Source of the DNA: Heloderma charlesbogerti
Taxonomy: Eukaryota; Chordata; Lepidosauria; Squamata; Helodermatidae
Length of the DNA stretch: 64,000 bases
Direction of reading: 5' to 3'
Assembly: GCA_026122225.1 (NCBI GenBank)
Contig: JANEZZ010001398.1
Span: 62,001 to 126,000 of the forward strand
The position numbers were made by a program, and so were the translations under genes. Shown in pieces: positions 1-64,000 of the stretch. The notes under the pieces were generated by a model. It did no database searches. It saw nothing but the letters and a program-made list of their open reading frames with translations, and was not told the DNA's origin. The first letter of the stretch is position 1. The number at the start of each line of letters is the position of its first letter.

Positions 1-18
1 TCAACCTGTATGCAGAAC

Positions 19-980
19 TAGGGATGGCGGAGAATTCCGCCACGGATTTCAGTGAGGCCGAATGCACTGGCATTTGGCCCCCCGGAACCCATGGCGGAAC
101 AGCCTCTCACCCCCCTTCGGAATCCCACCCGGGACAAAGCTTACCTGGGGCAGATGTTCTGGTGGCGGTGCCTTCGGTGGTGGCACCGGCAATACCAGCG
201 CCAGCGGCTGGTCTTTCAACCACCTGCCGCAGCCGCCATCTGTGTCCTGCTGTTTGCCGTGATAGGCTACATAAGTATTTACGTAGCCTATCATAGCAAG
301 CCAAAAAAAAAAAAACAGCATACACAAATGGCGGTGGCTACGGGGGCCGCCCTTTGTGTTCCCTTTTTTTTCACTGTTTTAGCCTACGTAAATATACGGT
401 GAAAAAAAGGGGAACACAATTAGTGTAGTGGGCGCCATTTGCATTTCCTTTTTTTTTGTCATTTTAGCCTAAGTAAATATTTACATAAGCTATTACAGTG
501 GGGGGGAAAAGAATGCAAATAGCACTCACTACGCTATTTGCATTCCCCTTGTTTTCGCTGTAATAGGCTACGTAAATATTTACGTAGGCTAAAACGGCAA
601 AAAATATGGAATGCAAATAGTGTAGTGGGCTGTTTTTCCTTTGCTTCCTTTGCTGCTGTTGTTTTTTTGCCTGCCGTGATAGGCTACATAAATACTTACA
701 TAGCCTATCATGGCAGCCTGCCTGGACGCAAATGGCGGCCACTACGGCAGCCGCCATTTGCTTCCACAGCAGCCCGTCTGCAGCCAGAACTCCGGCTGCG
801 GATGGCCCTGGCCAACTGCTCCACGGAGCCACTGTGGAGTGAAGCTGGCCAGGCAGGATTCCAAGGGGGAGGACCGGATCACCTCCTCCCCCGTCGAGGA
901 TTCCGGGGGGAGGGACTGAGCACCTCCCCCCCACCACATATCATATCCGCAGAAAGGTAAGTGACTTTCGTACATCCCTA
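19..980 (+). mobile_element. hAT-type foldback element, copy 1 (type A)
   Basis: Reference copy for the family. The ends are TAGGGATGGCGG and TACATCCCTA (inverted TAGGGATG/CATCCCTA). The 8-bp target TGCAGAAC lies at 11-18 and reappears as TGCAGCAGAAC at 981-991, a duplication with a 3-bp CAG slippage. Order inside: terminal hairpin around GGAGAATTCC; GCTTACCTGGGG at 139 (a splice-donor consensus on the minus strand); five short palindromes with CTACGTAAA arms at about 257-298, 378-408, 459-500, 556-598 and 676-715; GCCGCCATTTG stems between them; a GGGGGGAGG/CCTCCCCCC block; and AAAGGTAAGTGAC at 953-965 (a donor on the plus strand). There is no transposase. The TSD length and TAGGG termini indicate hAT. 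Small reading frames inside come from the palindromes and are not genes. Confidence 0.88.
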
Positions 981-1581
981 TGCAGCAGAACACATCATGC
1001 GGCTTGATGAATCGAAGGCTGGAGTTAAAATTGCTGGAAGAAACATTAATCTCAGATATGCAGATGATACCACTTTGATGGCTGAAAGCAAGGAGGAGCT
1101 GAGGAACCTCATGACGAAGGTGAAAGAAGAAAGTGCAAAAGCTGGGTGGCAGTTAAACCTCAAAAAAAACAAGATTATGGCAAACAGCTTGACTGATAAC
1201 TGGCAAATAGAGGGAGAAAACGTGGAGGCAATGACAGACTTTGTACTTCTAGGCGCAAAGATTACTGCAGACACTGACTGCAGCCTGGAAATCAGAAGAT
1301 GTTTACTTCTTGGGAGGACAGCAATGACAAATCTTGATAAAATAGTTAAGAGCAGAGATATCACACTGACAACAAAGGTCTGCATAGTTAAAGCAATGGC
1401 ATTCCCCGTAGTAACTTATGGCTGTGAGAGCTGGACCATAAGGAAGGCTGAGCGAAGGAAGATAGATGCTTTTGAAGTGTGGTGTTGGAGGAAAATTCTG
1501 AGAGTGCCTTGGACTGCCAGAAGATCAAACCAGTCCATCCTCCAAGAAATAAAGCCAGACTGCTCACTTGAGGGAATTTAA
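981..1581 (+). pseudogene. BovB reverse transcriptase C-terminal half (dead)
   Basis: The frame open to 1581 encodes the palm and thumb part of a BovB-type reverse transcriptase: RYADDTTLMAESKEEL (motif C with both aspartates), then FEVWCWRKILRVPWTARRS and SILQEIKPDCSLE. It would act at the target site, copying the LINE RNA into DNA. The frame breaks at 1579 after an indel relative to the family, and the rest of the C-terminus lies beyond the foldback at 2509-2734. The upstream part of the domain is missing because a foldback separates it at position 19. The product would lack the endonuclease and fingers, so no function is expected. Confidence 0.85.
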
Positions 1582-1605
1582 AGGCAAAACTGAAGCACTT
1601 TGACC

Positions 1606-2508
1606 TAGGGATGGCGGAGAATTCTGCCAAGGATTTCAGTGAGCCATTCCGCCCTGAAATCCAGGGTGGAATGGCCTGCCACCCCTGCCACACACCCCCG
1701 CGGATTCCCCCCTGGACGAAGCTTACCTGGGGCAGATGTTCTGGACGGTGGCAGCTCCAGTGGCGGCTCTGATGGCAGCGGTGGTGGCAGCTGGTCTTTC
1801 GACCAGCTGCTGCAGCTGCCATTTGCATCCTAGTCTTTGCCGTGATAGGCTACGTAAGTATTTACGTAGCCTATCACAACAAGCCAAGCAAAAAGAAAAC
1901 AGCATACCCAAATGGCGGCTATGGCTGCCGCCATTTGCGTTCCCTATTTTTTGCCATTTTAGACTACGCAAATATTTACGTAAGCTATTACGGTGGGAAA
2001 AAAGGAACACAAATAGGGCCCACTACGCTATTTGCGTTCCCCTTTTTTTTCGCCGTAATAGCCTATGTAAATATTTACGTAGGCTAAAACGGTGAAAAAT
2101 AGGGAACGCAAATGGCAGCCGCCGTAGCCGCCACCATTTGCGTACGCCATTGGGGTTTTTTGCTTTTTTGTGTACGCCGTTGTTTTGGGTTTTTTGCCCA
2201 GCCATGATAGGCTACATAAATACTTACATAGCCTATCACAGCAGCCTGGTTGGACGCAAATGGCGGCGGCTATGGCGGCCGCCATTTGCATCCTCAGCAG
2301 CTCGTCTGTGGCTGGAACTCCGGCTGCGGACAGCACTGGCTGGCTGCTCTGCGGAGCCACCGCGGAGTGGAGCCGGCCAGGCAGGATTCCAGGGGGGAGG
2401 ACCGGATCGCCTCCCCCCCATTGAGGATTCTGGGGGGAGGGATGGAGCGCCTCCCCCACCACCACGAATCAATTCTGTGAAAAGGTAAGTGACTTTCATA
2501 CATCCCAA
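1606..2508 (+). mobile_element. Foldback copy 2 (type A)
   Basis: The TSD CTTTGACC is perfect at 1598-1605 and 2509-2516. The terminal TA has decayed to AA on the right. Four core palindromes (about 1838-1881, 1955-1997, 2055-2096, 2200-2242) are separated by CAAATGGCGG/CCGCCATTTG stems. Donor consensus sequences are at both ends: GCTTACCTGGGG near 1726 (minus strand) and AAAAGGTAAGT near 2480 (plus strand). Confidence 0.9.
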
Positions 2509-2734
2509 CTTTGACCACATAATGAGAACACAGGATACCCTGGAGAAGATGCTGATGCTAGGGAAAGTGGAAGGCAAAAGGAAGAGGGGCCGACCAAGGG
2601 CAAGATGGATGGATGATATTCTGGAGGTGATGGACTCAACCTTGGGGGAGTTGGGGGTGGCGATGGCCGACAAGGAGCTCTGGCATGGACTGGTCCATGA
2701 AGTCACGAAGAGTCGGAAAAAACTGAACGAATAA
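2509..2734 (+). pseudogene. BovB ORF2 C-terminal tail
   Basis: The frame encodes F-D-H-I-M-R, then LEKMLMLGKVEGKRKRGRPR, and ends TKSRKKLNE followed by a stop. This is the conserved C-terminal end of BovB-type ORF2 and is followed directly by the ACA-rich 3' tail. It belongs to the same LINE copy as the reverse transcriptase fragment upstream. Sequence identity to the other BovB copies in the window is visibly lower here, suggesting an older or different subfamily. Confidence 0.75.
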
Positions 2735-2736
2735 AC

Positions 2737-3416
2737 TAGGGATGTACAAAAGTCACTTACCTTTTCGTGGATGTGATTCACGGGTGGGGGGGGAGCCACT
2801 CCGTCCTCTCCCCCAGAATTCTGCCCGGCCGGCTCCCTGGAGCAGCCAGCCAGGGCCATCCATAGCCAGAGTTCCAGCTGCAGACTGGCTGCTGCGGACA
2901 CAAATGGCAGCCACCATAGCGGCCGCCATTTGCGTCCAGCCAGGCTGCCATGATAGGCTACATAAGTATTTACATAGCCTATCACGGCAGGCAAAAAAAG
3001 CGTACACAAATGGCGGCTGCTACGGTGGCCACCATTTGCGTTCCCTATTTTTCACTGTTTTAGCCTACGTAAATATTTACGTAGGCTAAAATGGCAAAAA
3101 ATAGGGAACGCAAATGGCGGCCGCCGTAGCCGCCGCCATTTGCGTACGCTTTTGGGTGGGGTTGCTTGCCATGATAGGCTACGTAAATACTTACGTAGCC
3201 TATCACGGCAAACAGCAGATGGAAATGGCAGCTGCGGCAGCCGGTCGGAAGACCAGCCACCGCTGCCCCCGGAACATCCGCCCCAGGTAAGCTTCGTCCC
3301 AGGGGGGGAATCCACGGGGCGGGGGAGGGAGGCCATTCCGCCATGGATTTTGGGAGACCAAATGCCAGTGCATTTGACCTCACTGAAATCCGTGGCGGAA
3401 TTCTCTGCCATCCCTA
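2737..3416 (-). mobile_element. Foldback copy 3 (type A)
   Basis: The TSD GAATAAAC is perfect at 2729-2736 and 3417-3424, at the junction of the BovB body and its ACA tail. The element is inverted: it starts TAGGGATGTACAAAAG and ends TCTGCCATCCCTA. Three core palindromes are visible (about 2947-2988, 3055-3093, 3170-3212). The splice-donor strings read CACTTACCTTTTC near 2754 and CCCCAGGTAAGC near 3282. Confidence 0.9.
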
Positions 3417-3525
3417 GAATAAACAACAACAACTTCCAGTTAACACTATTCATTATAGATGGACATCATGGGTAATAATTTTACTAGGGTCATAGGCTAT
3501 CCACACAAAAAAGCTACCTCATTTA

Positions 3526-4849
3526 GGGCACAATCCCATGGCTGCTAGTAGGGATGGCGGAGAATTTCTCCCCGAAACTTCGGGGGGCCGAGCACCAACG
3601 TGTTCGGCCCCCCGAACACGTTTCAGGGAGAAATTCTCCGCACCCCCCCGCACACCGCAACCCCCCCCCGGGACGGGACTTACCTTTCCCAAATGTCCCT
3701 CCCAGCGACGGGTCCGGCCGGCGGTTCGGCAGGTGTTCATGCGGGGCGGGAGCGGCAGCCGGTCTTTTGACCGGCTGCCGCCCCCGCCATTCCAATAAAA
3801 GAAAAAAAAAACACCCCCGTGATAGGCTACGTGACGATTAACGTAGCCTATCACGGCTAGATCTGCAAAGTCAGCCGTGATAGGCTACGTTAATTGTCGC
3901 ATAGCCTATCACGGGTGACTTAAAAAAAAAAAAAGCGCGTACGGATAATGGCGGCCCCCATAGGGAGCCACCATTCGCGTTCCTTATTTGGTCGCTGTAG
4001 TCTACATAAAGATTTACGTAGACTACGGCGAAAATAAGGGCAACGCAAATAGCGTTGCCCTTATTTTCGCTGTAGTCTACGTAAATCTTTACGTAGACTA
4101 CAGCGACCAAATAAGGAACGCGAATGGCGGCTCCCTATGGAGGCCGCCATTTGCGTACGTGCTTTTTTTTTTCTTTTTTTTTAAGTCACCCATGATAGGC
4201 TATGTGACAATTAACGTAGCCTATCACGGCTGACTTTGCAGATCTAGCCATGATAGGCTACGTTAGTCGTCACGTAGCCTAACACGGGGGCGTTTTTTTT
4301 TAAAAAAAAATAACTTTGGAATTTGCGGCCGGGCGAGGCCTCCCTCCCCGGCCTGAACTTCGTGGGGGGAGCAGTGAAGCGCCTCCCCCCCACCGCGAAC
4401 AAGCTTCGAGGACAGGTAAGTGACTTTCGTCCACCCCTAGCTGCTAGACAGCAGCTAGATGGCCACAGGATTTTTTGGTTTTCAAGAACCAACCCCAGAG
4501 CCTGCGGTCTGAGGTTGGTTCCCAGAAAACCACCTCCCCACTCCCTCCCCCACCATGTTGTAAGCGGCGTGGATCATCCTGGGCTCTGCACTTGTAAAAG
4601 CAGTGTGGAGCGGGAAGAAAGGGGGCATTCCCTGGGGCAGGGGCAGCAGAAGCATCATTATGACTCTTCCTATGTGTGTCCCCCCCCGAACTACTCTGGC
4701 CAGGCAGCCGAAATTGGTCATCTAGCTGGTAATGAAGGGCAACTGGAGCATGGAGGAGAAGAGCCCCTCTGCATTCTGCCTGCCCTGGTGTGGATAGGTG
4801 ACTGCCCCCAAGCTCCAAGGCAGCTGCCTATCCTGACAGGATTGTTCCC
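3526..4849 (+). mobile_element. Harbinger-like MITE, interrupted by a foldback
   Basis: Starts TTA|GGGCACAATCC and ends AGGATTGTTCCC. With the foldback at 3549-4439 removed, the element is about 430 bp and contains an inverted CTAGATGGCCACAGGAT / GGCTGCTAG motif. The same family occurs cleanly at 34502-34848 with TAA on both sides, which fits the 3-bp TWA targets of PIF/Harbinger elements. Here the right-hand target is not preserved. The assignment rests on TIR and TSD style only. Confidence 0.5.
3549..4439 (+). mobile_element. Foldback copy 4 (type B)
   Basis: The TSD GCTGCTAG is perfect at 3541-3548 and 4440-4447. Type B ends fold as GAGAATTTCTCCCCGAAAC with a CGGGGGGCC / GGCCCCCCG stem. 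The core 3820-4290 is a large imperfect palindrome centred near 4050 (GGGCAACGCAAATAGCG). It is itself made of mirrored short palindromes in this order: GTGATAGGCTACGTGACGAT, the same motif inverted, GTAGTCTACGTAAATC, then the reverse series. The donors are AAAGGTAAGT on the minus strand (near 3680) and ACAGGTAAGTGAC on the plus strand (near 4413). Confidence 0.9.
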
Positions 4850-5136
4850 TCCTTCACTCCAGTTGGTAACCATCAACCCCTTTTCAAAGCCTTGGCCTAC
4901 TCTGTGAATACAGCACTACATTCATATAGCTCCTCCACCCATTCATTCAATCAAGCGAATATGTCCATATTCTCATTCATTTGCAAATGCTGAGCTGCTT
5001 CCTCCATTGACTAGAGACATGCAGGAGCTCCATCTGTCCACTGGAGCTTACATGAAGCTCTGGACTGAAGTGAATGGGTGCAATTAAAGGTGAATGTTAA
5101 ATATTCCTTTGAGGTGGATGACACCCAGGTACTTAT
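4850..5136. other. No feature seen
   Basis: AT-rich unique-looking sequence between two Harbinger-like MITE copies. No reading frame or repeat was recognised. Confidence 0.4.
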
Positions 5137-5530
5137 GGAGCAATCCTATGGCCACTAGTCAGTGGCTAGATGGCCATAGGATATGTGGGTTTCCAGGAAC
5201 TAACCTCGAAGCCCGCACTTCGAGGTTGGTTGCCAGAGAACCGACATTCCCCCCTCTCAGGCAACGCAGAACGGCCCCATGCTTGTAAGAGGAGCATGGA
5301 GTGGCCAAAATGGGGCATTCCGGTGGGGCGTTCTGGGGGGCGTTCCGGGGTGGGGAAGGCAGAAATGCTGGTTCAACAGATCCTATGTGTCATCTGGCAG
5401 CCTCCTTCCCCGCTCCGCCTTCCCGTGGCTAGACAGCCAAAATCGGCTGTCTAGCCGCAAATGCAGGGCAGGAGAGATGCAGAGGGAATGATCCCCTCCA
5501 TGCTTCTCCTGCCCTGCATTGGATAGTTTC
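5137..5530 (+). mobile_element. Truncated Harbinger-like MITE
   Basis: Starts GGAGCAATCCTATGGCC and carries the same inverted CTAGTCAGTGGCTAG and AGACAGCC/GGCTGTCTAG stems as the element at 34502-34848. It also shares a GATGCAGAG...GGGATGATCCCCTCC segment. It stops at CCCTGCATTGGATAG without the terminal inverted repeat, so it is a 3'-truncated copy. Confidence 0.5.
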
Positions 5531-6268
5531 ATAGAAACATTTGGTCTACGCTTAGGAAATCTGTTTGTTCTAAATGTGATCAGCACAGGGATTGGCCTTG
5601 TTTCGCTGTGGCTTGCGAGCACTGGGCATGCTGATTCAGTGCACTGGTTTCTTGGAAAACACATAATCTGAAAGTATTATTTCCCGCAGTAATATGGCTG
5701 AGTACATGTTCTTGTGTTAACCACATACCTGACACTGATATATTAAAGGTACTGAACAAGAATATCATGGGGCCTGTCATGCATTACCGCTTCCAGATTA
5801 ATATGTGAATTTGAACAAGTATATGGTAGATATAACATATGGTATATACTATGTGGGAAGCATAGATAATTAGAGAAACTTTGTTATTATGGCATTTGGA
5901 GAAAAGTGGGGAGAAGATTTTTGTTAATTATTCACTTATTTGTAGATCTGAAAGCTGCCTTAGACTGAGTGACATTTTCACCATCTGCTACAAGCCTCAC
6001 TTAACTGTAAACCAATTCTGAGGAGCTTCTACAGTTATTAAGGTCTGCTGTTTAAAGAATGCCTTCGGCTGTCCCATTAATGTCAATCCAATTATGTTTG
6101 GTGAGTCAGCATTTTTTCAAGCAGAAATGTTTGATATTCCAAGGCAGCATCAATTCTTTTTTTTCCCCTTCTCTCCACCCACCTTAAAAAACAACAACCA
6201 CTGTGTAAATCCCTCTCCTTTAAGATATTGACAAAAGCAGGATCCCATCAACTTTACTTGTAGATTAA
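5531..6268. other. Unannotated AT-rich stretch
   Basis: No gene, splice-bounded exon or recognised repeat. Short frames here show no family resemblance. Confidence 0.4.
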
Positions 6269-6388
6269 GGGCACAATCCTATGCATGTTTAGACAGAATA
6301 AAGTCCAACAACTCCCAGTATTCCCCCAGCCAGCCATGCTGGGAGTTGTAGGACTTTCTTCTGTCAAAACATGCATAGGATTACACCC
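6269..6388. mobile_element. Short Harbinger-like palindromic MITE
   Basis: A 120-bp hairpin starting TAA|GGGCACAATCCTATGC and ending GCATAGGATTACACCC|TAG. The arms share ATGTTTAGACAGA / TCTGTCAAAACAT. The near-matching TAA/TAG flanks fit a TWA target. It belongs to the same family as 62916-63017, which has perfect TAA on both sides. Confidence 0.65.
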
Positions 6389-6896
6389 TAGATCTCTTTC
6401 ATTCATCCAACTGCCACATTTGTGAGTTGTGAAACACTGACTGTTGTTTTCACACTTGCCTAACATAAGCACCATAGTTTTTACAATTAAGGACCATTGA
6501 ACACAAGTGCACAAAGTATGCCTTCTCATGCGAGACAGGAGTAAGTTTGACATCACATGTAGAGTATCTGTCAAAGGGCCCTAATTTAATACATATACAA
6601 CCCACTGTAAACAAGAACAGCAGATCTAATATTGAAACTGGTGGCTACGAAGTTGGCCAAAAAAAAGAGAGCAAAATTTCATTTTTGGCATTCGCATTTT
6701 TATTAATAAAACATATCATGCACAACACAGCCTACACACACCATTTAAAAAAAAAAAATCATGTGTCAGTGATCACATAATTGACGACATAGCACAATAT
6801 CAGTGAGTCACCACATAGAAGGATTCAACAGGCCAGTGCCAGATTTGATAGGCAATGTTCATACAGCAGCACCTCAAAGAATCCTGGTGCCCCCAC
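6389..6896. other. Unannotated stretch
   Basis: AT-rich; no gene or repeat recognised. The frame at 6547-6780 has no motif. Confidence 0.4.
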
Positions 6897-8107
6897 TAGG
6901 GATGTACGAATCCCTAGGGATGGCGGAGAATTCCGCCATGGACTCCAGTGAGGCCAGATCCTTTAGAATCTGGCCCCCCAGAGCCTGTGGCGGAACGGCC
7001 TCCCTCCCCTCCGCCACCCCGCGGAATCTCCCCAGAACAGACCTACCTGGTGGCGGATGCGGCAGCAGCTCTGGTGGCAAATTAAGCAGTGGTGGCAGCT
7101 CCAGCCGCTGCCAGGCTGCTGCGGATGCAAATGGCATCCTGCATAGGGAGCACCATTTGCATCCCTACGCTAGCCCGTGATAGGCTACATATATATTTAC
7201 ATAGCCTATCATGGCTAAAGTCCCCTATGCCATTTGTGTTCCCACTTTAGCCACTTTAGCCATGACATAAATATTTACGTAGCCTATCACGGGCTAGCGT
7301 AGGGATGCAAATGGCATCCCCTATGCAGGATGCCATTTGCATCTGCAGCAGCCCAGCAGTGGGTGGAGGCCCCGCTGCGGGTTGGCCCGGCCGGTGGCTC
7401 CACGGACTGGCTGCGGAGCGAAGCCAGTGGGGCAGGATTCCAGGGGGAGAGGAATGGATTGCCTCCCCCCCCCCGACGAGGATTCCAGGGAGAGGAACGG
7501 ACCGCTTCCCCCCACCTGCGGACCCCAGCAAAGCCAGGTAAGTGGGGTTTTGTACACCCCTATGAATCCCTTACCTGCTTCTGTTATGGGTCGTCCATGG
7601 GGGGGGAAGCGATCCGTTCCTCCCCCTGGAATCCTCCCTGGCTGGCTATGTTCTGCGGCAAGTCCACAGAGCCGCCAGCCGGGGCCGCCCACAGCTGGAC
7701 CTCCATCTGCTGCCGGGCTGTGGCCGCAAATGGCGGCTGCCGTATCAGCTGCCATTTGCGTCACTGTGTTAGCCGTAATAGGTTACATATATATTTACGT
7801 AGCCTATCACAGCAAAGAGCAGAGATGCAAATGGCGGCCGCTACGCCATTTGCATCCCTGCTCTTTTCATGATAGGCTACATAAATATATACGTAGCCTA
7901 TCATGGCTAACGCAGGGACGCAAACGGCGGCCACAGACCAGGGCCGCCATTCGCAGCCGCAGACAAGGGCAGCAGATGGCTTACAACAGGTAGGATCTGT
8001 CCCGGGGAATTTTCGTGGGGTGGCAGGGGGGAATGCTCTGTTCCTCCATGGACTTCTAAAGAATCCGGCCTCACTGGAGTCCATGGTGGAATTCTCTAAC
8101 ATCCCTA
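6897..8107 (-). mobile_element. Foldback copy 5 (type A), outer member of a nested pair
   Basis: The TSD GCCCCCAC is perfect at 6889-6896 and 8108-8115. Reading in: TAGGGATGTACGAATCCC, then a younger foldback (6915-7562), then TTACCTGCTTCTG onward to TCTCTAACATCCCTA. Two core palindromes lie at about 7770-7815 and 7868-7910. Its left splice-donor site (minus strand CAGGTAAGG) abuts the insertion point. Confidence 0.9.
6915..7562 (+). mobile_element. Foldback copy 6 (type A), nested inside copy 5
   Basis: It sits 18 bp inside the end of copy 5. The duplicated target is CGAATCCC (6907-6914) against TGAATCCC (7563-7570), 7 of 8 bases. Two core palindromes (7171-7214 and 7255-7295) flank a GCCATTTGTGTTCCC spacer. 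The right donor is GCCAGGTAAGT near 7532; the left donor is weaker (CCAGGTAGG on the minus strand). Confidence 0.9.
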
Positions 8108-8155
8108 GCCCCCACTCACCACCATGTCTACCATGTCACCACCATGTCTACCAGG

Positions 8156-8787
8156 AAGGGATGTTGGAGAATTCCGCCACCAATTCCAGGGAGGCCGAAT
8201 GCCAGAGCATTCGGCCTCCCGGAATCCATGGCGGAATGAAGCCAACTGCCCCACCACCCTGCAAAATGGCCCCAGAGCGGAGTCTACCTTTGTCGACCAT
8301 TCTGGTGCTCCTCGAATGGCGGCCATGTCTGCGGCCGCCATTCGCGTCTTTCGAATGGCCATGATAGGCTACGTAAGTATTTACGTAGCCTATCACAGCT
8401 AATGCAGGGATGCCATTTGTGTCCCTACGGAGGCCATGATAGGCTACATAAATATTTACATAGCCTATCACGGCAATAGGAAGGAACGCAAATGGCGGCC
8501 GCCGTAGCCGCCGCCATTTGTGTCCGTGTCTTTAGCCATGATAGGCTACGTATATATTTACGTAGCCTATCACGGCAAAAGACAGGGGTGCAAAAGGCAG
8601 CACTACGGCAGCCGCCATTTGCATCCCTGTGCAGCCCAGCGACTGGATGTCTGGCTGCGGGCGGCCCCAGCCAGCAGCTCTGCGGAGCGGAGCCGGCCGG
8701 GGAGTATTCTGGGGGGAGGGATGGAGCACCTCCCCACCACCACAGATTGCCCGGCATGGAGCCAGGTAAGTGTTTTGTACATCCCTA
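8156..8787 (+). mobile_element. Foldback copy 7 (type A)
   Basis: The TSD CTACCAGG is perfect at 8148-8155 and 8788-8795. The first base has changed (AAGGGATG). There are three core palindromes (8358-8398, 8431-8474, 8534-8577). The left donor has decayed to AAAGGTAGAC on the minus strand, while the right donor GCCAGGTAAGTG is intact. Confidence 0.9.
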
Positions 8788-8905
8788 CTACCAGGTAATG
8801 GGCAGGGGGTCTCTGTTTCTTTCTTCACATTTTTTTACTAGGGTGGCAAGTGCACAGTGAAGTGGCATCATCTACTTTTCCCCAGAATGTCTCTCTTTGG
8901 GTTAG

Positions 8906-9066
8906 AATCATAGAATGATAGGGCTGGAAGGGGCCTACAAGACCATTGAGCCCAACCCCGTGCTCAGTGCAGGAAGCCCGATTCCCAGGCAGTCTCCCAT
9001 CCAAGTACTAACCAGGGCTGACCCTGCTTAGCTTCCAAGATCAGTACCATCTCACCATAGTGGGGA
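8906..9066 (-). mobile_element. 5S rRNA-derived SINE with a CR1-like tail
   Basis: On the minus strand the head reads AAGCTAAGCAGGGTCAG, then TTAGTACTTGGATGGGAGAC and GCCTGGGAAT. These are the internal box A, intermediate element and box C region of 5S rRNA, i.e. the RNA polymerase III promoter. It continues into TTGGGCTCAATGG and GGCCCCTTCCAGCCCTATC, ending ATTCTATGATTCTA, which is the conserved 3' end of CR1 LINEs (also seen at 29389 and 45645 here). The composition suggests CR1-driven mobilisation. A post-insertion fusion of two repeats is the alternative. Confidence 0.6.
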
Positions 9067-9814
9067 AGACTGTTAAGGTTTCATTTTCCTTTCGCTTTTA
9101 AGGACTGCTTTTTCACTTTTGTCTGAAGTGCAGCACGATTCAAAGGAAACTTTGAACTCATGAATTTTTAGGGGTATTTGATACATTCTTCAAGAGGCAA
9201 ACTCATATTTGCCAGCAACTGTATACTTAGGAAACTGTAACCAGTCACTATTCTCTGAAGACTATGCTTGGACGATACACATTTGGGTGGAATTTGATGT
9301 TGTCTCACAAAACTAACATTTGAAGATCTCGCAGAGGGGATCTACAGAGGAAGCTTGAGAGGTGGAAGGAAGGGGTGCTTAATCTCTGCCAATTCTCCTC
9401 TTCCCCCCACCCCCACCATTTATCTCCAAGCCTGGCTTAGTATAGTTATGGAACCCATCTTGTAGGGGGGAAATGAGAAGCAACCTAGGGATATACTTTC
9501 AGAGGAGAAATAGGGTGGGGGTTATAACCATCCTCATGGGTAGATTTTTCCCAGCAAATGTTTCCACCCTCAGCATTATCATTACATGAGAACCCTGATT
9601 AGGAACCCTGACTTTCTTTCATAATGTCTCAAATGACCCCCACATGTTCTGAGAAACACACAAAATACCTTAAGCATAAAAATGTAAAGTATGAAGTACC
9701 CAATAACAGAGGTTTAACTGTTGTGGAATCACATTTCTGCCAAGTTGAACAGCAAAGCAGCTTCATGGGATCTTTATCCTATGTTTCTCCCAAAGTGGTT
9801 GGGACAATGTACTT
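9067..9814. other. Unannotated stretch
   Basis: No gene or known repeat recognised. Confidence 0.4.
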
Positions 9815-9894
9815 GAGGTTCTCTCATTTTATCTCAAAACAATCCTGTGAGGTAAGCAAGGCTGAGCAGTTGGGACCTGCCCAAGGCCACCCAG
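9815..9894 (-). mobile_element. MIR-type CORE-SINE, left piece
   Basis: On the minus strand the sequence contains the CORE segment (GTGGCCTTGGGCAGGTCCC) followed by CTCACAGGATTGTT. The copy is broken after CCACCCAG by a DNA transposon and resumes at about 11629 with CAGAGAGCTTAACAGC, so the two pieces are one SINE of about 160 bp. Confidence 0.65.
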
Positions 9895-10086
9895 GGCCGA
9901 TCTACATTGCGCCCACCATCGCAATGAATTCGGTATCCTGTCGGGTTAAACACTCTCACATTAAAACGTGATTATTCACACTCACCCATTTTCCCCATTG
10001 CAGTGCTTCATCGAATGCACGAGCTCCGTTCACACTCGAGCACTGTGCTGTTTTCCTGCTGTTTTCCTGCACGCGCTTGTCTGATC

Positions 10087-10768
10087 TAGGGATGGCGGAG
10101 AATTTCTCCCCGAATTTTCGGGGGGCCGAGCACCAACGCATTCGGCCCCCCGAAATCGGCGGTGAAATTCTCCGCCACCCCCACCACCACCCCCCCGGGA
10201 TGGGACTTACCGTAGCCGAATGTCCCTCCCGGCAGCGGGTCCTGGCGGCGGTTCGGTGGGCTTTCGGCGGGGGCGGGGATGGCAGCCGGTCTTTCAACCG
10301 GCTGCCGCCACCGCCATTACAGCTGAAGTAAAAAAAAAAAGATTTACGTAGACTACAGGGACCAAATAAGGAATGCAAATGGCGGCGCCCCATGGGGGCC
10401 GCCATTTGCGTACGCGCTTTTTTTTTTTCAAAGTCACCCGTGATAGGCTATGTAACGATTAACGTAGCCTATCACGGCTGACTTTGGAAATCTAGCCGTG
10501 ATAGGCTGCGTAAATCGTTACGTAGCCTATCACGGGGTTTTTTGTTTTTTGTTTTCACTTTCGTAGTTTGCGGCCGGGGAGATGGGGCACGTCTCCCCGG
10601 CCTGAATTTCGGGCGGGCGAGGCGGGGCGCCCCTGCCAGGCCTGAATTTCGTCCAGGTGAGGCAGGGCACCTCCCCCCCCAGCCTGAATTTCAGGGGGAG
10701 AAGCGAAGCGCCTCCCCCCCACCACGAAGCAAAGCTGCGAAAAGGTAAGTGACTTTCATACATCCCTA
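10087..10768 (+). mobile_element. Foldback copy 8 (type B)
   Basis: The TSD GTCTGATC is perfect at 10079-10086 and 10769-10776. The target is the first arm of a 5S-derived palindrome. Only the right half of the usual mirrored core survives: GATTTACGTAGACTACAGGG at about 10342, then palindromes at 10437-10475 and 10496-10535. The right donor is AAAAGGTAAGTGAC; the left is CGGTAAGT on the minus strand. Confidence 0.9.
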
Positions 10769-11287
10769 GTCTGATCTCGGATGCTAAGCGGGGTTGGCCT
10801 CTGTCAGTAGTTGGATGGGCGACCGCCTGGGAATCAGGTTTCCTGCACTGAGCAGGGGGTTGTTGTATCCCTTTAAATGAAATTAAGTTTTATCCCCTCC
10901 TATCCCCCGCTCCTGATGTTGTTTAAAAAAAAATTAAGGCATTATCCTTGCAGAATTGGGGCTTCTCCACGATGGTTTTTTTTCTAATTCAGGCATGATC
11001 TTCAAAGATTCGAAGTTGTGAAGCTCTACAACTTTGAATCTTCAAAAATCATGCCTGAATTAGGAAAAAAAAACATCACGGAGAAACCCCGATTCTGCGA
11101 GGATAATGCCTTAATTAAAAAAAAAAAAAACATCCAGAGCGGGGGATAGGAGGGGGTAAAACTTAATTTCATTTGAAGGGATACAACAACCTCCTGCTCA
11201 GTGCAGGAAGCCTGATTCCCAGGCGGTCACCCATCCAACTACTGACAGGGGCCAACCCCGCTTAGCTTCCGAGATCAGACAAGTGTG
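10769..11287. repeat. ~510-bp palindrome with a 5S rRNA-like segment in each arm
   Basis: The left arm begins GTCTGATCTCGGATGCTAAG and the right arm ends CTTCCGAGATCAGAC. Each carries the 5S-like GGATGGGCGACCGCCTGGGA or its complement. Inward of these are AAATTAAGTTTTA.CCCC and AGGCATTATCCT arms, meeting near 11020 at GAAGTTGTGAAGCTCTACAA. The arms also extend a few bases beyond the foldback (GCGCTT / AAGTGTGCGC). This is either an inverted duplication of a 5S SINE or a foldback transposon that captured 5S sequence. Confidence 0.7.
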
Positions 11288-11628
11288 CGCACATACAGCC
11301 CTTTGCTTGTTGCTGAGGAAACGGGGGCTGCTGAGGAAGCTATGCGATCAGTAGCCAGAAGAAGACATGGGGACATCAAGAGCTGTGATTGGACAGGAGG
11401 GAAATACAAACACTGCCGTATATGGACAGGCGGGGGAGGGGACCGGATATGGTAGCCAAGGTGGAAAATCAGAGCACATTAAGGGGAAATACCGGGATAT
11501 TAGGGTATTGAAAGCGGGAGCACAGAAGAGGGAAATTCCAGTTCCAATTTGAGGCGGGTACTGCGTAGTGTGAAAGGTGGGCAGTGAAACCTCATTGGAA
11601 GCGAAAAAAGGTGGTGTAGATCCAGCCC

Positions 11629-11710
11629 CAGAGAGCTTAACAGCTAAGTGGGATTTGAAACGACATCTCCCCACTCTAAGTCCAATGCTTGCTACACCAC
11701 ACCAGCTCTT
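11629..11710 (-). mobile_element. MIR-type CORE-SINE, right piece
   Basis: CAGAGAGCTTAACAGCTAAG, then GGGATTTGAAACGACATCTC and TTGCTACACCACACCAGCTC, is the tRNA-related half of a MIR on the minus strand. It continues the piece at 9815-9894. Confidence 0.65.
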
Positions 11711-12409
11711 GGCTGTACAAGTCATCTTGTTTTTGCTGTTTATACAAAGGTGTAAACTATTTATGAACAGATGTCAATTTAGAATGTGGTAGAAGATTTT
11801 AAACACACAAGATGGAGAACCTAATGGAAAGATCACATAACATGCCCCTGCCATCCTTCTAAAAATCCATTTGCATTGAATTATTAGCTTGGAGGAATGA
11901 AATATTTCTGAAAGATGATTTAATTTCACCAGGAGTTATTGGTCTGTGCTTGAAATAGGATATTGGGTTCTTTGGCACATGATTAATTGGGATGTGAAGA
12001 ATAGTGTCAGATAAGGAAGTTGTGCTTGGCCTACATTAATGATATTACAACATGGCCATTTGTTCCACTGCAAAAAGAATAGTGACATCTAGGAAACAGA
12101 AGAAAAACCAAATCCATAATACAAAACAAATTTAATACAAAACAAATTCACGACAAAAGCTAAGTCTCCCACAGTCCAATCCTTAGGTTGTCCTAGTGGA
12201 ACAAGGACAGAATTACTCCTAAATTTCCTTGCAAAACATTGCTGCAACATAGAGCATAGGGCATAGAGCATGGGTGCTGTGGGCACATTACGCTGGTGGC
12301 CTACTGCTGGTAGCACAAGGGCAAAGATGGAGGTTGTATGGAGGTGGGAGCCTTAAAATTCAGGGCTTCTTTTAAATAGTTTCCATCTCTGATATTAGCA
12401 TAACATTAC
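11711..12409. other. Unannotated stretch
   Basis: AT-rich; no gene or recognised repeat. Confidence 0.4.
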
Positions 12410-12842
12410 ACCTGGGGTTTCCATCGTGGTGCCTGCAGACACCTTTCTTGGTGCCCACCTTCCCCTCCTGCCATTTATTGTATTTAAGTTTTTTTAATCA
12501 ACACAAATTAATTCGGAGGCCTGCCATGCTGGCCGCAAAGCAAAAAGCTGCCCTCCAGCTCCAACACCATCTTTTTGGGGGTTCATAAGAGCAGTTTTGT
12601 GTTTTAGAGCTCAGACCTCACCTCTGCCTTGTACTTACAATCTCGGGCAAGTTATTTTTCTTTTAGTCACCCCATTTTGCCTTCTGGGACATGAGTGTTT
12701 TATGACTAGCCATGCCCATTATGGCAGCCATTTTATAAATCGACAAGACTGCCCCCCATGGCAGCCATTTTGTGAGAGCACACATGACACTCTCAAAATT
12801 CCAAACATGCCCACCAACCCAGAAAGGTTGGGGACCTCCGCA
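12410..12842. mobile_element. Possible degenerate hAT-like element
   Basis: The ends CACCTGGGGTTTCCATC and GAAAGGTTGGGGACCTCCG are inverted versions of a GGGGTYYCCAACC-type terminus common in vertebrate hAT non-autonomous elements. The interior has two TGGCAGCCATTTT motifs. No clear 8-bp TSD is visible. Confidence 0.35.
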
Positions 12843-13155
12843 TTACTACACCAACAAAAATAGGTGTGAAGGAAAAGCACTTCCATTGCAATCAGTTAAG
12901 GGAAAGCCTCAGAGACCTCAAGCATACACACAGATGCATCCCAGCTAAGGGCTAAATCCAGTGCCATTCATGTAGTTAGCAGTTGTTTGAATGGCTTTTA
13001 AAAAGTAAATTGCAGACACGGGATTGGGATTCTGGTGTGGGAGGTACAGGGGGTGCTGAGTTTTTGTTCCTCACTGCAGGCCTGATCCAGATTTTGGTCC
13101 CCATACTTCTGAGAGAGCAAAATTATGGCAGATATCCCCCAGGTTACAAGCACAG

Positions 13156-13241
13156 AGAGCTTTGGCTATTGAGCAGTACAGAAATGAAATGAAATGAAAA
13201 GAAAAGAAAAGAAATGAAGTGGAATGGAATGGAATGGAATG
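13156..13241 (+). repeat. L2 3' tail followed by a GAAAT/GGAAT microsatellite
   Basis: GAGCTTTGGCTATTGAGCAG is the end of the squamate-type L2 3' UTR, as at 25845 in this window. It passes directly into GAAAT, GAAAA and GGAAT pentamers to about 13241. Confidence 0.7.
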
Positions 13242-13271
13242 AGTCCCACCTAATACCAATACTCTCATGCA

Positions 13272-13322
13272 GCCTTGGTAGTAAGTCCTACCAAGTTCAA
13301 TAGGGCTTACTCCCAGGTAAGG
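13272..13322. repeat. GGGCTTACTCCCAGG MITE fragment
   Basis: AGTTCAATAGGGCTTACTCC is the conserved half of a small MITE seen more fully at 14511-14596. Related scraps occur near 38340, 42210, 43300 and 52200. Confidence 0.5.
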
Positions 13323-13968
13323 GTGTGGACAACTGCCGCCTTAAAGACCACTGTGTAGATTCAGCATGTGTTCTTATCATATGCCAACATAACCATCTCA
13401 GAGTTTCAATAAGGGTGGTACGTTAAAAACATCTTTGCATTTAACATGCAGGGTTTTGTTTTTGTTTGAATGCAAATAGCAACAGCTGGGGGCAGGGGGG
13501 CTGATCATTTTCAGGATTGCAGCAAGCACAGGGGAGGAATTTAACCCTTTCTTCCCAGCCAACTAAAATACATGCCTCTAAAGCTGCTATTTACATTGGG
13601 AGTAAATACCCCATTTGACACCAGTGTGGGGACACAGGCACAGCAAACACCAGCAGCAGAAGAGAGATTTTCCTCAGAACCATAGCAGGAAAGGAAAGAA
13701 TGAAATCCCACTTCCATGCCTGCTGAGATCCCATTAATTATCTGCCCACTCACCTCCACTGATTCTATTTGCATTTGGGGGGGGGGGGAAATGTGCACGT
13801 TAAACACAGACAGATTTAGCATCACATCTAGTGTGGCCATTAGTCTACCAGCAAAACATCTGTTTCCCTTGCTGCAGACATCTTCCAGCAAAAAGCATTA
13901 TGCTTGGGGTTGGGGATCAGAATGTTCTGAGGTATCCTCCCTTGCCCCACCCTGATGCCTGTTTCACA
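13323..13968. other. Unannotated stretch
   Basis: No gene or recognised repeat. There is a 12-base G run near 13778. Confidence 0.4.
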
Positions 13969-14224
13969 TTTTTTTATTTATTTATTTATTTTATTGCATT
14001 TCTACCCCGCCTTTTTTCCTCTTGCAAGGAACCCAAGGCGGCTTACATTATCATCCTCCTCTCCATCTTATCCTCACAACAACAACCCTGCGAGGTGGGT
14101 TGGGCTGAGAGTCTGTGACTGGCCCAAAGTCACCCAGTGAGCTTCCATGGCCGACTGGGGACTAGAACCCGGATCTCCCAGCTCCCAGTCCAACACTCTT
14201 GCCACTACACCACACTGGCTCTAC
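13969..14224 (-). mobile_element. MIR-type CORE-SINE, near complete
   Basis: Reading the minus strand: a tRNA-like head (GTGTAGTGGCAAGAG, B-box-like GGTTCTAGTCCCC), CORE (GTGACTTTGGGCCAGTCAC), then CTCACAGACTC, CCTCGCAGGGTTGTTGTTG and a 3' end with CCGCCTTGGGTTCC and (TAAA)n. This is the usual MIR layout at about 255 bp. Confidence 0.8.
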
Positions 14225-14375
14225 ATATCAAAGTGATGTCTTGCCTGCCTTACTACACAAGCCATCCTTGTGTAGTAAATGTATATTCTCCTGAAGAAGA
14301 TATAGTATGGTGTGGGGGAACTAAAACCCTGACTTCCATAGAGACATTGGACTGAAAGGAGAAAATGCTGAATTC

Positions 14376-14480
14376 ATTATTTATTTATTGTTATTTTATT
14401 CAAGCTATATCTATACTGCTTGACCATGCAGGCTCTCCAAGCGGTTTACATAAAGCCACAAACAATACAATGTAAAAACC
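14376..14480 (-). mobile_element. L2-like 3' end fragment
   Basis: ATTTATTTATTG, then CTATACTGCTTGACC and CTCTCCAAGCGGTTTACAT, resembles the 3' end of L2-type or related SINE elements on the minus strand. It is short and diverged. Confidence 0.45.
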
Positions 14481-14510
14481 AATATAAAAACAGTGACTAG
14501 TGCTTTCAGA

Positions 14511-14598
14511 GTGCAATCCTTTATATGGCTACTTAAAAGTTGTCTCACTCAGTTCAATGGGGCTTACTCCCAGGTAGATAGGTCTATTATTGCAGCCT
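14511..14598. mobile_element. ~88-bp palindromic MITE
   Basis: Starts GTGCAATCCTTTATATGG and ends TATTGCAGCC, with GTTCAATGGGGCTTACTCCC internally. Several other fragments of the family lie in the window. Confidence 0.5.
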
Positions 14599-16219
14599 CA
14601 AAGTATTTTCTGATACTTTTACTGCTAAGAGGTAAATGGAGAAATGCAAAAAAAGCCACACAAAATGGCTGATGATTGATACCTGTGCAATGTTAGAAAA
14701 GTCAGCCGTGTGTTTTATCATGTGTTGCAAAACAGCTTCAGGAACCCCACAATTCCCTGTTGAACATACCACAACAGCCAGACGTAATGAAACCGTGTGC
14801 CTTTGGCCATCCCCCCCCACACACACACACACAAGTAACACTTCATGTTAAAGGATAGGAACACCTTTGGCGTGGGGGGGGGTTAATGAAACTGTCATAA
14901 CACGAGAACATAAGCACACTTTTTGATACTATGGAAGAAAATAAAATCTAGTGCAATTCTTTTCCCAGCATGGAAACATATTTATATAAAGACATGCTTT
15001 TTGGAAAAATATAGGATTGCCAATTGCCATCAGATAGAGTTGTGCGTACATCATTTTCCATATGGAAAATAAGGAAAGAAGAATCCCATTTGTAGTGGGG
15101 TGTGAGTGTGTATTGATGCCCATTTGAAATAAACCCCATTTCTGTTTTTCTCCTGATCTCAAATAGCATGGTGGACATTGGTGTTGAAGAATTTATCAGT
15201 GTTAATAATTTACACAAAATGATTAGTATTTTTTAAACAAAAAAGTAGGAATAGAAGCTTTGTAATATTTTTAAAGAAATGCATGACTAGATAAATGATT
15301 AAATTAGACATTGGTAATTCAGTTAATAATCTCACTACATTTCTTTAGCACAGATTTTATAGCCATACTCCAGCCATAATATTTTACTCTTTTTTCTCCT
15401 TGATTAAAATTATGTCCCAACATATTGCACTGCAAAGCTCAAAGAGCTACTGCTAATTATAAATTCATTAACTATTGATCAAATTAAAGCCAAAATGGCT
15501 TGAATGTCATACATTTGCCAAGCATTAAAAAAAAAAAATAAAGAGGCCCATAATTCTAAAAAAAAGCATTAAAATGATAGTGCCTTTATAAATAAGCAAA
15601 CTAATAAAATGGGAAATATGAATTCTTAATATTAGTTCTCAGCAAGAAAATGACCTCATTCATGTTTCTAAAAAGCATGGTTAAGTGTCCTTGTGGTAGG
15701 CGTCAAAGCTATCGCTTGAAAAAGTAGAACTGGTCCAGGTAGGGTTACTTTCCAACAAAGAACTCACCAATCCAGATGTCAGTGTGTACTATGATGCTCA
15801 CTCCTGCACTGATGGTCTTTCACTTCAGTGTGGAGCTAATCTGAATGGGGAAAACCTTGCAAGCTGGGAGGTTCTGAATGGGTAGCAAAAGGTCTGGCTC
15901 ATATGAACCTCTCCCTCATGTATTAAAAACAGGCATGAGGTGGTGTAGGTGTCGCACTGGCTCACCTCCGCGCTGACAACATACACACTAGCCATGTGCC
16001 CTTGTGCCATTCAGCGGAAGTGTAAAGGGGCCCCATGAGCACACATCAGTCCATGCATAGTGCTCCTCCGCATGAGAAGGAATCCCGGGCCAACCAAGAT
16101 TCCTCATAAAAGGAAGTCCTCTTTACACTGCTGCAGAACGCTCGGCCACTGGGGGCATGGCTGGCATGTGCATCATCATGGAGGGTGGAGCTAGCTGGCA
16201 CGACCCCCTCATGCCTGCG
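14599..16219. other. Unannotated stretch
   Basis: 1.6 kb with no gene or family I recognise. It includes a short (CA)n at 14818-14832 and A-rich runs near 15530. Confidence 0.4.
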
Positions 16220-16408
16220 TGGAATGTGTGTCAGGATTTGTGCAAGATAAATCATTGGCCCATCTAAGCCAGTATTGACTACTCTCATTAGCAGTAGCTC
16301 TTTGAATCCTCAGCGCAAGGTTTACATGGGAAACACCAGGGACTGAACCTGGGATCATCTTACACATGGAAAACATGTGCCCTTCAACTGAGCTATGGCC
16401 CTTCCCTA
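16220..16408 (-). mobile_element. tRNA-derived SINE
   Basis: The minus strand reads GGGCCATAGCTCAGTTGAAG (A-box region), then GATCCCAGGTTCAGTCCC (B box), a body with AGAGCTACTGCTAATGAG, and GATGGGCCAATGATTTATC. The same SINE recurs at 57800-57992. Box A and box B are the internal Pol III promoter. Confidence 0.65.
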
Positions 16409-17136
16409 ATGTTAAAGGGAGAGCCTCCTCTGCCTCTCAGGCAGAGAGAGCCCATGGGGGACTCTAATCGGCTGCTGAAGAAACAGAATGCGCAGTACTG
16501 ACAAGCTCATTCCATCTGCCATGTCAAGGATCCACACCGTTTCTTAAAATGCTTTTTAAAAACCCACTACAGCATATTCTCACAATGTTAAGACAACAAA
16601 TTACAACATATCTTTACAGTTCATCAAATGACGGTCATCAATTCTCTGCCTCCAGCCACAGTGCTCCTGCCTCATTGCTCCTGGGCCTAGGCAGGTAGAT
16701 CTGGAAGAGACACAACTTTGAACTTCCACAACCCTGAATATAGAAGGAACCCACAGAACCCCATAATTTCCTCATTTATAATACCATAGAGTCAAGTAGA
16801 CCACAGATGTGGCTGAAGAAGAGTTCAGCGGGCAACTTGGGTCATGCCTCTTAAACAGCCCTCTAGCAGTGGACTAGAGGATGAGAAAGAATGAACTCTC
16901 TTTCACTTATTAATACTTAAAAGGTGTGGGTCCTGTTCACACACCTATACTCACCACTCAGTGAGTGCAACATCAAGTGTTGGTTTGCATGTGCGAATGA
17001 ACCATCACAGACCAAGACACCTCAGACAGTGCTTCCATATCCTCTTCCATCACTTCAAGCATAATTATTCCTGCACAGGATGGGGCTTCTTAATTTTGCT
17101 CGTTCATCAGGTGTATCAAGTCGTGATTTGTACAAT

Positions 17137-17173
<37 letters not shown>

Positions 17174-17600
17174 TTTAGGGGAAGAGTCATTATAACATAT
17201 GCCTATTATATTAATGTGTTCGCATTTTTAAATGTGACCCGGGCAAGATAGGGTTAACAAAAGTGAGTGAAAGGTGGGGGAGGAGAGAGAGAGAGAGAGA
17301 GAGAGAGAAGGGGGAATTCTGAGGTTATTAAAGGAATGAACCAACAGAACTCAAGGCCTTAGCGATTACAGAAGCTACATCTAGTGAGTGGGGTTTGAGG
17401 AACAGAATTTAGAATGGGTAGAGTAGGCATCTGGTAGGTTAGGACCAAATATAGATTGATCACAAATATATCTCTTCTTCTATTAAATACATTTGTTTGT
17501 TTTTAACTACAAAATCCTACATGTTCATTTGTCTTATTGCTCTACCATGATAAAAACATATTTCCTTGTTACGTCTCCTGTATTGGGTAGATACAGGAGA
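16409..17600. other. Unannotated stretch with microsatellites
   Basis: Contains (CA)n at 17138-17171 and (GA)n at 17283-17309. Nothing else was recognised. Confidence 0.5.
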
Positions 17601-17624
17601 AGTACATCTAGGCATATTGGGGGT

Positions 17625-18309
17625 CTCTAACCTCTTCATCATAGGGGATTGGAATGCTGAAGGAGGAAGTCAAGAAATCACTGGGATAACAAGCATGGCC
17701 TTGGTGTACAAAATGAAGCAGGAAAAAAGGCTAATAGAGTTTTGCCAAGAGAACACGCTGATCATAGCAAACACTCTTCTCCAACAGCACAAGAGGTGAC
17801 TCTACACATGGCCATCACCAGATGGTCAACATCGAAATCAGATTGATTATGTACTTTGCAGCCAAAGATGGAGAAGCTCTATACAGTCAGTCAAAACAAG
17901 ACCTGGAGCTGACTGTGGGCTGTGGCTCAGATCATGAGCTGCTTGTTGCAAAATTTCGGCTTAAATTGAAGAACGTAGGGAAAACCACTAAATCATTCAG
18001 GTATAACCTAAATCATATCCCTTATGAATATACAGTGGAGGTGACAAATAGATTTAAGAGATTAGACCTGATAGACAGAGTGCCTGAGGAACTATGGACG
18101 GAGGTAACATTGTTCAGAGGGCAGCAACTCAATCCATCCCAAAGAAAAAGAAATGCAAGAAAGCCAAGTGGCTGTCTGAGGAGGCTTTACAAGTAGCTGA
18201 TGAAAGAAGGGAAGCGAAAAGCAAGGGAGAAAGGGAAAGATATATCCAACTGAATGCAGATTTCCAGAGAATAGCTAGCAAGGAGAGACAAGAAGGCCTT
18301 CTTAAATGA
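17625..18309 (+). pseudogene. BovB endonuclease C-terminus and linker, frameshifted
   Basis: Three overlapping frames together spell the C-terminal endonuclease and linker: GDWNAEGGSQEI and FCQENTLIIANTLLQQHKR (stop near 17799), NQIDYVL and SDHELLVAKFRLKLKNVGK (17830-18196), and IPKKKKCKKAKWLSEEALQ (18094-18309). At least two indels and one stop separate them. The catalytic D-W-N triad element of APE-type nucleases is visible, but the N-terminal half of the domain is missing. Confidence 0.8.
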
Positions 18310-18312
18310 ACA

Positions 18313-19824
18313 ATGCAAAGAAATCGAAGAAACAATAGAATGGGAAAGACTAGAGATCTTTTCAAGAAAATCGGAGATCTCAAGGGAACATTTTGTGCAA
18401 AGACAGGCATGATAAAGGACAAAGAAGGCAGGGACCTAACAGAAGCAGATGAGCTTAAGAGGTGGAAAGAATACACAGAAGAACTATACAGGAAAGATCT
18501 GAATGTCCCTGATAGCCATGATAGTGTGCTCACTGAACTTGAGCCGGACATCCTCGAGAGTGAAGTCAAGTGGGCCTTAGGAAGCATTACTAACAACAAA
18601 GCTAGCAGAGATGACAGCATTCCAGCTGAGCTATTTAAGATCCTAAAAGATGATGCTGTTAAAGTGCTGCACTCACTATGCCAACAAATTTGGAACACTC
18701 AACAGTGGCCACAAGACTGGAAAAGGTCAGTTTACATTCCAATTCCAAAGAAGGGCAATGCCAAAGATTGTTCAAACTACTGCACAATTGTGCTCATTTC
18801 ACATGCCAGCAAGGTGATGCTCAAAATCCTACAAGCTAGGCTTCAGCAGCATGTGAACCGAGAACTACCAGAAGTACAAGCTGGGTTTCGAAGAGGCAGA
18901 GGAACTAGCGATGAAATCGCCAACATTCGCTGGATCATGGAGAAAGCAAGAGAATTCCAGAAAAATGTCTATTTCTGCTTCATTGACTACGCTAAAGCCT
19001 TTAATTGTGTGGATCACAACAAACTGTGGCAAATTCTTAAAGAGATGGGAGCACCAGACCACCTTACCTGTCTCCTGAGAAACCTGTACGAGGGTCAAGA
19101 AGCAACAGTAAGAACCAGACATGGAACAACCAATTGGTTCAAAATTGGGAAAGGAGTACGACAAGGCTGTATACTGTCGCCCTGCTTATTTAATTTATAT
19201 GCAGAGTACATCATGAGAAACGCCAGGTTGGATGAATCACAGGTCGGAATTAAGATTGCCAGGAGAATTATCAACCACCTCAGATACGCAGACGATACCA
19301 CCCTAATGGCAGAAAGCAAAGAGGATCTAAAGAGCCTCTTGTGGAGGGTGAAAGTGGAGAGTGCAAAAGCTGGTTTGAAACTCAACATTAAAAAAGCGAA
19401 GATCATGGCATCTGGCCCCATCACTTCCTGGCATATAGAAGGGGAAGAAATAGAAGCAGTGACGGATTTTATTTTCTTGGGCTCCAAGATCACCGCAGAC
19501 GGTGACTGTAGCCATGAAATTAAAAGACGCTTGCTCCTTGGGAGGAAAGCTATGGCAAACCTAGACAGCATAGTAAGAAGCAGAGACATCACCTTGCCAA
19601 CAAAGGTTCGTCTAATCAAAGCTATGGTTTTCCCAGTAGCAACGTATAGCTGTGAGAGCTGGACTATAAGGAAGGCTGAGCGCCGAAGAATCGATGCTTT
19701 CGAACTGTGGTGCTGGAGAAGACTCTTACGAGTCCCCTGGACTGCAAGGAGTTCAAATCAGTCAATCCTAAAGGAAATCAACCCTGAGTGCTCATTGGAA
19801 GGACAGATACTGAATCTGAAGTAG
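18313..19824 (+). pseudogene. BovB ORF2 reverse transcriptase, 503-codon open frame
   Basis: An uninterrupted 503-codon frame covers almost the whole reverse transcriptase. Visible blocks in order (residues approximate): WALGSITNNKAS and PAELFKIL (95-120), QQWPQDWKRSVYIPIPKKGN (140-160), the palm motif A FCFIDYAKAFNCVDH (about 221-235), motif B GVRQGCILSPCLFNLY (about 283-298), catalytic motif C YADDTTLMAES (about 325-335), and the C-terminal FELWCWRRLLRVPWTARSS (about 463-481). Both motif-C aspartates and the motif-A aspartate are present. The upstream reading frames are shifted, so the endonuclease is detached, and the last three codons before the stop lie at the foldback junction. It was probably functional recently; codon choice matches the other BovB copies. 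Confidence 0.9.
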
Positions 19825-20710
19825 GGTTGGTGGAGAATTTCTCCCCGAAACTTCGGGGGCCGAGCGCCAATGTGTTCGGCCCCCCGAACAAGTTTCGGGG
19901 AGAAATTCTCCACACACCCCCACACCCCACACCCCCCCGGGACGGGACTTACCTTTGGCGAATGTCCCTCCCGGCAGCGGGTCCGGCCGGCGGTTTGGCG
20001 GGTGTTCACCCGGGGCAGGAGCGGCAGCCGGTCTTTCGACCGGCTGCTGCCGCCGCCATTCCAATCAAAGAAAAAAAAACGCCCCCGTGATAGGCTACGT
20101 GACGATTAACGTAGCCTATCACGGCTAGATCTGCAAAGTCAGCCGTGATAGGCTACGTAAATCATCACGTAGCCTATCACGGGTGACTTTAAAAAAAAAA
20201 AAAAAAAAGCACGTACGGATAATGGCGGCCCCCATAGGGAGCCGCCATTCGCGTTCCTTATTTGGTCGCTGTAGTCTACGTAAATCTCTACGTAAATCTA
20301 CGTAAAGCAACGAATCTTTACGTAGACGACAGCGACCAAATAAGGAATGGGAATGGCGGCTCCCTATGGGGGCCGCCATTATCCGTACACGCTTTTTTTT
20401 TTTTTTAAGTCACCCGTGATAGGCTACGAGACGATTAACGTAGCCTATCACGGCTGACTTTGCAGATCTAGCCGTGATAGGCTACGTTAATCGTCACGTA
20501 GCCTATCACGGAGGCGTTATGTTTTGTGTTTTAAAACTTTTTAGTTCGTGGCCGGGCGAGGCGGGAAGCCTCCCCCCTGGCCTGAATTTTGGCCGGGCGA
20601 GGCGGGAAGCCTCCCCTCCCGGCCTGAACTTCACGGGGGGAGCAACGAAGCGCCTCCCCCCCACCGCGAACAAGCTTCGAGGACAGGTAAGTGACTTTCG
20701 TCCATCCCTA
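19822..20710 (+). mobile_element. Foldback copy 9 (type B)
   Basis: Inserted in the BovB frame. The flanks ATCTGAAG (19814-19821) and AATTCTGAAG (20711-20720) are a target duplication disturbed by a small indel. The core 20088-20510 mirrors around about 20295 and parallels copy 4 unit for unit. The central unit has expanded: CTACGTAAATCTCTACGTAA is followed by a second CTACGTAAAGC before the closing arm. Donors: AAAGGTAAGT (minus) near 19947 and ACAGGTAAGTGAC (plus) near 20683. Confidence 0.88.
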
Positions 20711-20969
20711 AATTCTGAAGCTCAAATATTTTGGCCACCTAATGCGAAGAGAAAACTCCCTGGAAAAGACCCTGATGCTGGGAAAGATTGAAGGCAAATG
20801 GAGAAGGGGACAGAAGAGGATGAGATGGCTAGATAGCATCACCGATGCAATGAAAATGAACTTGAGCACACTCTGGGAGAGAGCAAAGGACAGGAAGGCC
20901 TAGCATGCTATGGTCCATGGGGTCACGAAGAGTCGGACACGACTTCATGACTGAACAACAACAACAACC

Positions 20970-22310
20970 CAGAGAGTAACAGGGGCTGAAGCTTTGTGTG
21001 TCACTGAGAACAACTGACCCAGCTGAATCAGACATTCTGAGGGGGTTTTCTTCTAAGTTTCATCAAGGGGAAGCTGGAGAAAGTAGAACCCAGGGCAGAA
21101 GTGTCGCAGTCATACATATCAGGCCTCTATGAATACAAGCTTCTCATGGTATGCCTATGTCCCATGTTCTATCTTGAGCATGGTGGAGGGGCACATGCAC
21201 AACAATGCCCCCTCTCACTGTGGGAATAGAATCACTGGCCAGGTAAGCATGGGAACCATCCCCAAGCATTGAGAAATAAAGAAAAAAGAGGAATCAAGCA
21301 GCATGCATATATTTGCAAGCCATACCTCAAATGAGCTCCGACAAAGTGGTGCTATGAAGAGCTGGGATATATGTTCTTCAGCTGGAAATCCACTTTGCAA
21401 ATGCATTAGTGTCCCATTTTGTATATAGTGGGGCTGAGCTCTACCTCAATTTTCAAAAGCTCTGGATTGCATGAAAATGTCCCTATCTGGTTCCAAGATG
21501 CACTTCCTAATCCTCCCGTTGTTGCTATTTTTCTCTGCCAGTTTTATAACATCATAGAAATAGCTGAAATTAAAAAACACTATTAAATGTGTTACATTTA
21601 ATTTAACGGGGAATCATGTTTGGTTACAGAAATTATTACCATATACATTCTGCAGAGTACAACATGCAGGTAATGGGAGCGCTTTTTAGTGCAGGCCGTT
21701 AATGAACATGAGCCATTGCAATGAACATACAGTGTATCTTTGTTTTTAAATGTTTTATGGAACTGCAGAACATGATCCTAATCCTACATCCTCACAGAGA
21801 TATATTGGCAGTTAAGCTACTTAGCAATTTAACCAAAGTATCCAGTCCTTAAGATGCATCTTTCCCCCTTCCAAAATAAAGAATATCCTATTTTCATGGG
21901 TAACCTACACAAAAAAATATAAGTCCTACACAGGTAGTCATTTGCACACAAGTTGAGCCAAACTGCATAGGGGATATGGGCATGCATGTGTCCTGCTATG
22001 GCTGGGCCAAGCCAACTATGGGGCAAATCCAATAGTCAGTCAGAAAACAGGCAAAAAGATCAAGCATTCTTGTATCAGTCCAGCAAGAAGGCAGTTCAAA
22101 GCAAGAGAAATCAGTAAACAGACAAAGGCAAAGAGCAGAGTATTACCTCTCAAGAAGGAGAGTTCCAAGGGAAGGGTCTGCAGCAGCACAGCCAAGGTCA
22201 ATACACAGGAAAGCGGACCAACAGAAATGCAGTCCAAAAAGCAGAGTCTAGCAGGAGTCCAAAGGTCAGCAGCATAGAGGATCAGTCAAGAAGCAAGGTC
22301 AGGGAAGCAC
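20970..22310. other. Unannotated stretch
   Basis: No gene seen. The part from 22025 on has a low-complexity AAGCA/CAGCAA character and continues past the foldback at 22783-23060. It may be an old unrecognised repeat. Confidence 0.4.
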
Positions 22311-22782
22311 TAGGGATGTACGAAAGTCACTTACCTTTTCGCAGAGGTGCTTCGTGGTGGGGGGGAGGTGCTTCGCTTCTCCCCCCGAAGTACAGGCGAG
22401 GGGGGGGAGGTGTCCCGCCTCGCCCAGCTGAAATTCAGGCTGGGGAGAAGCGCCCCGTCTCCCTGGCCGAAAAACAAAGTGTAAAAAAAAAAAAACCCGT
22501 GATAGGCTACGTTAATCATTATGTAGCCTATCACGGGGTTTTGTGTGTTTTTTTACACTTTGTAATGGCAGCGGCTGGTCAGAAGACCGGCTGCCGCCCC
22601 CGCCCCCAACGAAAGGCCGACGAACCGCCGCCGGGACCCACTGCCAGGAGGGACATTCGCCAAAGGTAAGTCCCATCCCGGGGGGGGCGGGGGGCGGAGA
22701 ATTTCACCGCCGATTTCGGGGGACCGAATGCGTTGGCGCTCGGCCCCCTGAAGATTCGGGGAGAAATTCTCTGCCATCCCTA
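22311..22782 (-). mobile_element. Foldback copy 10 (type B, short 472-bp form)
   Basis: The TSD GGAAGCAC is perfect at 22303-22310 and 22783-22790. It has a single core palindrome, GTGATAGGCTACGTTAATC / ATGTAGCCTATCACGG (22498-22538). It is therefore an internally deleted or minimal version that retains both ends, CACTTACCTTTTCG (left) and CAAAGGTAAGTCCC (right). Confidence 0.9.
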
Positions 22783-24459
22783 GGAAGCACCAGTTCAAAG
22801 CACTAAAACTGATAGAAAGAAGTTGTTCCAGCAAACAGCAGGTCTAAACTGAAGATTTCTATGCTGGAGCTTCCACAGCCCCACTCAGGACTCAGCTGCA
22901 TCACATTAGAGGCCTGTGTAAGACGTCCTCCTCACAAGAAGGGCCCTACTCACAAGAAGTCCTTTACTCATAAGGAGCCCTCTTCAGCAAGTGAGCACTC
23001 CTTTGCCTGGCCGCTGTCCTAGCCTGAATCTTAAGGCCAGGACAGTGTTCTTGGGGGCTAGGTGGTGGGTTGCCATTCCTCTCTGCCTCTGGAGGAGGCA
23101 GATCTGAAGGCATCATAGTGTGTTGCATTACATTTTGCATTTTCCTTTTCCCCCACCCTCCTTAAAAACAGGTGCAGGTTCAGTGCTGGCATTTGAACTT
23201 GGACACATAGAATTGTGCTCTGAAAGTGCCAATTGAATTTCATTCCAATGTCTCCATACTCAGAAAAGTTATTTTGTTATATAGACAGACTGTTACAAAC
23301 AGACTAGGGTTGTATGAGAATTTTGCTTACGTTTGTTTATGACCAGAATCTACCCAGTTTGCACGTCCTGAACTGACTGCAAATTTGACTGCAAGTCAAA
23401 GCTTGTACATTCCTGAGCTTTGTGATGCTGTTCGTGGGAAGAAAAATGTGTTCCAAAGTGCATTCATTACAAAAATATACATGAAAAAAATGCATACAGT
23501 TTTAAAAGCCTGCACAAAACATGCTTTAATCAATGGGATAAGATCGCATTCTTTTGAATGTGCACCCAAATACTCACCCAAGTACTTCATGATTTTCACA
23601 TGAAAAGGGAGAAAAAAGCTTGCAACCTGATATGGATGTGAGTCAGAAAGAGCTTTGTGATGGCATTCAGAAAACCTCAACAAACTTGAATTTTGCTAAA
23701 ACAGACAGACAGAACAAAATACCAAATGAAATAATGAAACCAAAGGCCTTTGTTTAGTGAGCTTCTTCAACTTCTTACAAGTTTGAGTCTCATTGTGACC
23801 ACACAGCAGTCAATTCGCGCATTGCACTGGGCTGATTTTCCACTCACGCAAACTAATAAGAATGCTAGCTCAACTGTAGCAGCTTCCATGATCTTCAGCA
23901 TATATTTGCATGCATTAGAATTCATGGAAATCACTGAGGAAGAACTTGCTGAATGACTGATTCACATGTTACATTGTCTGTGCAAGGGGATATCTCCCAT
24001 GAGAGGGCCAAAATACGCATGGTAAAACCAAGCAAACCACCCACCAAAATTGTGCATGTTGTTAAATCCTCCAGAGTTCTTCAGATGATAGAAAATCTTC
24101 TTCCCACATCCCACCTAGCCTTCCTACCCCCTATCTCACCATGAAGAGTTATGGAGAACTTGAAAGTTTCTAAAATCTTTTGTGGAATTTTGGTTGGACC
24201 TAATAAATGTATTGCCCAACTGTGGATTTTGGATTTTTTTCCTCATGGACTAGCATGGCTATCTTTGTTTTTTTAATGTAAAACCAAGGTAATTCCAGCT
24301 CTTTGGAATCATTCTGATGTTCAAAGAACTGTGCAAATGCCACTCAAGAACTAGAATATATGTTTTTATCTCAGAGGGGGGCATGCCTTCTCCCCAAAAC
24401 AGTTTGAAGTAGCAAAGGGAACTGGTGTAGGTGGCACAGTCATAGAGGGCAGTTAGTGG
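22783..24459. other. Unannotated stretch
   Basis: No gene recognised. At 23305 a TAGGGTTGTATGAGAATTTT resembles a hAT-type terminus, but no matching end or TSD was found. Confidence 0.35.
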
Positions 24460-24588
24460 TAGGGATGGCAGAGAATTCTGCCATGGACTCCAGTGAGGCT
24501 GGATTCTTAGAATCCGGCCCCCCGGAATCCATGGCGGAACAGCCTCCCCCCCCGCCACCCCATGGAATCCCCCCAGGACGGAGCTTAC

Positions 24589-25893
24589 ATCGACCATCGT
24601 CCATGGTATCCTTCTGGATAGGTTGTCTGGGTTGGGAGTTGGAGGCACTGCACTGCAGTGGTTCCACTCCTACTTGGATGGCCAACTCCAGAAGGTGGTG
24701 CTGGGGGATGATTGCTCTGTGCCTTGGCAATTGTGCCATGGCGTTCCACGTGGCTCTATTTTATCCCCCATGCTATTTAACGTCTACATGAAACCACTGG
24801 AGGAGGTTATCTGGAGGTGTGGGCTGAGGTGCCATCAATATGCAGATGACACCCAGCTCTACCTCTCTTTTACATCAAACCCAGGTGAGGCAGTGGCTGT
24901 TCTGAATCAGGGCCTGGGCATGGTAATGGACTGGATGAGGGCCAATAAACTGAAACTCAATCCAGACAAGACGGAGGTACTGTTAGTGGGTGGTTCTGCC
25001 CGGCTAGGTGATATGCAACCTGTTCTGGAGGGGGTTGCACTCCCCCTAAAGGATCACTTTCATAGTTTGGGGGTGCTTTTGGATCCAGAACTGTCACTTG
25101 AGGCACAGGTGAACTCAGTGGCACGGAGCACTTTTTATCAGCTTAGGCTGGTATACCAACTACACCCTTATCTGGACAGAGATAGCCTAGCTACAGTTAT
25201 CCATGCTCTGATAACTTCTCGTCCGGATTATTGCAATGCGTTATATGTGGGGCTGCCTTTGAAAATGGTCCGGAAACTTCAGCTGGTCCAAAATAGGGCA
25301 GCAAGATTGTTAACAGGGATGGGCCTGTGAGCTCATATTACACCAGTACTTTTTCAGCTGCACTGGCTGCCAGTCCATTTCCGGGCCCGATTCAAAGCGC
25401 TGGTATTAACATTTAAAGCCCTTAATGGCTTGGGGCCAGGTTATCTGAAGGATCGCCTCCTCCCATATGTGCCTGCCCGGACCTTAAGATCATCGTCAGC
25501 GGCCCTTCTCCATGAGCCCCTGCCAAAGGAAGTGAGGTGGGTAGCTACTGGGAGGAGGGCTTTCTCTGCTGTGGCACCCCAGCTCTGGAATGAGCTCCCT
25601 GGTGAGGTTCGTCTGGCACCTACATTGTATTCCTGTTGGCACCAGGTGAAGACCTTTTTATTTTCCCAGGCATTTTAGCTTTCTAAACTTTTAGCTTTGC
25701 TGTTTTAAATCTGTATTTTAAACTCCTGCATTGCTGCTAGGTTGTATTGTGGTTGTATTGTTATATTGTGGTTTTAATGTTCTATATATTTTAAATTGTT
25801 TTATTGTGTGCTGTTTGGTTTTAATTTTTGTGAACCACACAGAAAGCTTCGGCTATTGGGCAGTATAGAAATTAATTAAATAAATAAATAAAT
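24589..25893 (+). mobile_element. L2-type LINE, 5'-truncated
   Basis: Begins at reverse transcriptase motif A (ATCGACCAT, with a 7-bp CGTCCAT duplication causing a frameshift) and ends with GAACCACACAGAAAGCTTCG, then CTATTGGGCAGTATAGAAAT and (TAAA)n. The 3' end is the one shared by squamate L2 elements. It is bounded on both sides by the same foldback. Confidence 0.85.
24623..25680 (+). pseudogene. L2 reverse transcriptase, one in-frame stop
   Basis: The frame contains GVGGTALQWFHSYLDGQLQK, motif B GVPRGSILSPMLFNVYMKPL, motif C HQYADDTQLYL, then MRANKLKLNPDKTEVLLVG, LGVLLDPELSLEAQVNSVA and YCNALYVGLPLKMVRKLQ. It stops at TGA (25328-25330) in the string GGCCTGTGAGCTC, and the same frame continues to 25678 with AFSAVAPQLWNELPGEVRL. 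The stop is best read as CGA to TGA, a methyl-CpG transition. Apart from this and the 5' truncation the frame is intact, so the copy is fairly young. Confidence 0.85.
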
Positions 25894-26400
25894 AACCTGG
25901 CAGTGGATGCGGCGGCGGCGGCAGCTCTGGCAGCGGCGGCTCCAGCTAGTCTCCGAGCCGGCCACTGCCAGGCTGCTGCGGCCGCAAATGGAGGCTGTCA
26001 TAGCAGCCGCCATTTGCATCCTTGCAATCAGCCATGATAGGCTATGTAAATGTTTATGTAGCCTATCACAGCAAAGAGCAGGGACGCAAATGGTGTAGCG
26101 GCCACCAATTGCGTGGCTGCCTTTACCGTGATAGGCTACGTAAATACTTATGTAGCCTATCACAGCTGACTGCAAGGATGCAAATGGTGGCCACTACAAA
26201 GGCCGCCATTTGTGGCCGCAGCAGCCCGGCCACGGACGGAACACCGGCTGTGGCCAGCCCCAGCTGGCAGCTCCACAGAGCCACCGCAGAGCGGATCCAG
26301 CCAGGAAGGATTCCGGGGGGAGGGACGGAGTGCCTCCCCCTCCACTGCGGATTGTCCGGCGCGGAACCAGGTAAGACTTTTGTACATCCCTAGTTAGTGG

Positions 26401-28238
26401 CAGCGTATCCAATATCCCATATCTAATACAGTATCTAACCCATATCCAAGCAGGGGTTTAGCATCCTTCTCTGAAGCACCCGAAGAGCCACACCCACATC
26501 TTGGGCTGGAAAAAGCTGCTTTGCTAGGAATGGACAACCACTAGTGAAGAAACACAGTGAAGGGTGGCCACCTGAAAGGCCAATACTTCAAAAGGGGAGA
26601 GCTGGAAATTTTTGTAATTTAAAGCCAGGGAGTGGGGGAGAAAGGGGTAATTTCTTTCCCTGAGTTGGAAGTCTATATGCTGGCTTGGCCTCAGTGCTGT
26701 AACTGGAGACAACAACTTACAAATAAAAGCTGCCTGCAGTACTGCTGGACTCTTGTAATTATGGAAGCTACGGAAGGACATGTGCATGCTAACTTTTTAC
26801 ATTGTATATTGCATCCATTTTATTTTTAATCGACAAGCTGCAACAGTCAGTCATCTGTGAAAAAGAAAAGTCCATCTCATTAAATCAGCATTTCCTTCTG
26901 AAGTCAATCTGGGACACCAGAAGGGGTTGAACTGGACCACCAGCACCCCCAGGCCTGAGGTCGTCCCCCGTAGCAATTACAGCCATGACGCTTCTTGAAA
27001 TGCCACTTTATAAGCAAATAATTTTAATAGGGAGGATTTACTGAAAACATGGGATATACTTTTCATACCTGATAACAATTTTGATTCTGGAAGGACCAAA
27101 AAAGATGTAAGAACCAACATCTTAAAGGTGGCAGGTAAATAGAAGACTTGAGCTAGAGTGAGGCTACAGGGGGACACATGCTTTCCAGGAAATTGAAGGT
27201 GGCATGACAGAGGGATCGTAACCCATGGTGTAGCCGCTCGTTTCTTTTGTCCTACTATTATCTCTAGTCAAACAGCCATTTTAGGTTTTGGAAGTGCTAC
27301 AAAAACATGCAAAACCCATGGATGGGAGAAGATAACGGGATGAGTGTGCACAGCGTGAGAGCAATGATGCCTCTGGCATACCACCGTCAGCACTGAAAAC
27401 AACAACACTCACCTGTCTCCAGGGTCAATGGACCATTATTGCAAGTCCTGGTATTGTGTGAAGAAAGCTCTGGAGACTAAGCACAAGTCGTTCCAGGTAG
27501 CTTACTAAGCTAGCCCAAGCATCAAGTCACAGGAGTCTGAATCCAAGCCTCAGATCTCCTGGCGCTTGGCTTGTGAGCTTCTGTTCTTAGCTTAAGCCTT
27601 GCCATGCTGGCAAGAAGGATTATCTAAATCATTCCATTCCTATCTGCTTTACCTGCCAGACATTTATGCCCTGTAAAAATAACCACATTCTGCTCATTTA
27701 TAGGCATCTAGTTTAAGAGTCTGGTAGCAAACAGGTAACAGCCGCTAAATGTTCAAATTATGTAGCCATTTGCAGATGTGAAATGGTGGGCAGATCTGTT
27801 AGGCACTTTGGTAATGCTGTAATTTGAAAGCATTCACCACTTGTGTGTCCATGAAACGACATTATCAAAACTTTCTGCCATTCAGCACAGCTAATACAGA
27901 CAAATCCAACACGGTAAATTTGTTAATACTGCCAAATCCATGCTTCTGATTCAAGAGCTGCTTATCTCCAATGCACAAAATATTTACATTATCATCCCTT
28001 TCTGAGTTATGCCCCTTTTTTAAATATATCAAGCAAGGAAACAGCATCAGTGATTTTAATTTTTTTAAGCCAGATGATTGTATTTCACTGTAGGAACTGG
28101 GTGATGAGTAATTCAAATCCCCTAGGCTTAATCCATCATTGGACATGTATTACTTCATTGTTCTAAACATTTATCTTAATAAATGCCAGAATCTTACACC
28201 TTTCTACAAAATAGCATTACAGCTGCCCCTCAGTTATG
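26401..28238. other. Unannotated stretch
   Basis: 1.8 kb of unique-looking AT-rich DNA. No gene, splice-bounded frame or repeat was recognised. Confidence 0.4.
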
Positions 28239-28627
28239 AAATTAATAGCATCGATGCTTTCAAACTGTGGTGCTGGAGAAGACTCTTACGAGTCCCCTGG
28301 ACTGCAAGGAGGTCAAATCAGTCAATCCTAAAGGAAATCAACCCTGACTGCTCATTGGAAGGACAGATACTGAAGCTGAAGCTGAAATATTTTGGCCACC
28401 TAATGCAAAGAGAAAACTCTCTGGAAAAGACCCTGATGCTGGGAAAGACTAAAGGCAAAAGGAGAAGGGGACGGCAGAGGATGAGATGGCTAGATAGCAT
28501 CACCAATGCAATGAATATGAACTTGAGCACACTCCAGGAGAGAGTGCAGGACAGGAAGGCCTGGCGTGCTATGGTCCATGGGGTCATGAAGAGTCGGACA
28601 CGACTGCACGACTGAACAACAACAAAA
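28239..28627 (+). mobile_element. BovB LINE, short 5'-truncated copy
   Basis: Encodes IDAFKLWCWRRLLRVPWTAR through RENSLEKTLMLGKTKGK and ends SRTRLHD, stop, GACTGAACAACAACAAAA. AAATTAA precedes (28229-28235) and follows (28631-28637) the insert, a likely target duplication. The 382-bp frame is open throughout, so this is a recent 5'-truncated insertion. Confidence 0.88.
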
Positions 28628-28815
28628 CCAAATTAAGGCATGTATAAAGCAGGACTCCACATGCACATGAACACGTTTTGAAAAATGTCGCTCCACCCCC
28701 ACCATGAGATGATAATTCTGGCATTTATAAAGCACATTTCAAGTGCTATAAGCATTTCATGCACGTTACCTAAGGACCAAAGTCAGTATTACTCTATATC
28801 TATTTATATTACTCT
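28628..28815. other. No feature seen
   Basis: Short unannotated stretch between a BovB and an L2 fragment. Confidence 0.4.
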
Positions 28816-29168
28816 ATATCTATTTATTTATTTCATTTCTATACTGCCCAATAGCTGAAGCTCTCTGGGCAGTTCACAAAAATTAAAACCAAAAAGCGCA
28901 CAGTAAAACACTACAAAATATAAAAACATTAAAACCACAATATAACAATACAACCAGAATAAAACCTAGCAGCAATGCAGAGATTTAAAATACAGATTTA
29001 AAACAGCAAAGCTAAAAGTCTAGAAAGCTAAAATGCCTGGGAAAAACAAAAGGTCTTCACCTGGTGCTGGAAGGAATACAATGTAGGTACCAGGCAAGTC
29101 TCACTAGGGAGGTGATTCCACAGCTGGTGTGCCACTGCAGAAAAGGCCCTCCTCCTAGTAGCCACCTC
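28816..29168 (-). mobile_element. L2-type LINE 3' fragment
   Basis: On the minus strand it encodes AFSAVAHQLWNHLPSETCL and TLYSFQHQVKTFCFSQAF, matching the C-terminus of the L2 at 25556-25678. The same 3' UTR follows (GTGAACTGCCCAGAGAGCTT), ending in a TAAA-type tail at 28816. It is truncated at about 29168. Confidence 0.85.
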
Positions 29169-29842
29169 ATTTATTACTCTAAATGTGCACTTGCTGCTGA
29201 AAGCAACAGCTAGGCACATAGTTGCCCCCTTCACCTCTGTAGCATCTGGTACAATTTACCTTGTGTCATGATGTCATCACAGCATTCCACATTTCCCCAT
29301 ATATCCACTCTTCATCATTGGCTGCCAGTAGTGGGGGTTGGGGGGAGTGGCAGGAAAACATGGAGCATGATGATGTCATAATATAGAATCATAGAATCAT
29401 AAAATAGTAAGGTTGGAAGGGGCCTACAAGGCCATTGAGTCCAATCCCCTGCTCAATGCAAGAATCTAAGTCAGAGCATCCTTGACAGATGGCAGTCCAG
29501 CCTCATCTTGAACGCCTCCAGTGTGAGCCCACTACCTCCCTAGGGAATTGGTTCCAATGTCATATTGCTCTAACAGTCAGGAAGTTTTCCTGATGTTCAG
29601 CCAGAATCTGGCTTCCTGTAACTTGAGCCCATTATTCCGTGTCCTGCACTTTGGGATGATCAAGAAGAGATCCTGGCCTTCCTCTCTGTGGCAACCTTTC
29701 AAGTACTTGAAGAGCACTATTATATCTCCCCTCAGTCTTCTCTTCTCAAGGCTAAACATGCCCAGTTCTTTCTGTCTCTCCTCACAGGGCGTTGTTTCCA
29801 GTCCCCTGTTCATCCTTGTTGCCCTCCTCTGAACCCTCTCCA

Positions 29843-30615
29843 TAGGGATGGCGGAGAATTTCTCCACGAATCTCGGGGAGGCCGAATGCCAACGCATTCA
29901 GCCCCCCGAAATTGGCAGTGAAATTCTCTGCCACCCCCCCCCCCCAGGATGGGACTTACCTCCCTCGAATGTCCCTCTCGGCGGCAGTTCGATAGGGGTG
30001 GGGGTGGCGGCCGGTCTTCCGACCGGCTGCCACTGCCACCATTACAAAGTGAATGTAAAAAAACAACAACACACACACGTGATAGGCTACGTAACGATTT
30101 ACGTAGCCTATCACGGCTAGATTTCCAAAGTCAGCCGTGATAGGCTACGTAAATCGTTACGTAGCCGACCACGGGTGACTTTGAAAAAAAAAAAAGTGTG
30201 TACGCCCATGGGCGCCGCCTTTTGCATTCCTTATTTGGGCCCGGGTAGTCTACGTAAATCTTTACGTAGATTACCCGGGCCCAAATAAGGAACGCAAATG
30301 GCGGTGCCCATGGGTGCCGCCATTTGCGTATGTGCTTTTTTTTTTTTTTCAAAGTCACCCGCGATAGGCTACGTAACAATTTACGTAGCCTATCATGGCT
30401 GACTTTGGAAATCTAGCCATGATAGGCTACGTAAATCATTACATAGCCTATCACGTGTGTGTGTTGTTGTTGTTTTACATTCACTTTTTTATTTTGCGGC
30501 CGGGGAGACGGGGCGCCTCCCCCCCCGGCCTGAACTTCAGGCCGAGAACCGAAGCACCTCCCCCCCACCGCGAAGCAAGCTGTGGGACCAGGTAAGTGAC
30601 TTTCGTACATCCCTA
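29843..30615 (+). mobile_element. Foldback copy 12 (type B)
   Basis: The TSD CCTCTCCA is perfect at 29835-29842 and 30616-30623, inside the CR1. Its core mirrors around about 30258 (TAGTCTACGTAAATCTTTAC). Flanking units GTGATAGGCTACGTAACGAT and its inverted partner are separated by GCTAGATTTCCAAAGTCAGC on the left and its complement on the right. Donors at both ends are intact. Confidence 0.9.
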
Positions 30616-30987
30616 CCTCTCCAGTTTGTCTGCATCCTTCTTAAAATGTGGCACCCAGAACTGGACACAGTACTCCAGATGAGGCCTAACCAGTGCTGAG
30701 TAGAGGGGAACTACTACTTCCTGAGATCTGGAAGCTATGCTTCTATTAATGCAGCCCAAAATAGAATTGGCCTTTTTTGCAGCCACATCACATTGTTGGC
30801 TCATATCCAGCTTGTGATCTACAACAATTCCAAGATCCTTCTTGCTTGTAGTGTTGTTGAGCCATGTATCCCCCATCTTGTAACTGTGCATTTGGTTTCT
30901 TTTTCCTAGGTGCAGAACTTGGCATTTATCCCCACTAAATTTAATTATCTTGTTTTCTGTCCAGCACTCCAGTCTATCAAGATCACA

Positions 30988-31713
30988 TTAAATTTTGTTT
31001 CTGTCTTCCAAAGTATTAGCTATCCTGCCCAATTTTGTGTAATCTACATATGTGATCAGCATTCCCTGCACCTCCTCCTCCAAGTCATTAATAAAAATGT
31101 TGAAGAGCACCGGACCCAGGACTGAGCCCTGCGGTACCCCACTCATTACCTCTCCCCAGTTTGAGAAGATCCAATTGATAAGCACTCTTTGAACCCGATT
31201 CTGTAGCCAACTGAGGATCCACTGGAATCGTTGTTTCAGCTAGCCCACTTTGAGCTAATTTGCTCATCAGGATATCATGGGGCACTTTGTTGAAAGCTTT
31301 GCTGAAGTCGAGGTATATGATTCCACAGCATTCCCACAGTCCACAAGGGAAGTTACCTGATCCAAAAATGAGATCAGATTCATCTGGCAGGATTTGTTCT
31401 TGACAAATCCATGTTGGCTTCGAGTAATCACTGCATTGTTTTCAAGGTGCATACAGATGGATTGCTTTATCATCTGCACCAGAATTTTCCCATTGATTGA
31501 TGTCAGACTGACTGGTCTGTAGTTCCCAGGTTCCTCCTTTTGGCCCTTTTTGAAGATAGGGACAACATTAGCCCTCCTCCAGTCATCTGGCACTTCACCC
31601 ATCCTCCATGATTGCTCAAAGATAATAGACAGCGGTTCTGAGAGTTCTTCTGCCAGTTCCTTTATTACTCTAGGATGCAGTTCATCTGGCCCTGCTGATT
31701 TGAACTCATTCAA
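30988..31713 (-). pseudogene. CR1 reverse transcriptase, frameshifted and catalytically dead
   Basis: On the minus strand, 31713-31267 encodes KSAGPDELHPRVIKELAEEL, VPDDWRRANVVPIFKKG and EEPGNYRPVSLTSINGKI. After an indel, 31185-30988 encodes GVPQGSVLGPVLFNIFINDL and then ITYVDYTKLG. The last is motif C, where the family has a pair of aspartates (F/Y-A-D-D). Here it reads Y-V-D-Y, so the second catalytic aspartate is lost. Downstream fragments (30891-30613: KKDLGIVVDHKLDMSQQCD, LVRPHLEYCVQFW) and (29832-29577: RRLRGDIIVLFKYLKG) complete the protein. Confidence 0.88.
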
Positions 31714-31930
31714 AGTAATTCCTTGACCATATGCCTATCGATCTCAAGCTGCAATCCTGCCCCTTCAGCCTGTACTTTGCCTTTGCTGGGGGGTCATAGA
31801 CCCTCTTTCTGGAGAAGACTGAGCCAAAGTAGGAATTGAGCACCTCTGCCTTTGTCATCTGTTATCATTTTGCCATCCTTATTTAATAGCTGAACCACCA
31901 TTTCTTTCCTCTGACTTTAACTATGCAGTA

Positions 31931-32614
31931 ACTTGTATTAGGTATTATGAGGGGGATGAGGGGAACTAGATGTACAGCTGCTCCTGTGATTACAGCAGGG
32001 AAGCTGATCCTGAGAGGTTAGGGACTTCCCAGTCTACCTAGGGTTGTTCATGACTGAGGTGAGATTTGAACGGGGTACTTCTGGCTCACAATAGCTCCCA
32101 AAGCTTCCTAACCTAGCCATGGTGGTTGGGAGAAAGGGATTACCAAGAGGAACACCTGAGGCTACATTATGGTGGTAGGCCTTGGCGACATGATATCAGA
32201 CTGCCCATTTTCATTGAAAGCCCCTCCCATGCTGTACAAAGCAGTTACATCCACACGAGTGGAGACTGACTGCTCATTTTTGTTAAACACCGGCCAAACC
32301 ACATTCTGTGAGATGATTGCATTACACCCTATGATGGTGTATGAGCTGGCATAAGTGTAGCGGCTAGAACTGGGAACCAGAAACAGGCCAGTGTAAATCT
32401 TGCCTGAGCCATGAGTTCACAGGTGGATTTAAGCAAGCTGCTCTGCTCTAAGCCTCATCCAAATCTGCAATATAGGGGAGGGGGAGAGGAAGGAGAAGGA
32501 GAAGAATTTCCTTTATATGATTTTTGTAAGGATTACTATGATTCTGAATAAGATGCCATAATGTGACGTTAGCTATATGTCTTGGTAGGTCCACCCTTGA
32601 ATCTCTCTATGAAC
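31931..32614. other. Unannotated stretch
   Basis: No gene or repeat recognised. Confidence 0.4.
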
Positions 32615-33302
32615 TAGAGCTGTGCACAAATGGCCTCTCAAAATGCTCCAGCCTATTTGTGTGCAGAGAAATGGGGGGGGGGCAATTTCTCCAAATTTCT
32701 CCTAATGGAGGAGAAAATCTCCAACAGTTTCTCACAATTAGGGCTCACTGTTGACAGGGGTTGTTGCACAGGTTCTTTCTCTTTTCCTGAGGGTTTTTGG
32801 TTTATTGCACTGCTTCTGTAAGTGGCAATAGCATCAACTGTGTTGAGGCTTCCACTCTTCTGAGGAGGAATTATGAATTTCTTTTGGTGGTGTTTTTGAG
32901 CTTGCCTAATCACTGCGAGGCGGCCGAGGGTGCTGTGGGTGCTTTCTCTCTCTATTACACATCTTTCCATTGCTCTCCATCCTCCCAGGCCACCTGCACT
33001 TTCTGAACTGGAAAAGCCCCATGGGAGGAATTGCCTCATGATGTCTTCCTCATGACAGCTTTAACTGAAGTGCAGGAAGCTGAGGAGGCTACAGGCTGCC
33101 ACAGAGATGACTGTACAATGACAGACAGGACACTCATGAACACTTCCCAGCCACTTCATTGGGGGAGCCCAAGAACGCCAAAAAACCCATGAGAATTTTT
33201 CCAAAATTTCTTCTCCTTTGAATTTTTCAAAAGCAATTCCTTTTCTGTCAAACTGAATGAGAATGGTTTTTAAAAGTGGGAGAAATTTTCAGCAGAGCAC
33301 TA
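32615..33302 (+). mobile_element. Second hAT-like element, copy a (TAGAGCTGTGC family)
   Basis: A 688-bp element whose reverse complement is at 47351-48052. The ends are TAGAGCTGTGCACAAATGG and TTTCAGCAGAGCACTA. The flanks CTATGAAC and GTATCAAT match at 5 of 8, consistent with an old 8-bp duplication. No transposase frame. Its interior shares landmarks with copy b such as TCAACTGTGTTGAGGCTTCC and CATGATGTCTTCCTCATGA. Confidence 0.65.
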
Positions 33303-34498
33303 GTATCAATCAATCCCAGGACCAGCTGCAGCTTTTTGAGGGGGTCCTTGACAAAGTTCCCTGTGGCAAACCCTCTCTTCCTTCTTCAGGCGCCCAGCCA
33401 CAGGCTTACCTGGTGGCAGCCACAGGCATCTATGAGCTGCCATTTTATATTTCCCACAAAGCCCCAGACCAATGTTGCATCAGGGGCATTGTGGGAAATG
33501 TAAATGGCGGCTCACAATGCAGGTGTCAGAACAAGCAGGCCCTACCAAGGTGGTAGAGTCCCAGCAGCTGTCTGAGGGTGCCAGGTGTGGATGCTGAGCT
33601 TGATTCATCCATAATAAGAAAGTAGATGCTATACCTATTAAACAGGTACTGTTGGGAGGCCAATCAAAGCTCCCCCTAACAACAACAACAACACAATGGT
33701 TCCCAGTTGCCTTGCACACCTGTGCTTTATTTTTTAAATACTGTATATTGCACCCAAGCAGATGAAGTCGTGAAGTGGAGGCATGGGTTTGGGAAGTGAG
33801 CAGGAATTTCTAAGAACAAACCATAAGCTAAGGTAACTATAGGGCATGGTCCAACCCACATTAAGCACTCTTCTGTAACCCACTGATTTATGTTGATCTA
33901 TGTCATTATCGATCATGATGTAAGATAGTTCTCTGCCTCGAGTAGCTTGCAATCTACTTTATGAGAGGAGAGTGGAGGCCTGGGTACTGGAAAAAATATG
34001 AGCTGAAAAAATACACATGTTGTTTGACTTCATAAGGACTCTGGGAAGGAGTCAAAGGATTTCAATGGGAAATAAAAGCATATGCTTAATTGGATGCTGC
34101 TGAAATCAATGGAGCTTGAAAGTGTCTCACTTTGGCTGTGCCCTGTCCCACATTCCTAAGAGGAATTCTTCTGGAGAACTGAAGAGCTTGCCTCCCTTTG
34201 TGGACAGCTATAATATGCAGAAACACTTCATATCCCGTCACTGGGGGATAGTTACACATCTGCTGAGAAGCAGGTGGCTTGCAAGCCATTATAATTTCCA
34301 GTTCTGCTGCTGACAACATGTGTAATTTGACTGACAAATTACATGCTTCACATTTTCCCTCTGTGCCCCATTAAGGTTAAATAACGTTACTGCAATATGC
34401 TACCCCCAAATTGCACTTTGCCAAAAGCATCTCAATCCCTTTTCCGCGTCTCAGCCTTTCCATTACAGACCGAGATCTTGTAGTTTCCACAAAGAAAG
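33303..34498. other. Unannotated stretch with one small palindrome
   Basis: Contains an inverted pair at 33434-33465 / 33483-33512 (arms with TTTCCCACAA and TTGTGGGAAA, plus CTGCCATTTTA / TAAATGGCGGC). GGCTTACCTGGTGGCAG sits 20 bp upstream. Otherwise no gene or repeat was recognised. Confidence 0.45.
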
Positions 34499-34501
34499 TA
34501 A

Positions 34502-34848
34502 GGGTGCAATCCTATGGCCGCTAGTTGGCCCCGTTGCCAGCATGGAACAGCCCCGCACTCCTCACTTGGAAGAGGAGTGCAGAGTGGCAAAAACAGGATG
34601 TTCCTGGGGGTGTGTCGAGGAGGAGAAGTCGGAAATGCCAGCACAACACATCCTACATGTTGTCCGGCTGCTGCTTCCCACACTCCAAGGTCCCACAGCT
34701 AGACAGCCGAAATCAGCTGTCTAGCTGTAAATGCAGGGCAGCTGAAGCACAGAGGGGACGATCCCCTCCGCACTTCTCCTACCCTGTACTGGATAGGCAG
34801 TCGCCTCCGAGTCTGGAGGCGGCCACCTATCCTGATAGAATTGCGCCC
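34502..34848 (+). mobile_element. Harbinger-like MITE, complete
   Basis: 347 bp bounded by TAA (34499-34501) and TAA (34849-34851). The ends are GGGTGCAATCCTATGG and GATAGAATTGCGCCC. It contains nested stems (AGACAGCCGAAATCAGCTGTC; GCCTCCGAGTCTGGAGGC). The 3-bp TWA target and GGG-starting TIRs point to PIF/Harbinger. There is no coding capacity. Confidence 0.65.
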
Positions 34849-34851
34849 TAA

Positions 34852-35515
34852 ACCTATTTCTCTGCTCTCAGGCCCAGCACAGTGGGACATTTGCCAGGGC
34901 CCATGTGCCCCAGCAGGAGCCACCAGGACTGACATCTTCCCTGGCCATGCTCCCAGTACCCAGTGCCAATTGGGCCCCAGGTGGCAGCACTCCTGCAGCC
35001 TCCCCTTCGTGCACTGGTGGTGCCTAACAGCAGTGGTCCATTGCCCCGCTGGTGGGTAAGCCCAGGAGCAAACACAATGGGGAGGTTAGGAGCTGCATCT
35101 CCCCCTTCCCACAGTGCTCTCTGTCTTGCCAGTGGGCTTCCCTAGCAAATAACAGGTCTCCACCGCTGCTGGGTAAGCACGCTTGCTTGCGAGTGCTTAT
35201 GTGGAGGGGGTGATACTGCAGGCTTCCCTGGCAGTGGCTGTAGCTCACCACTGCGCTGACACTTCCAGATAATCCAATGCAGCCCAGAGAGCTACAGAGA
35301 GAGGGAGAGGAAGCCACCGGTCTCCCCATCTCACACATGCATTCATGCCTGGACTTTAGAATGCCACTGTCAGGGAAGCCAGTGCATGTGCGGGGGTGGG
35401 GGTGCTTACAGGCATTGGTGGGGGGGGGGTTCACCTTGGAGGCCTGAGGGCAGCCTGCCCAAGGGCCCCCAAAAGCTGGGGCTGTGTGGTAAGGTGGCCA
35501 TCTGTCCTCTTTCAC
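34852..35515. other. Unannotated GC-rich stretch
   Basis: Composition rises here, but frames lack recognisable domains and no repeat was identified. Confidence 0.4.
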
Positions 35516-35520
35516 AGAGC

Positions 35521-35849
35521 ACAGTCCTCCATTTGCATGGTCTCCTGAACACCCTCCTCCATTTGCATGGTTCCCTGAAGACCTTCCTCCATTTGCATGG
35601 TTCCCGGAAGACCTTCCCCCATTTGCATGGTTCCCGGAAGACCCTCCTCCATTTGCATGGTTCCCTGAAGACCATCCTCCATTTGCATGGTTCCCTGAAG
35701 ACCATTCATTTGCATGGTTCCCTGAAGACCATCCTCCATTTGCATGGTTCCCTGAAGACCATCCTCCATTTGCATGGTTCCCTGAAGACCATCCTCCATT
35801 TGCATGGTTCCCTGAAGACCTTCCTCCATCTGAATGGTTTCCAGAAGAC
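35521..35849. repeat. 30-bp minisatellite carrying a POU octamer in each unit
   Basis: About eleven units with a 30-bp period (one unit is 27 bp). Each contains ATTTGCATGG followed by TTCCCTGAAGACC. The core ATTTGCAT is the POU/Oct octamer: ten perfect copies at 35531, 35561, 35591, 35621, 35651, 35681, 35708, 35738, 35768 and 35798, then a degenerate one at 35828. The array is continued by two degenerate units at 37089-37150, beyond an LTR insertion. Long repetitive reading frames here are translation of the array, not a protein. Confidence 0.9.
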
Positions 35850-37088
35850 TGTCAGGGCCCAGCTTCTGCACTGCAGTGGGCCTTGTAGGTTATAACCAGG
35901 ATTTGATTAGAGGTAGCCTGGCAGGGCTTGGGCCTATTCAGCCTCTGGAATGTCAGAATCTGCATGAGCTTCTCTCTGTCAGTGTTCCCAGAGCAGAGCC
36001 AGGGAGAGTCACCCATCTCCCTGTCCACCTGCTGGTCTGGCCTTGGCAGGCAGAGAGGCTGGAAGCTATCCATGAGAACCTGACAGAGATGGGGTGGGGT
36101 TTGCAGAAGCGTCACCCAGGTTGAAGTGTCAGTGCTGGAAGGCTGAGCAGGGATGCCCTGTTTAGACAGGGGTCTTGCTGAAAGGCTAAAGGCCCTTGTC
36201 TGTCCAGGGATCCAGAGGGGGTGTCTTATAGTCACACCTTCCCTTTTAAGCTGATGCAAAGGCAAAGAGCTTTCGCTAGGAACATCTCATCTTCATTGCC
36301 TGAAGCCTTCTCTGTTTGGAGCCTTCATCCTCTGGGCTTTTGGAGACACTCTGTACATGGACTCTCCCTTAATTGGAACTTTGGATTGCTAAAGACTTGC
36401 CATGAAAAGTACTGTGAGGCTTTTCATAGACTTCAACTCTCATTTGCTGTGGATTGTGTGTCTTTGTTTGTCATCAGCTCAGTGTATTAGCAGCCTGGGT
36501 TTGATCTACAACTTTTGGACTTTTTTCTGCCTGGTCTCATGCACTCTGGAGTTACCAGTGTGAAAGCAGTGGCATGGAACTCTTTGCGTGTGTGGGTTTA
36601 CCCTTCCCTTGGTCACGATAGGCCTCGACCATGTAGCCTGGAGTTATCAAAAAAAGGCTCAAAGTTGGACTAACTCTCTGTGGGTGTGGTTTTGATTAGG
36701 CCTTTCAAGAATTATCCCTCGATTGCCTGAAGGATCATTCCAGGAATCATTCCCATTCCTTGTCCGGGGTTTGCAACCCCACATATGGATTGTCTGGGTT
36801 AGATACTCCAGGAATCCCGAGTCTCTTCCCTTGCATTCAGAGCCATGGAGATGGCAACAGGGAAACCATGTTGATGAGGATCTCAGTCACGGTGGTAATG
36901 TTTAGCTTTGGACTGTTCTGGAATTGCATAGAGCCAATAGCTATTGACCATCAGCTATATGATTTCTGAAGAGTGTAACCATTAAGCTTTTGCCAGGAGA
37001 TTTCCTGCAATAAAGAAAACTCACTGACTTAGGTGTCTGGTGTCAGAATGCCTGAGTGTGTCTGTTGGGGGGACTGGGAAACCTGACA
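35850..37088 (+). mobile_element. Solo LTR (endogenous retrovirus or LTR retrotransposon)
   Basis: It starts TGTCAGG and ends CCTGACA, a perfect 7-bp inverted terminal repeat of TG...CA form. It is bounded by a perfect 5-bp target duplication, AAGAC (35845-35849 and 37089-37093). The 1239-bp unit contains AATAAA at 37009-37014, about 75 bp before its end, as expected of the R/U5 boundary. No internal coding region, primer binding site or second LTR accompanies it, so it is the product of LTR-LTR recombination. A 5-bp TSD fits Ty3/gypsy-like or some retroviral groups. Confidence 0.8.
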
Positions 37089-37150
37089 AAGACCTTCCTC
37101 CACCTGAATGGTTTGCAAAAGACCTTCCGCTATTTGAATGGCTGTCCAGT
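37089..37150. repeat. Displaced end of the octamer minisatellite
   Basis: Two diverged units (CCTGAATGGTTTGCAAAAGA; ATTTGAATGGCTGTCCAGTC) continue the array interrupted by the solo LTR. The octamer is degraded to CTGAATG / TTTGAATG. Confidence 0.75.
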
Positions 37151-38001
37151 CCAATTCCAGTTTAAAGATAAAGACCCATAAGAACTGTTGCCCGTCTATA
37201 GTTAGCATCCAGACAGCAGAATGAACAGGCAGACACACAGGTCACCTGGCCACAGCCTTCTGAACTATGATGAGATGTACTGTACCTCTACTTAAATTAT
37301 AATTATTATTTTTGCATTAGCGTCTATGGATAGGAATGAGCATTTGCAAACTGTATGCACATCGGTGTCCTCTTTTGTATTCTTTTTTTAGCGATTCATA
37401 AGCAGCCACCCTATTGACCTCTCTCTCTCTCTCTCCCTGAGATATTTCAACTAGAGGTGCCTGCAACTGGGCCTGGCCCTCAGTGGTGGAGCACATGGTT
37501 TCTGCATGCCAAGCATGTGCTCTTCCACTGTCTGGGTCCCTGCTGAGAGAGAAGTACTAAAAAGAAATGAACTGCTTTTTAAAAAAAATTAACCCTCCTG
37601 TGGGCCCAAAGTACTTACTACAGAGGAGACAGGCTACTACATCTCTACATGACTTGTTGCTTCAGCCTTGCCTCCTTCCGATCAGCCTCCACTGAAGGTG
37701 GGCAATTCTACTGTGTCTCATGTTGCATATAACTGGACCATTCAATTTCTCCCTATACAGAGATGCAGCTGAATTCACTGCCCCCAAAGGAGGCTGCCCA
37801 TTGCATCCTTCCATGAAACTCCCACCAATCAGGAGGTAAATGCAAGTCAGTTATTCATACAGAAACAAAGGGGCTGGGATCCTCTGAAGGATTATCATTC
37901 TTACCATTACTCATTAACCTTTTTGGCTGTAAGAGTGAGATGTGCCTCCAATTTAATTCAGAACATGCTTTCCTTAGCTGTCCAAAGTCTGGGACGCATA
38001 G
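37151..38001. other. Mostly unannotated; tRNA-SINE scrap at 37470-37545
   Basis: CCTCAGTGGTGGAGCACATG and GCATGCCAAGCATGTGCTC resemble the A-box half of the tRNA SINE seen at 16220 and 57800. Nothing else was recognised. Confidence 0.4.
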
Positions 38002-38150
38002 CTCCACTACAGCCTTTCCCAACCTAGTGGCCTCCCAAAGTCATACAACTCCCATCTCCCTCTTCAGCAGCATGGCCAAATGGCTGAGGATGATGGGAGT
38101 CCTAATCTGACACATCTAGAGGACACCAGGTTGGGGAAGGCTGCTGTACT
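38002..38150. mobile_element. Palindromic MITE (CCAACCTGGTG ends), copy a
   Basis: Arms: CAGCCTTTCCCAACCTAGTG ... ACACCAGGTTGGGGAAGGCT, with ACAACTCCCAT / ATGGGAGTCC inside. It is a short hairpin element. Other copies lie at 38408-38552, and its two arms are found separated at 52911-52950 and 54977-55062. Confidence 0.65.
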
Positions 38151-38407
38151 AGATGGTCAAGTCTAACACCATCCAAGTTCAGAGGAAAGTTGACTTTCAG
38201 ATGATCCGTATCTACTCATAGTGTTCATTCTGAACACAATCTTGCTTGCATTCAGCCCCATAAAACTATAGATGCAGAAGCTGATGGTGCAGTTTGACTG
38301 TGTATAGTCTTCTCACTTATGGTCCTATATATGTTTAATCAGGAGTACGGCCCACTGATTTCAATGAGATTTAGTCCTTAGTAAATAGGCACAGGACTGA
38401 AGCCCTA

Positions 38408-38552
38408 GAACAGCGTTCCCAAACCTGGTGTTATGGACTAGATGTTATGGACTAGAGCGTAGCAGTGCTGATCACTGGATATGCTGTGATGATAGGATTT
38501 GGAAGTCCAAAACATCTGGAGGGCACCAGGTTGGAGGGGGCTGCATTAGAAA
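38408..38552. mobile_element. Palindromic MITE (CCAACCTGGTG ends), copy b
   Basis: CAGCGTTCCCAAACCTGGTG opens it and CATCTGGAGGGCACCAGGTT closes it. The middle contains a tandem GTTATGGACTAGA duplication that replaces the usual arm. Confidence 0.6.
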
Positions 38553-39457
38553 GTTAATCTTTAATTGAATGGGACTCCAAAATTATGTGGGTGTGGGTGT
38601 TTTCTAATGAAAGCCTGTTTTCAGATAGATTTGTTTAATCCGTTCTTCCATAATTAAATCCGTTAGGCAGTTGTTATGACAGATCTTACAAATTAGTTCA
38701 TCAATGAGCTAAAATAACAGTGGGGGTGGGGGGGATCCAAATCTAAACAGGCACTTCTCCAAGATAATATCCTTCTGAAAATGTCCTTTAGGTAGATGAA
38801 ATACCCTGTCTGAAATTGACACATTCTGAATAGGGGAAGAATGGGAAAAAGCAGAATTTAATTAAAACACTCTCATCTTGTACAATGATAGAAAAATCTG
38901 TCTCAAAATAACATCCCCCACAACTGAAACTGATGGCTTAAGAGTGTGCAGGTCTAATTACGTACCACAGGTTGTAAACGTCGTGCTATGCTTCAGTGGA
39001 ACTCACATGCAGACTAAATTTAATATACTTTTTACAAGCAGCACTAATACGAGAAGCTATAGGCACAAGCCATCCTCCTACAGCTACACCTGCAGGAGGG
39101 GACTGCCATAGAGCAGGAGTAGCATGCAGACCAGGGCCTGTGGATGAGAAGGAGTGGTCAGTCAATAAACAGATAATGTATACTGGCCTCCCATTTTTAA
39201 TGGCTTGGGCACGATATTGCGTGCAAACCTATGGGTCGGGTGGGAGGTGGAAGAGGGTTCTATTCTGCCCTGTGGCAGCTGTCCCCCATAGGCATAGCTG
39301 CACCAGCAGAGGAATAAGTCATGCCATATGTTTTTGTGTGTACATTGATCAATGCTGGCTCTGGGTTTTGAGAGGCCCTTGGGCAATATAGTTGGCCCTT
39401 CTTAGCTGACTGGGCCCACTTCCTCATTACAACTATCACCACCTCCCTTTTTCTTGC
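38553..39457. other. Unannotated stretch
   Basis: No gene or repeat recognised. Confidence 0.4.
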
Positions 39458-39465
39458 CCTCTAGC

Positions 39466-40259
39466 TAGGGATGGCAGAGAATTCCGCCACGGATTCCAGT
39501 GAGGCCGGATTCTTTAGAATCGAGCCCCCCAGAATCCGTGGCGGAACAGCCTCCTGCCTCCCCTGCCCCCCCCCCCCGCGGAATCCCCCGGGACAGAACT
39601 TACCTGGGGCGGATACGGCGGATTCAGTGGCAGCTTGGGCGGCTGGTCTCCTGGCTGGCCACAGCCGGGCTGCTGCTGCCGCCATTGAGGTCCTTGCAGC
39701 TGTGATAGGCTACATAAGTATTTACGTAGCCTATCACGGCTAACCCCAAAAAGAAAAAAAAGAAAAAACAGCGTACGCAAATGGTGGCAGCTACAGCAGC
39801 CACCATTTGCGTTCCCTATTTTTCACTGTTCTAGCCTACGTAAATATTTACGTAGGCTAGAACAGAGAAAAAAAGGGGAACGCAAATGGCTGCTGCCGTA
39901 GCTGCCGCCATTTGCGTACGCTGGTTTGTTTGTTTTTTTCTTTTGGGGGATAGCCATGATAGGCTATGTAAATACTTATGTAGCCTATCACAGCAGCCTG
40001 TCTGGATGCAAATGGCAGCCGCTACGGCAGCTGCCATTTGCGTCCACAGCAGCCCGTCCGCAGCCGGAACTCCGGCTGCGGACGGCCCTGGCCAGCTGCT
40101 CCGCGGAGCCGCCACAGAGCGGAGCCGGCCGGGCAGGATTCCGAGGGGGAGGACCAGATTGCCTCCCCCGCCATCAAGTATTCCGGCAGGAGGGACGGAG
40201 CGCCTCCCCCTCACCACGAAAAATTCCGCGAAAAGGTAAGTGAGTTTCGTACATCCCTA
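39466..40259 (+). mobile_element. Foldback copy 13 (type A)
   Basis: The TSD CCTCTAGC is perfect at 39458-39465 and 40260-40267. There are three core palindromes (39699-39741; 39828-39865, in which the arms read TTCTAGCCTACGTAAAT; and 39953-39993). Both donors are strong: GCTTACC-type CTTACCTGGGGC near 39600 on the minus strand and AAAAGGTAAGTGAG near 40231. Confidence 0.9.
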
Positions 40260-40379
40260 CCTCTAGCCCAGGGGTCTGTATACCAGTGCTTTACTTCAAA
40301 CTGGCTGTGTGTGGAAGTTGGTAGGGATACATGACGTCGTGCCATCCAGCAGCCACCCGGGAGCTTGTCACAAAAAAAC

Positions 40380-41991
40380 TAGGGATGTCAGAGAATTCTG
40401 CCACGGACTCCAGTGAGGCCAGATTCTTTAGAAGCTTACCTGGAGGTGGAGGCAGCTCCGGTGGCAGCAGCTCCGGCTGGTCTCCCAGCTGGCCGCTGCC
40501 GGGCTGCTGCGGCCGCAAATGGCGGCTGTCGTAGCAGACGCCATTTGCGTCTTTGCAGTCAGCCATGATAGGCTACATAAGTATTTACATAGCCTATCAC
40601 GGCAAAGAGCAGGGACACAAATGGCAGCCATTATGCCGTTTGCGCCCCTGCTCTTTGCCATGATAGGCTACACAAGTATTTACATAGCCAATCACGGTAA
40701 AGGCAGCCATGCAAATGGGGGCCGTTATGCCATTTGTGTGGCTGCCTTTACCGTGATAAGCAACATAAATACTTAGGTAGCCTATCGCAGCAAAGAGCAG
40801 GGGCACAAATGGCGTAGCCGCTGCCATTTGCATCCCTGCTCTTTGCTACGATAGGCTACGTAAATATAGGGATGTACGAAAGTCCCCTTACCTGGCTCTG
40901 CCGGGTTCCGCTGGGGGGGGAGGCTCTCCGTCCCTCCACCCGGAATCCTCGCTGGGGGGTAGGCGCTCCCCACCTCCCCCCCGGAATCCTGGCCAGCCAG
41001 CTCCGCTCCGCGGGGATTCCGCAGAGCCACCAGCCAGCTCCGCCAGCAACCGGACATCTGGCCGCTGGCTAGCAGGGACGCAAATGGCAGCAGCCGTAGC
41101 CACCGCCATTTGCGTCCCTGTAGTCAGCCGTGATAGGCTACATAAAGACTTACCTAGCCTATCACATCTGGCCTAAACAAAAAAAAAAAAACGTGCATAC
41201 GCAAATGGGGGCAGCTATGGCCGCTGCCTTTTGCATTCCTTATTTTTGGCCGTCTTAGTCTACGTAAATATTTACGTAGACTAAGACGGCGAAAATAAGG
41301 GGGAACGCAAATAGCGTCCGCTACGCTATTTGCGTTCCCCTTATTTTCACCGTCTTAGTCTACATAAATATTTACGTAGACTAAGACGGCCAAAAAAAAG
41401 GAACACAAATGGCGGTGGCCGTAGCCGCTGCCATTTGCATATGCGTTTGTTTGTTTTTTTAAATCAGATGTGATAGGCTACATAAGTCTTTACGTAGCCT
41501 ATCACGTCTTGTAAAAACAAAAAACAAAGTGACAAGACGAGACAAAATCTCGGCGGTGGCAGCCAGTCGGAAGACCAGCCGCTGCAGCCGCTGCTGCCGA
41601 AGCTGCCACCGGAGCTGCCGCCGCCTGGAAGATCTGCCCCAGGTAAGTCTCATCCCAGGGGGGATCTGCGGGGGGGCAGGGGGGCAGGCCGTTCCGCCAC
41701 AGATTTCGGGGGGCCGAATGCACTGGTGGAATTCTGTGGCGGAATTCTCTGCCATCCCTACGTAAATACTTATATAGCCTATCATGGCTGACTGCAAGGA
41801 CGCAAATGGCGGCTGCAGCAGCCCAGCCTCAGCCGGAACTCTGGCTGCGGCTGGCCCTGGCCGGCGGCTCAGCAGAGCCACCATAGAGCAGAGCTGGCCA
41901 GGGAGGATTCCGGGGGGAGGGACGGAGTGCCTCCCCCCCCCCACTGCGGATTGCCTGGCATGGAGCCAGGTAAGACTTTCGTACATCCCTA
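40380..41991 (+). mobile_element. Foldback copy 14 (type A), outer member of a nested pair
   Basis: The flanks AAAAAAAC (40372-40379) and GGAAAAAC (41992-41999) match at 6 of 8. It has four or more core palindromes at 40562-40603, 40658-40697, 40750-40790 and one beginning at 40847. That last one is cut in its loop by copy 15 and closes at 41761-41785. Donors: GCTTACCTGGAGG (minus) and GCCAGGTAAGACTT (plus). Confidence 0.85.
40867..41760 (-). mobile_element. Foldback copy 15 (type A), inserted in the palindrome loop of copy 14
   Basis: The TSD CGTAAATA is perfect at 40859-40866 and 41761-41768. That target is the centre of the host copy's CTACGTAAATACTTA palindrome. The core 41125-41508 mirrors around 41320 (GCAAATAGCG / CGCTATTTGC), with outer units of the GTGATAGGCTAC kind and inner units of the GTCTTAGTCTACGTAAATAT kind. 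Confidence 0.92.
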
Positions 41992-41999
41992 GGAAAAAC

Positions 42000-42074
42000 T
42001 GGATTTTCTGAGACCGCTTAGTCTGATTATTTTCCTTAAGTCAGGTTCTCCCCAGTATAGTTGCTGTGTGCCCC

Positions 42075-42115
<41 letters not shown>

Positions 42116-42394
42116 TGATCTAGGATATGCTATCCCTGCCCAGGGGTGTGCCTTTCACCATGACCCTGGCCAAAGGGTGTGTGATTCCCATCCCTGCACA
42201 AACAAATTAGTGTCTCCTCAGAAGTAACTCACATTGTGCTGCATGAGGCTTGCCCTCTGAATGCTCACAGAATTTACAGAGGTCCTGCTCAATTGACATG
42301 GCACAGTTTAAAGTCCAATTCCCTAAGTGCAGTAAAGTGTGCTCTCAAGGCTCTGATTCTCCTTTGTTTTGTTTATTGCATTAGGAAGAAACTA
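42000..42394. other. Unannotated, with a (CA)n microsatellite at 42075-42112
   Basis: A 38-bp CA run and a fragment of the CTTACTCCC-type MITE (CTCAGAAGTAACTCACATTG) near 42215. No gene. Confidence 0.5.
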
Positions 42395-42402
42395 CTTCCA
42401 GC

Positions 42403-43198
42403 TAGGGATGTCAGAGAATTCCACCACAGATTTCGGGGAGGCCGAATGCCAGTGCATTTGGCCCCCCAAAATCGGTGACGGAACGGTCTGCCACCACCCC
42501 GCCACCCCCCCGGGACAGGACTTACCTTGGGTAATTCTTCCTGGTGGCGGTGGCTCCAGTGGCGGCTCCGGCAGTGGTGTGGCAGCGGCGGCTGTGGCGG
42601 CCGGTCTTCCGACCGGCTGCCACCACCGCCATTTCCAGTTAAAAAAAACAAAAAACAAAAAAAAGTGATAGGCTACGTAAAGATTTATGTAGCCTATCAC
42701 GGCTAGATTTTTAAAAAACACCGTGATAGGCTACGTAAATGTTTACATAGCCTATCACGGCTGATTTAAAAAAAAACAAAACGCTACGCTATTTGCGTTC
42801 CCCTTATTTTCGCCATCTTAGTCTACGTAAATGTTTACGTAGACTAAGACATGCCAAAATAAGGAATGCAAATGGCGGCGCCCATGGGTGCCGCCATTTG
42901 CGTACGCGCGTGGGTTTTTTTTTCTTTTAAATCAGCCATGATAGGCTACGTAAACATTTACATAGCCTATCACGGCTGACTGCAGGGACGCAAATGGCAG
43001 TGGCTACGGCCACCGCCATTTGCGTTCCTGCTAGCCAGCGGCTGGATGTCCGGCCGCTGGAGGAGCTGGCCGGCGGCTCCGCAGAATCCCTGCAGAGCGG
43101 AGCCGGCTGGCCAGGATTCCGGGGGGGGAGGGACGGAACGCCTCCCCCCCAACCATTAGCATAATCCCCGAACGGTAAGTGATTTTCGTACATCCCTA
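42403..43198 (+). mobile_element. Foldback copy 16 (type A, TTAGTCTACG core)
   Basis: The TSD CTTCCAGC is perfect at 42395-42402 and 43199-43206. Paired outer palindromes lie at 42664-42701 and 42720-42762, one inner unit (CTTAGTCTACGTAAATGTTT) at 42817-42850, and a closing unit at 42935-42976. The inner mirrored half is shortened relative to copy 17. Donors: CAAGGTAAGT (minus) near 42524; CGGTAAGTG (plus) near 43174. Confidence 0.9.
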
Positions 43199-43206
43199 CT
43201 TCCAGC

Positions 43207-44640
43207 CTTCATTAGAGAGATCTTATGAGTTAAAATGGTGGCTGGTTTCTGTCTTTGTGTTCTCTCCCCCGCCCCCCCATTTCCCAGCACAACCATATTG
43301 TGTCTACTCAGAAGTAACTCCCATTGTGCTTAATGAGGCTTGCTCCTGAAATGCAGGTGCATCTGGACTTTCAGGGGAAAGGAGAAAGGGGGGAGGAGGG
43401 GAAGCCTCTCTTACTGGTTGAGCAGCCCCTGGTAGTCAGATGACATTCCCTCCAACCCCCACCGAGAAGTATGTTCTGTGAAGTGATTTTTACTGGTCCA
43501 GAGCACTTGCCCGTGGAGCCCTGCATGGACCAAATCGCAGCAAAGCTGATTCCTTTAAAAAAAAATCTGGTACTCCTCCATTCCCCTCTCCTTCCATTGT
43601 TGTTGTGGAAACAGCTCAGGTCCCAATCTACACAGCAGCCAGAAGGAGAGAGTTAGGTGAGCAGAGGCTCCCACTGCTTCTCCTCACTCCTATCTCACTC
43701 CTTGGAAAAGGCAGATGTACACTACAGGCAGTAACAGTAAGGAGGAGGATGGCCACAGGAGTCCACAGCATGGCAACTGGGCCCCTGCTGAGGCATGAAT
43801 CTTGGCAGGTGCCCAACAGTGCTGACCCCTGAATGTTATACATCAGAGATGGAAGCAACAGAGGAGACAAAACCTTAAAATGGTACCAGGAAATATCAAA
43901 ATGTAATCCTTATGAACTGATAAAATGCTCAAAGCATTTCAACTGATGACAACCTTCTTCAGGGGCATAAGATGAAGGTGTTTGTGTGTTTGTTTGAGGT
44001 ATTTTTACCCACTCTTCAGCTGAAAAAGGCTCCCAGAGTGGCTTACAATGATGAATATTAAGACAGTCCCTGCCTTCTGGCTTACAGTCGAAAAGCCATG
44101 ACACAAAAGGAAAAGGGATTGGGAGGGAAGAGGGGAAGGAACGCAAATACATCACTGGCCAATATATTGGGCTAGGTTGGTCTTCCCCCTGTGATGATGT
44201 TCTTCCTGGGAGGCAGGAGGTGCAGCCGCCCCCCCCCCAGTGGCCCTCGGTTCTCCAGCCGATGTATGAGGCCAGAGTCTGCAGTCCCAGGGAACTGTCA
44301 GTTGGAGCTGCGTGTTGTTTCTAGCAGGGAGGGGTGGAGCGAGCTCCCTGCAGCTTGGTTCTCCTTCTCTGAATTCCCCCCCGCCTTTATTCTTTCTTTT
44401 TTACATCAGCGATGGCCACTCTGGAGGATCCCAGTGGCCCGTCCATTAGTCTTGAGCTTGACATGTATTGTGACATACTAGCCAGCCTCAGAAATAGTAG
44501 GCCTCAGTAAGAACGATGGTGCCATCTGATAGTAGCCTCTGTTTTGTTTTTAAAGAATACTCTTCTTAATATCATGTTTCTTCTTTTTATCTTTTGTTCA
44601 TTTTATCTCTAGTTGTTCACCACTCCAGAATCCGTAGAGT
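43207..44640. other. Unannotated; L2/MIR-like scraps
   Basis: GGCTCCCAGAGTGGCTTACA near 44028 looks like an L2-type 3' end on the minus strand. CTACTCAGAAGTAACTCCCA near 43300 belongs to the small MITE family. The frame at 44191-44481 has no domain. Confidence 0.4.
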
Positions 44641-44650
44641 GGTATACAGT

Positions 44651-44688
44651 CAATAATAATAACAATAATAATAATAATAATAATAATA
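44651..44688. repeat. (AAT)n microsatellite
   Basis: Perfect or near-perfect AAT trinucleotides with one AAC interruption. Confidence 0.9.
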
Positions 44689-45640
44689 GGATGGGCTTCA
44701 CAGTTATGGAGCACATGCAGTCAGAGATAGCTGGAGTATTCCATACAAAACCCAGAAGAGAGATGTACATTGAAGTGTGGAGTATTTCTGTTTGTTACAA
44801 CTTGAAAACAGTATTCCTATCAGTTAATCTGTGGAGATTTTTTAATTTTTATTTTTTTTACCACAGTTTGATTAAAAATTAGTTGGCTCATCAAAACTCC
44901 AAAGTGATCAGATAAAATCACTCCAGGGACCACGAATGAATCACGTGCTCATACTGTCTGTATGAAGCCCGGTGGCACAAGGATTCAGAACGGTGAGCTG
45001 CGATTTTGAGCTACATTCCTTGGTAGCACTGTCTGAAACGCCATACTTCAACCCCAGATGAAACATTTTGGCAAGAGCCATTGAAACACAGGCATGTGTG
45101 TGTGTGCACTTTTTTAAAAAAGAGGACAGTAGCCAGCAACAGAAAATATCATCAAGGCAACGTGCTATGTTTTACAGGATCTCCATCCCAAAGAGATGAT
45201 AGGCAATTTATGACACAAAGTCCTGCACATTATCATTACCACCAGTCCTTTTATAAGCATCATAAACCAAGTAGTGATAGATGATTGATCCACTTTGCTG
45301 ATCAAGGGAACTGTGATTGTTTTATTATTTGCTCAAGGTTAAATATATCAGAGGTCTACCTGTTAAAACATCTCTGTGCAAGCTTGTGACTTCAGAGATC
45401 ATGTATATAGCACATGTCAAGCATATTCAACTGCACAAACAAATCTGTTATGCATGAGGTTCAGGACAATTTAAATCTACACAAAGCCCATGGAAATGCA
45501 AAATTGAGCAGTTTCTGCCCTCAGTGCCAGTGTACTCACATTCACCTCTGCATGTCAATATGAAGTAATAAAAGGAGCAAAATAAATGTACAAAAAGACT
45601 GAACTTGTACCAATCCTATTTTTACAATTCCAGATGGTGT
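44689..45640. other. Unannotated stretch
   Basis: AT-rich; no gene or repeat recognised. Confidence 0.4.
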
Positions 45641-45711
45641 TCCATAGAATCATAGAACAGTAGGGTTGGAAGGGGCCTATAAGACCATCGAGTCCAACCC
45701 CCTGCTCAATG
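45641..45711 (-). mobile_element. CR1 3' end fragment
   Basis: ATAGAATCATAGAACAGTAG followed by GGGTTGGAAGGGGCCTATAA and TCGAGTCCAACCCCCTGCTC is the conserved CR1 3' end in reverse orientation, truncated after about 70 bp. Confidence 0.75.
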
Positions 45712-46094
45712 CTGTCTTGATTTTTTTAGCTGTCTCTGTCTTTTACCATGTTGGTTTACTGCATGGTTTTAAGGCTAGCCATTACAGATGAGAATTGTTT
45801 GATTTGGATGTGTTAATCATTTTAATTTACAAGCAAAGAATAGGTTATTTTTTCATTTGTGTGTATGGCATATACACAATATATATATAACCATACACAC
45901 ACGCGTTGGGGCTAATGTGAGTTGAATGGTTGATGTGCATAACAACTGGCCGTTATGCACATTCACTACACCTCATGGAGAATGTGCATATAATCTGTTC
46001 ATGAAGAGGGAATTGTGCACATTATCCAGCCACACACACACTCCCTATTTCACCAAGCATGATGAGAAAGCGCAGGATACTTAGGTGTTTTTGA

Positions 46095-46325
46095 AATATT
46101 TATTTATTGGATTTATACCCCGCCTTTTTTCCTCTTGCAAGGAACCCAAGGCGGCTTACATTATCCTCCTCCTCTCCATTTTATCCTCACAACAACAACC
46201 CTGTGAGGTGGGTTGGGCTGAGAGTCTGTGACTGGCCCAAAGTCACCCAGTGAGCTTCCATGGCTGAGTGGAGACTAGAACCCTGATCTCCCAACTCCCA
46301 ACCCAGCACTCTAGCCACTACAACA
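46095..46325 (-). mobile_element. MIR-type CORE-SINE
   Basis: Same layout as 13969-14224 and visibly close to it: CCCCGCCTTTTTTCCTCTTG, then GGTTGGGCTGAGAGTCTGTG, CCCAAAGTCACCCAGTGAGC and GACTAGAACCCTGATCTCC. The high similarity between the two copies suggests a fairly young subfamily. Confidence 0.8.
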
Positions 46326-47342
46326 CACAGTTTTATTTACAAATATACAAGCAGAATATAAGTGGAGGTAAGGAGGCACGCTTACAAGGCAGCACATCTG
46401 CTATCCCACATCAGATAGCTGGAGAAGGAGACACCATGCGCTCCCAAGGTGCCTTCAACTTCAGTCAACCCTCAGCTCTCTTACTCTCATCTTCCAAACA
46501 GCAAAATTATTGTTTCTTTGCTCACACGTGAATACACATACCCACACACAGACACTTCTTATATCTGCCCCTCTCCTCAACTAGGGAGGTCTCACCTACC
46601 TGAAATTCTGACGGGTATCTCATTCAAAACCATGAAGAGATTTCCAGGTATTAACTAACCACTAGCTCCCATCAAGGAAATATCAACAACCACCCTGAGC
46701 TATTAACCAGCAATTCACCTGTCGTAAATTACTCAAGTTGGGCGATAAGGAGCAGCTAGCTTTAGTCATTAAATAGTCCAAGATCAAGAAGCCAAGAGTA
46801 TCAGTCCGAAGCCAAGAAAACAAAACTAGATATTGGGACACCCTGAAGAATACCCAGACTCATTCTGGGTTTGAGAATAATCAGATCCAGGCCTGGGAGC
46901 GGGCAGGAATGGTTTCTGCTATGGGTGAGCATCAAGAATTGTTTCCAGCACCTGAACTGGGTTTGATTGAGGCTTGTCTTTTAGGCAAAGGCTGATTGAT
47001 AAGTGAGGCTAGCTGGGTCGAGCTGCAGAGGTCATCCACCTGCCCATTCACTGGGTCCCTCCCCAAACCCTCTCAGGCTGAGGGGCTCTGTGTCCTCCTC
47101 CATCCCAAGTGGAGGCACAAGACCATCTACCAAAGGAATGGTCAGCCAGCAGCGTAACACGATTTTATGTTTTTATGTTATGTTTTAGACATTAATAAAA
47201 TGTATCATAAAAATATTTTGGGACTTTTTGTTCATTTGCAGTTGCCAGCAATCATGAATAACTCTTTGCACCTCCAACAAGAACACATGTGGATCCAACA
47301 CCTGCGTTCTACCTGCCCACAGAAACTACAGTAAGCTGCTGT
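46326..47342. other. Unannotated stretch
   Basis: No gene recognised. TTAATAAAATGTATCATAAA near 47190 is a lone AATAAA without other support. Confidence 0.4.
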
Positions 47343-47350
47343 GTTAATAT

Positions 47351-48052
47351 TAGTGCTGTGCCAAAAATTTCTCCCACATTTTTTTTTCAACCATTCTCAT
47401 TCATTTTGATAGAAAAGAAGTTGCTTTTGAAAAGAAATTCAAAAGAGGAGAAATTTCGGAGAAATTCTCATGGGTTAGGTTTGGGGTTCTTGGGCTTACT
47501 TTACTTGTGAGGTGGCTGAGGAGTGTGCATGAGTGTCCTGTCTGTCATTGTACAGTCATCTCTCTGGCAACCTGTAGCCCCCTCAGCTTCCCACACTTCA
47601 GTTAAACCCATCATGAGGAAGACATCATGAGGCAATTCCTCCTATGGGGCATTTTCAGTTCAGGAAATTAAGGTGGCCTGGGAGGCTGCAGAGCAATGGA
47701 AAGAAGTATAATAGCGAGAGAGAAAACACACACAGCACCCTCGGCCACCTCACAGTGATTGGGTAAGCTCGGAAGTACCACCAAAAGGAATTCAAAACTC
47801 TTCCTCGGAAGAGGGGAAGCCTCAACACAGTTGAGGCTGTTGCCACTTACGGAAGTAGTGCAATAAACCAAAAACCCCGAGGAAGAAAGACAGAAGCCGT
47901 CTACTAGAGAGCCAATATAGAGCCTTCTTCCCTATCTGTGAGAAGCTGTTGGAGAATTTCTCCTCCCTTAAAATTCAGTGAAATTGTCCCTCCAATTTCT
48001 CTGCCAACAAATAGGCAGGAGAATTTTGAGAGGCCATTTGTGCATAGCTCTA
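47351..48052 (-). mobile_element. Second hAT-like element, copy b (TAGAGCTGTGC family)
   Basis: 702 bp, the reverse complement of 32615-33302. The ends are TAGTGCTGTGCCAAAAATTT and TGTGCATAGCTCTA. The flanks GTTAATAT (47343-47350) and ATTAATAT (48053-48060) match at 7 of 8, supporting hAT. Non-coding. Confidence 0.75.
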
Positions 48053-48126
48053 ATTAATATGATTCTCTGCCAAGCCATACAAAGAGGAAGAATAGGTAAT
48101 GATCAAATTCTGGTGATGCTTTATGG

Positions 48127-49433
48127 TAGGGTGTTGAACCAGAGGGCCATGGGACAAATATGTCCTGCCTAGGGTCCGAATCCAACCCTCCAGGATTTCC
48201 CAGAAGGGCATGCCCCTTTCACCACCTCACAAGGTGGTAGGGATGTCAGAGAATTTCGCCACAAATCTCGGGGAGGCCGAATGCCAGTGCATTCGGCCCC
48301 CCGAAATTGGTGGCAGAATTGTCTTCACCCCCCCCCGCCACCCCTGGGACGGGACTTACTTTGGGCGGATCTTCCTGGCAGCGGTGGCTCTGGCGGCGGT
48401 TTGGTGGCGGTTCAGCAGCGGTGGCTGCAGCAGCCGGTCTTCTCACCGGCTGCCGCCACTGGCATTTCCAGTTAAAAAAAACACACACAACAAAAACATG
48501 AAAGGCTACGTAAAGATTTACGTAGCCTATCATGGCTAGATTTTTAAAAAACACCGTGATAGGCTACGTAAATGTTTACGTAGCCTATCACGGCTGATTT
48601 AAAAGAGAGGAAAAATGCGCGTACGCAAATGGTGGCGCCCATGGGCGCCGCCATTTGCATTCCTTATTTTGGCATGTCTTAGTCTACGTAAACATTTACG
48701 TAGACTAAGACGGCGAAAATAAGGGGAACGCAAATAGCGTAGCGTCTACACTATTTGTGTTCCCCTTATTTTCGCCGTCTTAGTCTACGTAAACGTTTAT
48801 GTAGACTAAGACGTGCCAAAATAAGGAACGCAAATGGTGGCGCCCATGGGCGCCGCCATTTGCATACACGCGTTTGTTTGTTTTTTCTTTTAAATCAGCC
48901 ATGATAGGCTACGTAAACATTTACGTAGCCTATCATGGCTGACTGCAGGGACGCAAACGGCAGTGGCTACAGCCGCCGCCATTTGCGTCCCTGCTAGCCA
49001 GCGGCCGGATGTCTGGCCACTGGCGGAGCCGGCCGGCGGCTCTGCAGAATCCCTGCAGAGCGGAGCCGGCTGGCCAGAATTTCAGGGGGGAGGGACGGAG
49101 CGCCTCCCCCCCACCACGAATGTCACCCTTCGAAAAGGTAAGTGACTTTCGTACATCCCTACAAGGTGGTTCCCACTCCCCCCCCAATTGTGGATCATTT
49201 GATAATGTCCTAGGTTTTGCATGTTTCTCCCCATTTTCAAAGGTTGAAATGCCTCTCATAAGGTTTAGTTACCAGTAGTAAGAGCTTGAAGCTAAACTAT
49301 GCTTGGATGTTTGGCACTTTTGACTCCTCCCCTTTGGCCTTTGGCCTTGCCCACCACTGGAATGCAGCCCCAAGAACTTCATCACAATTGAAATCTGCCC
49401 TAGGGCTGAAAGAGGTTTAACATCCCTGCTCTA
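48127..49433. mobile_element. Old repeat with GGTGTTGAACC ends, interrupted by a foldback
   Basis: The left end TAGGGTGTTGAACCAGAGGG and right end GAGGTTTAACATCCCTGCTC are inverted. With 48238-49161 removed it is about 380 bp. A second, more disrupted copy spans 58155-60775. The terminal style resembles a hAT non-autonomous element, but no clear TSD remains. Confidence 0.4.
48238..49161 (+). mobile_element. Foldback copy 17 (type A, fullest core)
   Basis: The TSD CAAGGTGG is perfect at 48230-48237 and 49162-49169. This copy shows the clearest hierarchical core (48500-48950), mirrored around about 48745 (GCAAATAGCGTAGCG). From the outside inward: GATAGGCTACGTAAAG, GATAGGCTACGTAAATG, GCGCCCATGGGCGCC, CTTAGTCTACGTAAACATTT, then the same units in reverse order and orientation. 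Donors: CAAAGTAAGT (minus, one base off) and AAAAGGTAAGTGAC (plus). Confidence 0.92.
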
Positions 49434-49448
49434 CACAGATCCAGGATT

Positions 49449-50225
49449 TAGGGATGGGGGAGAATTTCTCCCCGAAACTTTGGGGGGCCGAGTGCCAATG
49501 CATTCGGTCCTCCGAAGGTTTAGGGAGAAATTCTCCGCCACCCCTCGCCACCCCCTGGGATGGGACTTACCTTTTACGAATGTCGCTCCCGGCGGTGGGT
49601 CCCGGAGGCGGTTCGGCAGGTCTTCTGACGCCACCGCCGCAATTACAAGAAAAGTAAAACAAAAACAAAACGCCCCTGTAATAGGCTACGTAACGATTAA
49701 CGTAGCCTATCACAGCTAGATTTGCAAAGTCAGCCGTGATAGGCTATGTTAATCATCACGTAGCCTATCACGGGTGACTTTAAAAAAAAAAAAAAGCGCA
49801 AATAGCATTGCCCTTATTTTCGCCGTAGTCTACGTAAATCTTTACGTAGACTACAGGGACCAAATAAGGAACGCGAATGGTGGCTCCCTATGGGGGCCGC
49901 CATTTGCGTACGCGCTTTTTTTTTTTTTTTTAAGTCACCCGTGATAGGCTACGTGACGATTAACGTAGCCTATCATGGCTGACACTGCAGATCTAGCCGT
50001 GATAGGCTACGTAAATCATTACATAGCCTATCACGGGGCTTTTTTTTTTTTCTTTTGAAGTTCGTGGCTGGGGAGACGGGGCGCTTCTCCCCAGCCTGAA
50101 TTTCGGCCGGGCGAGGCGGGAAGCCTCCCCCCCCCCGGCCTGAACTTCGGGGGGAGAAGCGAAGCGCCTCCCCCCCACCGCGAAGCAAGCTGCGAGGCCA
50201 GGTAAGTGACTTTCGTACATCCCTA
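49449..50225 (+). mobile_element. Foldback copy 18 (type B)
   Basis: The TSD CCAGGATT is perfect at 49441-49448 and 50226-50233. Part of the left half of the mirrored core is deleted near 49797, so the GTAGTCTACGTAAATC unit appears once (49825-49857). Outer units remain on both sides. Donors: AAAGGTAAGTCCC (minus) and GCCAGGTAAGTGAC (plus). Confidence 0.9.
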
Positions 50226-50309
50226 CCAGGATTTATTTACTATTGAACAGAGATAGCAGAAAACCATTGTGGAGGTAATCTTGTAATTAGGGATACCTGA
50301 GGATTTCAC

Positions 50310-50530
50310 ATGGGGCTTCTTCACACAGAGCTATTATCCTACTATTGAGATTGCTCACTCACGGAAGTTTGCGGGTCCTTTTCATGATGTCGTCAACCTC
50401 CAGAGCACATCCAGAGGTATTTCCTGGTTATTCCATCTCAAAAAGATCTGGAAATAATTTAAGTCAGGATGTTGCATTAATAAAACAGCCACTAGATGGC
50501 GATGTTGCATTGAGTTCTATGGAACCTTGA
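50310..50530 (+). mobile_element. Unclassified MITE-like repeat with a CTCF-like motif, copy a
   Basis: GGGGCTTCTTCACAC, CTATTATCCTACTATTGAGA, GTCGTCAACCTCCAGAG and a CCACTAGATGGCG near the 3' side (50489-50501). A second copy is at 61638-61895. The motif matches the core of the CTCF consensus. Confidence 0.5.
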
Positions 50531-50536
50531 AAATTA

Positions 50537-50645
50537 GAAGCTTCCCTCACAGGGTTGTTGTGAGGATAAAATGGTGAAGAGGAAGATTATATAAGCCACC
50601 TTGAGTTCCTTGCAGGAGGAAAAAGGTGGAATATAATTGTAATAA
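50537..50645 (+). mobile_element. MIR-type CORE-SINE 3' half
   Basis: CTCACAGGGTTGTTGTGAGG, then ATAAAATGGTGAAGAGGAAG and CACCTTGAGTTCCTTGCAGG, is the 3' half of the MIR seen at 13969 and 46095, in plus orientation. Confidence 0.65.
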
Positions 50646-50680
50646 AGAAGATATATTAATTTTGTTATAGTATAGTATAT

Positions 50681-51015
50681 TATATATTTTAGAAATTATT
50701 GTACCCCACCATTGCCCAAGGGAGCTTACAACACAGTTTAAAATAATAAAATATAATTATAAACATGTTAAAAAGCAACAATGCAAAGCTGACAGATAAA
50801 AAATTCAGATGCTACTTCAGCCAGGGAGTTAAATTTAAGAGGCTGGCAGGCCAAATGCCTGTTTGAAAGGAAACATTTTCACATGGCAATGGAGGGCCAT
50901 CAAATTATTTTATCTCTTATGTTTTATGTTGTGATTGGTTTTTTTAATTGTTTAATTTGAAATATATATTTACCACCCAGAAAACTTTGGTTATAGGACA
51001 GCACTGTAATACTGC
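50681..51015. mobile_element. L2-like 3' end scraps in opposite orientations
   Basis: GTACCCCACCATTGCCCAAGG with AACACAGTTTAAAATAATAA looks like a minus-strand 3' UTR. AATATATATTTACCACCCAG with AAACTTTGGTTATAGGACAG at 50965-50990 looks like a plus-strand L2 end. Confidence 0.4.
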
Positions 51016-52280
51016 AAATAAATTGGAGACAAAACAAACACCCTAAGGAGAAAACTCTAAAAACTGGATGCAGCTATTGAAAAAGCTGTATACCTTTTAG
51101 GGGTGGCAGGGTCTCCGTCATCTTCACAAGTGCTCATTCATACATCTGTTCCATCCACGTTCCACATTAATCTTCAGCAGGAGGATTAAATCAGTACCCC
51201 AAAATCAATTTTATTGTATTAAGTAGTGTTTATTAACACATTTTCTCACAAAATACGTATTTTCTCTCAAGGTATGCATTTCTAAACATATTTTACCCTA
51301 AAATACAAATTTTATATGCATTGGGGACAGGGAGTGAGCTGAGAACTACATCACAAAAAAATTCAGAGAAGTGCAAAATCCAAAAGATAACGGTGTTCTG
51401 ATCCACACATTAGTCCAAGAGCGACAGATCAGACCAGGTTGTATCAGAATTCGTAATGAACGTGTTCCTCAAGCATCTCCACTACTTTTATAGGAAGTTG
51501 TTCCCAGGAACTTCCCTGATATATAAGGCTATGTATATCCACCCCTGTTCACATCGCCCGGCCCTGCCTCGCCCCACTCAGTGGAGGCTGGTGGCTCCAA
51601 TTGCGGTGGGGCTATGAATCCATTGCAAGTTTCAGGCAGAACTCTGAAGGAGCTATCCAGGCTGCTGTACCCATTTTGGAAATGGGGTTCCACACTTGGG
51701 ATAGCTTCTTTAGAGTTCTGGCTGGTTTGACTGAAACCCAGAATGGATTCACAGCCCCACCAAAATTGGAATCACTGTCCTGCACTGGCCCCACTATCTC
51801 AATAAAATATTGTCGTCCTCCAAACATTGACAGTACTCTGCCATAGGCGCTCCCCAGCTACCTGTAGCCCAGGCCTTTGGGCTCATGTCACCACTGCCCT
51901 GCTGCCTCAAGTTTGTCTCCACGTGGGCTCTGTTCTGTGGGCTTCAACCAAAGATGACAGGACAATATTCTGTGTTGTTACGAATAACTAATTTTTACTA
52001 CACCTCCATACCTGATGAGTGGTAAAATACTCTCTCTGAGTTGGCAGAACAATTCCAATTACCAAACTATGCTGGGATGAGAGAGGCCAGCCTTTAGGTC
52101 ATCTGTTTGGGCTAACTATCTCAACAAAATATTGGCATCTTCATAATATTTTTTTCTATTTGGAAAGGATATTCACTTCTTAAAGCTGCATTCTATAAGC
52201 TTTTCCCAAGAGTAAGCCATTTTGAGTAAACACGCATATGATTGTGCTGAACAAATGCATTTTTTAAAACAAGAAAGAGG
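51016..52280. other. Unannotated stretch
   Basis: No gene seen. GGAACTTCCCTGATATATAA and similar strings have no clear family. Confidence 0.4.
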
Positions 52281-52287
52281 CAGTGTA

Positions 52288-52878
52288 TTGTTGTTGTTGT
52301 TCAGTCATTAAGTCGTGTCCGACTCTTCGTGACCACATGGACCATAGCACACCAGGCCTTCCTGTCCTCCGCTCTCTCCCGGAGTGTGCTCAAGTTCATA
52401 TTCATTGCATCAGTGATGCTATCCAGCCATCTCATCCTCTGCTGTCCCCTTCTCCTTTTGCCTTCAATCTTTCCCAGCATCAGGGTCTTTTCCAGGGAGT
52501 TTTCGCGTTAGGTGGCCAAAAGATTTGAGCTTCAGCTTCAATATCTGTCCTTCCAGTGAGCAGTCAGGGTTGATTTCCTTTAGGATTGACTGATTTGACC
52601 TCTTTGCAGTCCAGGGGACTCGTAAGAGTCTTTTCCAGCACCACAGTTCGAAGGCATCAGTTCTTCGGCGCTCAGCCTTCCTTATAGTCCAGCTCTCACA
52701 GCCATACGTTGTTACTGGGAAAACCATAGCTTTGATTATAAGAACCTTTGTCAGCAAGGTGATGTCTCTGCTTCTTACTATGCTGTCTAGGTTTGCCATA
52801 GCTTTCCACCCAAGGAGCAAGTGTCTCTTAATTTCATGGCTACAGTCACCATCTGCAGTGATCTTGGAGCCCAAACTG
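52288..52878 (-). mobile_element. BovB LINE, 5'-truncated copy
   Basis: On the minus strand it runs from LGSKITADGDCSHEIKRHLL through CESWTIRKAERRRTDAFELW to the BovB 3' end and a GTTGTTGTTGTT (ACA) tail at 52288. GCAGTG occurs at both borders (near 52279 and 52878), a possible short target duplication. Confidence 0.88.
52464..52878 (-). pseudogene. BovB ORF2 C-terminal fragment
   Basis: A minus-strand frame of about 138 codons containing LLLGWKAMANLDSIVRSRDI, LLRVPWTAKRSNQSILKEIN and CSLEGQILKLKLKSFGHL. It is open to a frame change near 52510, after which the last C-terminal residues continue in another frame. It lacks the catalytic core. Confidence 0.85.
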
Positions 52879-52910
52879 CAGTGGCATCTTAAAATTGGAA
52901 TCATGGATTA

Positions 52911-52950
52911 CTGCTGCCCTCCCCAACCTGGTGCCCTCCAGATGTTTTGA
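52911..52950. mobile_element. Left arm of the CCAACCTGGTG MITE
   Basis: CTGCCCTCCCCAACCTGGTG followed by CCCTCCAGATGTTTTG. The matching right arm appears at 54977-55062, so later insertions may have split one MITE. Confidence 0.5.
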
Positions 52951-52954
52951 GAGG

Positions 52955-53892
52955 TCTTCTTAGGGATCCATAACTGGTTAAAGAACATAAAATAGAGAGT
53001 AGGAATAATTGGTCAATTCTCCCAATGGAAGGAAATAAATAGTGGGGGTCCCACAGGGATCTGTATTAGGACCAATGGTTTTCAACCTGTTCATAAATTA
53101 TCTGGAATTAGGAGAGAGGAGTGAAGTGGCCAAGGTTGCTGATAACACCAAATTATTTAGATTGGTTAAAACAAACAGGGATTGTGGGGAGCTCCAAAAG
53201 GATCTCTGCAAACTGGGAGAATGGGCATCTAAATGGCAAATGCGGTTCAACATAAGCAAATGTATAGTGATGCAGGTTGGGGTAGGGATGTGTGAACCCA
53301 CCCCCGTCCGGGTTCTCCGGGCACCTGCCTAGCTGCTGCCCTGGCTCACCAGTCCCCAGACTGCGCCCAAGCCCCTCCTGTGCTTGGCAAGCAGCCCACA
53401 CTCACCCCAGTGGCCTCATCAAGCTCTACAGTCACCATTTCTTGAGAAATAAAATGATGACCACAAAATGCACATATTTGCTTATGTGTGAAAATGTGCA
53501 TTTTTGCAAAAATGTGCATTTTCACACATAAGCAAATAAGCACATTTTTGTGATCTCCATTTTATTTCTCAAAAAATGGTAATCACAAAGCTTGAGGAAG
53601 CTGCTGGGGTGAGTGTAGGCTGTTCACCAAGCACGGGCAGGAGGCAGGCAGGGGCAAAGGCTCAACGAGCAGGGCTCATGGGCAAGAAAAGGGGAGGTTC
53701 CACCCGATTTCCAGACTGAATCAGGCACCCACAACATCCCTAGTTTGGGGCAAAAACCCAGCTTCAAGTATCACCTGATGGGATCTGAGCTAGCGATGAC
53801 CAACCAAGAAAGAGATCTTGGGGTTGTGGTGGACAGCTTGATGAAAATGTCAACCCAGTGTGCAGCTGCTGTAAAAAAGGCAAACTCCATGT
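52955..53892 (+). mobile_element. CR1 LINE fragment, split by a second hAT family
   Basis: Plus-strand CR1: GVPQGSVLGPMVFNLFINYL, then VAKVADNTKLFRLVKTN and LCKLGEWASKWQMRFNISKC. After the insert at 53283-53742 it continues with ELAMTNQERDLGVVVDSLMK and CAAAVKKANSML. Motif C reads A-D-N in place of A-D-D, so the second catalytic aspartate is replaced by asparagine. It is cut off by a foldback at 53893. Confidence 0.88.
53283..53742 (+). mobile_element. Unrelated hAT-like foldback (TAGGGATGTGTG family)
   Basis: 460 bp, ends TAGGGATGTGTGAACCC and ACCCACAACATCCCTA. The flanks GGTTGGGG and GTTTGGGG match at 7 of 8. Its centre is a palindrome of another composition, with arms AAATGTGCATTTTTGC / GCAAAAATGTGCATTTTC inside AAATGG / CCATTT and GTGACTGTAG-type outer arms (53400-53600). 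It lacks CTACGTAAA units and the GTAAGT ends of the main family. Confidence 0.75.
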
Positions 53893-54175
53893 TAGGGGAG
53901 TATGAAACCCACTCACCAGTCCGCTGGGGGGGTCTGCAGTGGGGGGGAGGCAATCCATCCCTCCCCCCGGAATCCTCCCCAGCCAGCTCTGCTCCACGGC
54001 GAGTCCATGGAGCCTCCAGCCGGGTCCATCCGCAGCCAGACCTCTGTCTGCAGCCGGTCTGCAGACGCAAATGGCGTCCGGTGTAGTGGATGCCATTTGC
54101 GTCCCTTTTCTTTGCCGTGATAGGCTATGTAAAGATTTACGTAGCCTATCATGGCAAAGAGAAGGGACGTAAATG
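53893..54175 (-). mobile_element. Foldback copy 19 (type A), half element
   Basis: Begins TAGGGGAGTATGAAACCC (diverged terminus), with TCACCAG/CTGGTGAGT in the donor position. It has one core palindrome (54114-54155) and stops at GGGACGTAAATG, where copy 20 begins. No right half and no TSD were found. Confidence 0.75.
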
Positions 54176-54976
54176 TAGGGATGTACGAAAGTCACTTAAC
54201 GTTTTGTGGATCTGCTTCGCGGTGGGGGGAAGGTGCTCCGTCCCTCCCCCCGGAATCCTCGACGGGGGAGAGGAACTCCGTCCCTACCCCCAGAGTCCTG
54301 CCTGCCTGGCTCCGCTCCACAGGGATTCCACGGAGCCACCGGCGGGCTCCGCCTGCAGCCGGACATCTGGCCACTGGGCAGCAGGGTCGCAAACAGCGGC
54401 GGCCATAGCCGCTGCCATTTGCATCCCTGTACTTAACCATGATAGGCTACATAAATATTTACGTAGCCTATCACAGCAAAGTAAAAAAAAAAGTGTACGC
54501 AAATGGCGGGGGTACGGCGGCTGCCATTTGCATTCGCTGTTTTTTCGCCATTCTAGCCTACGTAAACATTTACGTAGGCTAGAACGGCGAAAAATAGTGA
54601 ACGCAAATGGCAGCCACCATAGCCGCCGCCATTTGTGTACACTGCATCCGGCTGCGGCCGGCCAGGAGACCAGCCGCCGCAGCACCTGCTGCTGCACTCG
54701 CCGCACCTGCCGCCGCCGCACCCGCTGCTGCCGCCGCCCCGCTGCACCCGCTGCCCTGCCACACCCACTGCCCTGCCGCACCCACCGCCGCACCCGCAGC
54801 ACCCGCCGCCGCACCCGCCAAAATTTGCATAAAATTCCCAAAGGTTAGAAAAATGGTCCACAAGTCCACAGAATCCACCTGACAAGGGAAAAGCTGGACT
54901 GCTGACAAATCCACGGGTCAGATTCATACAAATCTGAACCCTTTTGGTTCTGTTGCAGATCTCTCCGACATCCCTA
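54176..54976 (-). mobile_element. Foldback copy 20 (type A, chimeric right end)
   Basis: The left end TAGGGATGTACGAAAGTCAC and core palindromes (54437-54478, 54548-54592) are typical. The left donor is mutated (ACGTTAAGTGAC on the minus strand). The right end (from about 54830) reads AAAATTTGCATAAAATTCCC, AGATTCATACAAATCTGAAC and TCTCCGACATCCCTA, which no other copy has. The flanks CGTAAATG and CCCACAGC do not match. It is probably a recombinant between families. Confidence 0.75.
54663..54826. repeat. CCG/CACCCGC-rich simple repeat inside copy 20
   Basis: About 160 bp of GCCGCCGCACCCGC-type imperfect repeats with CACTGCCCTGCC variants. Long alanine- or proline-rich frames across it are artefacts of the repeat. 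Confidence 0.8.
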
Positions 54977-55062
54977 CCCACAGCCAGCATGACCAATTTT
55001 CAGGAATGCTGGGATATGTGTAATCCAAAACTTCTGGAGAGCACCAGGCTGGGAAAGGCTGG
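54977..55062. mobile_element. Right arm of the CCAACCTGGTG MITE
   Basis: CACAGCCAGCATGACCAATT, ATCCAAAACTTCTGGAGAGC and ACCAGGCTGGGAAAGGCTGG match the second arm of the copies at 38002 and 38408. Confidence 0.55.
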
Positions 55063-55597
55063 ATTACAAGAAAGTCGACAACACCAACTGTTTGGTGATG
55101 TTATCTCAACACCAACAGATTTCTCAAAAATCAGCACAAACACTTTATTCAGACTAGCAACTCATGTTGCTAAATCGGGGCGAGAACACTCTGAAAAGAT
55201 GTATATTCTCTTTGGCCAGCTGCCTAGTTTAGATGGCCAGGCTATCTATAATTAAGGACACCCTTCAGAAGATGGATATCTCCAGAATTTTCAGCTATAA
55301 TTAGAGGGAGTTTTTTTTCCTATTAGAAAATTAATGCAGCCTCATATGTTTGAATATACCCATTGAATCAAAAGTTTGGAGACAATAGATAAGAAAAATT
55401 AAATTGTACATAGTATGTCCCGTCTTCTAGAGAGCACAGATGAATAGCAAAGTTATATATGGCCTAGGAATGGCATTATTTTCTTCGCTTTTAAAAATGC
55501 TTATAACTAAAAATGCTCCTCTTGTAAGATTACCACCTTGATTCTTATTTTTCATCCAGCCCCTCTCCTGTGCTTTTAATACCAGCATGCCATATAG
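55063..55597. other. Unannotated stretch
   Basis: AT-rich; no gene or repeat recognised. Confidence 0.4.
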
Positions 55598-55605
55598 GAG
55601 GTAAA

Positions 55606-56139
55606 TAGGGATGCGGGAGAATTCTGCCACGGACTCCAATGAGGCTGGATTCTAAAGAATCTGGCCCCCCAGAGTCCGTGGCGGAACGGAAGACTTACCC
55701 CCACCACCAGGAGGAATCCTCTTCAGCTGGCTCCTCCGGCTCTGGATTGCCAGCGATACAGCCGCCATGCTGTATCACTGGTTGAAGGGAAGTGACTGTG
55801 GACGCAAATGGCATCCAGAATGCCATTTGCGGCTGTAAAGGCCTTAGTTTAAGGTAAATGCAGCTGTAAATGGCTACAATTTACCTTAAACTAAGACCTT
55901 TACAGCTGGAAATGCTGTCCTGGATGCCATTTGTGTCCACAGTCAGTTCCCTCCCTTCAGCCAGCGATACGGCATGGCGGCCGTATCGCTGGCACTTCAG
56001 AGCTGGCCGGTGGCTCTGCGTAATCACCACAGAGTGGAGCCGGCCAAAGAGGATTCCGGGGGGGAGGAATGGATCACCTCCCCCCCCCGTGGACCCCCCA
56101 CCCCCCCGGAATGGCAGGTAAGCATTCCACCCATCCCTA
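55606..56139 (+). mobile_element. Foldback copy 21 (type C: same ends, different core)
   Basis: The TSD GAGGTAAA is perfect at 55598-55605 and 56140-56147. The ends (GGGAGAATTCTGCCACGG; GGGGGGAGG, GCAGGTAAGCATT, CATCCCTA) and the GACGCAAATGGCATCC / GGATGCCATTTGTGTC stems belong to the family. The centre carries no CTACGTAAA unit. It is instead GCTGTAAAGGCCTTAGTTTA (55832-) paired with AAACTAAGACCTTTACAGC (to 55906), enclosed by CAGCGATAC / GTATCGCTGG stems. Confidence 0.88.
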
Positions 56140-56147
56140 GAGGTAAA

Positions 56148-56684
56148 GCATTTTGCTTTGTTGTTGTTGTTTTGGCTTGGCGAAAGTAGAGAAAGCTTCT
56201 ACTTAATTTCTGCACGTTGGATTAGTGTCGAGGGCACAGCAACACGGCAATTTCAAAAGGTGGCAACTTCAGAGCTCTGATTTTACTGAGAGCTACATTC
56301 CCTCTAACATTTCACGAGTGAAAATAGGGACACTCTTGTCACCCAACTCTTAGCACACCAAGCACAGCCAGTCCTGACATTAGGCAAAGTGAAGCAGCTA
56401 CCTCAGGCAGAGATGCTATGAGGGGGCAGCCATCCCAGCCATTCCTCCTGCAATCTTACAACATGAACAAGATCAGGTAATAGCACAAGTCATTCCTCCT
56501 AGGAAAATGCAGCAAAAGGCGGTGGGCTGCTAAGCATGCATACACCCAGAGGATATACTGCACTTCATAGCAAATATTTATCTCTGGCACCACCTCCATT
56601 CTTTGGGTTTGAGGGAACCATATCTTTGACCCTATTGGAAGAGGAGGCAGTCAGCACAGTCATGTAGATTATGTTTGGTCTACC
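56148..56684. other. Unannotated stretch
   Basis: No gene or repeat recognised. Confidence 0.4.
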
Positions 56685-56687
56685 TAG

Positions 56688-56780
56688 GGCACAATCCTAT
56701 TCAGATAGGCGTCCGCCTCCGAACTTGGAGGCAACCGCCTACTCAATGCAGGGCAGGAGAAGCATGGAGGGAATTGTTAG
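56688..56780 (-). mobile_element. Harbinger-like MITE end fragment
   Basis: TAG|GGCACAATCCTATTCAG, then ATAGGCGTCCGCCTCC and TGCAGGGCAGGAGAAGCATG, is the right-hand part of the 34502-34848 family in reverse. It is fused at about 56780 to a foldback lacking its left terminus. Confidence 0.5.
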
Positions 56781-57642
56781 GCAAATTCTCCGCCGGCCCC
56801 CCGCCCCCCCAGGATGGGACTTACCTTCGGCGAATGTCCCTCTCAGTGGTGGGTCCCGGGGGCGGTTCAGCAGCGTTTCGTCGGGGGCGGGGCGGCGGTC
56901 TCCCAACCGGCTGCCGCCGCCACCATTGCAAAAAAAAAGTAAAGTAAAAAAAAAAAAAACCACCCGTGATAGGCTACGTAATGATTTATGTAGCCTATCA
57001 TGGCTAGATTTCCAAAGTCAGCCATGATAGGCTACGTAAATTGTCACGTAGCCTATCAAGGCTGACTTTGGGGGGGGGGAAAGCACGTACGCAAATGGCG
57101 GCGCCCATGGGGCACCGCCATTTGCTTTCCTTATTTTGGCACATCTAGTCTACGTAAAGATTTACGTAGACTACGGCGAAAATAAGGGCACGCTATTTGC
57201 TATCTTTACGTAGACTAGACGCGCCAAAATAAGGAACGCAAATGGCGGTCCCCATGGGATCGGCCATTTGCGTACACGTTTTGGGGGGGGAGTTTCAAAG
57301 TCACCCGTGATAGGCTACGTGACGATTTATGTAGCCTATCATGGCTGACTTTGGAAATCTAGCCGTGATAGGCTACGTAAATCGTTACGTAGCCTATCAC
57401 GGGTGTGTGTGTTTTGGAGGGTTTTTTAACTTTTTTTTTCGTGGCCGGGTAGACAGGACGCTCCTACCCGGCCTGAATTTCGGCGGCGAGGGATGGGGCG
57501 CCTCCCCCCCGCCCTGAATTTTGGCCGGGCAAGGCGGGGCACCTCCCCCCCCTCACCTGAACTTCGGGGGGAGAACCGAAGCGCCTCCCCCCCACCGCGA
57601 AGCAAGCTGCGGGACAAGGTAAGTCCCTTTCATCCATCCCTA
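56781..57642 (+). mobile_element. Foldback copy 22 (type B), left terminus missing
   Basis: Starts within the family at AAATTCTCCGCCGGCCC, so about 70 bp of the left end is lost. It ends CATCCATCCCTA. The core 56963-57402 is mirrored near 57190, with a short left inner half (TCTAGTCTACGTAAAGATTT). Donors: GAAGGTAAGTCCC (minus) and ACAAGGTAAGTCCC (plus). No TSD is expected with the end missing. Confidence 0.85.
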
Positions 57643-57799
57643 GAAGGGGTACTATTGATGTGCAGGGGCGTAGCAACTGGGGGTGGGGGAACCATTTACT
57701 GATCTACCTCAGGAAACAAAATGTTTTGGGTTGGCCCTATCACCAAGGATCACTGCCTGTTCCTTGCCCCAATTACAAATGACTGAAGGCTGCTTTCCA
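57643..57799. other. No feature seen
   Basis: Short stretch between a foldback and a SINE. Confidence 0.4.
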
Positions 57800-57992
57800 T
57801 CCACACAGGAAGCTGCTTTAGCTCAGTCAGACCATTGGTCCATCTTGCCCAGTATTGTCAACATTGACTGGCAGGAGCTCTCCAAATTTTCATCCAGGAG
57901 CTTTTCCAGTCTTACCTGGAGGCAGCGGGGACTGAACCTGCAACTTTCTTCATCCAAAGCAGGTGCTCTACCACTGAACCACAGCCCATCTC
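57800..57992 (-). mobile_element. tRNA-derived SINE
   Basis: The minus strand opens GGGCTGTGGTTCAGTGGTAG (box A), then GCAGGTTCAGTCCCCGCTGC (box B) and a body with AGAGCTCCTGCCAGTCAATG, ending GACCAATGGTCTGACTGAGC. Same family as 16220-16408 and better preserved. Confidence 0.75.
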
Positions 57993-58510
57993 CTCCTTGG
58001 TGACATCGTATTCATTTCCCTCTGCTATAGCCTAAAGCAGGCTATATTAGTAATCTGACAATGCCTTTAGAAAAACAACGTAATGTTTCATTCACAATTA
58101 ACCTGGCTGAGCATACAGAATAGCGGCAAAACCCATCCCACAACAGCTGTTAGAGCAGAGGTGCAGAACCTCAGGCCTGGGGGCCACACCTGGCCTGCCT
58201 GGGGTACCCCAGATGGCCACACCCTTTTCCATTGCCCCCACCCCCATTTCCCCAACTTATGTATTCTAAGGGGGGGGAGTATTGTGGCTTAGTTATTGTT
58301 TTGAACCTTGGCGGCTCCTGTAGAGTTGGGAGTAGCAGCAGTGGGTGGAGCTTCTGCTAAGTTCTGCAATTTTGTGTGTGATAAATAAAGGCCAGTTGTG
58401 TTTGAGGCCTGCTGAGTCTTACAGCCATTCGCTCTACCGATGCAACAATTTGTGGCAATGAGGATGGGATCCTGAGAGCTACACAGGCAGCAAGGACTGT
58501 GAATCCAATG

Positions 58511-59181
58511 TAGGGATGTACGAATCCCACTCACCCATCTGTTCTGGGGCATCGGCGGTAGCGGGGAGGTGCTCCATCCCTCCCCCCAGAATCCTCCCTG
58601 GCTGGCTCCACTCCATGGCAACTCTGCAAACCCACCAGCTGGGGCTGGCCACAGCTGGAATTCCGGCCGCTGCCGGGCTGCTGAGGCCACAAATGGTGGC
58701 ATTTGCATGTCTGCCAAGCCGTGATAGGCTACGTAAGTATTTACGTAGCCTATCACAGCAAAAGGCAGCCACGCAAATGGCGGCCGCTACGTGATAGGCT
58801 ACATAAATACTTACATAGCCTATCATGGCAAAGAGCAGGGGTGTAAACGGTGTAGCGGCCGCCATTTGCACCCCTGCTTTTTACCGTGATAGGCTATGTA
58901 AGTATTTATGAAGCCTGTCATGGCAAAAGGAAGCCACGCAAATGGCAGCCGCTACAACAGCTGCCATTTGTGGCTGCAGCAACCTGGCAGCGGCCAGGAG
59001 ACCAGCCAGAGCTGCCTCCGCATCCGCCGCCACCGCCGCATCTGCCACCAGGTAAGCTCTGTTCTGGGGGGATCCCGTGGGGTGGTGGGTGGGGAGGCCA
59101 TTCCGCCCCAGAATCTGGGGGGGCGGATTCTAAAGAATCTGGCCTCACTGGAGTCCGTGGCGGAATTCTCTGACATCCCTA
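58511..59181 (-). mobile_element. Foldback copy 23 (type A)
   Basis: The TSD ATCCAATG is perfect at 58503-58510 and 59182-59189, inside the gypsy leader. There are three core palindromes (58720-58761, 58790-58830, 58884-58924). The left donor has become GGGTGAGTGG on the minus strand; the right donor ACCAGGTAAGCTC is intact. Confidence 0.9.
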
Positions 59182-59283
59182 ATCCAATGAATACAGCTAA
59201 CTGGTAAGCAGTCAGCTAGGGCCACTTAAGAACTTGAGCAACTCCTGTGTTTTGTTTTGTTTTTAAAGAGAATTAAAATCAAA

Positions 59284-59690
59284 ATGGCTGATTGTGGACA
59301 TATCAAAGTGTTTGATGTTAGTCAACCTGCTTCCTGGGATTCTTTTGCAGAATGGCTTTCATTCTATGTGGAAGCAAATAAGATAGCCCATGCTGAACAA
59401 AAGCGAGCTGTGCTTTTAACTCTTTGTGGGCCATAGACGTTTGCCATAGTAAGATCCCTCTGCTCCTGCCTCACCCAAAACTAAGACATTTGATGAACGT
59501 TTGGGATTATTGAAGATACATCTCCCACCAAATCCTTCAGTTATTGTGCAGAGATTTAAACTTCACAAATGAATGCAGCAACCTGGAGAGGGCATTGCCA
59601 CTTATATTGCAGAACTTAGCAGAAGCTCCACCCACTGCTCCTACTCCCAACTCTACAGGAGCTGCCAAGGTTCAAAACAAGAACTAACTC
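59284..59690 (+). pseudogene. Ty3/gypsy gag remnant
   Basis: It starts at ATG 59284 (MADCGHIKVFDVSQPASWDS), followed by FAEWLSFYVEANKIAHAEQK and VLLTLCGP, the N-terminal capsid pattern of gypsy gag proteins. It has a TAG near 59434 and a later frame change. It continues with KTFDERLGLLKIHLPPNPS, VIVQRFKLHK and YIAELSRSSTHCSYS. Gag would form the particle that packages the element RNA. Only the N-terminal half remains, and it runs directly into the downstream LTR block. Confidence 0.72.
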
Positions 59691-60002
59691 ACCATACACG
59701 CCTCCCCCCCGCTCCCCGAATACAGTTCTGTATGTGATAAATAAAGGACAGTTGTGATTGAGGCCTGCTGGGTCTGACAGTTATTCCCTCTACCTATACA
59801 ACAGGTTTCCCAGCTTTTGTGCAGTTTTTTCCCCATTCTAAATGGCTGAAATTCCTCTACTAAGGCTCAGTTCCTGGTAGGAAGAGCTTCAAGCTACAAT
59901 ATGTGAGTACTTCTTGATCTAGTTGGCCCTGCTGCTTTTGCCTTTATTCCTGCTCCCTTTTGCCTTTGGTCCCAGCCACTCCGGGAACATGGTCTGAAAA
60001 AC

Positions 60003-60712
60003 TAGGGATGTACGAAAGTCACTTACCTTTTTGCGGATGTGATTCGCGGTGCGGGGGAGGCGCTCCATCCCTCCCCCCGCAATCCTCAATGGGGGGGAGG
60101 CGATCCAGTCCTCCACCCCAGAATCCTCTATGGGGGGGAGGCGATCCGGTCCTCCCCCCCGGAATCCTGCCCGGCCGGCTTTGCTCCACGGAGGCTCCGC
60201 AGAGCAGCCGGCCAGGGCCATCCGCAGCCGGAGTTCCTATTTGCATTCCCACTACGCTATTTGCATTCCCCCTTTTTTTTTGCCATAATAGCCTACATAA
60301 ATATTTATGCAGGATAAAACGGCGAAGAATAGGGAACACAAATGGCGGCCGCCGTAGCTGCCGCCATTTGCATACGCGTTGTTGTTTTTTTGCTTGCCGT
60401 GATAGGCTACATAAATACTTACATAGCCTATCACGGCCTCTACAGGGACGCAAAAGGTATCCCTGCATTAGCCGTGATAGGCTACGTAAGTATTTACGTA
60501 GCCTATCACAGCTATGATGAGGAAGCGTATGGTGGCCGCAGGTTGGCTGCCATTCGCAAGTCAGCGCGGAAGGCAGCAGTTAAGTGCTCTGTTCCGTGCA
60601 CCTTTCATGGGTTGGGGGGGCAAGGGCTTCGTTCCACCACGGATTTCGGGGGGCCAAATGCACTGCCATTCGGCCTCACCAAGATCCGTGGTGGAATTCT
60701 CCACCATCCTTA
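60003..60712 (-). mobile_element. Foldback copy 24 (type A)
   Basis: The TSD TGAAAAAC is perfect at 59995-60002 and 60713-60720. The right terminus is CATCCTTA (one change). Core palindromes lie at 60281-60318 (damaged: TTATGCAGGATAAAACGG), 60399-60437 and 60472-60512. A second GGGGGGGAGGCGATCC block is duplicated in the left part (60090-60150). The left donor CACTTACCTTTTTGC is strong; the right one is not recognisable. Confidence 0.88.
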
Positions 60713-60775
60713 TGAAAAACCTTCTCCGAAATGGGATGCAGCCCTTTGGCTGAAAGAGGCTCAACGCCCTCTGTA

Positions 60776-61637
60776 TAACAGAAAGCCATGTTGCTGGGCA
60801 ATGGGAAAGAGAGCTACAAGGCCACTGCCATCTTGCATTAACGCATGAGCACTTTACAGTCACGTGTGCTAGATCCAAGAAGCATACCCCCATTTTAAAA
60901 TGCATTCTGAGCACTGAAAAAAGAGAGAGAGTGATCGACCAGAGCCGAGTCCCACAAACTGGGACTCACCTTGGTAAACTCGGGAATTTGGGGCATATGT
61001 GCTGACTGCAATACAGCATAAAAAGCTTGTTCCTCAAATGCAATTGTTACTGTCCAAATCTAGAGAAAGAGTCCCTTGCACTCATGCAGACTGTGAAGCA
61101 TATAATGTCCATGTTTGAGCGTCAACATCTGAAGAGAAGCCCTTGGAGGTCTATGCTGAACAGGCAGGTGTCAGGGGCAGGGTTAACAACTCACACATAG
61201 GGGGCTCTCTTCAGATGTCCATGCTCAATGTATAGGCATCACAGGCAGGGCCAGCATGGACTCCCCTTCATGTGTGTAACATGTGAAGGGATGCCATATG
61301 TGCACACATTGGGTATCTCCTGGGGTCATCTATTGGGAAGTGAAGACCCTGGTTGTGGATTCCTGGGGTGGTATCCAGTGTCACATATGTGGAAGCTTTC
61401 TCATGCAACAGAACTTCCTCCTTCTCTCCTCCCCACCTGCAGCCCCTGCCCCTGCCCCCACCCCAAACAACTCTGTTCCGCAATGCCCCCAACCCTCTGA
61501 AGCAGATTTTGAGGTAGTGCAAGGGAGAGGGAGAATTGCCCCCTCCCAGTTCTGCTGATGGAAGAAGTTCCATCAGTGGAAAAACTTCATTGGATATCAC
61601 TCCAAGTTATAGCCAGCACAGGGGAAAGCCCAGGCTA
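60776..61637. other. Unannotated stretch
   Basis: No gene or repeat recognised. The frames at 61228-61558 have no domain. Confidence 0.4.
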
Positions 61638-61895
61638 TAGGGCTTCTTCACATGGAGCTTTTATCCTGCTATTGAGAATGGTTACTCCCAGAAGTTTGTG
61701 GGTCCTTTAGATGATGTTGTCAACCTCCAGGGCATCTCCTGCATTAAGTTACCTTTATTCCATTTTTTAAAAGATCAGAGATAATGAGCTATCAAATTAA
61801 AATGCTTCAGTTCCTTCCATGAAAAGAGGAAAACCCCAATAAGAGGAGCTAGACCACAACGCCATCTAGTGGATGTATAATGAAACCTATGGAAG
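61638..61895 (+). mobile_element. Unclassified MITE-like repeat with a CTCF-like motif, copy b
   Basis: GGGCTTCTTCACATGG, CTGCTATTGAGAATGG, GATGTTGTCAACCTCCAGGG and CGCCATCTAGTGG (61860-61872). Homologous to 50310-50530. The CTCF-like core here reads on the opposite strand relative to the flanks. Confidence 0.5.
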
Positions 61896-62912
61896 ACTCA
61901 GATAAGGGGGGAAAGGAGGGGGAAGGGGGGGAAGGAAGCATGTGTAAAGGGAGTTGTTGTGACCCTGCATTTAAAAAGGAAGCAGAAATCCCTGTTTTTA
62001 ATGCAGGATTTTAGGATGCTGTAGAGATGCTCATTGTGGGATTTTGCAATCCAAGGCCATATCCACTACACACAGTAGAAAAATAATTTTAACAGTCATT
62101 CTTTTCTCCTGGGGAACCTCTGGAATCGTATTATATGAGGAGGAGCCAGGTATCTCTAATAACATTTAAAAAAAAATCATTGGTACACATCAAGCTATAA
62201 TTCCCAGGATTTATACCATAGTTGAAGTGATATAAAACTGATATAAATTTGCTGTTGAAATAAGGACTAAGTGAAGGAAAGAGAAGGACATCAAGGCTTT
62301 CTCAAATGGGTGTCCAGAGCACAGTGGTCTTAGTCTTAGGAAATGATGTTATACCTTTCAAGCAGATTAATTTAATTGTATCTGATTTTATAGATGGAAA
62401 GTAAAGTGATTCAAAATTACAAAGACCACACAGATGTTTTTGAAATACAAAACAAAAAATGGAGGGTGAGTAGGAAGCCCCAAAAGATACTGTATGTTTA
62501 AAGAGTGCAACACACACCCCAAATGCTACTCAAGCTCATGCAATTCTTAATGCAATTACACATTTCACTGCACTTTCATGCTGTATACTAACTAAGTATA
62601 TGGTCTTTTGACAGGCACAGTAAGGCAAAGCACTTATTTTTATGCTGGTGCTCGGAGTAGAGACAACACTGCAGGCATACATTACAACAATCGTGCTGTG
62701 ACTTGCATATAGTCTCCTCATACGACCTGTGATTTAAACAAAGGAATGATCCACAATCCAGCGTAGAATTATGGCTACTTGTTTTCAATGGGATTTCATT
62801 GTGCATAACTGCACATAGGATTGTGGCCAAGGTCCTCAAAGGTTAGGCAAGAAAAAGGAATATAACTCCAAATTCTTCCAATATGAAAGTTTCCAAATGG
62901 GAACTGGCAGAT
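61896..62912. other. Unannotated stretch
   Basis: G-rich low complexity at 61905-61945, otherwise unrecognised. Confidence 0.4.
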
Positions 62913-62915
62913 TAA

Positions 62916-63017
62916 GGGTGCAATCCTATGCATGTTTAGACAGAGAAAAGGCCTACAACTCCCAGCATTCCCCAGCCAAGGCCTTTTCTCTGTCTAAACA
63001 TGCATAGGATTGCGCCC
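62916..63017. mobile_element. Short Harbinger-like palindromic MITE, complete
   Basis: A 102-bp hairpin with perfect TAA on both sides (62913-62915 and 63018-63020). The arms are GGGTGCAATCCTATGCATG and its complement CATGCATAGGATTGCGCCC, then TTTAGACAGAGAAAAGGCC paired with GGCCTTTTCTCTGTC. The loop carries ACTCCCAGCATTCCCCAGCC. Confidence 0.75.
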
Positions 63018-63020
63018 TAA

Positions 63021-64000
63021 AAAAAGGAACATAATGCAAGCCGGACCATGCCAGGAACGGAACTTGGTATTACCTGATTTTTAGGTTCATCTTGTAAAAG
63101 GGTTAAATAGCAAAGTAATAAAGCTGAAGCATAGCGTGGTCTCTGGCCTCGGATCCAGAAATCCAAAAAATCCTATGCCCCCCCGACACTGTCTAGGGCC
63201 CATAAGATTGCTCCCTCCACTACAAATGGAAAAAGAGAGAGGCTAGGCCAGTAAGGCCACCTCCATGTGAGAATGGATGAGAATTCCATTCCATTCATTT
63301 CTGGGTAAGAACGTAACAAAATCCACAAATTTCTTCATAAATGGGATGGAAAGAACTTGAGATTTAAAAAAAAAAAAACTGGATTGGAAGAAAGCCAAAC
63401 TGACGGATTCATCCATCCAAGCACAGGCTTTTGAGTGCTCAAACAGGACAGAAAGATTCTGAGATTTAAAAAAAATTAAAAAGAGGAGGAAGAATGTGAG
63501 AGATGGTGAAACTGACCCTACCTCCATTTGCTGGCTGAGCTATGTACACAAAAATTAGGAAGAAGTAGGGAAGCATTAGAAAACTCATCCTGCCTTCCCA
63601 AGTAATGGCAGCAGCCCAAAGCCCCTCTACATCAACCAAAACAGAATTTCCATATCTTCCCTTACCATGGCTGTCCCATCATTGGAAAGATATGAACACT
63701 CTAATTCAAATGATACCAATATGCAGCAGAACGGCGAATAGAAAGCATGCTGCCTTTAGCTTAAGCCCTTATGCTTCATTCCCAGGTAAAAATAAGCTTA
63801 AGTTCATGTAATTGCACTGGGATCAACTTCATCCTAAATTACTCCTTCCTCTTTTTCCTTCCCCGCTCTTTGTTGTTTTACAATGCTTATAATTTAGATT
63901 GCATGCTCCTTAGAGCAGCAACCCATTATTTTACTGTAATGGACATAGATGTGTGGGTGTCGGGGGGGTACTTATGCATCAGCAAGAAAGAGGGAATGCA
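63021..64000. other. Unannotated stretch
   Basis: No gene or repeat recognised. Confidence 0.4.

Follow-up and report, generated by a model that had tools for sequence, protein, structure and literature searches.

A dense group of probable non-autonomous hAT elements with palindromic cores in Heloderma charlesbogerti DNA

Related elements

Foldback transposons are defined by long terminal inverted repeats, which are also carried by the sea-urchin TU elements, and the target pattern nTnnnnAn is linked to the Ac family of hAT elements. The 11-bp terminal inverted repeats (TIRs) of maize Ac/Ds read C/TAGGGATGAAA; Ac/Ds and Ds-like elements make 8-bp target duplications (TSDs) and include heterogeneous non-autonomous copies with common ends and differing interiors, those of Ds2 and Ds-l4 being filler (PMC3260210, in excerpt). 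Hermes, with 17-bp imperfect TIRs, likewise makes 8-bp TSDs, for which the pattern nTnnnnAn is given, and AAGT is the site of the BED domain of its transposase; Tol2 carries the palindrome AAGTACTT immediately inside its TIR, and both elements encode a transposase (PMC10368747, in excerpt). Mar, a hAT MITE of the Buster type, is short and non-autonomous, with 8-bp TSDs of consensus nnnTAnnn, and hAT TIRs range from 5 to 27 bp (PMC3517528, in excerpt). Tetris, a foldback element of Drosophila virilis, is apparently non-autonomous and modular, with ~220-bp tandem repeats inside its terminal inverted repeats and with end portions common to another element (PMC4079207, in excerpt).

The elements described here lie in a 64,000-bp stretch of DNA, which we refer to as the window. 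Their TIR is 8 bp long (TAGGGATG/CATCCCTA), with terminal complementarity ending after those 8 bp, and the maize Ac/Ds TIR starts with the same TAGGGATG, a match at 8 of 11 bp that makes the ends Ac-type in sequence. Ac/Ds is the nearest terminal sequence found, displacing the sea-urchin TU elements offered as the nearest concept in the original prediction; TU elements have long terminal inverted repeats, whereas only 8 bp are common to the termini here. The Ac/Ds match had gone unnoticed in that prediction. As in Ac/Ds, common ends enclose differing interiors, but the core is a palindrome array and not filler. An AAGT quasi-palindrome at or adjoining the TIR recalls Hermes and Tol2, although the TIRs are shorter than those of Hermes and no transposase was found in the copies. 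Short length, lack of autonomy and 8-bp TSDs are features in common with Mar, and apparent lack of autonomy, modularity, internal repeats and end portions found in more than one element with Tetris; unlike the Tetris repeats, the units here are of ~51 bp, alternate in orientation and lie inside the element. No such family is named among the literature matches listed, a comparison that had Repbase and Dfam outside its scope, nor in the excerpted part of the tuatara paper (PMC7116210).

Copies, ends and target duplications

Within the window there are 22 occurrences of TAGGGATG and 21 of CATCCCTA. Near-exact ends no more than 5 kb apart were paired by their 8-bp flanks, which yielded 17 perfect TSDs, exactly those given before; two more pairs differ at one base. 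The family predicted from the sequence is borne out, but its size is 25 copies instead of 24, of which 22 have both ends and three are partial (Table 1). Among the 22, a further four have TSDs with one or two mismatches, and a single copy (19822-20710) has none, six of its eight flanking bases being different. Exact flank matches are confined to a length of 8 bp (17/22), with 0/22 at each length from 4 to 7 and from 9 to 12, and the arithmetic expectation for a chance exact 8-bp match is about 4^-8 per pair. Seventeen of the copies measure 472–962 bp, and two copies lie wholly within others.

Table 1. Positions of the copies and associated features in the window.
Feature	Position	Strand	Details
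Copy	19..980	+	TSD with 2 mismatches, TGCAGAAC/TGCAGCAG
Copy	1606..2508	+	TSD CTTTGACC
Copy	2737..3416	-	TSD GAATAAAC
Copy	3549..4439	+	TSD GCTGCTAG; palindrome of the core spans positions 255-753 of the element
Left-end hairpin of copy 3549..4439	3557..3641	+	Element positions 9-93; type counted for compensated changes
Right-end subterminal motif of copy 3549..4439	4410..4439	+	AGGTAAGTGACTT adjoining TIR
Copy	6897..8107	-	TSD GCCCCCAC; hosts nested copy
Copy, nested, 18 bp inside end of 6897..8107	6915..7562	+	TSD CGAATCCC/TGAATCCC, 1 mismatch
Copy	8156..8787	+	TSD CTACCAGG
Copy	10087..10768	+	TSD GTCTGATC; adjoins 5S-like palindrome, apparently inserted in it
Copy, both ends, without TSD	19822..20710	+	
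Copy, 472 bp	22311..22782	-	TSD GGAAGCAC
Copy split by reverse transcriptase fragment	24460..26392	+	TSD GTTAGTGG; fragment presumably L2-like
Copy	29843..30615	+	TSD CCTCTCCA
Copy	39466..40259	+	TSD CCTCTAGC
Copy, hosts nested copy	40380..41991	+	TSD AAAAAAAC/GGAAAAAC, 2 mismatches
Copy, nested in 40380..41991	40867..41760	-	TSD CGTAAATA, across centre of a host palindrome
Copy	42403..43198	+	TSD CTTCCAGC
Copy, clear alternating array	48238..49161	+	TSD CAAGGTGG; centres near element positions 404, 456, 506, 557, 609
Copy	49449..50225	+	TSD CCAGGATT
Relative, family TIR, different nested-palindrome core	53283..53742	+	TSD with 1 mismatch
Partial copy, truncated, host of insertion 54176..54976	53893..54175	-	
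Partial copy, starts inside 53893..54175	54176..54976	-	TSD not recovered
Copy, common ends, different palindromic core	55606..56139	+	TSD GAGGTAAA
Partial copy, right end, no left end found	56772..57642	+	
Copy	58511..59181	-	TSD ATCCAATG
Copy	60003..60712	-	TSD TGAAAAAC

A similarity search of the window with 16 copies as queries assigns 17,209 bp in 22 regions to the family (27% of the window), in agreement with the high density and the figure of about 17 kb first proposed; 53283-53742 falls outside this coverage, yet has the family TIR and TSD length. The group comprises several core types with common ends, together with copies that have different cores (55606-56139 and 53283-53742), which corrects the account of a single family. 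For annotation, the group illustrates that unrelated palindromic cores may sit between common hAT ends, so that a consensus based on the core would divide it. The copies are MITE-like, being short, non-coding and present in multiple copies with common ends and TSDs, and the 8-bp TSD and short TIR, at 8 bp within the range for hAT elements, are those of the hAT superfamily.

Coding content

Sixty ORFs of the window were scanned, namely 50 of the 134 ORFs of at least 75 aa outside the elements (the other 84 are of at most 108 aa) and 10 in or overlapping elements. They contain no hAT Pfam domain, the matches being RVT_1 and one sub-threshold low-complexity match, and the 10 element ORFs have no Pfam domain at all. 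The prediction of non-autonomous, hAT-type elements with no transposase found is supported; for non-autonomous copies such a result would be expected. Two chance element ORFs compared with the predicted proteins of other species, squamates included, gave no matches at E 0.001 or 0.01, which is weak evidence. Neither a transposase nor an autonomous relative is seen in the window, so that movement in trans is an inference; the copies would have moved by cut-and-paste, the hAT transposase coming from an element beyond the window. That the group is hAT and moved in trans is, in our judgement, very likely. A reverse transcriptase in the window resembles squamate and ruminant proteins.

Target sites and spacing

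The Hermes pattern nTnnnnAn does not clearly emerge from the targets (12 of 34 half-sites, p 0.16), and the central TA of the Buster pattern nnnTAnnn occurs in just one of the 17; the Buster family was rejected on these target sites. Post hoc, G or C stands at target positions 1 and 8 in 28/34 (p 2.8e-5) and T3/A6 in 18/34 (p 8.7e-4), a pattern that was chosen after viewing the table of 17 sites and is not relied on.

Local tandem or segmental duplication in place of transposition could be considered as the source of the density, since the gap lengths between copies are somewhat clustered (CV 1.30 vs 0.94, p 0.034). However, the number of neighbours less than 500 bp apart is not clearly raised (7 vs 4.6, p 0.13), the 17 perfect TSDs are all distinct, and 12-bp flanks are not common to copies except for 6897-8107 and 8156-8787, which show identical intervening bases because they lie almost end to end. 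Tandem duplication was rejected on the TSDs, and we regard local duplication generally as exceedingly improbable.

Subterminal motifs

Over their final 60 bp, the right ends are enriched for the tetranucleotide AAGT and its complement, ACTT, with a density of 23.0 per kb where the background has 7.1, and at least one of the two is present in 20 of 22 ends; the left 200 bp show no enrichment (5.5 vs 7.1 per kb). The quasi-palindrome AAGT..ACTT is present in 12 right ends and absent from the other 10. We predict that the transposase would bind a subterminal motif that includes the AAGT-N-ACTT quasi-palindrome immediately internal to the right TIR.

A competing reading of the same region is that the conserved GGTAAG near both ends is a putative outward host 5′ splice site, a mobile splice donor, and not a transposase-binding motif. 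Under the commonly known splice-site consensus, NNN|GTRAG is found in 21/22 right ends (MAG|GTRAG in 19), 22–25 bp from the tip, and in 17/21 left ends (MAG in 12), 60–138 bp from the tip and on the other strand, compared with 8 occurrences of MAGGTRAG on both strands of the 46,495 bp outside elements. In four right ends, moreover, a base other than T follows GGTAAG, so that AAGT is lost and GGTAAG kept. Nevertheless, three of these four ends retain another AAGT closer to the tip, the GGTAAG sequence of most right ends includes the AAGT expected for a hAT BED domain, and common ancestry of the copies makes retention weak evidence. We consider a splice-donor role decidedly unlikely, and favor binding by the transposase.

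Palindromic cores

A palindrome of at least 250 bp occupies the core in 15 of 20 copies, the other five having palindromes of only 90–204 bp; the best reaches 91.5% identity over 507 columns. In most copies the core consists of arrayed ~51-bp units whose orientation alternates, which produces nested palindromes, and many copies could therefore fold as one long hairpin. The units measure 48–53 bp, with 75–92% identity within each of the five copies measured, and of the 110 distances between the palindrome centres detected, 51 are 48–55 or 58 bp. Two copies that were folded as DNA gave z values of -29.04 and -30.49. The name foldback first given to these elements is thus apt as to folding, but the folding is internal; a classical foldback with long terminal inverted repeats was rejected, because inversion at the termini extends over just 8 bp and the long inverted repeats lie within the element. 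The arrays may have expanded via inverted duplication.

The median best inverted-repeat score is 242 in the 20 elements (lowest 78.3) and 25.4 in 49 control segments, each of 800 bp and taken from outside the elements. Four of the 49 controls exceed 78.3, and strong palindromes are therefore not exclusive to the hAT group; the control maximum of 468 is a separate 5S-like palindrome adjoining copy 10087. The palindromes also contain strings that we take to be YY1-like and octamer-like. The window has no Rfam match at gathering score, and sub-threshold matches at 10,000-11,400, mostly to microRNA precursors, are read as hairpin shape only. Modules vary widely in number, order and type between copies.

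Concerted evolution of the arms

The two arms of a core evolve in concert, at the level of the subfamily. With CpG positions set aside, arms differ by 4.8% within a copy, a value biased toward similarity because arm limits were taken from palindrome hits. Within subfamilies the difference is 8.3% for the same arm and 8.6% across arms, and between subfamilies 16.7% for both, with subfamilies assigned by eye, one holding a single copy, and arms cut in 11 of the 20 element sequences. Left arms are as close to right arms as they are to other left arms. In a tree of the arms, left and right arms of subfamily 1 are united (97/96), as are those of subfamily 2 (100/98), while subfamily 3 is not a clade and 10 of 19 forks are open.

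Once the subfamilies had split, the arms may have been re-matched by a polymerase that copied one from the other, switching templates within a hairpin as the DNA was replicated or repaired. Such copying as the cause of the matched arms is a tentative reading, which we place slightly short of an even chance. Another account, possible though we rather doubt it, is that each subfamily founder remade its palindrome by inverted duplication, and that the young arms then decayed with no copying between them. It accommodates the union of arms by subfamily in the tree, the near equality of cross-arm and same-arm divergence inside a subfamily and the variable number of units among cores. In addition, copies 2737 and 1606 have left arms that cluster together (99/98); in that pair, arm divergence is thus older than the split of the copies, as it would be were the palindrome to predate both. 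This counts against arm-copying in each copy, as do the lack of a subfamily 3 clade and the open forks. Against fresh duplication, arms are closer within a copy than between copies of the same subfamily, and the left-end hairpin would need remaking in place. That hairpin aligns at one position across 21 left ends and has 56 cells altered on both sides, where shuffles have 25.8 (0/500 reaching 56) and slid controls no more than 13, in a test where two of five measures are not above the shuffles, the shuffles ignore relatedness and the structure was drawn from the same sequences; RNAalifold gives the left ends a covariation term of just -0.39.

The compensated cells, as well as the very strong folding of the two copies, would also suit selection that maintains arm pairing, the hairpin being needed as transposition DNA or as RNA. 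This we think unlikely, for the wide variation among modules tells against it, and the copies with other cores (55606-56139 and 53283-53742) bear TSDs too, perfect in the first and with one mismatch in the second, so that no specific core hairpin seems to be required. Taken as a whole, the explanation that these are non-autonomous hAT elements moved in trans, with arms re-matched by copying, is probable. A more ambitious version, a self-building vertebrate hAT core in which a ~51-bp unit is repeatedly inverted-copied, arms are re-matched in each source lineage by hairpin-templated synthesis linked to transposition or its repair, and palindromes renew themselves, with mobile bidirectional splice donors in addition, strikes us as highly doubtful.

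How long palindromes originate in a genome and keep their symmetry is recorded naturally in these copies; the template-switching literature, among the matches listed, covers yeast, E. coli, great-ape genomes and RNA genes. In four of the five copies of subfamily 1, cores are less divergent than left ends in all six pairs of copies, and less divergent than right ends in five of the six.

Copies, termini and target duplications

The strings TAGGGATG and CATCCCTA, the 8 bp terminal inverted repeats (TIRs) of the elements, occur 22 and 21 times respectively in the 64,000 bp, and 22 copies have both ends. Seventeen of these are flanked by perfect 8 bp target-site duplications (TSDs), four by duplications with one or two mismatches, and one (19822–20710) by none; flank matches of 4–7 or 9–12 bp are absent from all 22. 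The perfect duplications, recovered by pairing the flanks of near-exact ends, are the same 17 as in the original prediction, which also proposed four imperfect ones. Adding three partial copies brings the total to 25, so that the high copy number is borne out although the count differs from the 24 proposed; BLASTN with 16 copies as queries assigns 17,209 bp in 22 regions to the family, in agreement with the earlier estimate of about 17 kb. Two copies lie entirely within another copy, and a third, copy 54176 (copies are named by their start), begins inside a truncated copy. The TSD of copy 40867 straddles the centre of a palindrome in its host copy. The copies show no more than mild clustering along the sequence (p 0.034), and we infer that the density of copies alone needs no special cause.

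Relationship to known hAT elements

Judged by TSD length and the TAGGGATG terminus, the copies are members of the hAT superfamily, as predicted. Their TIR is identical to the first 8 bp of that of maize Ac/Ds, given as C/TAGGGATGAAA and TTTCATCCCTA (PMC3260210), and the likeness to the Ac family of hAT elements consists of these 8 bp. Beyond them there is no inverted match between the 21 left and 22 right ends aligned: what follows is usually GGCGGAGAATT or a close variant on the left and, in the inward direction, TACGAAAGTCACTTACCT or a close variant on the right. Classical foldback elements have long terminal inverted repeats, and the "foldback" label in the original prediction is therefore not retained. 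The target pattern nTnnnnAn, which is given for Hermes and which we take to apply to the Ac family, fits 12 of 34 half-sites; the Buster pattern nnnTAnnn is seen in one of 17, and on target sites the copies do not fit that family.

A hAT transposase would move the copies in trans. None was found among 60 ORFs of the window scanned against Pfam, again as predicted; these comprise 10 ORFs that lie in elements or overlap them, and 50 of the 134 ORFs with a length of 75 aa or more that lie mostly outside elements, the 40 longest included (the other 84 are all 108 aa or shorter). The only matches are to RVT_1 in five ORFs, three of them above the cut-off, and a sub-threshold match to Extensin_1 in one repeat-rich ORF.

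Organization of the palindromic core

The best self-complementary stretch is at least 250 bp long in 15 of 20 element sequences and only 90–204 bp in the remaining five (8156, 10087, 22311, 60003, and 53893). It occupies element positions 255–753 in copy 3549 (91.5% over 507 columns) and 317–701 in copy 48238 (88.4%); some copies have a far weaker one, with 66% in 19 and 58511. For copies 3549 and 48238, the two of the main group that were folded as DNA, the energies are −398.7 and −354.1 kcal/mol, and shuffled sequences average −138 and −149 (z −29.04 and −30.49, 20 shuffles each). The best inverted-repeat score has a median of 242 in 20 elements (lowest 78.3) and of 25.4 in 49 control segments of 800 bp outside elements; four controls exceed 78.3, so long palindromes here are not unique to the element group, and the top control (468) is a separate palindrome with 5S-like sequence. 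Copy 55606–56139 combines the common ends with another palindromic core, and 53283–53742, whose TIR is the same and whose 8 bp TSD is imperfect, contains yet another nested palindrome (z −15.52).

Two types of short palindrome recur in the core, B, centred on GCTACGTAAATATTTACGTAGC, and C, centred on GCAAATGGCGGC and GCCGCCATTTGC. Among 110 spacings between neighbouring centres from a loose motif scan, 37 are 48–55 bp, 14 are 58 bp, 41 take other values up to 150 bp, and 18 are longer. In the six copies examined for this, the final B is 18 bp away from the tip, which makes it a right-end motif and no part of the array. When cut between centres, the core of the five copies measured resolves into one 48–53 bp unit in alternating orientation, with units 75–92% identical inside a copy; the long and short palindromes are therefore two levels of one array. 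The literature entries listed, as distinct from repeat libraries and vertebrate genomes, describe no such group; we rate the elements as of a kind already known, and their nested array of alternating units, with its matched arms, as a variant not found among those entries.

Arms that match within copies

Both arms (the two halves of the core palindrome) were compared in 11 of the 20 sequences, assigned by eye to subfamilies of five, three, two, and one copies. The two arms of a copy differ at 4.8% of non-CpG positions (range 0.7–7.9%). Different copies of a single subfamily differ by 8.3% when the same arm is compared and by 8.6% across arms, and the value between subfamilies is 16.7% in either comparison. 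In the arm tree both arms are united in subfamily 1 (97/96) and in subfamily 2 (100/98), and copies 2737 and 1606 have left arms that group together (99/98); subfamily 3 is not resolved, and 10 of 19 forks are open. These groupings indicate that the arms became matched after the subfamilies split, and, in the 2737/1606 pair at least, before the copies split. Template switching from one arm to the other may account for the concert; such switching has been proposed as the way in which the stems of RNA genes arise and are kept (PMC8794818) and is stated to homogenise inverted-repeat arms (PMC8604942). The main rival is a fresh inverted duplication in each founder, which would explain matched arms and accounts for the 2737/1606 grouping no less well than template switching does. 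In subfamily 1 (four of the five copies, six pairs) the core differs less than the left end in all six pairs and less than the right end in five, as expected if the arms correct one another.

The TSD pairs of 21 copies (19822 left out) differ at 6 of 168 positions (3.6%), near the arm figure, both values being rough because heavily mismatched TSDs would go unrecognised and arm limits come from the palindrome search. A hairpin drawn for 21 left ends has 56 cells changed on both sides; shuffles give 25.8, and slid controls no more than 13, the latter comparison favouring the hairpin because it was drawn from the same sequences. Shuffles reach both the number of pairs with two-sided change (14 of 30; shuffle mean 12.7) and the number of further pair types, and RNAalifold's own structure has two-sided changes in seven of 19 pairs, its covariation term being just −0.39 kcal/mol.

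Subterminal motifs

AAGT-N-ACTT lies directly inside the right TIR in 12 of 22 copies, and 20 have at least one AAGT or ACTT at the right end; their density is 23.0 per kb in the last 60 bp vs 7.1 in background, and the left 200 bp show no enrichment (5.5 vs 7.1). The BED domain of Hermes binds AAGT, and in Tol2 the TIR is followed immediately by AAGTACTT (PMC10368747). Most copies also carry an outward-facing, splice-donor-like GGTAAG near their ends, as at 4410–4439. The 5′ splice site consensus NNN/GTRAG is present in 21 of 22 right ends, 22–25 bp from the tip (MAG/GTRAG in 19), and, on the other strand and facing outward, in 17 of 21 left ends, 60–138 bp from the tip (MAG in 12); the 46,495 bp outside elements contain MAGGTRAG eight times, counting both strands. 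Four right ends have a non-T base after GGTAAG, with AAGT lost and GGTAAG kept, and three of the four have another AAGT nearer the tip. Judged from sequence, the end motif would suit a putative 5′ splice site as well as a transposase site.

Other repeats in the window

The 504 aa reverse transcriptase ORF (18310–19821), which we take to be that of a BovB LINE, matches proteins named from ruminants, Podarcis, Varanus, and Anolis, with 72–83% identity among the 120 matches listed; its top matches carry either no name or that of a bacterium or protozoan, taken here for contamination. Taken together with the 5S-like repeat, these matches would point to a squamate host. The 5S-like palindrome may consist of two 5S-derived SINEs in inverted orientation. 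Copy 10087–10768 adjoins it and has a 5S-like TSD.

Repeats of the window outside the hAT-like group
Feature	Position	Remarks
BovB-type LINE-like fragments (type presumed)	17768–19821, 961–1578, 28112–28612, 52467–52907	Grouped by eye; the longest keeps the 504 aa ORF with RVT_1
Reverse transcriptase ORF, 277 aa, RVT_1	24497–25327	Inside hAT copy 24460–26392; presumably L2-like
Distinct 5S rRNA-like palindrome, 448 bp or longer (87%)	about 10780–11280	Rfam 5S 27.1 bits at 11198–11296 (gathering score 38)
Two palindromic MITE-like repeats	6262–6395, 62912–63021	Ends resemble each other, both with ATCCTATGCATGTTTAGACAGA, and differ from the hAT group
Imperfect palindrome, 209 bp (68%), type not assigned	51579–51787	
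Minisatellite-like stretch	35027–35892	Short repeated units, several frames open
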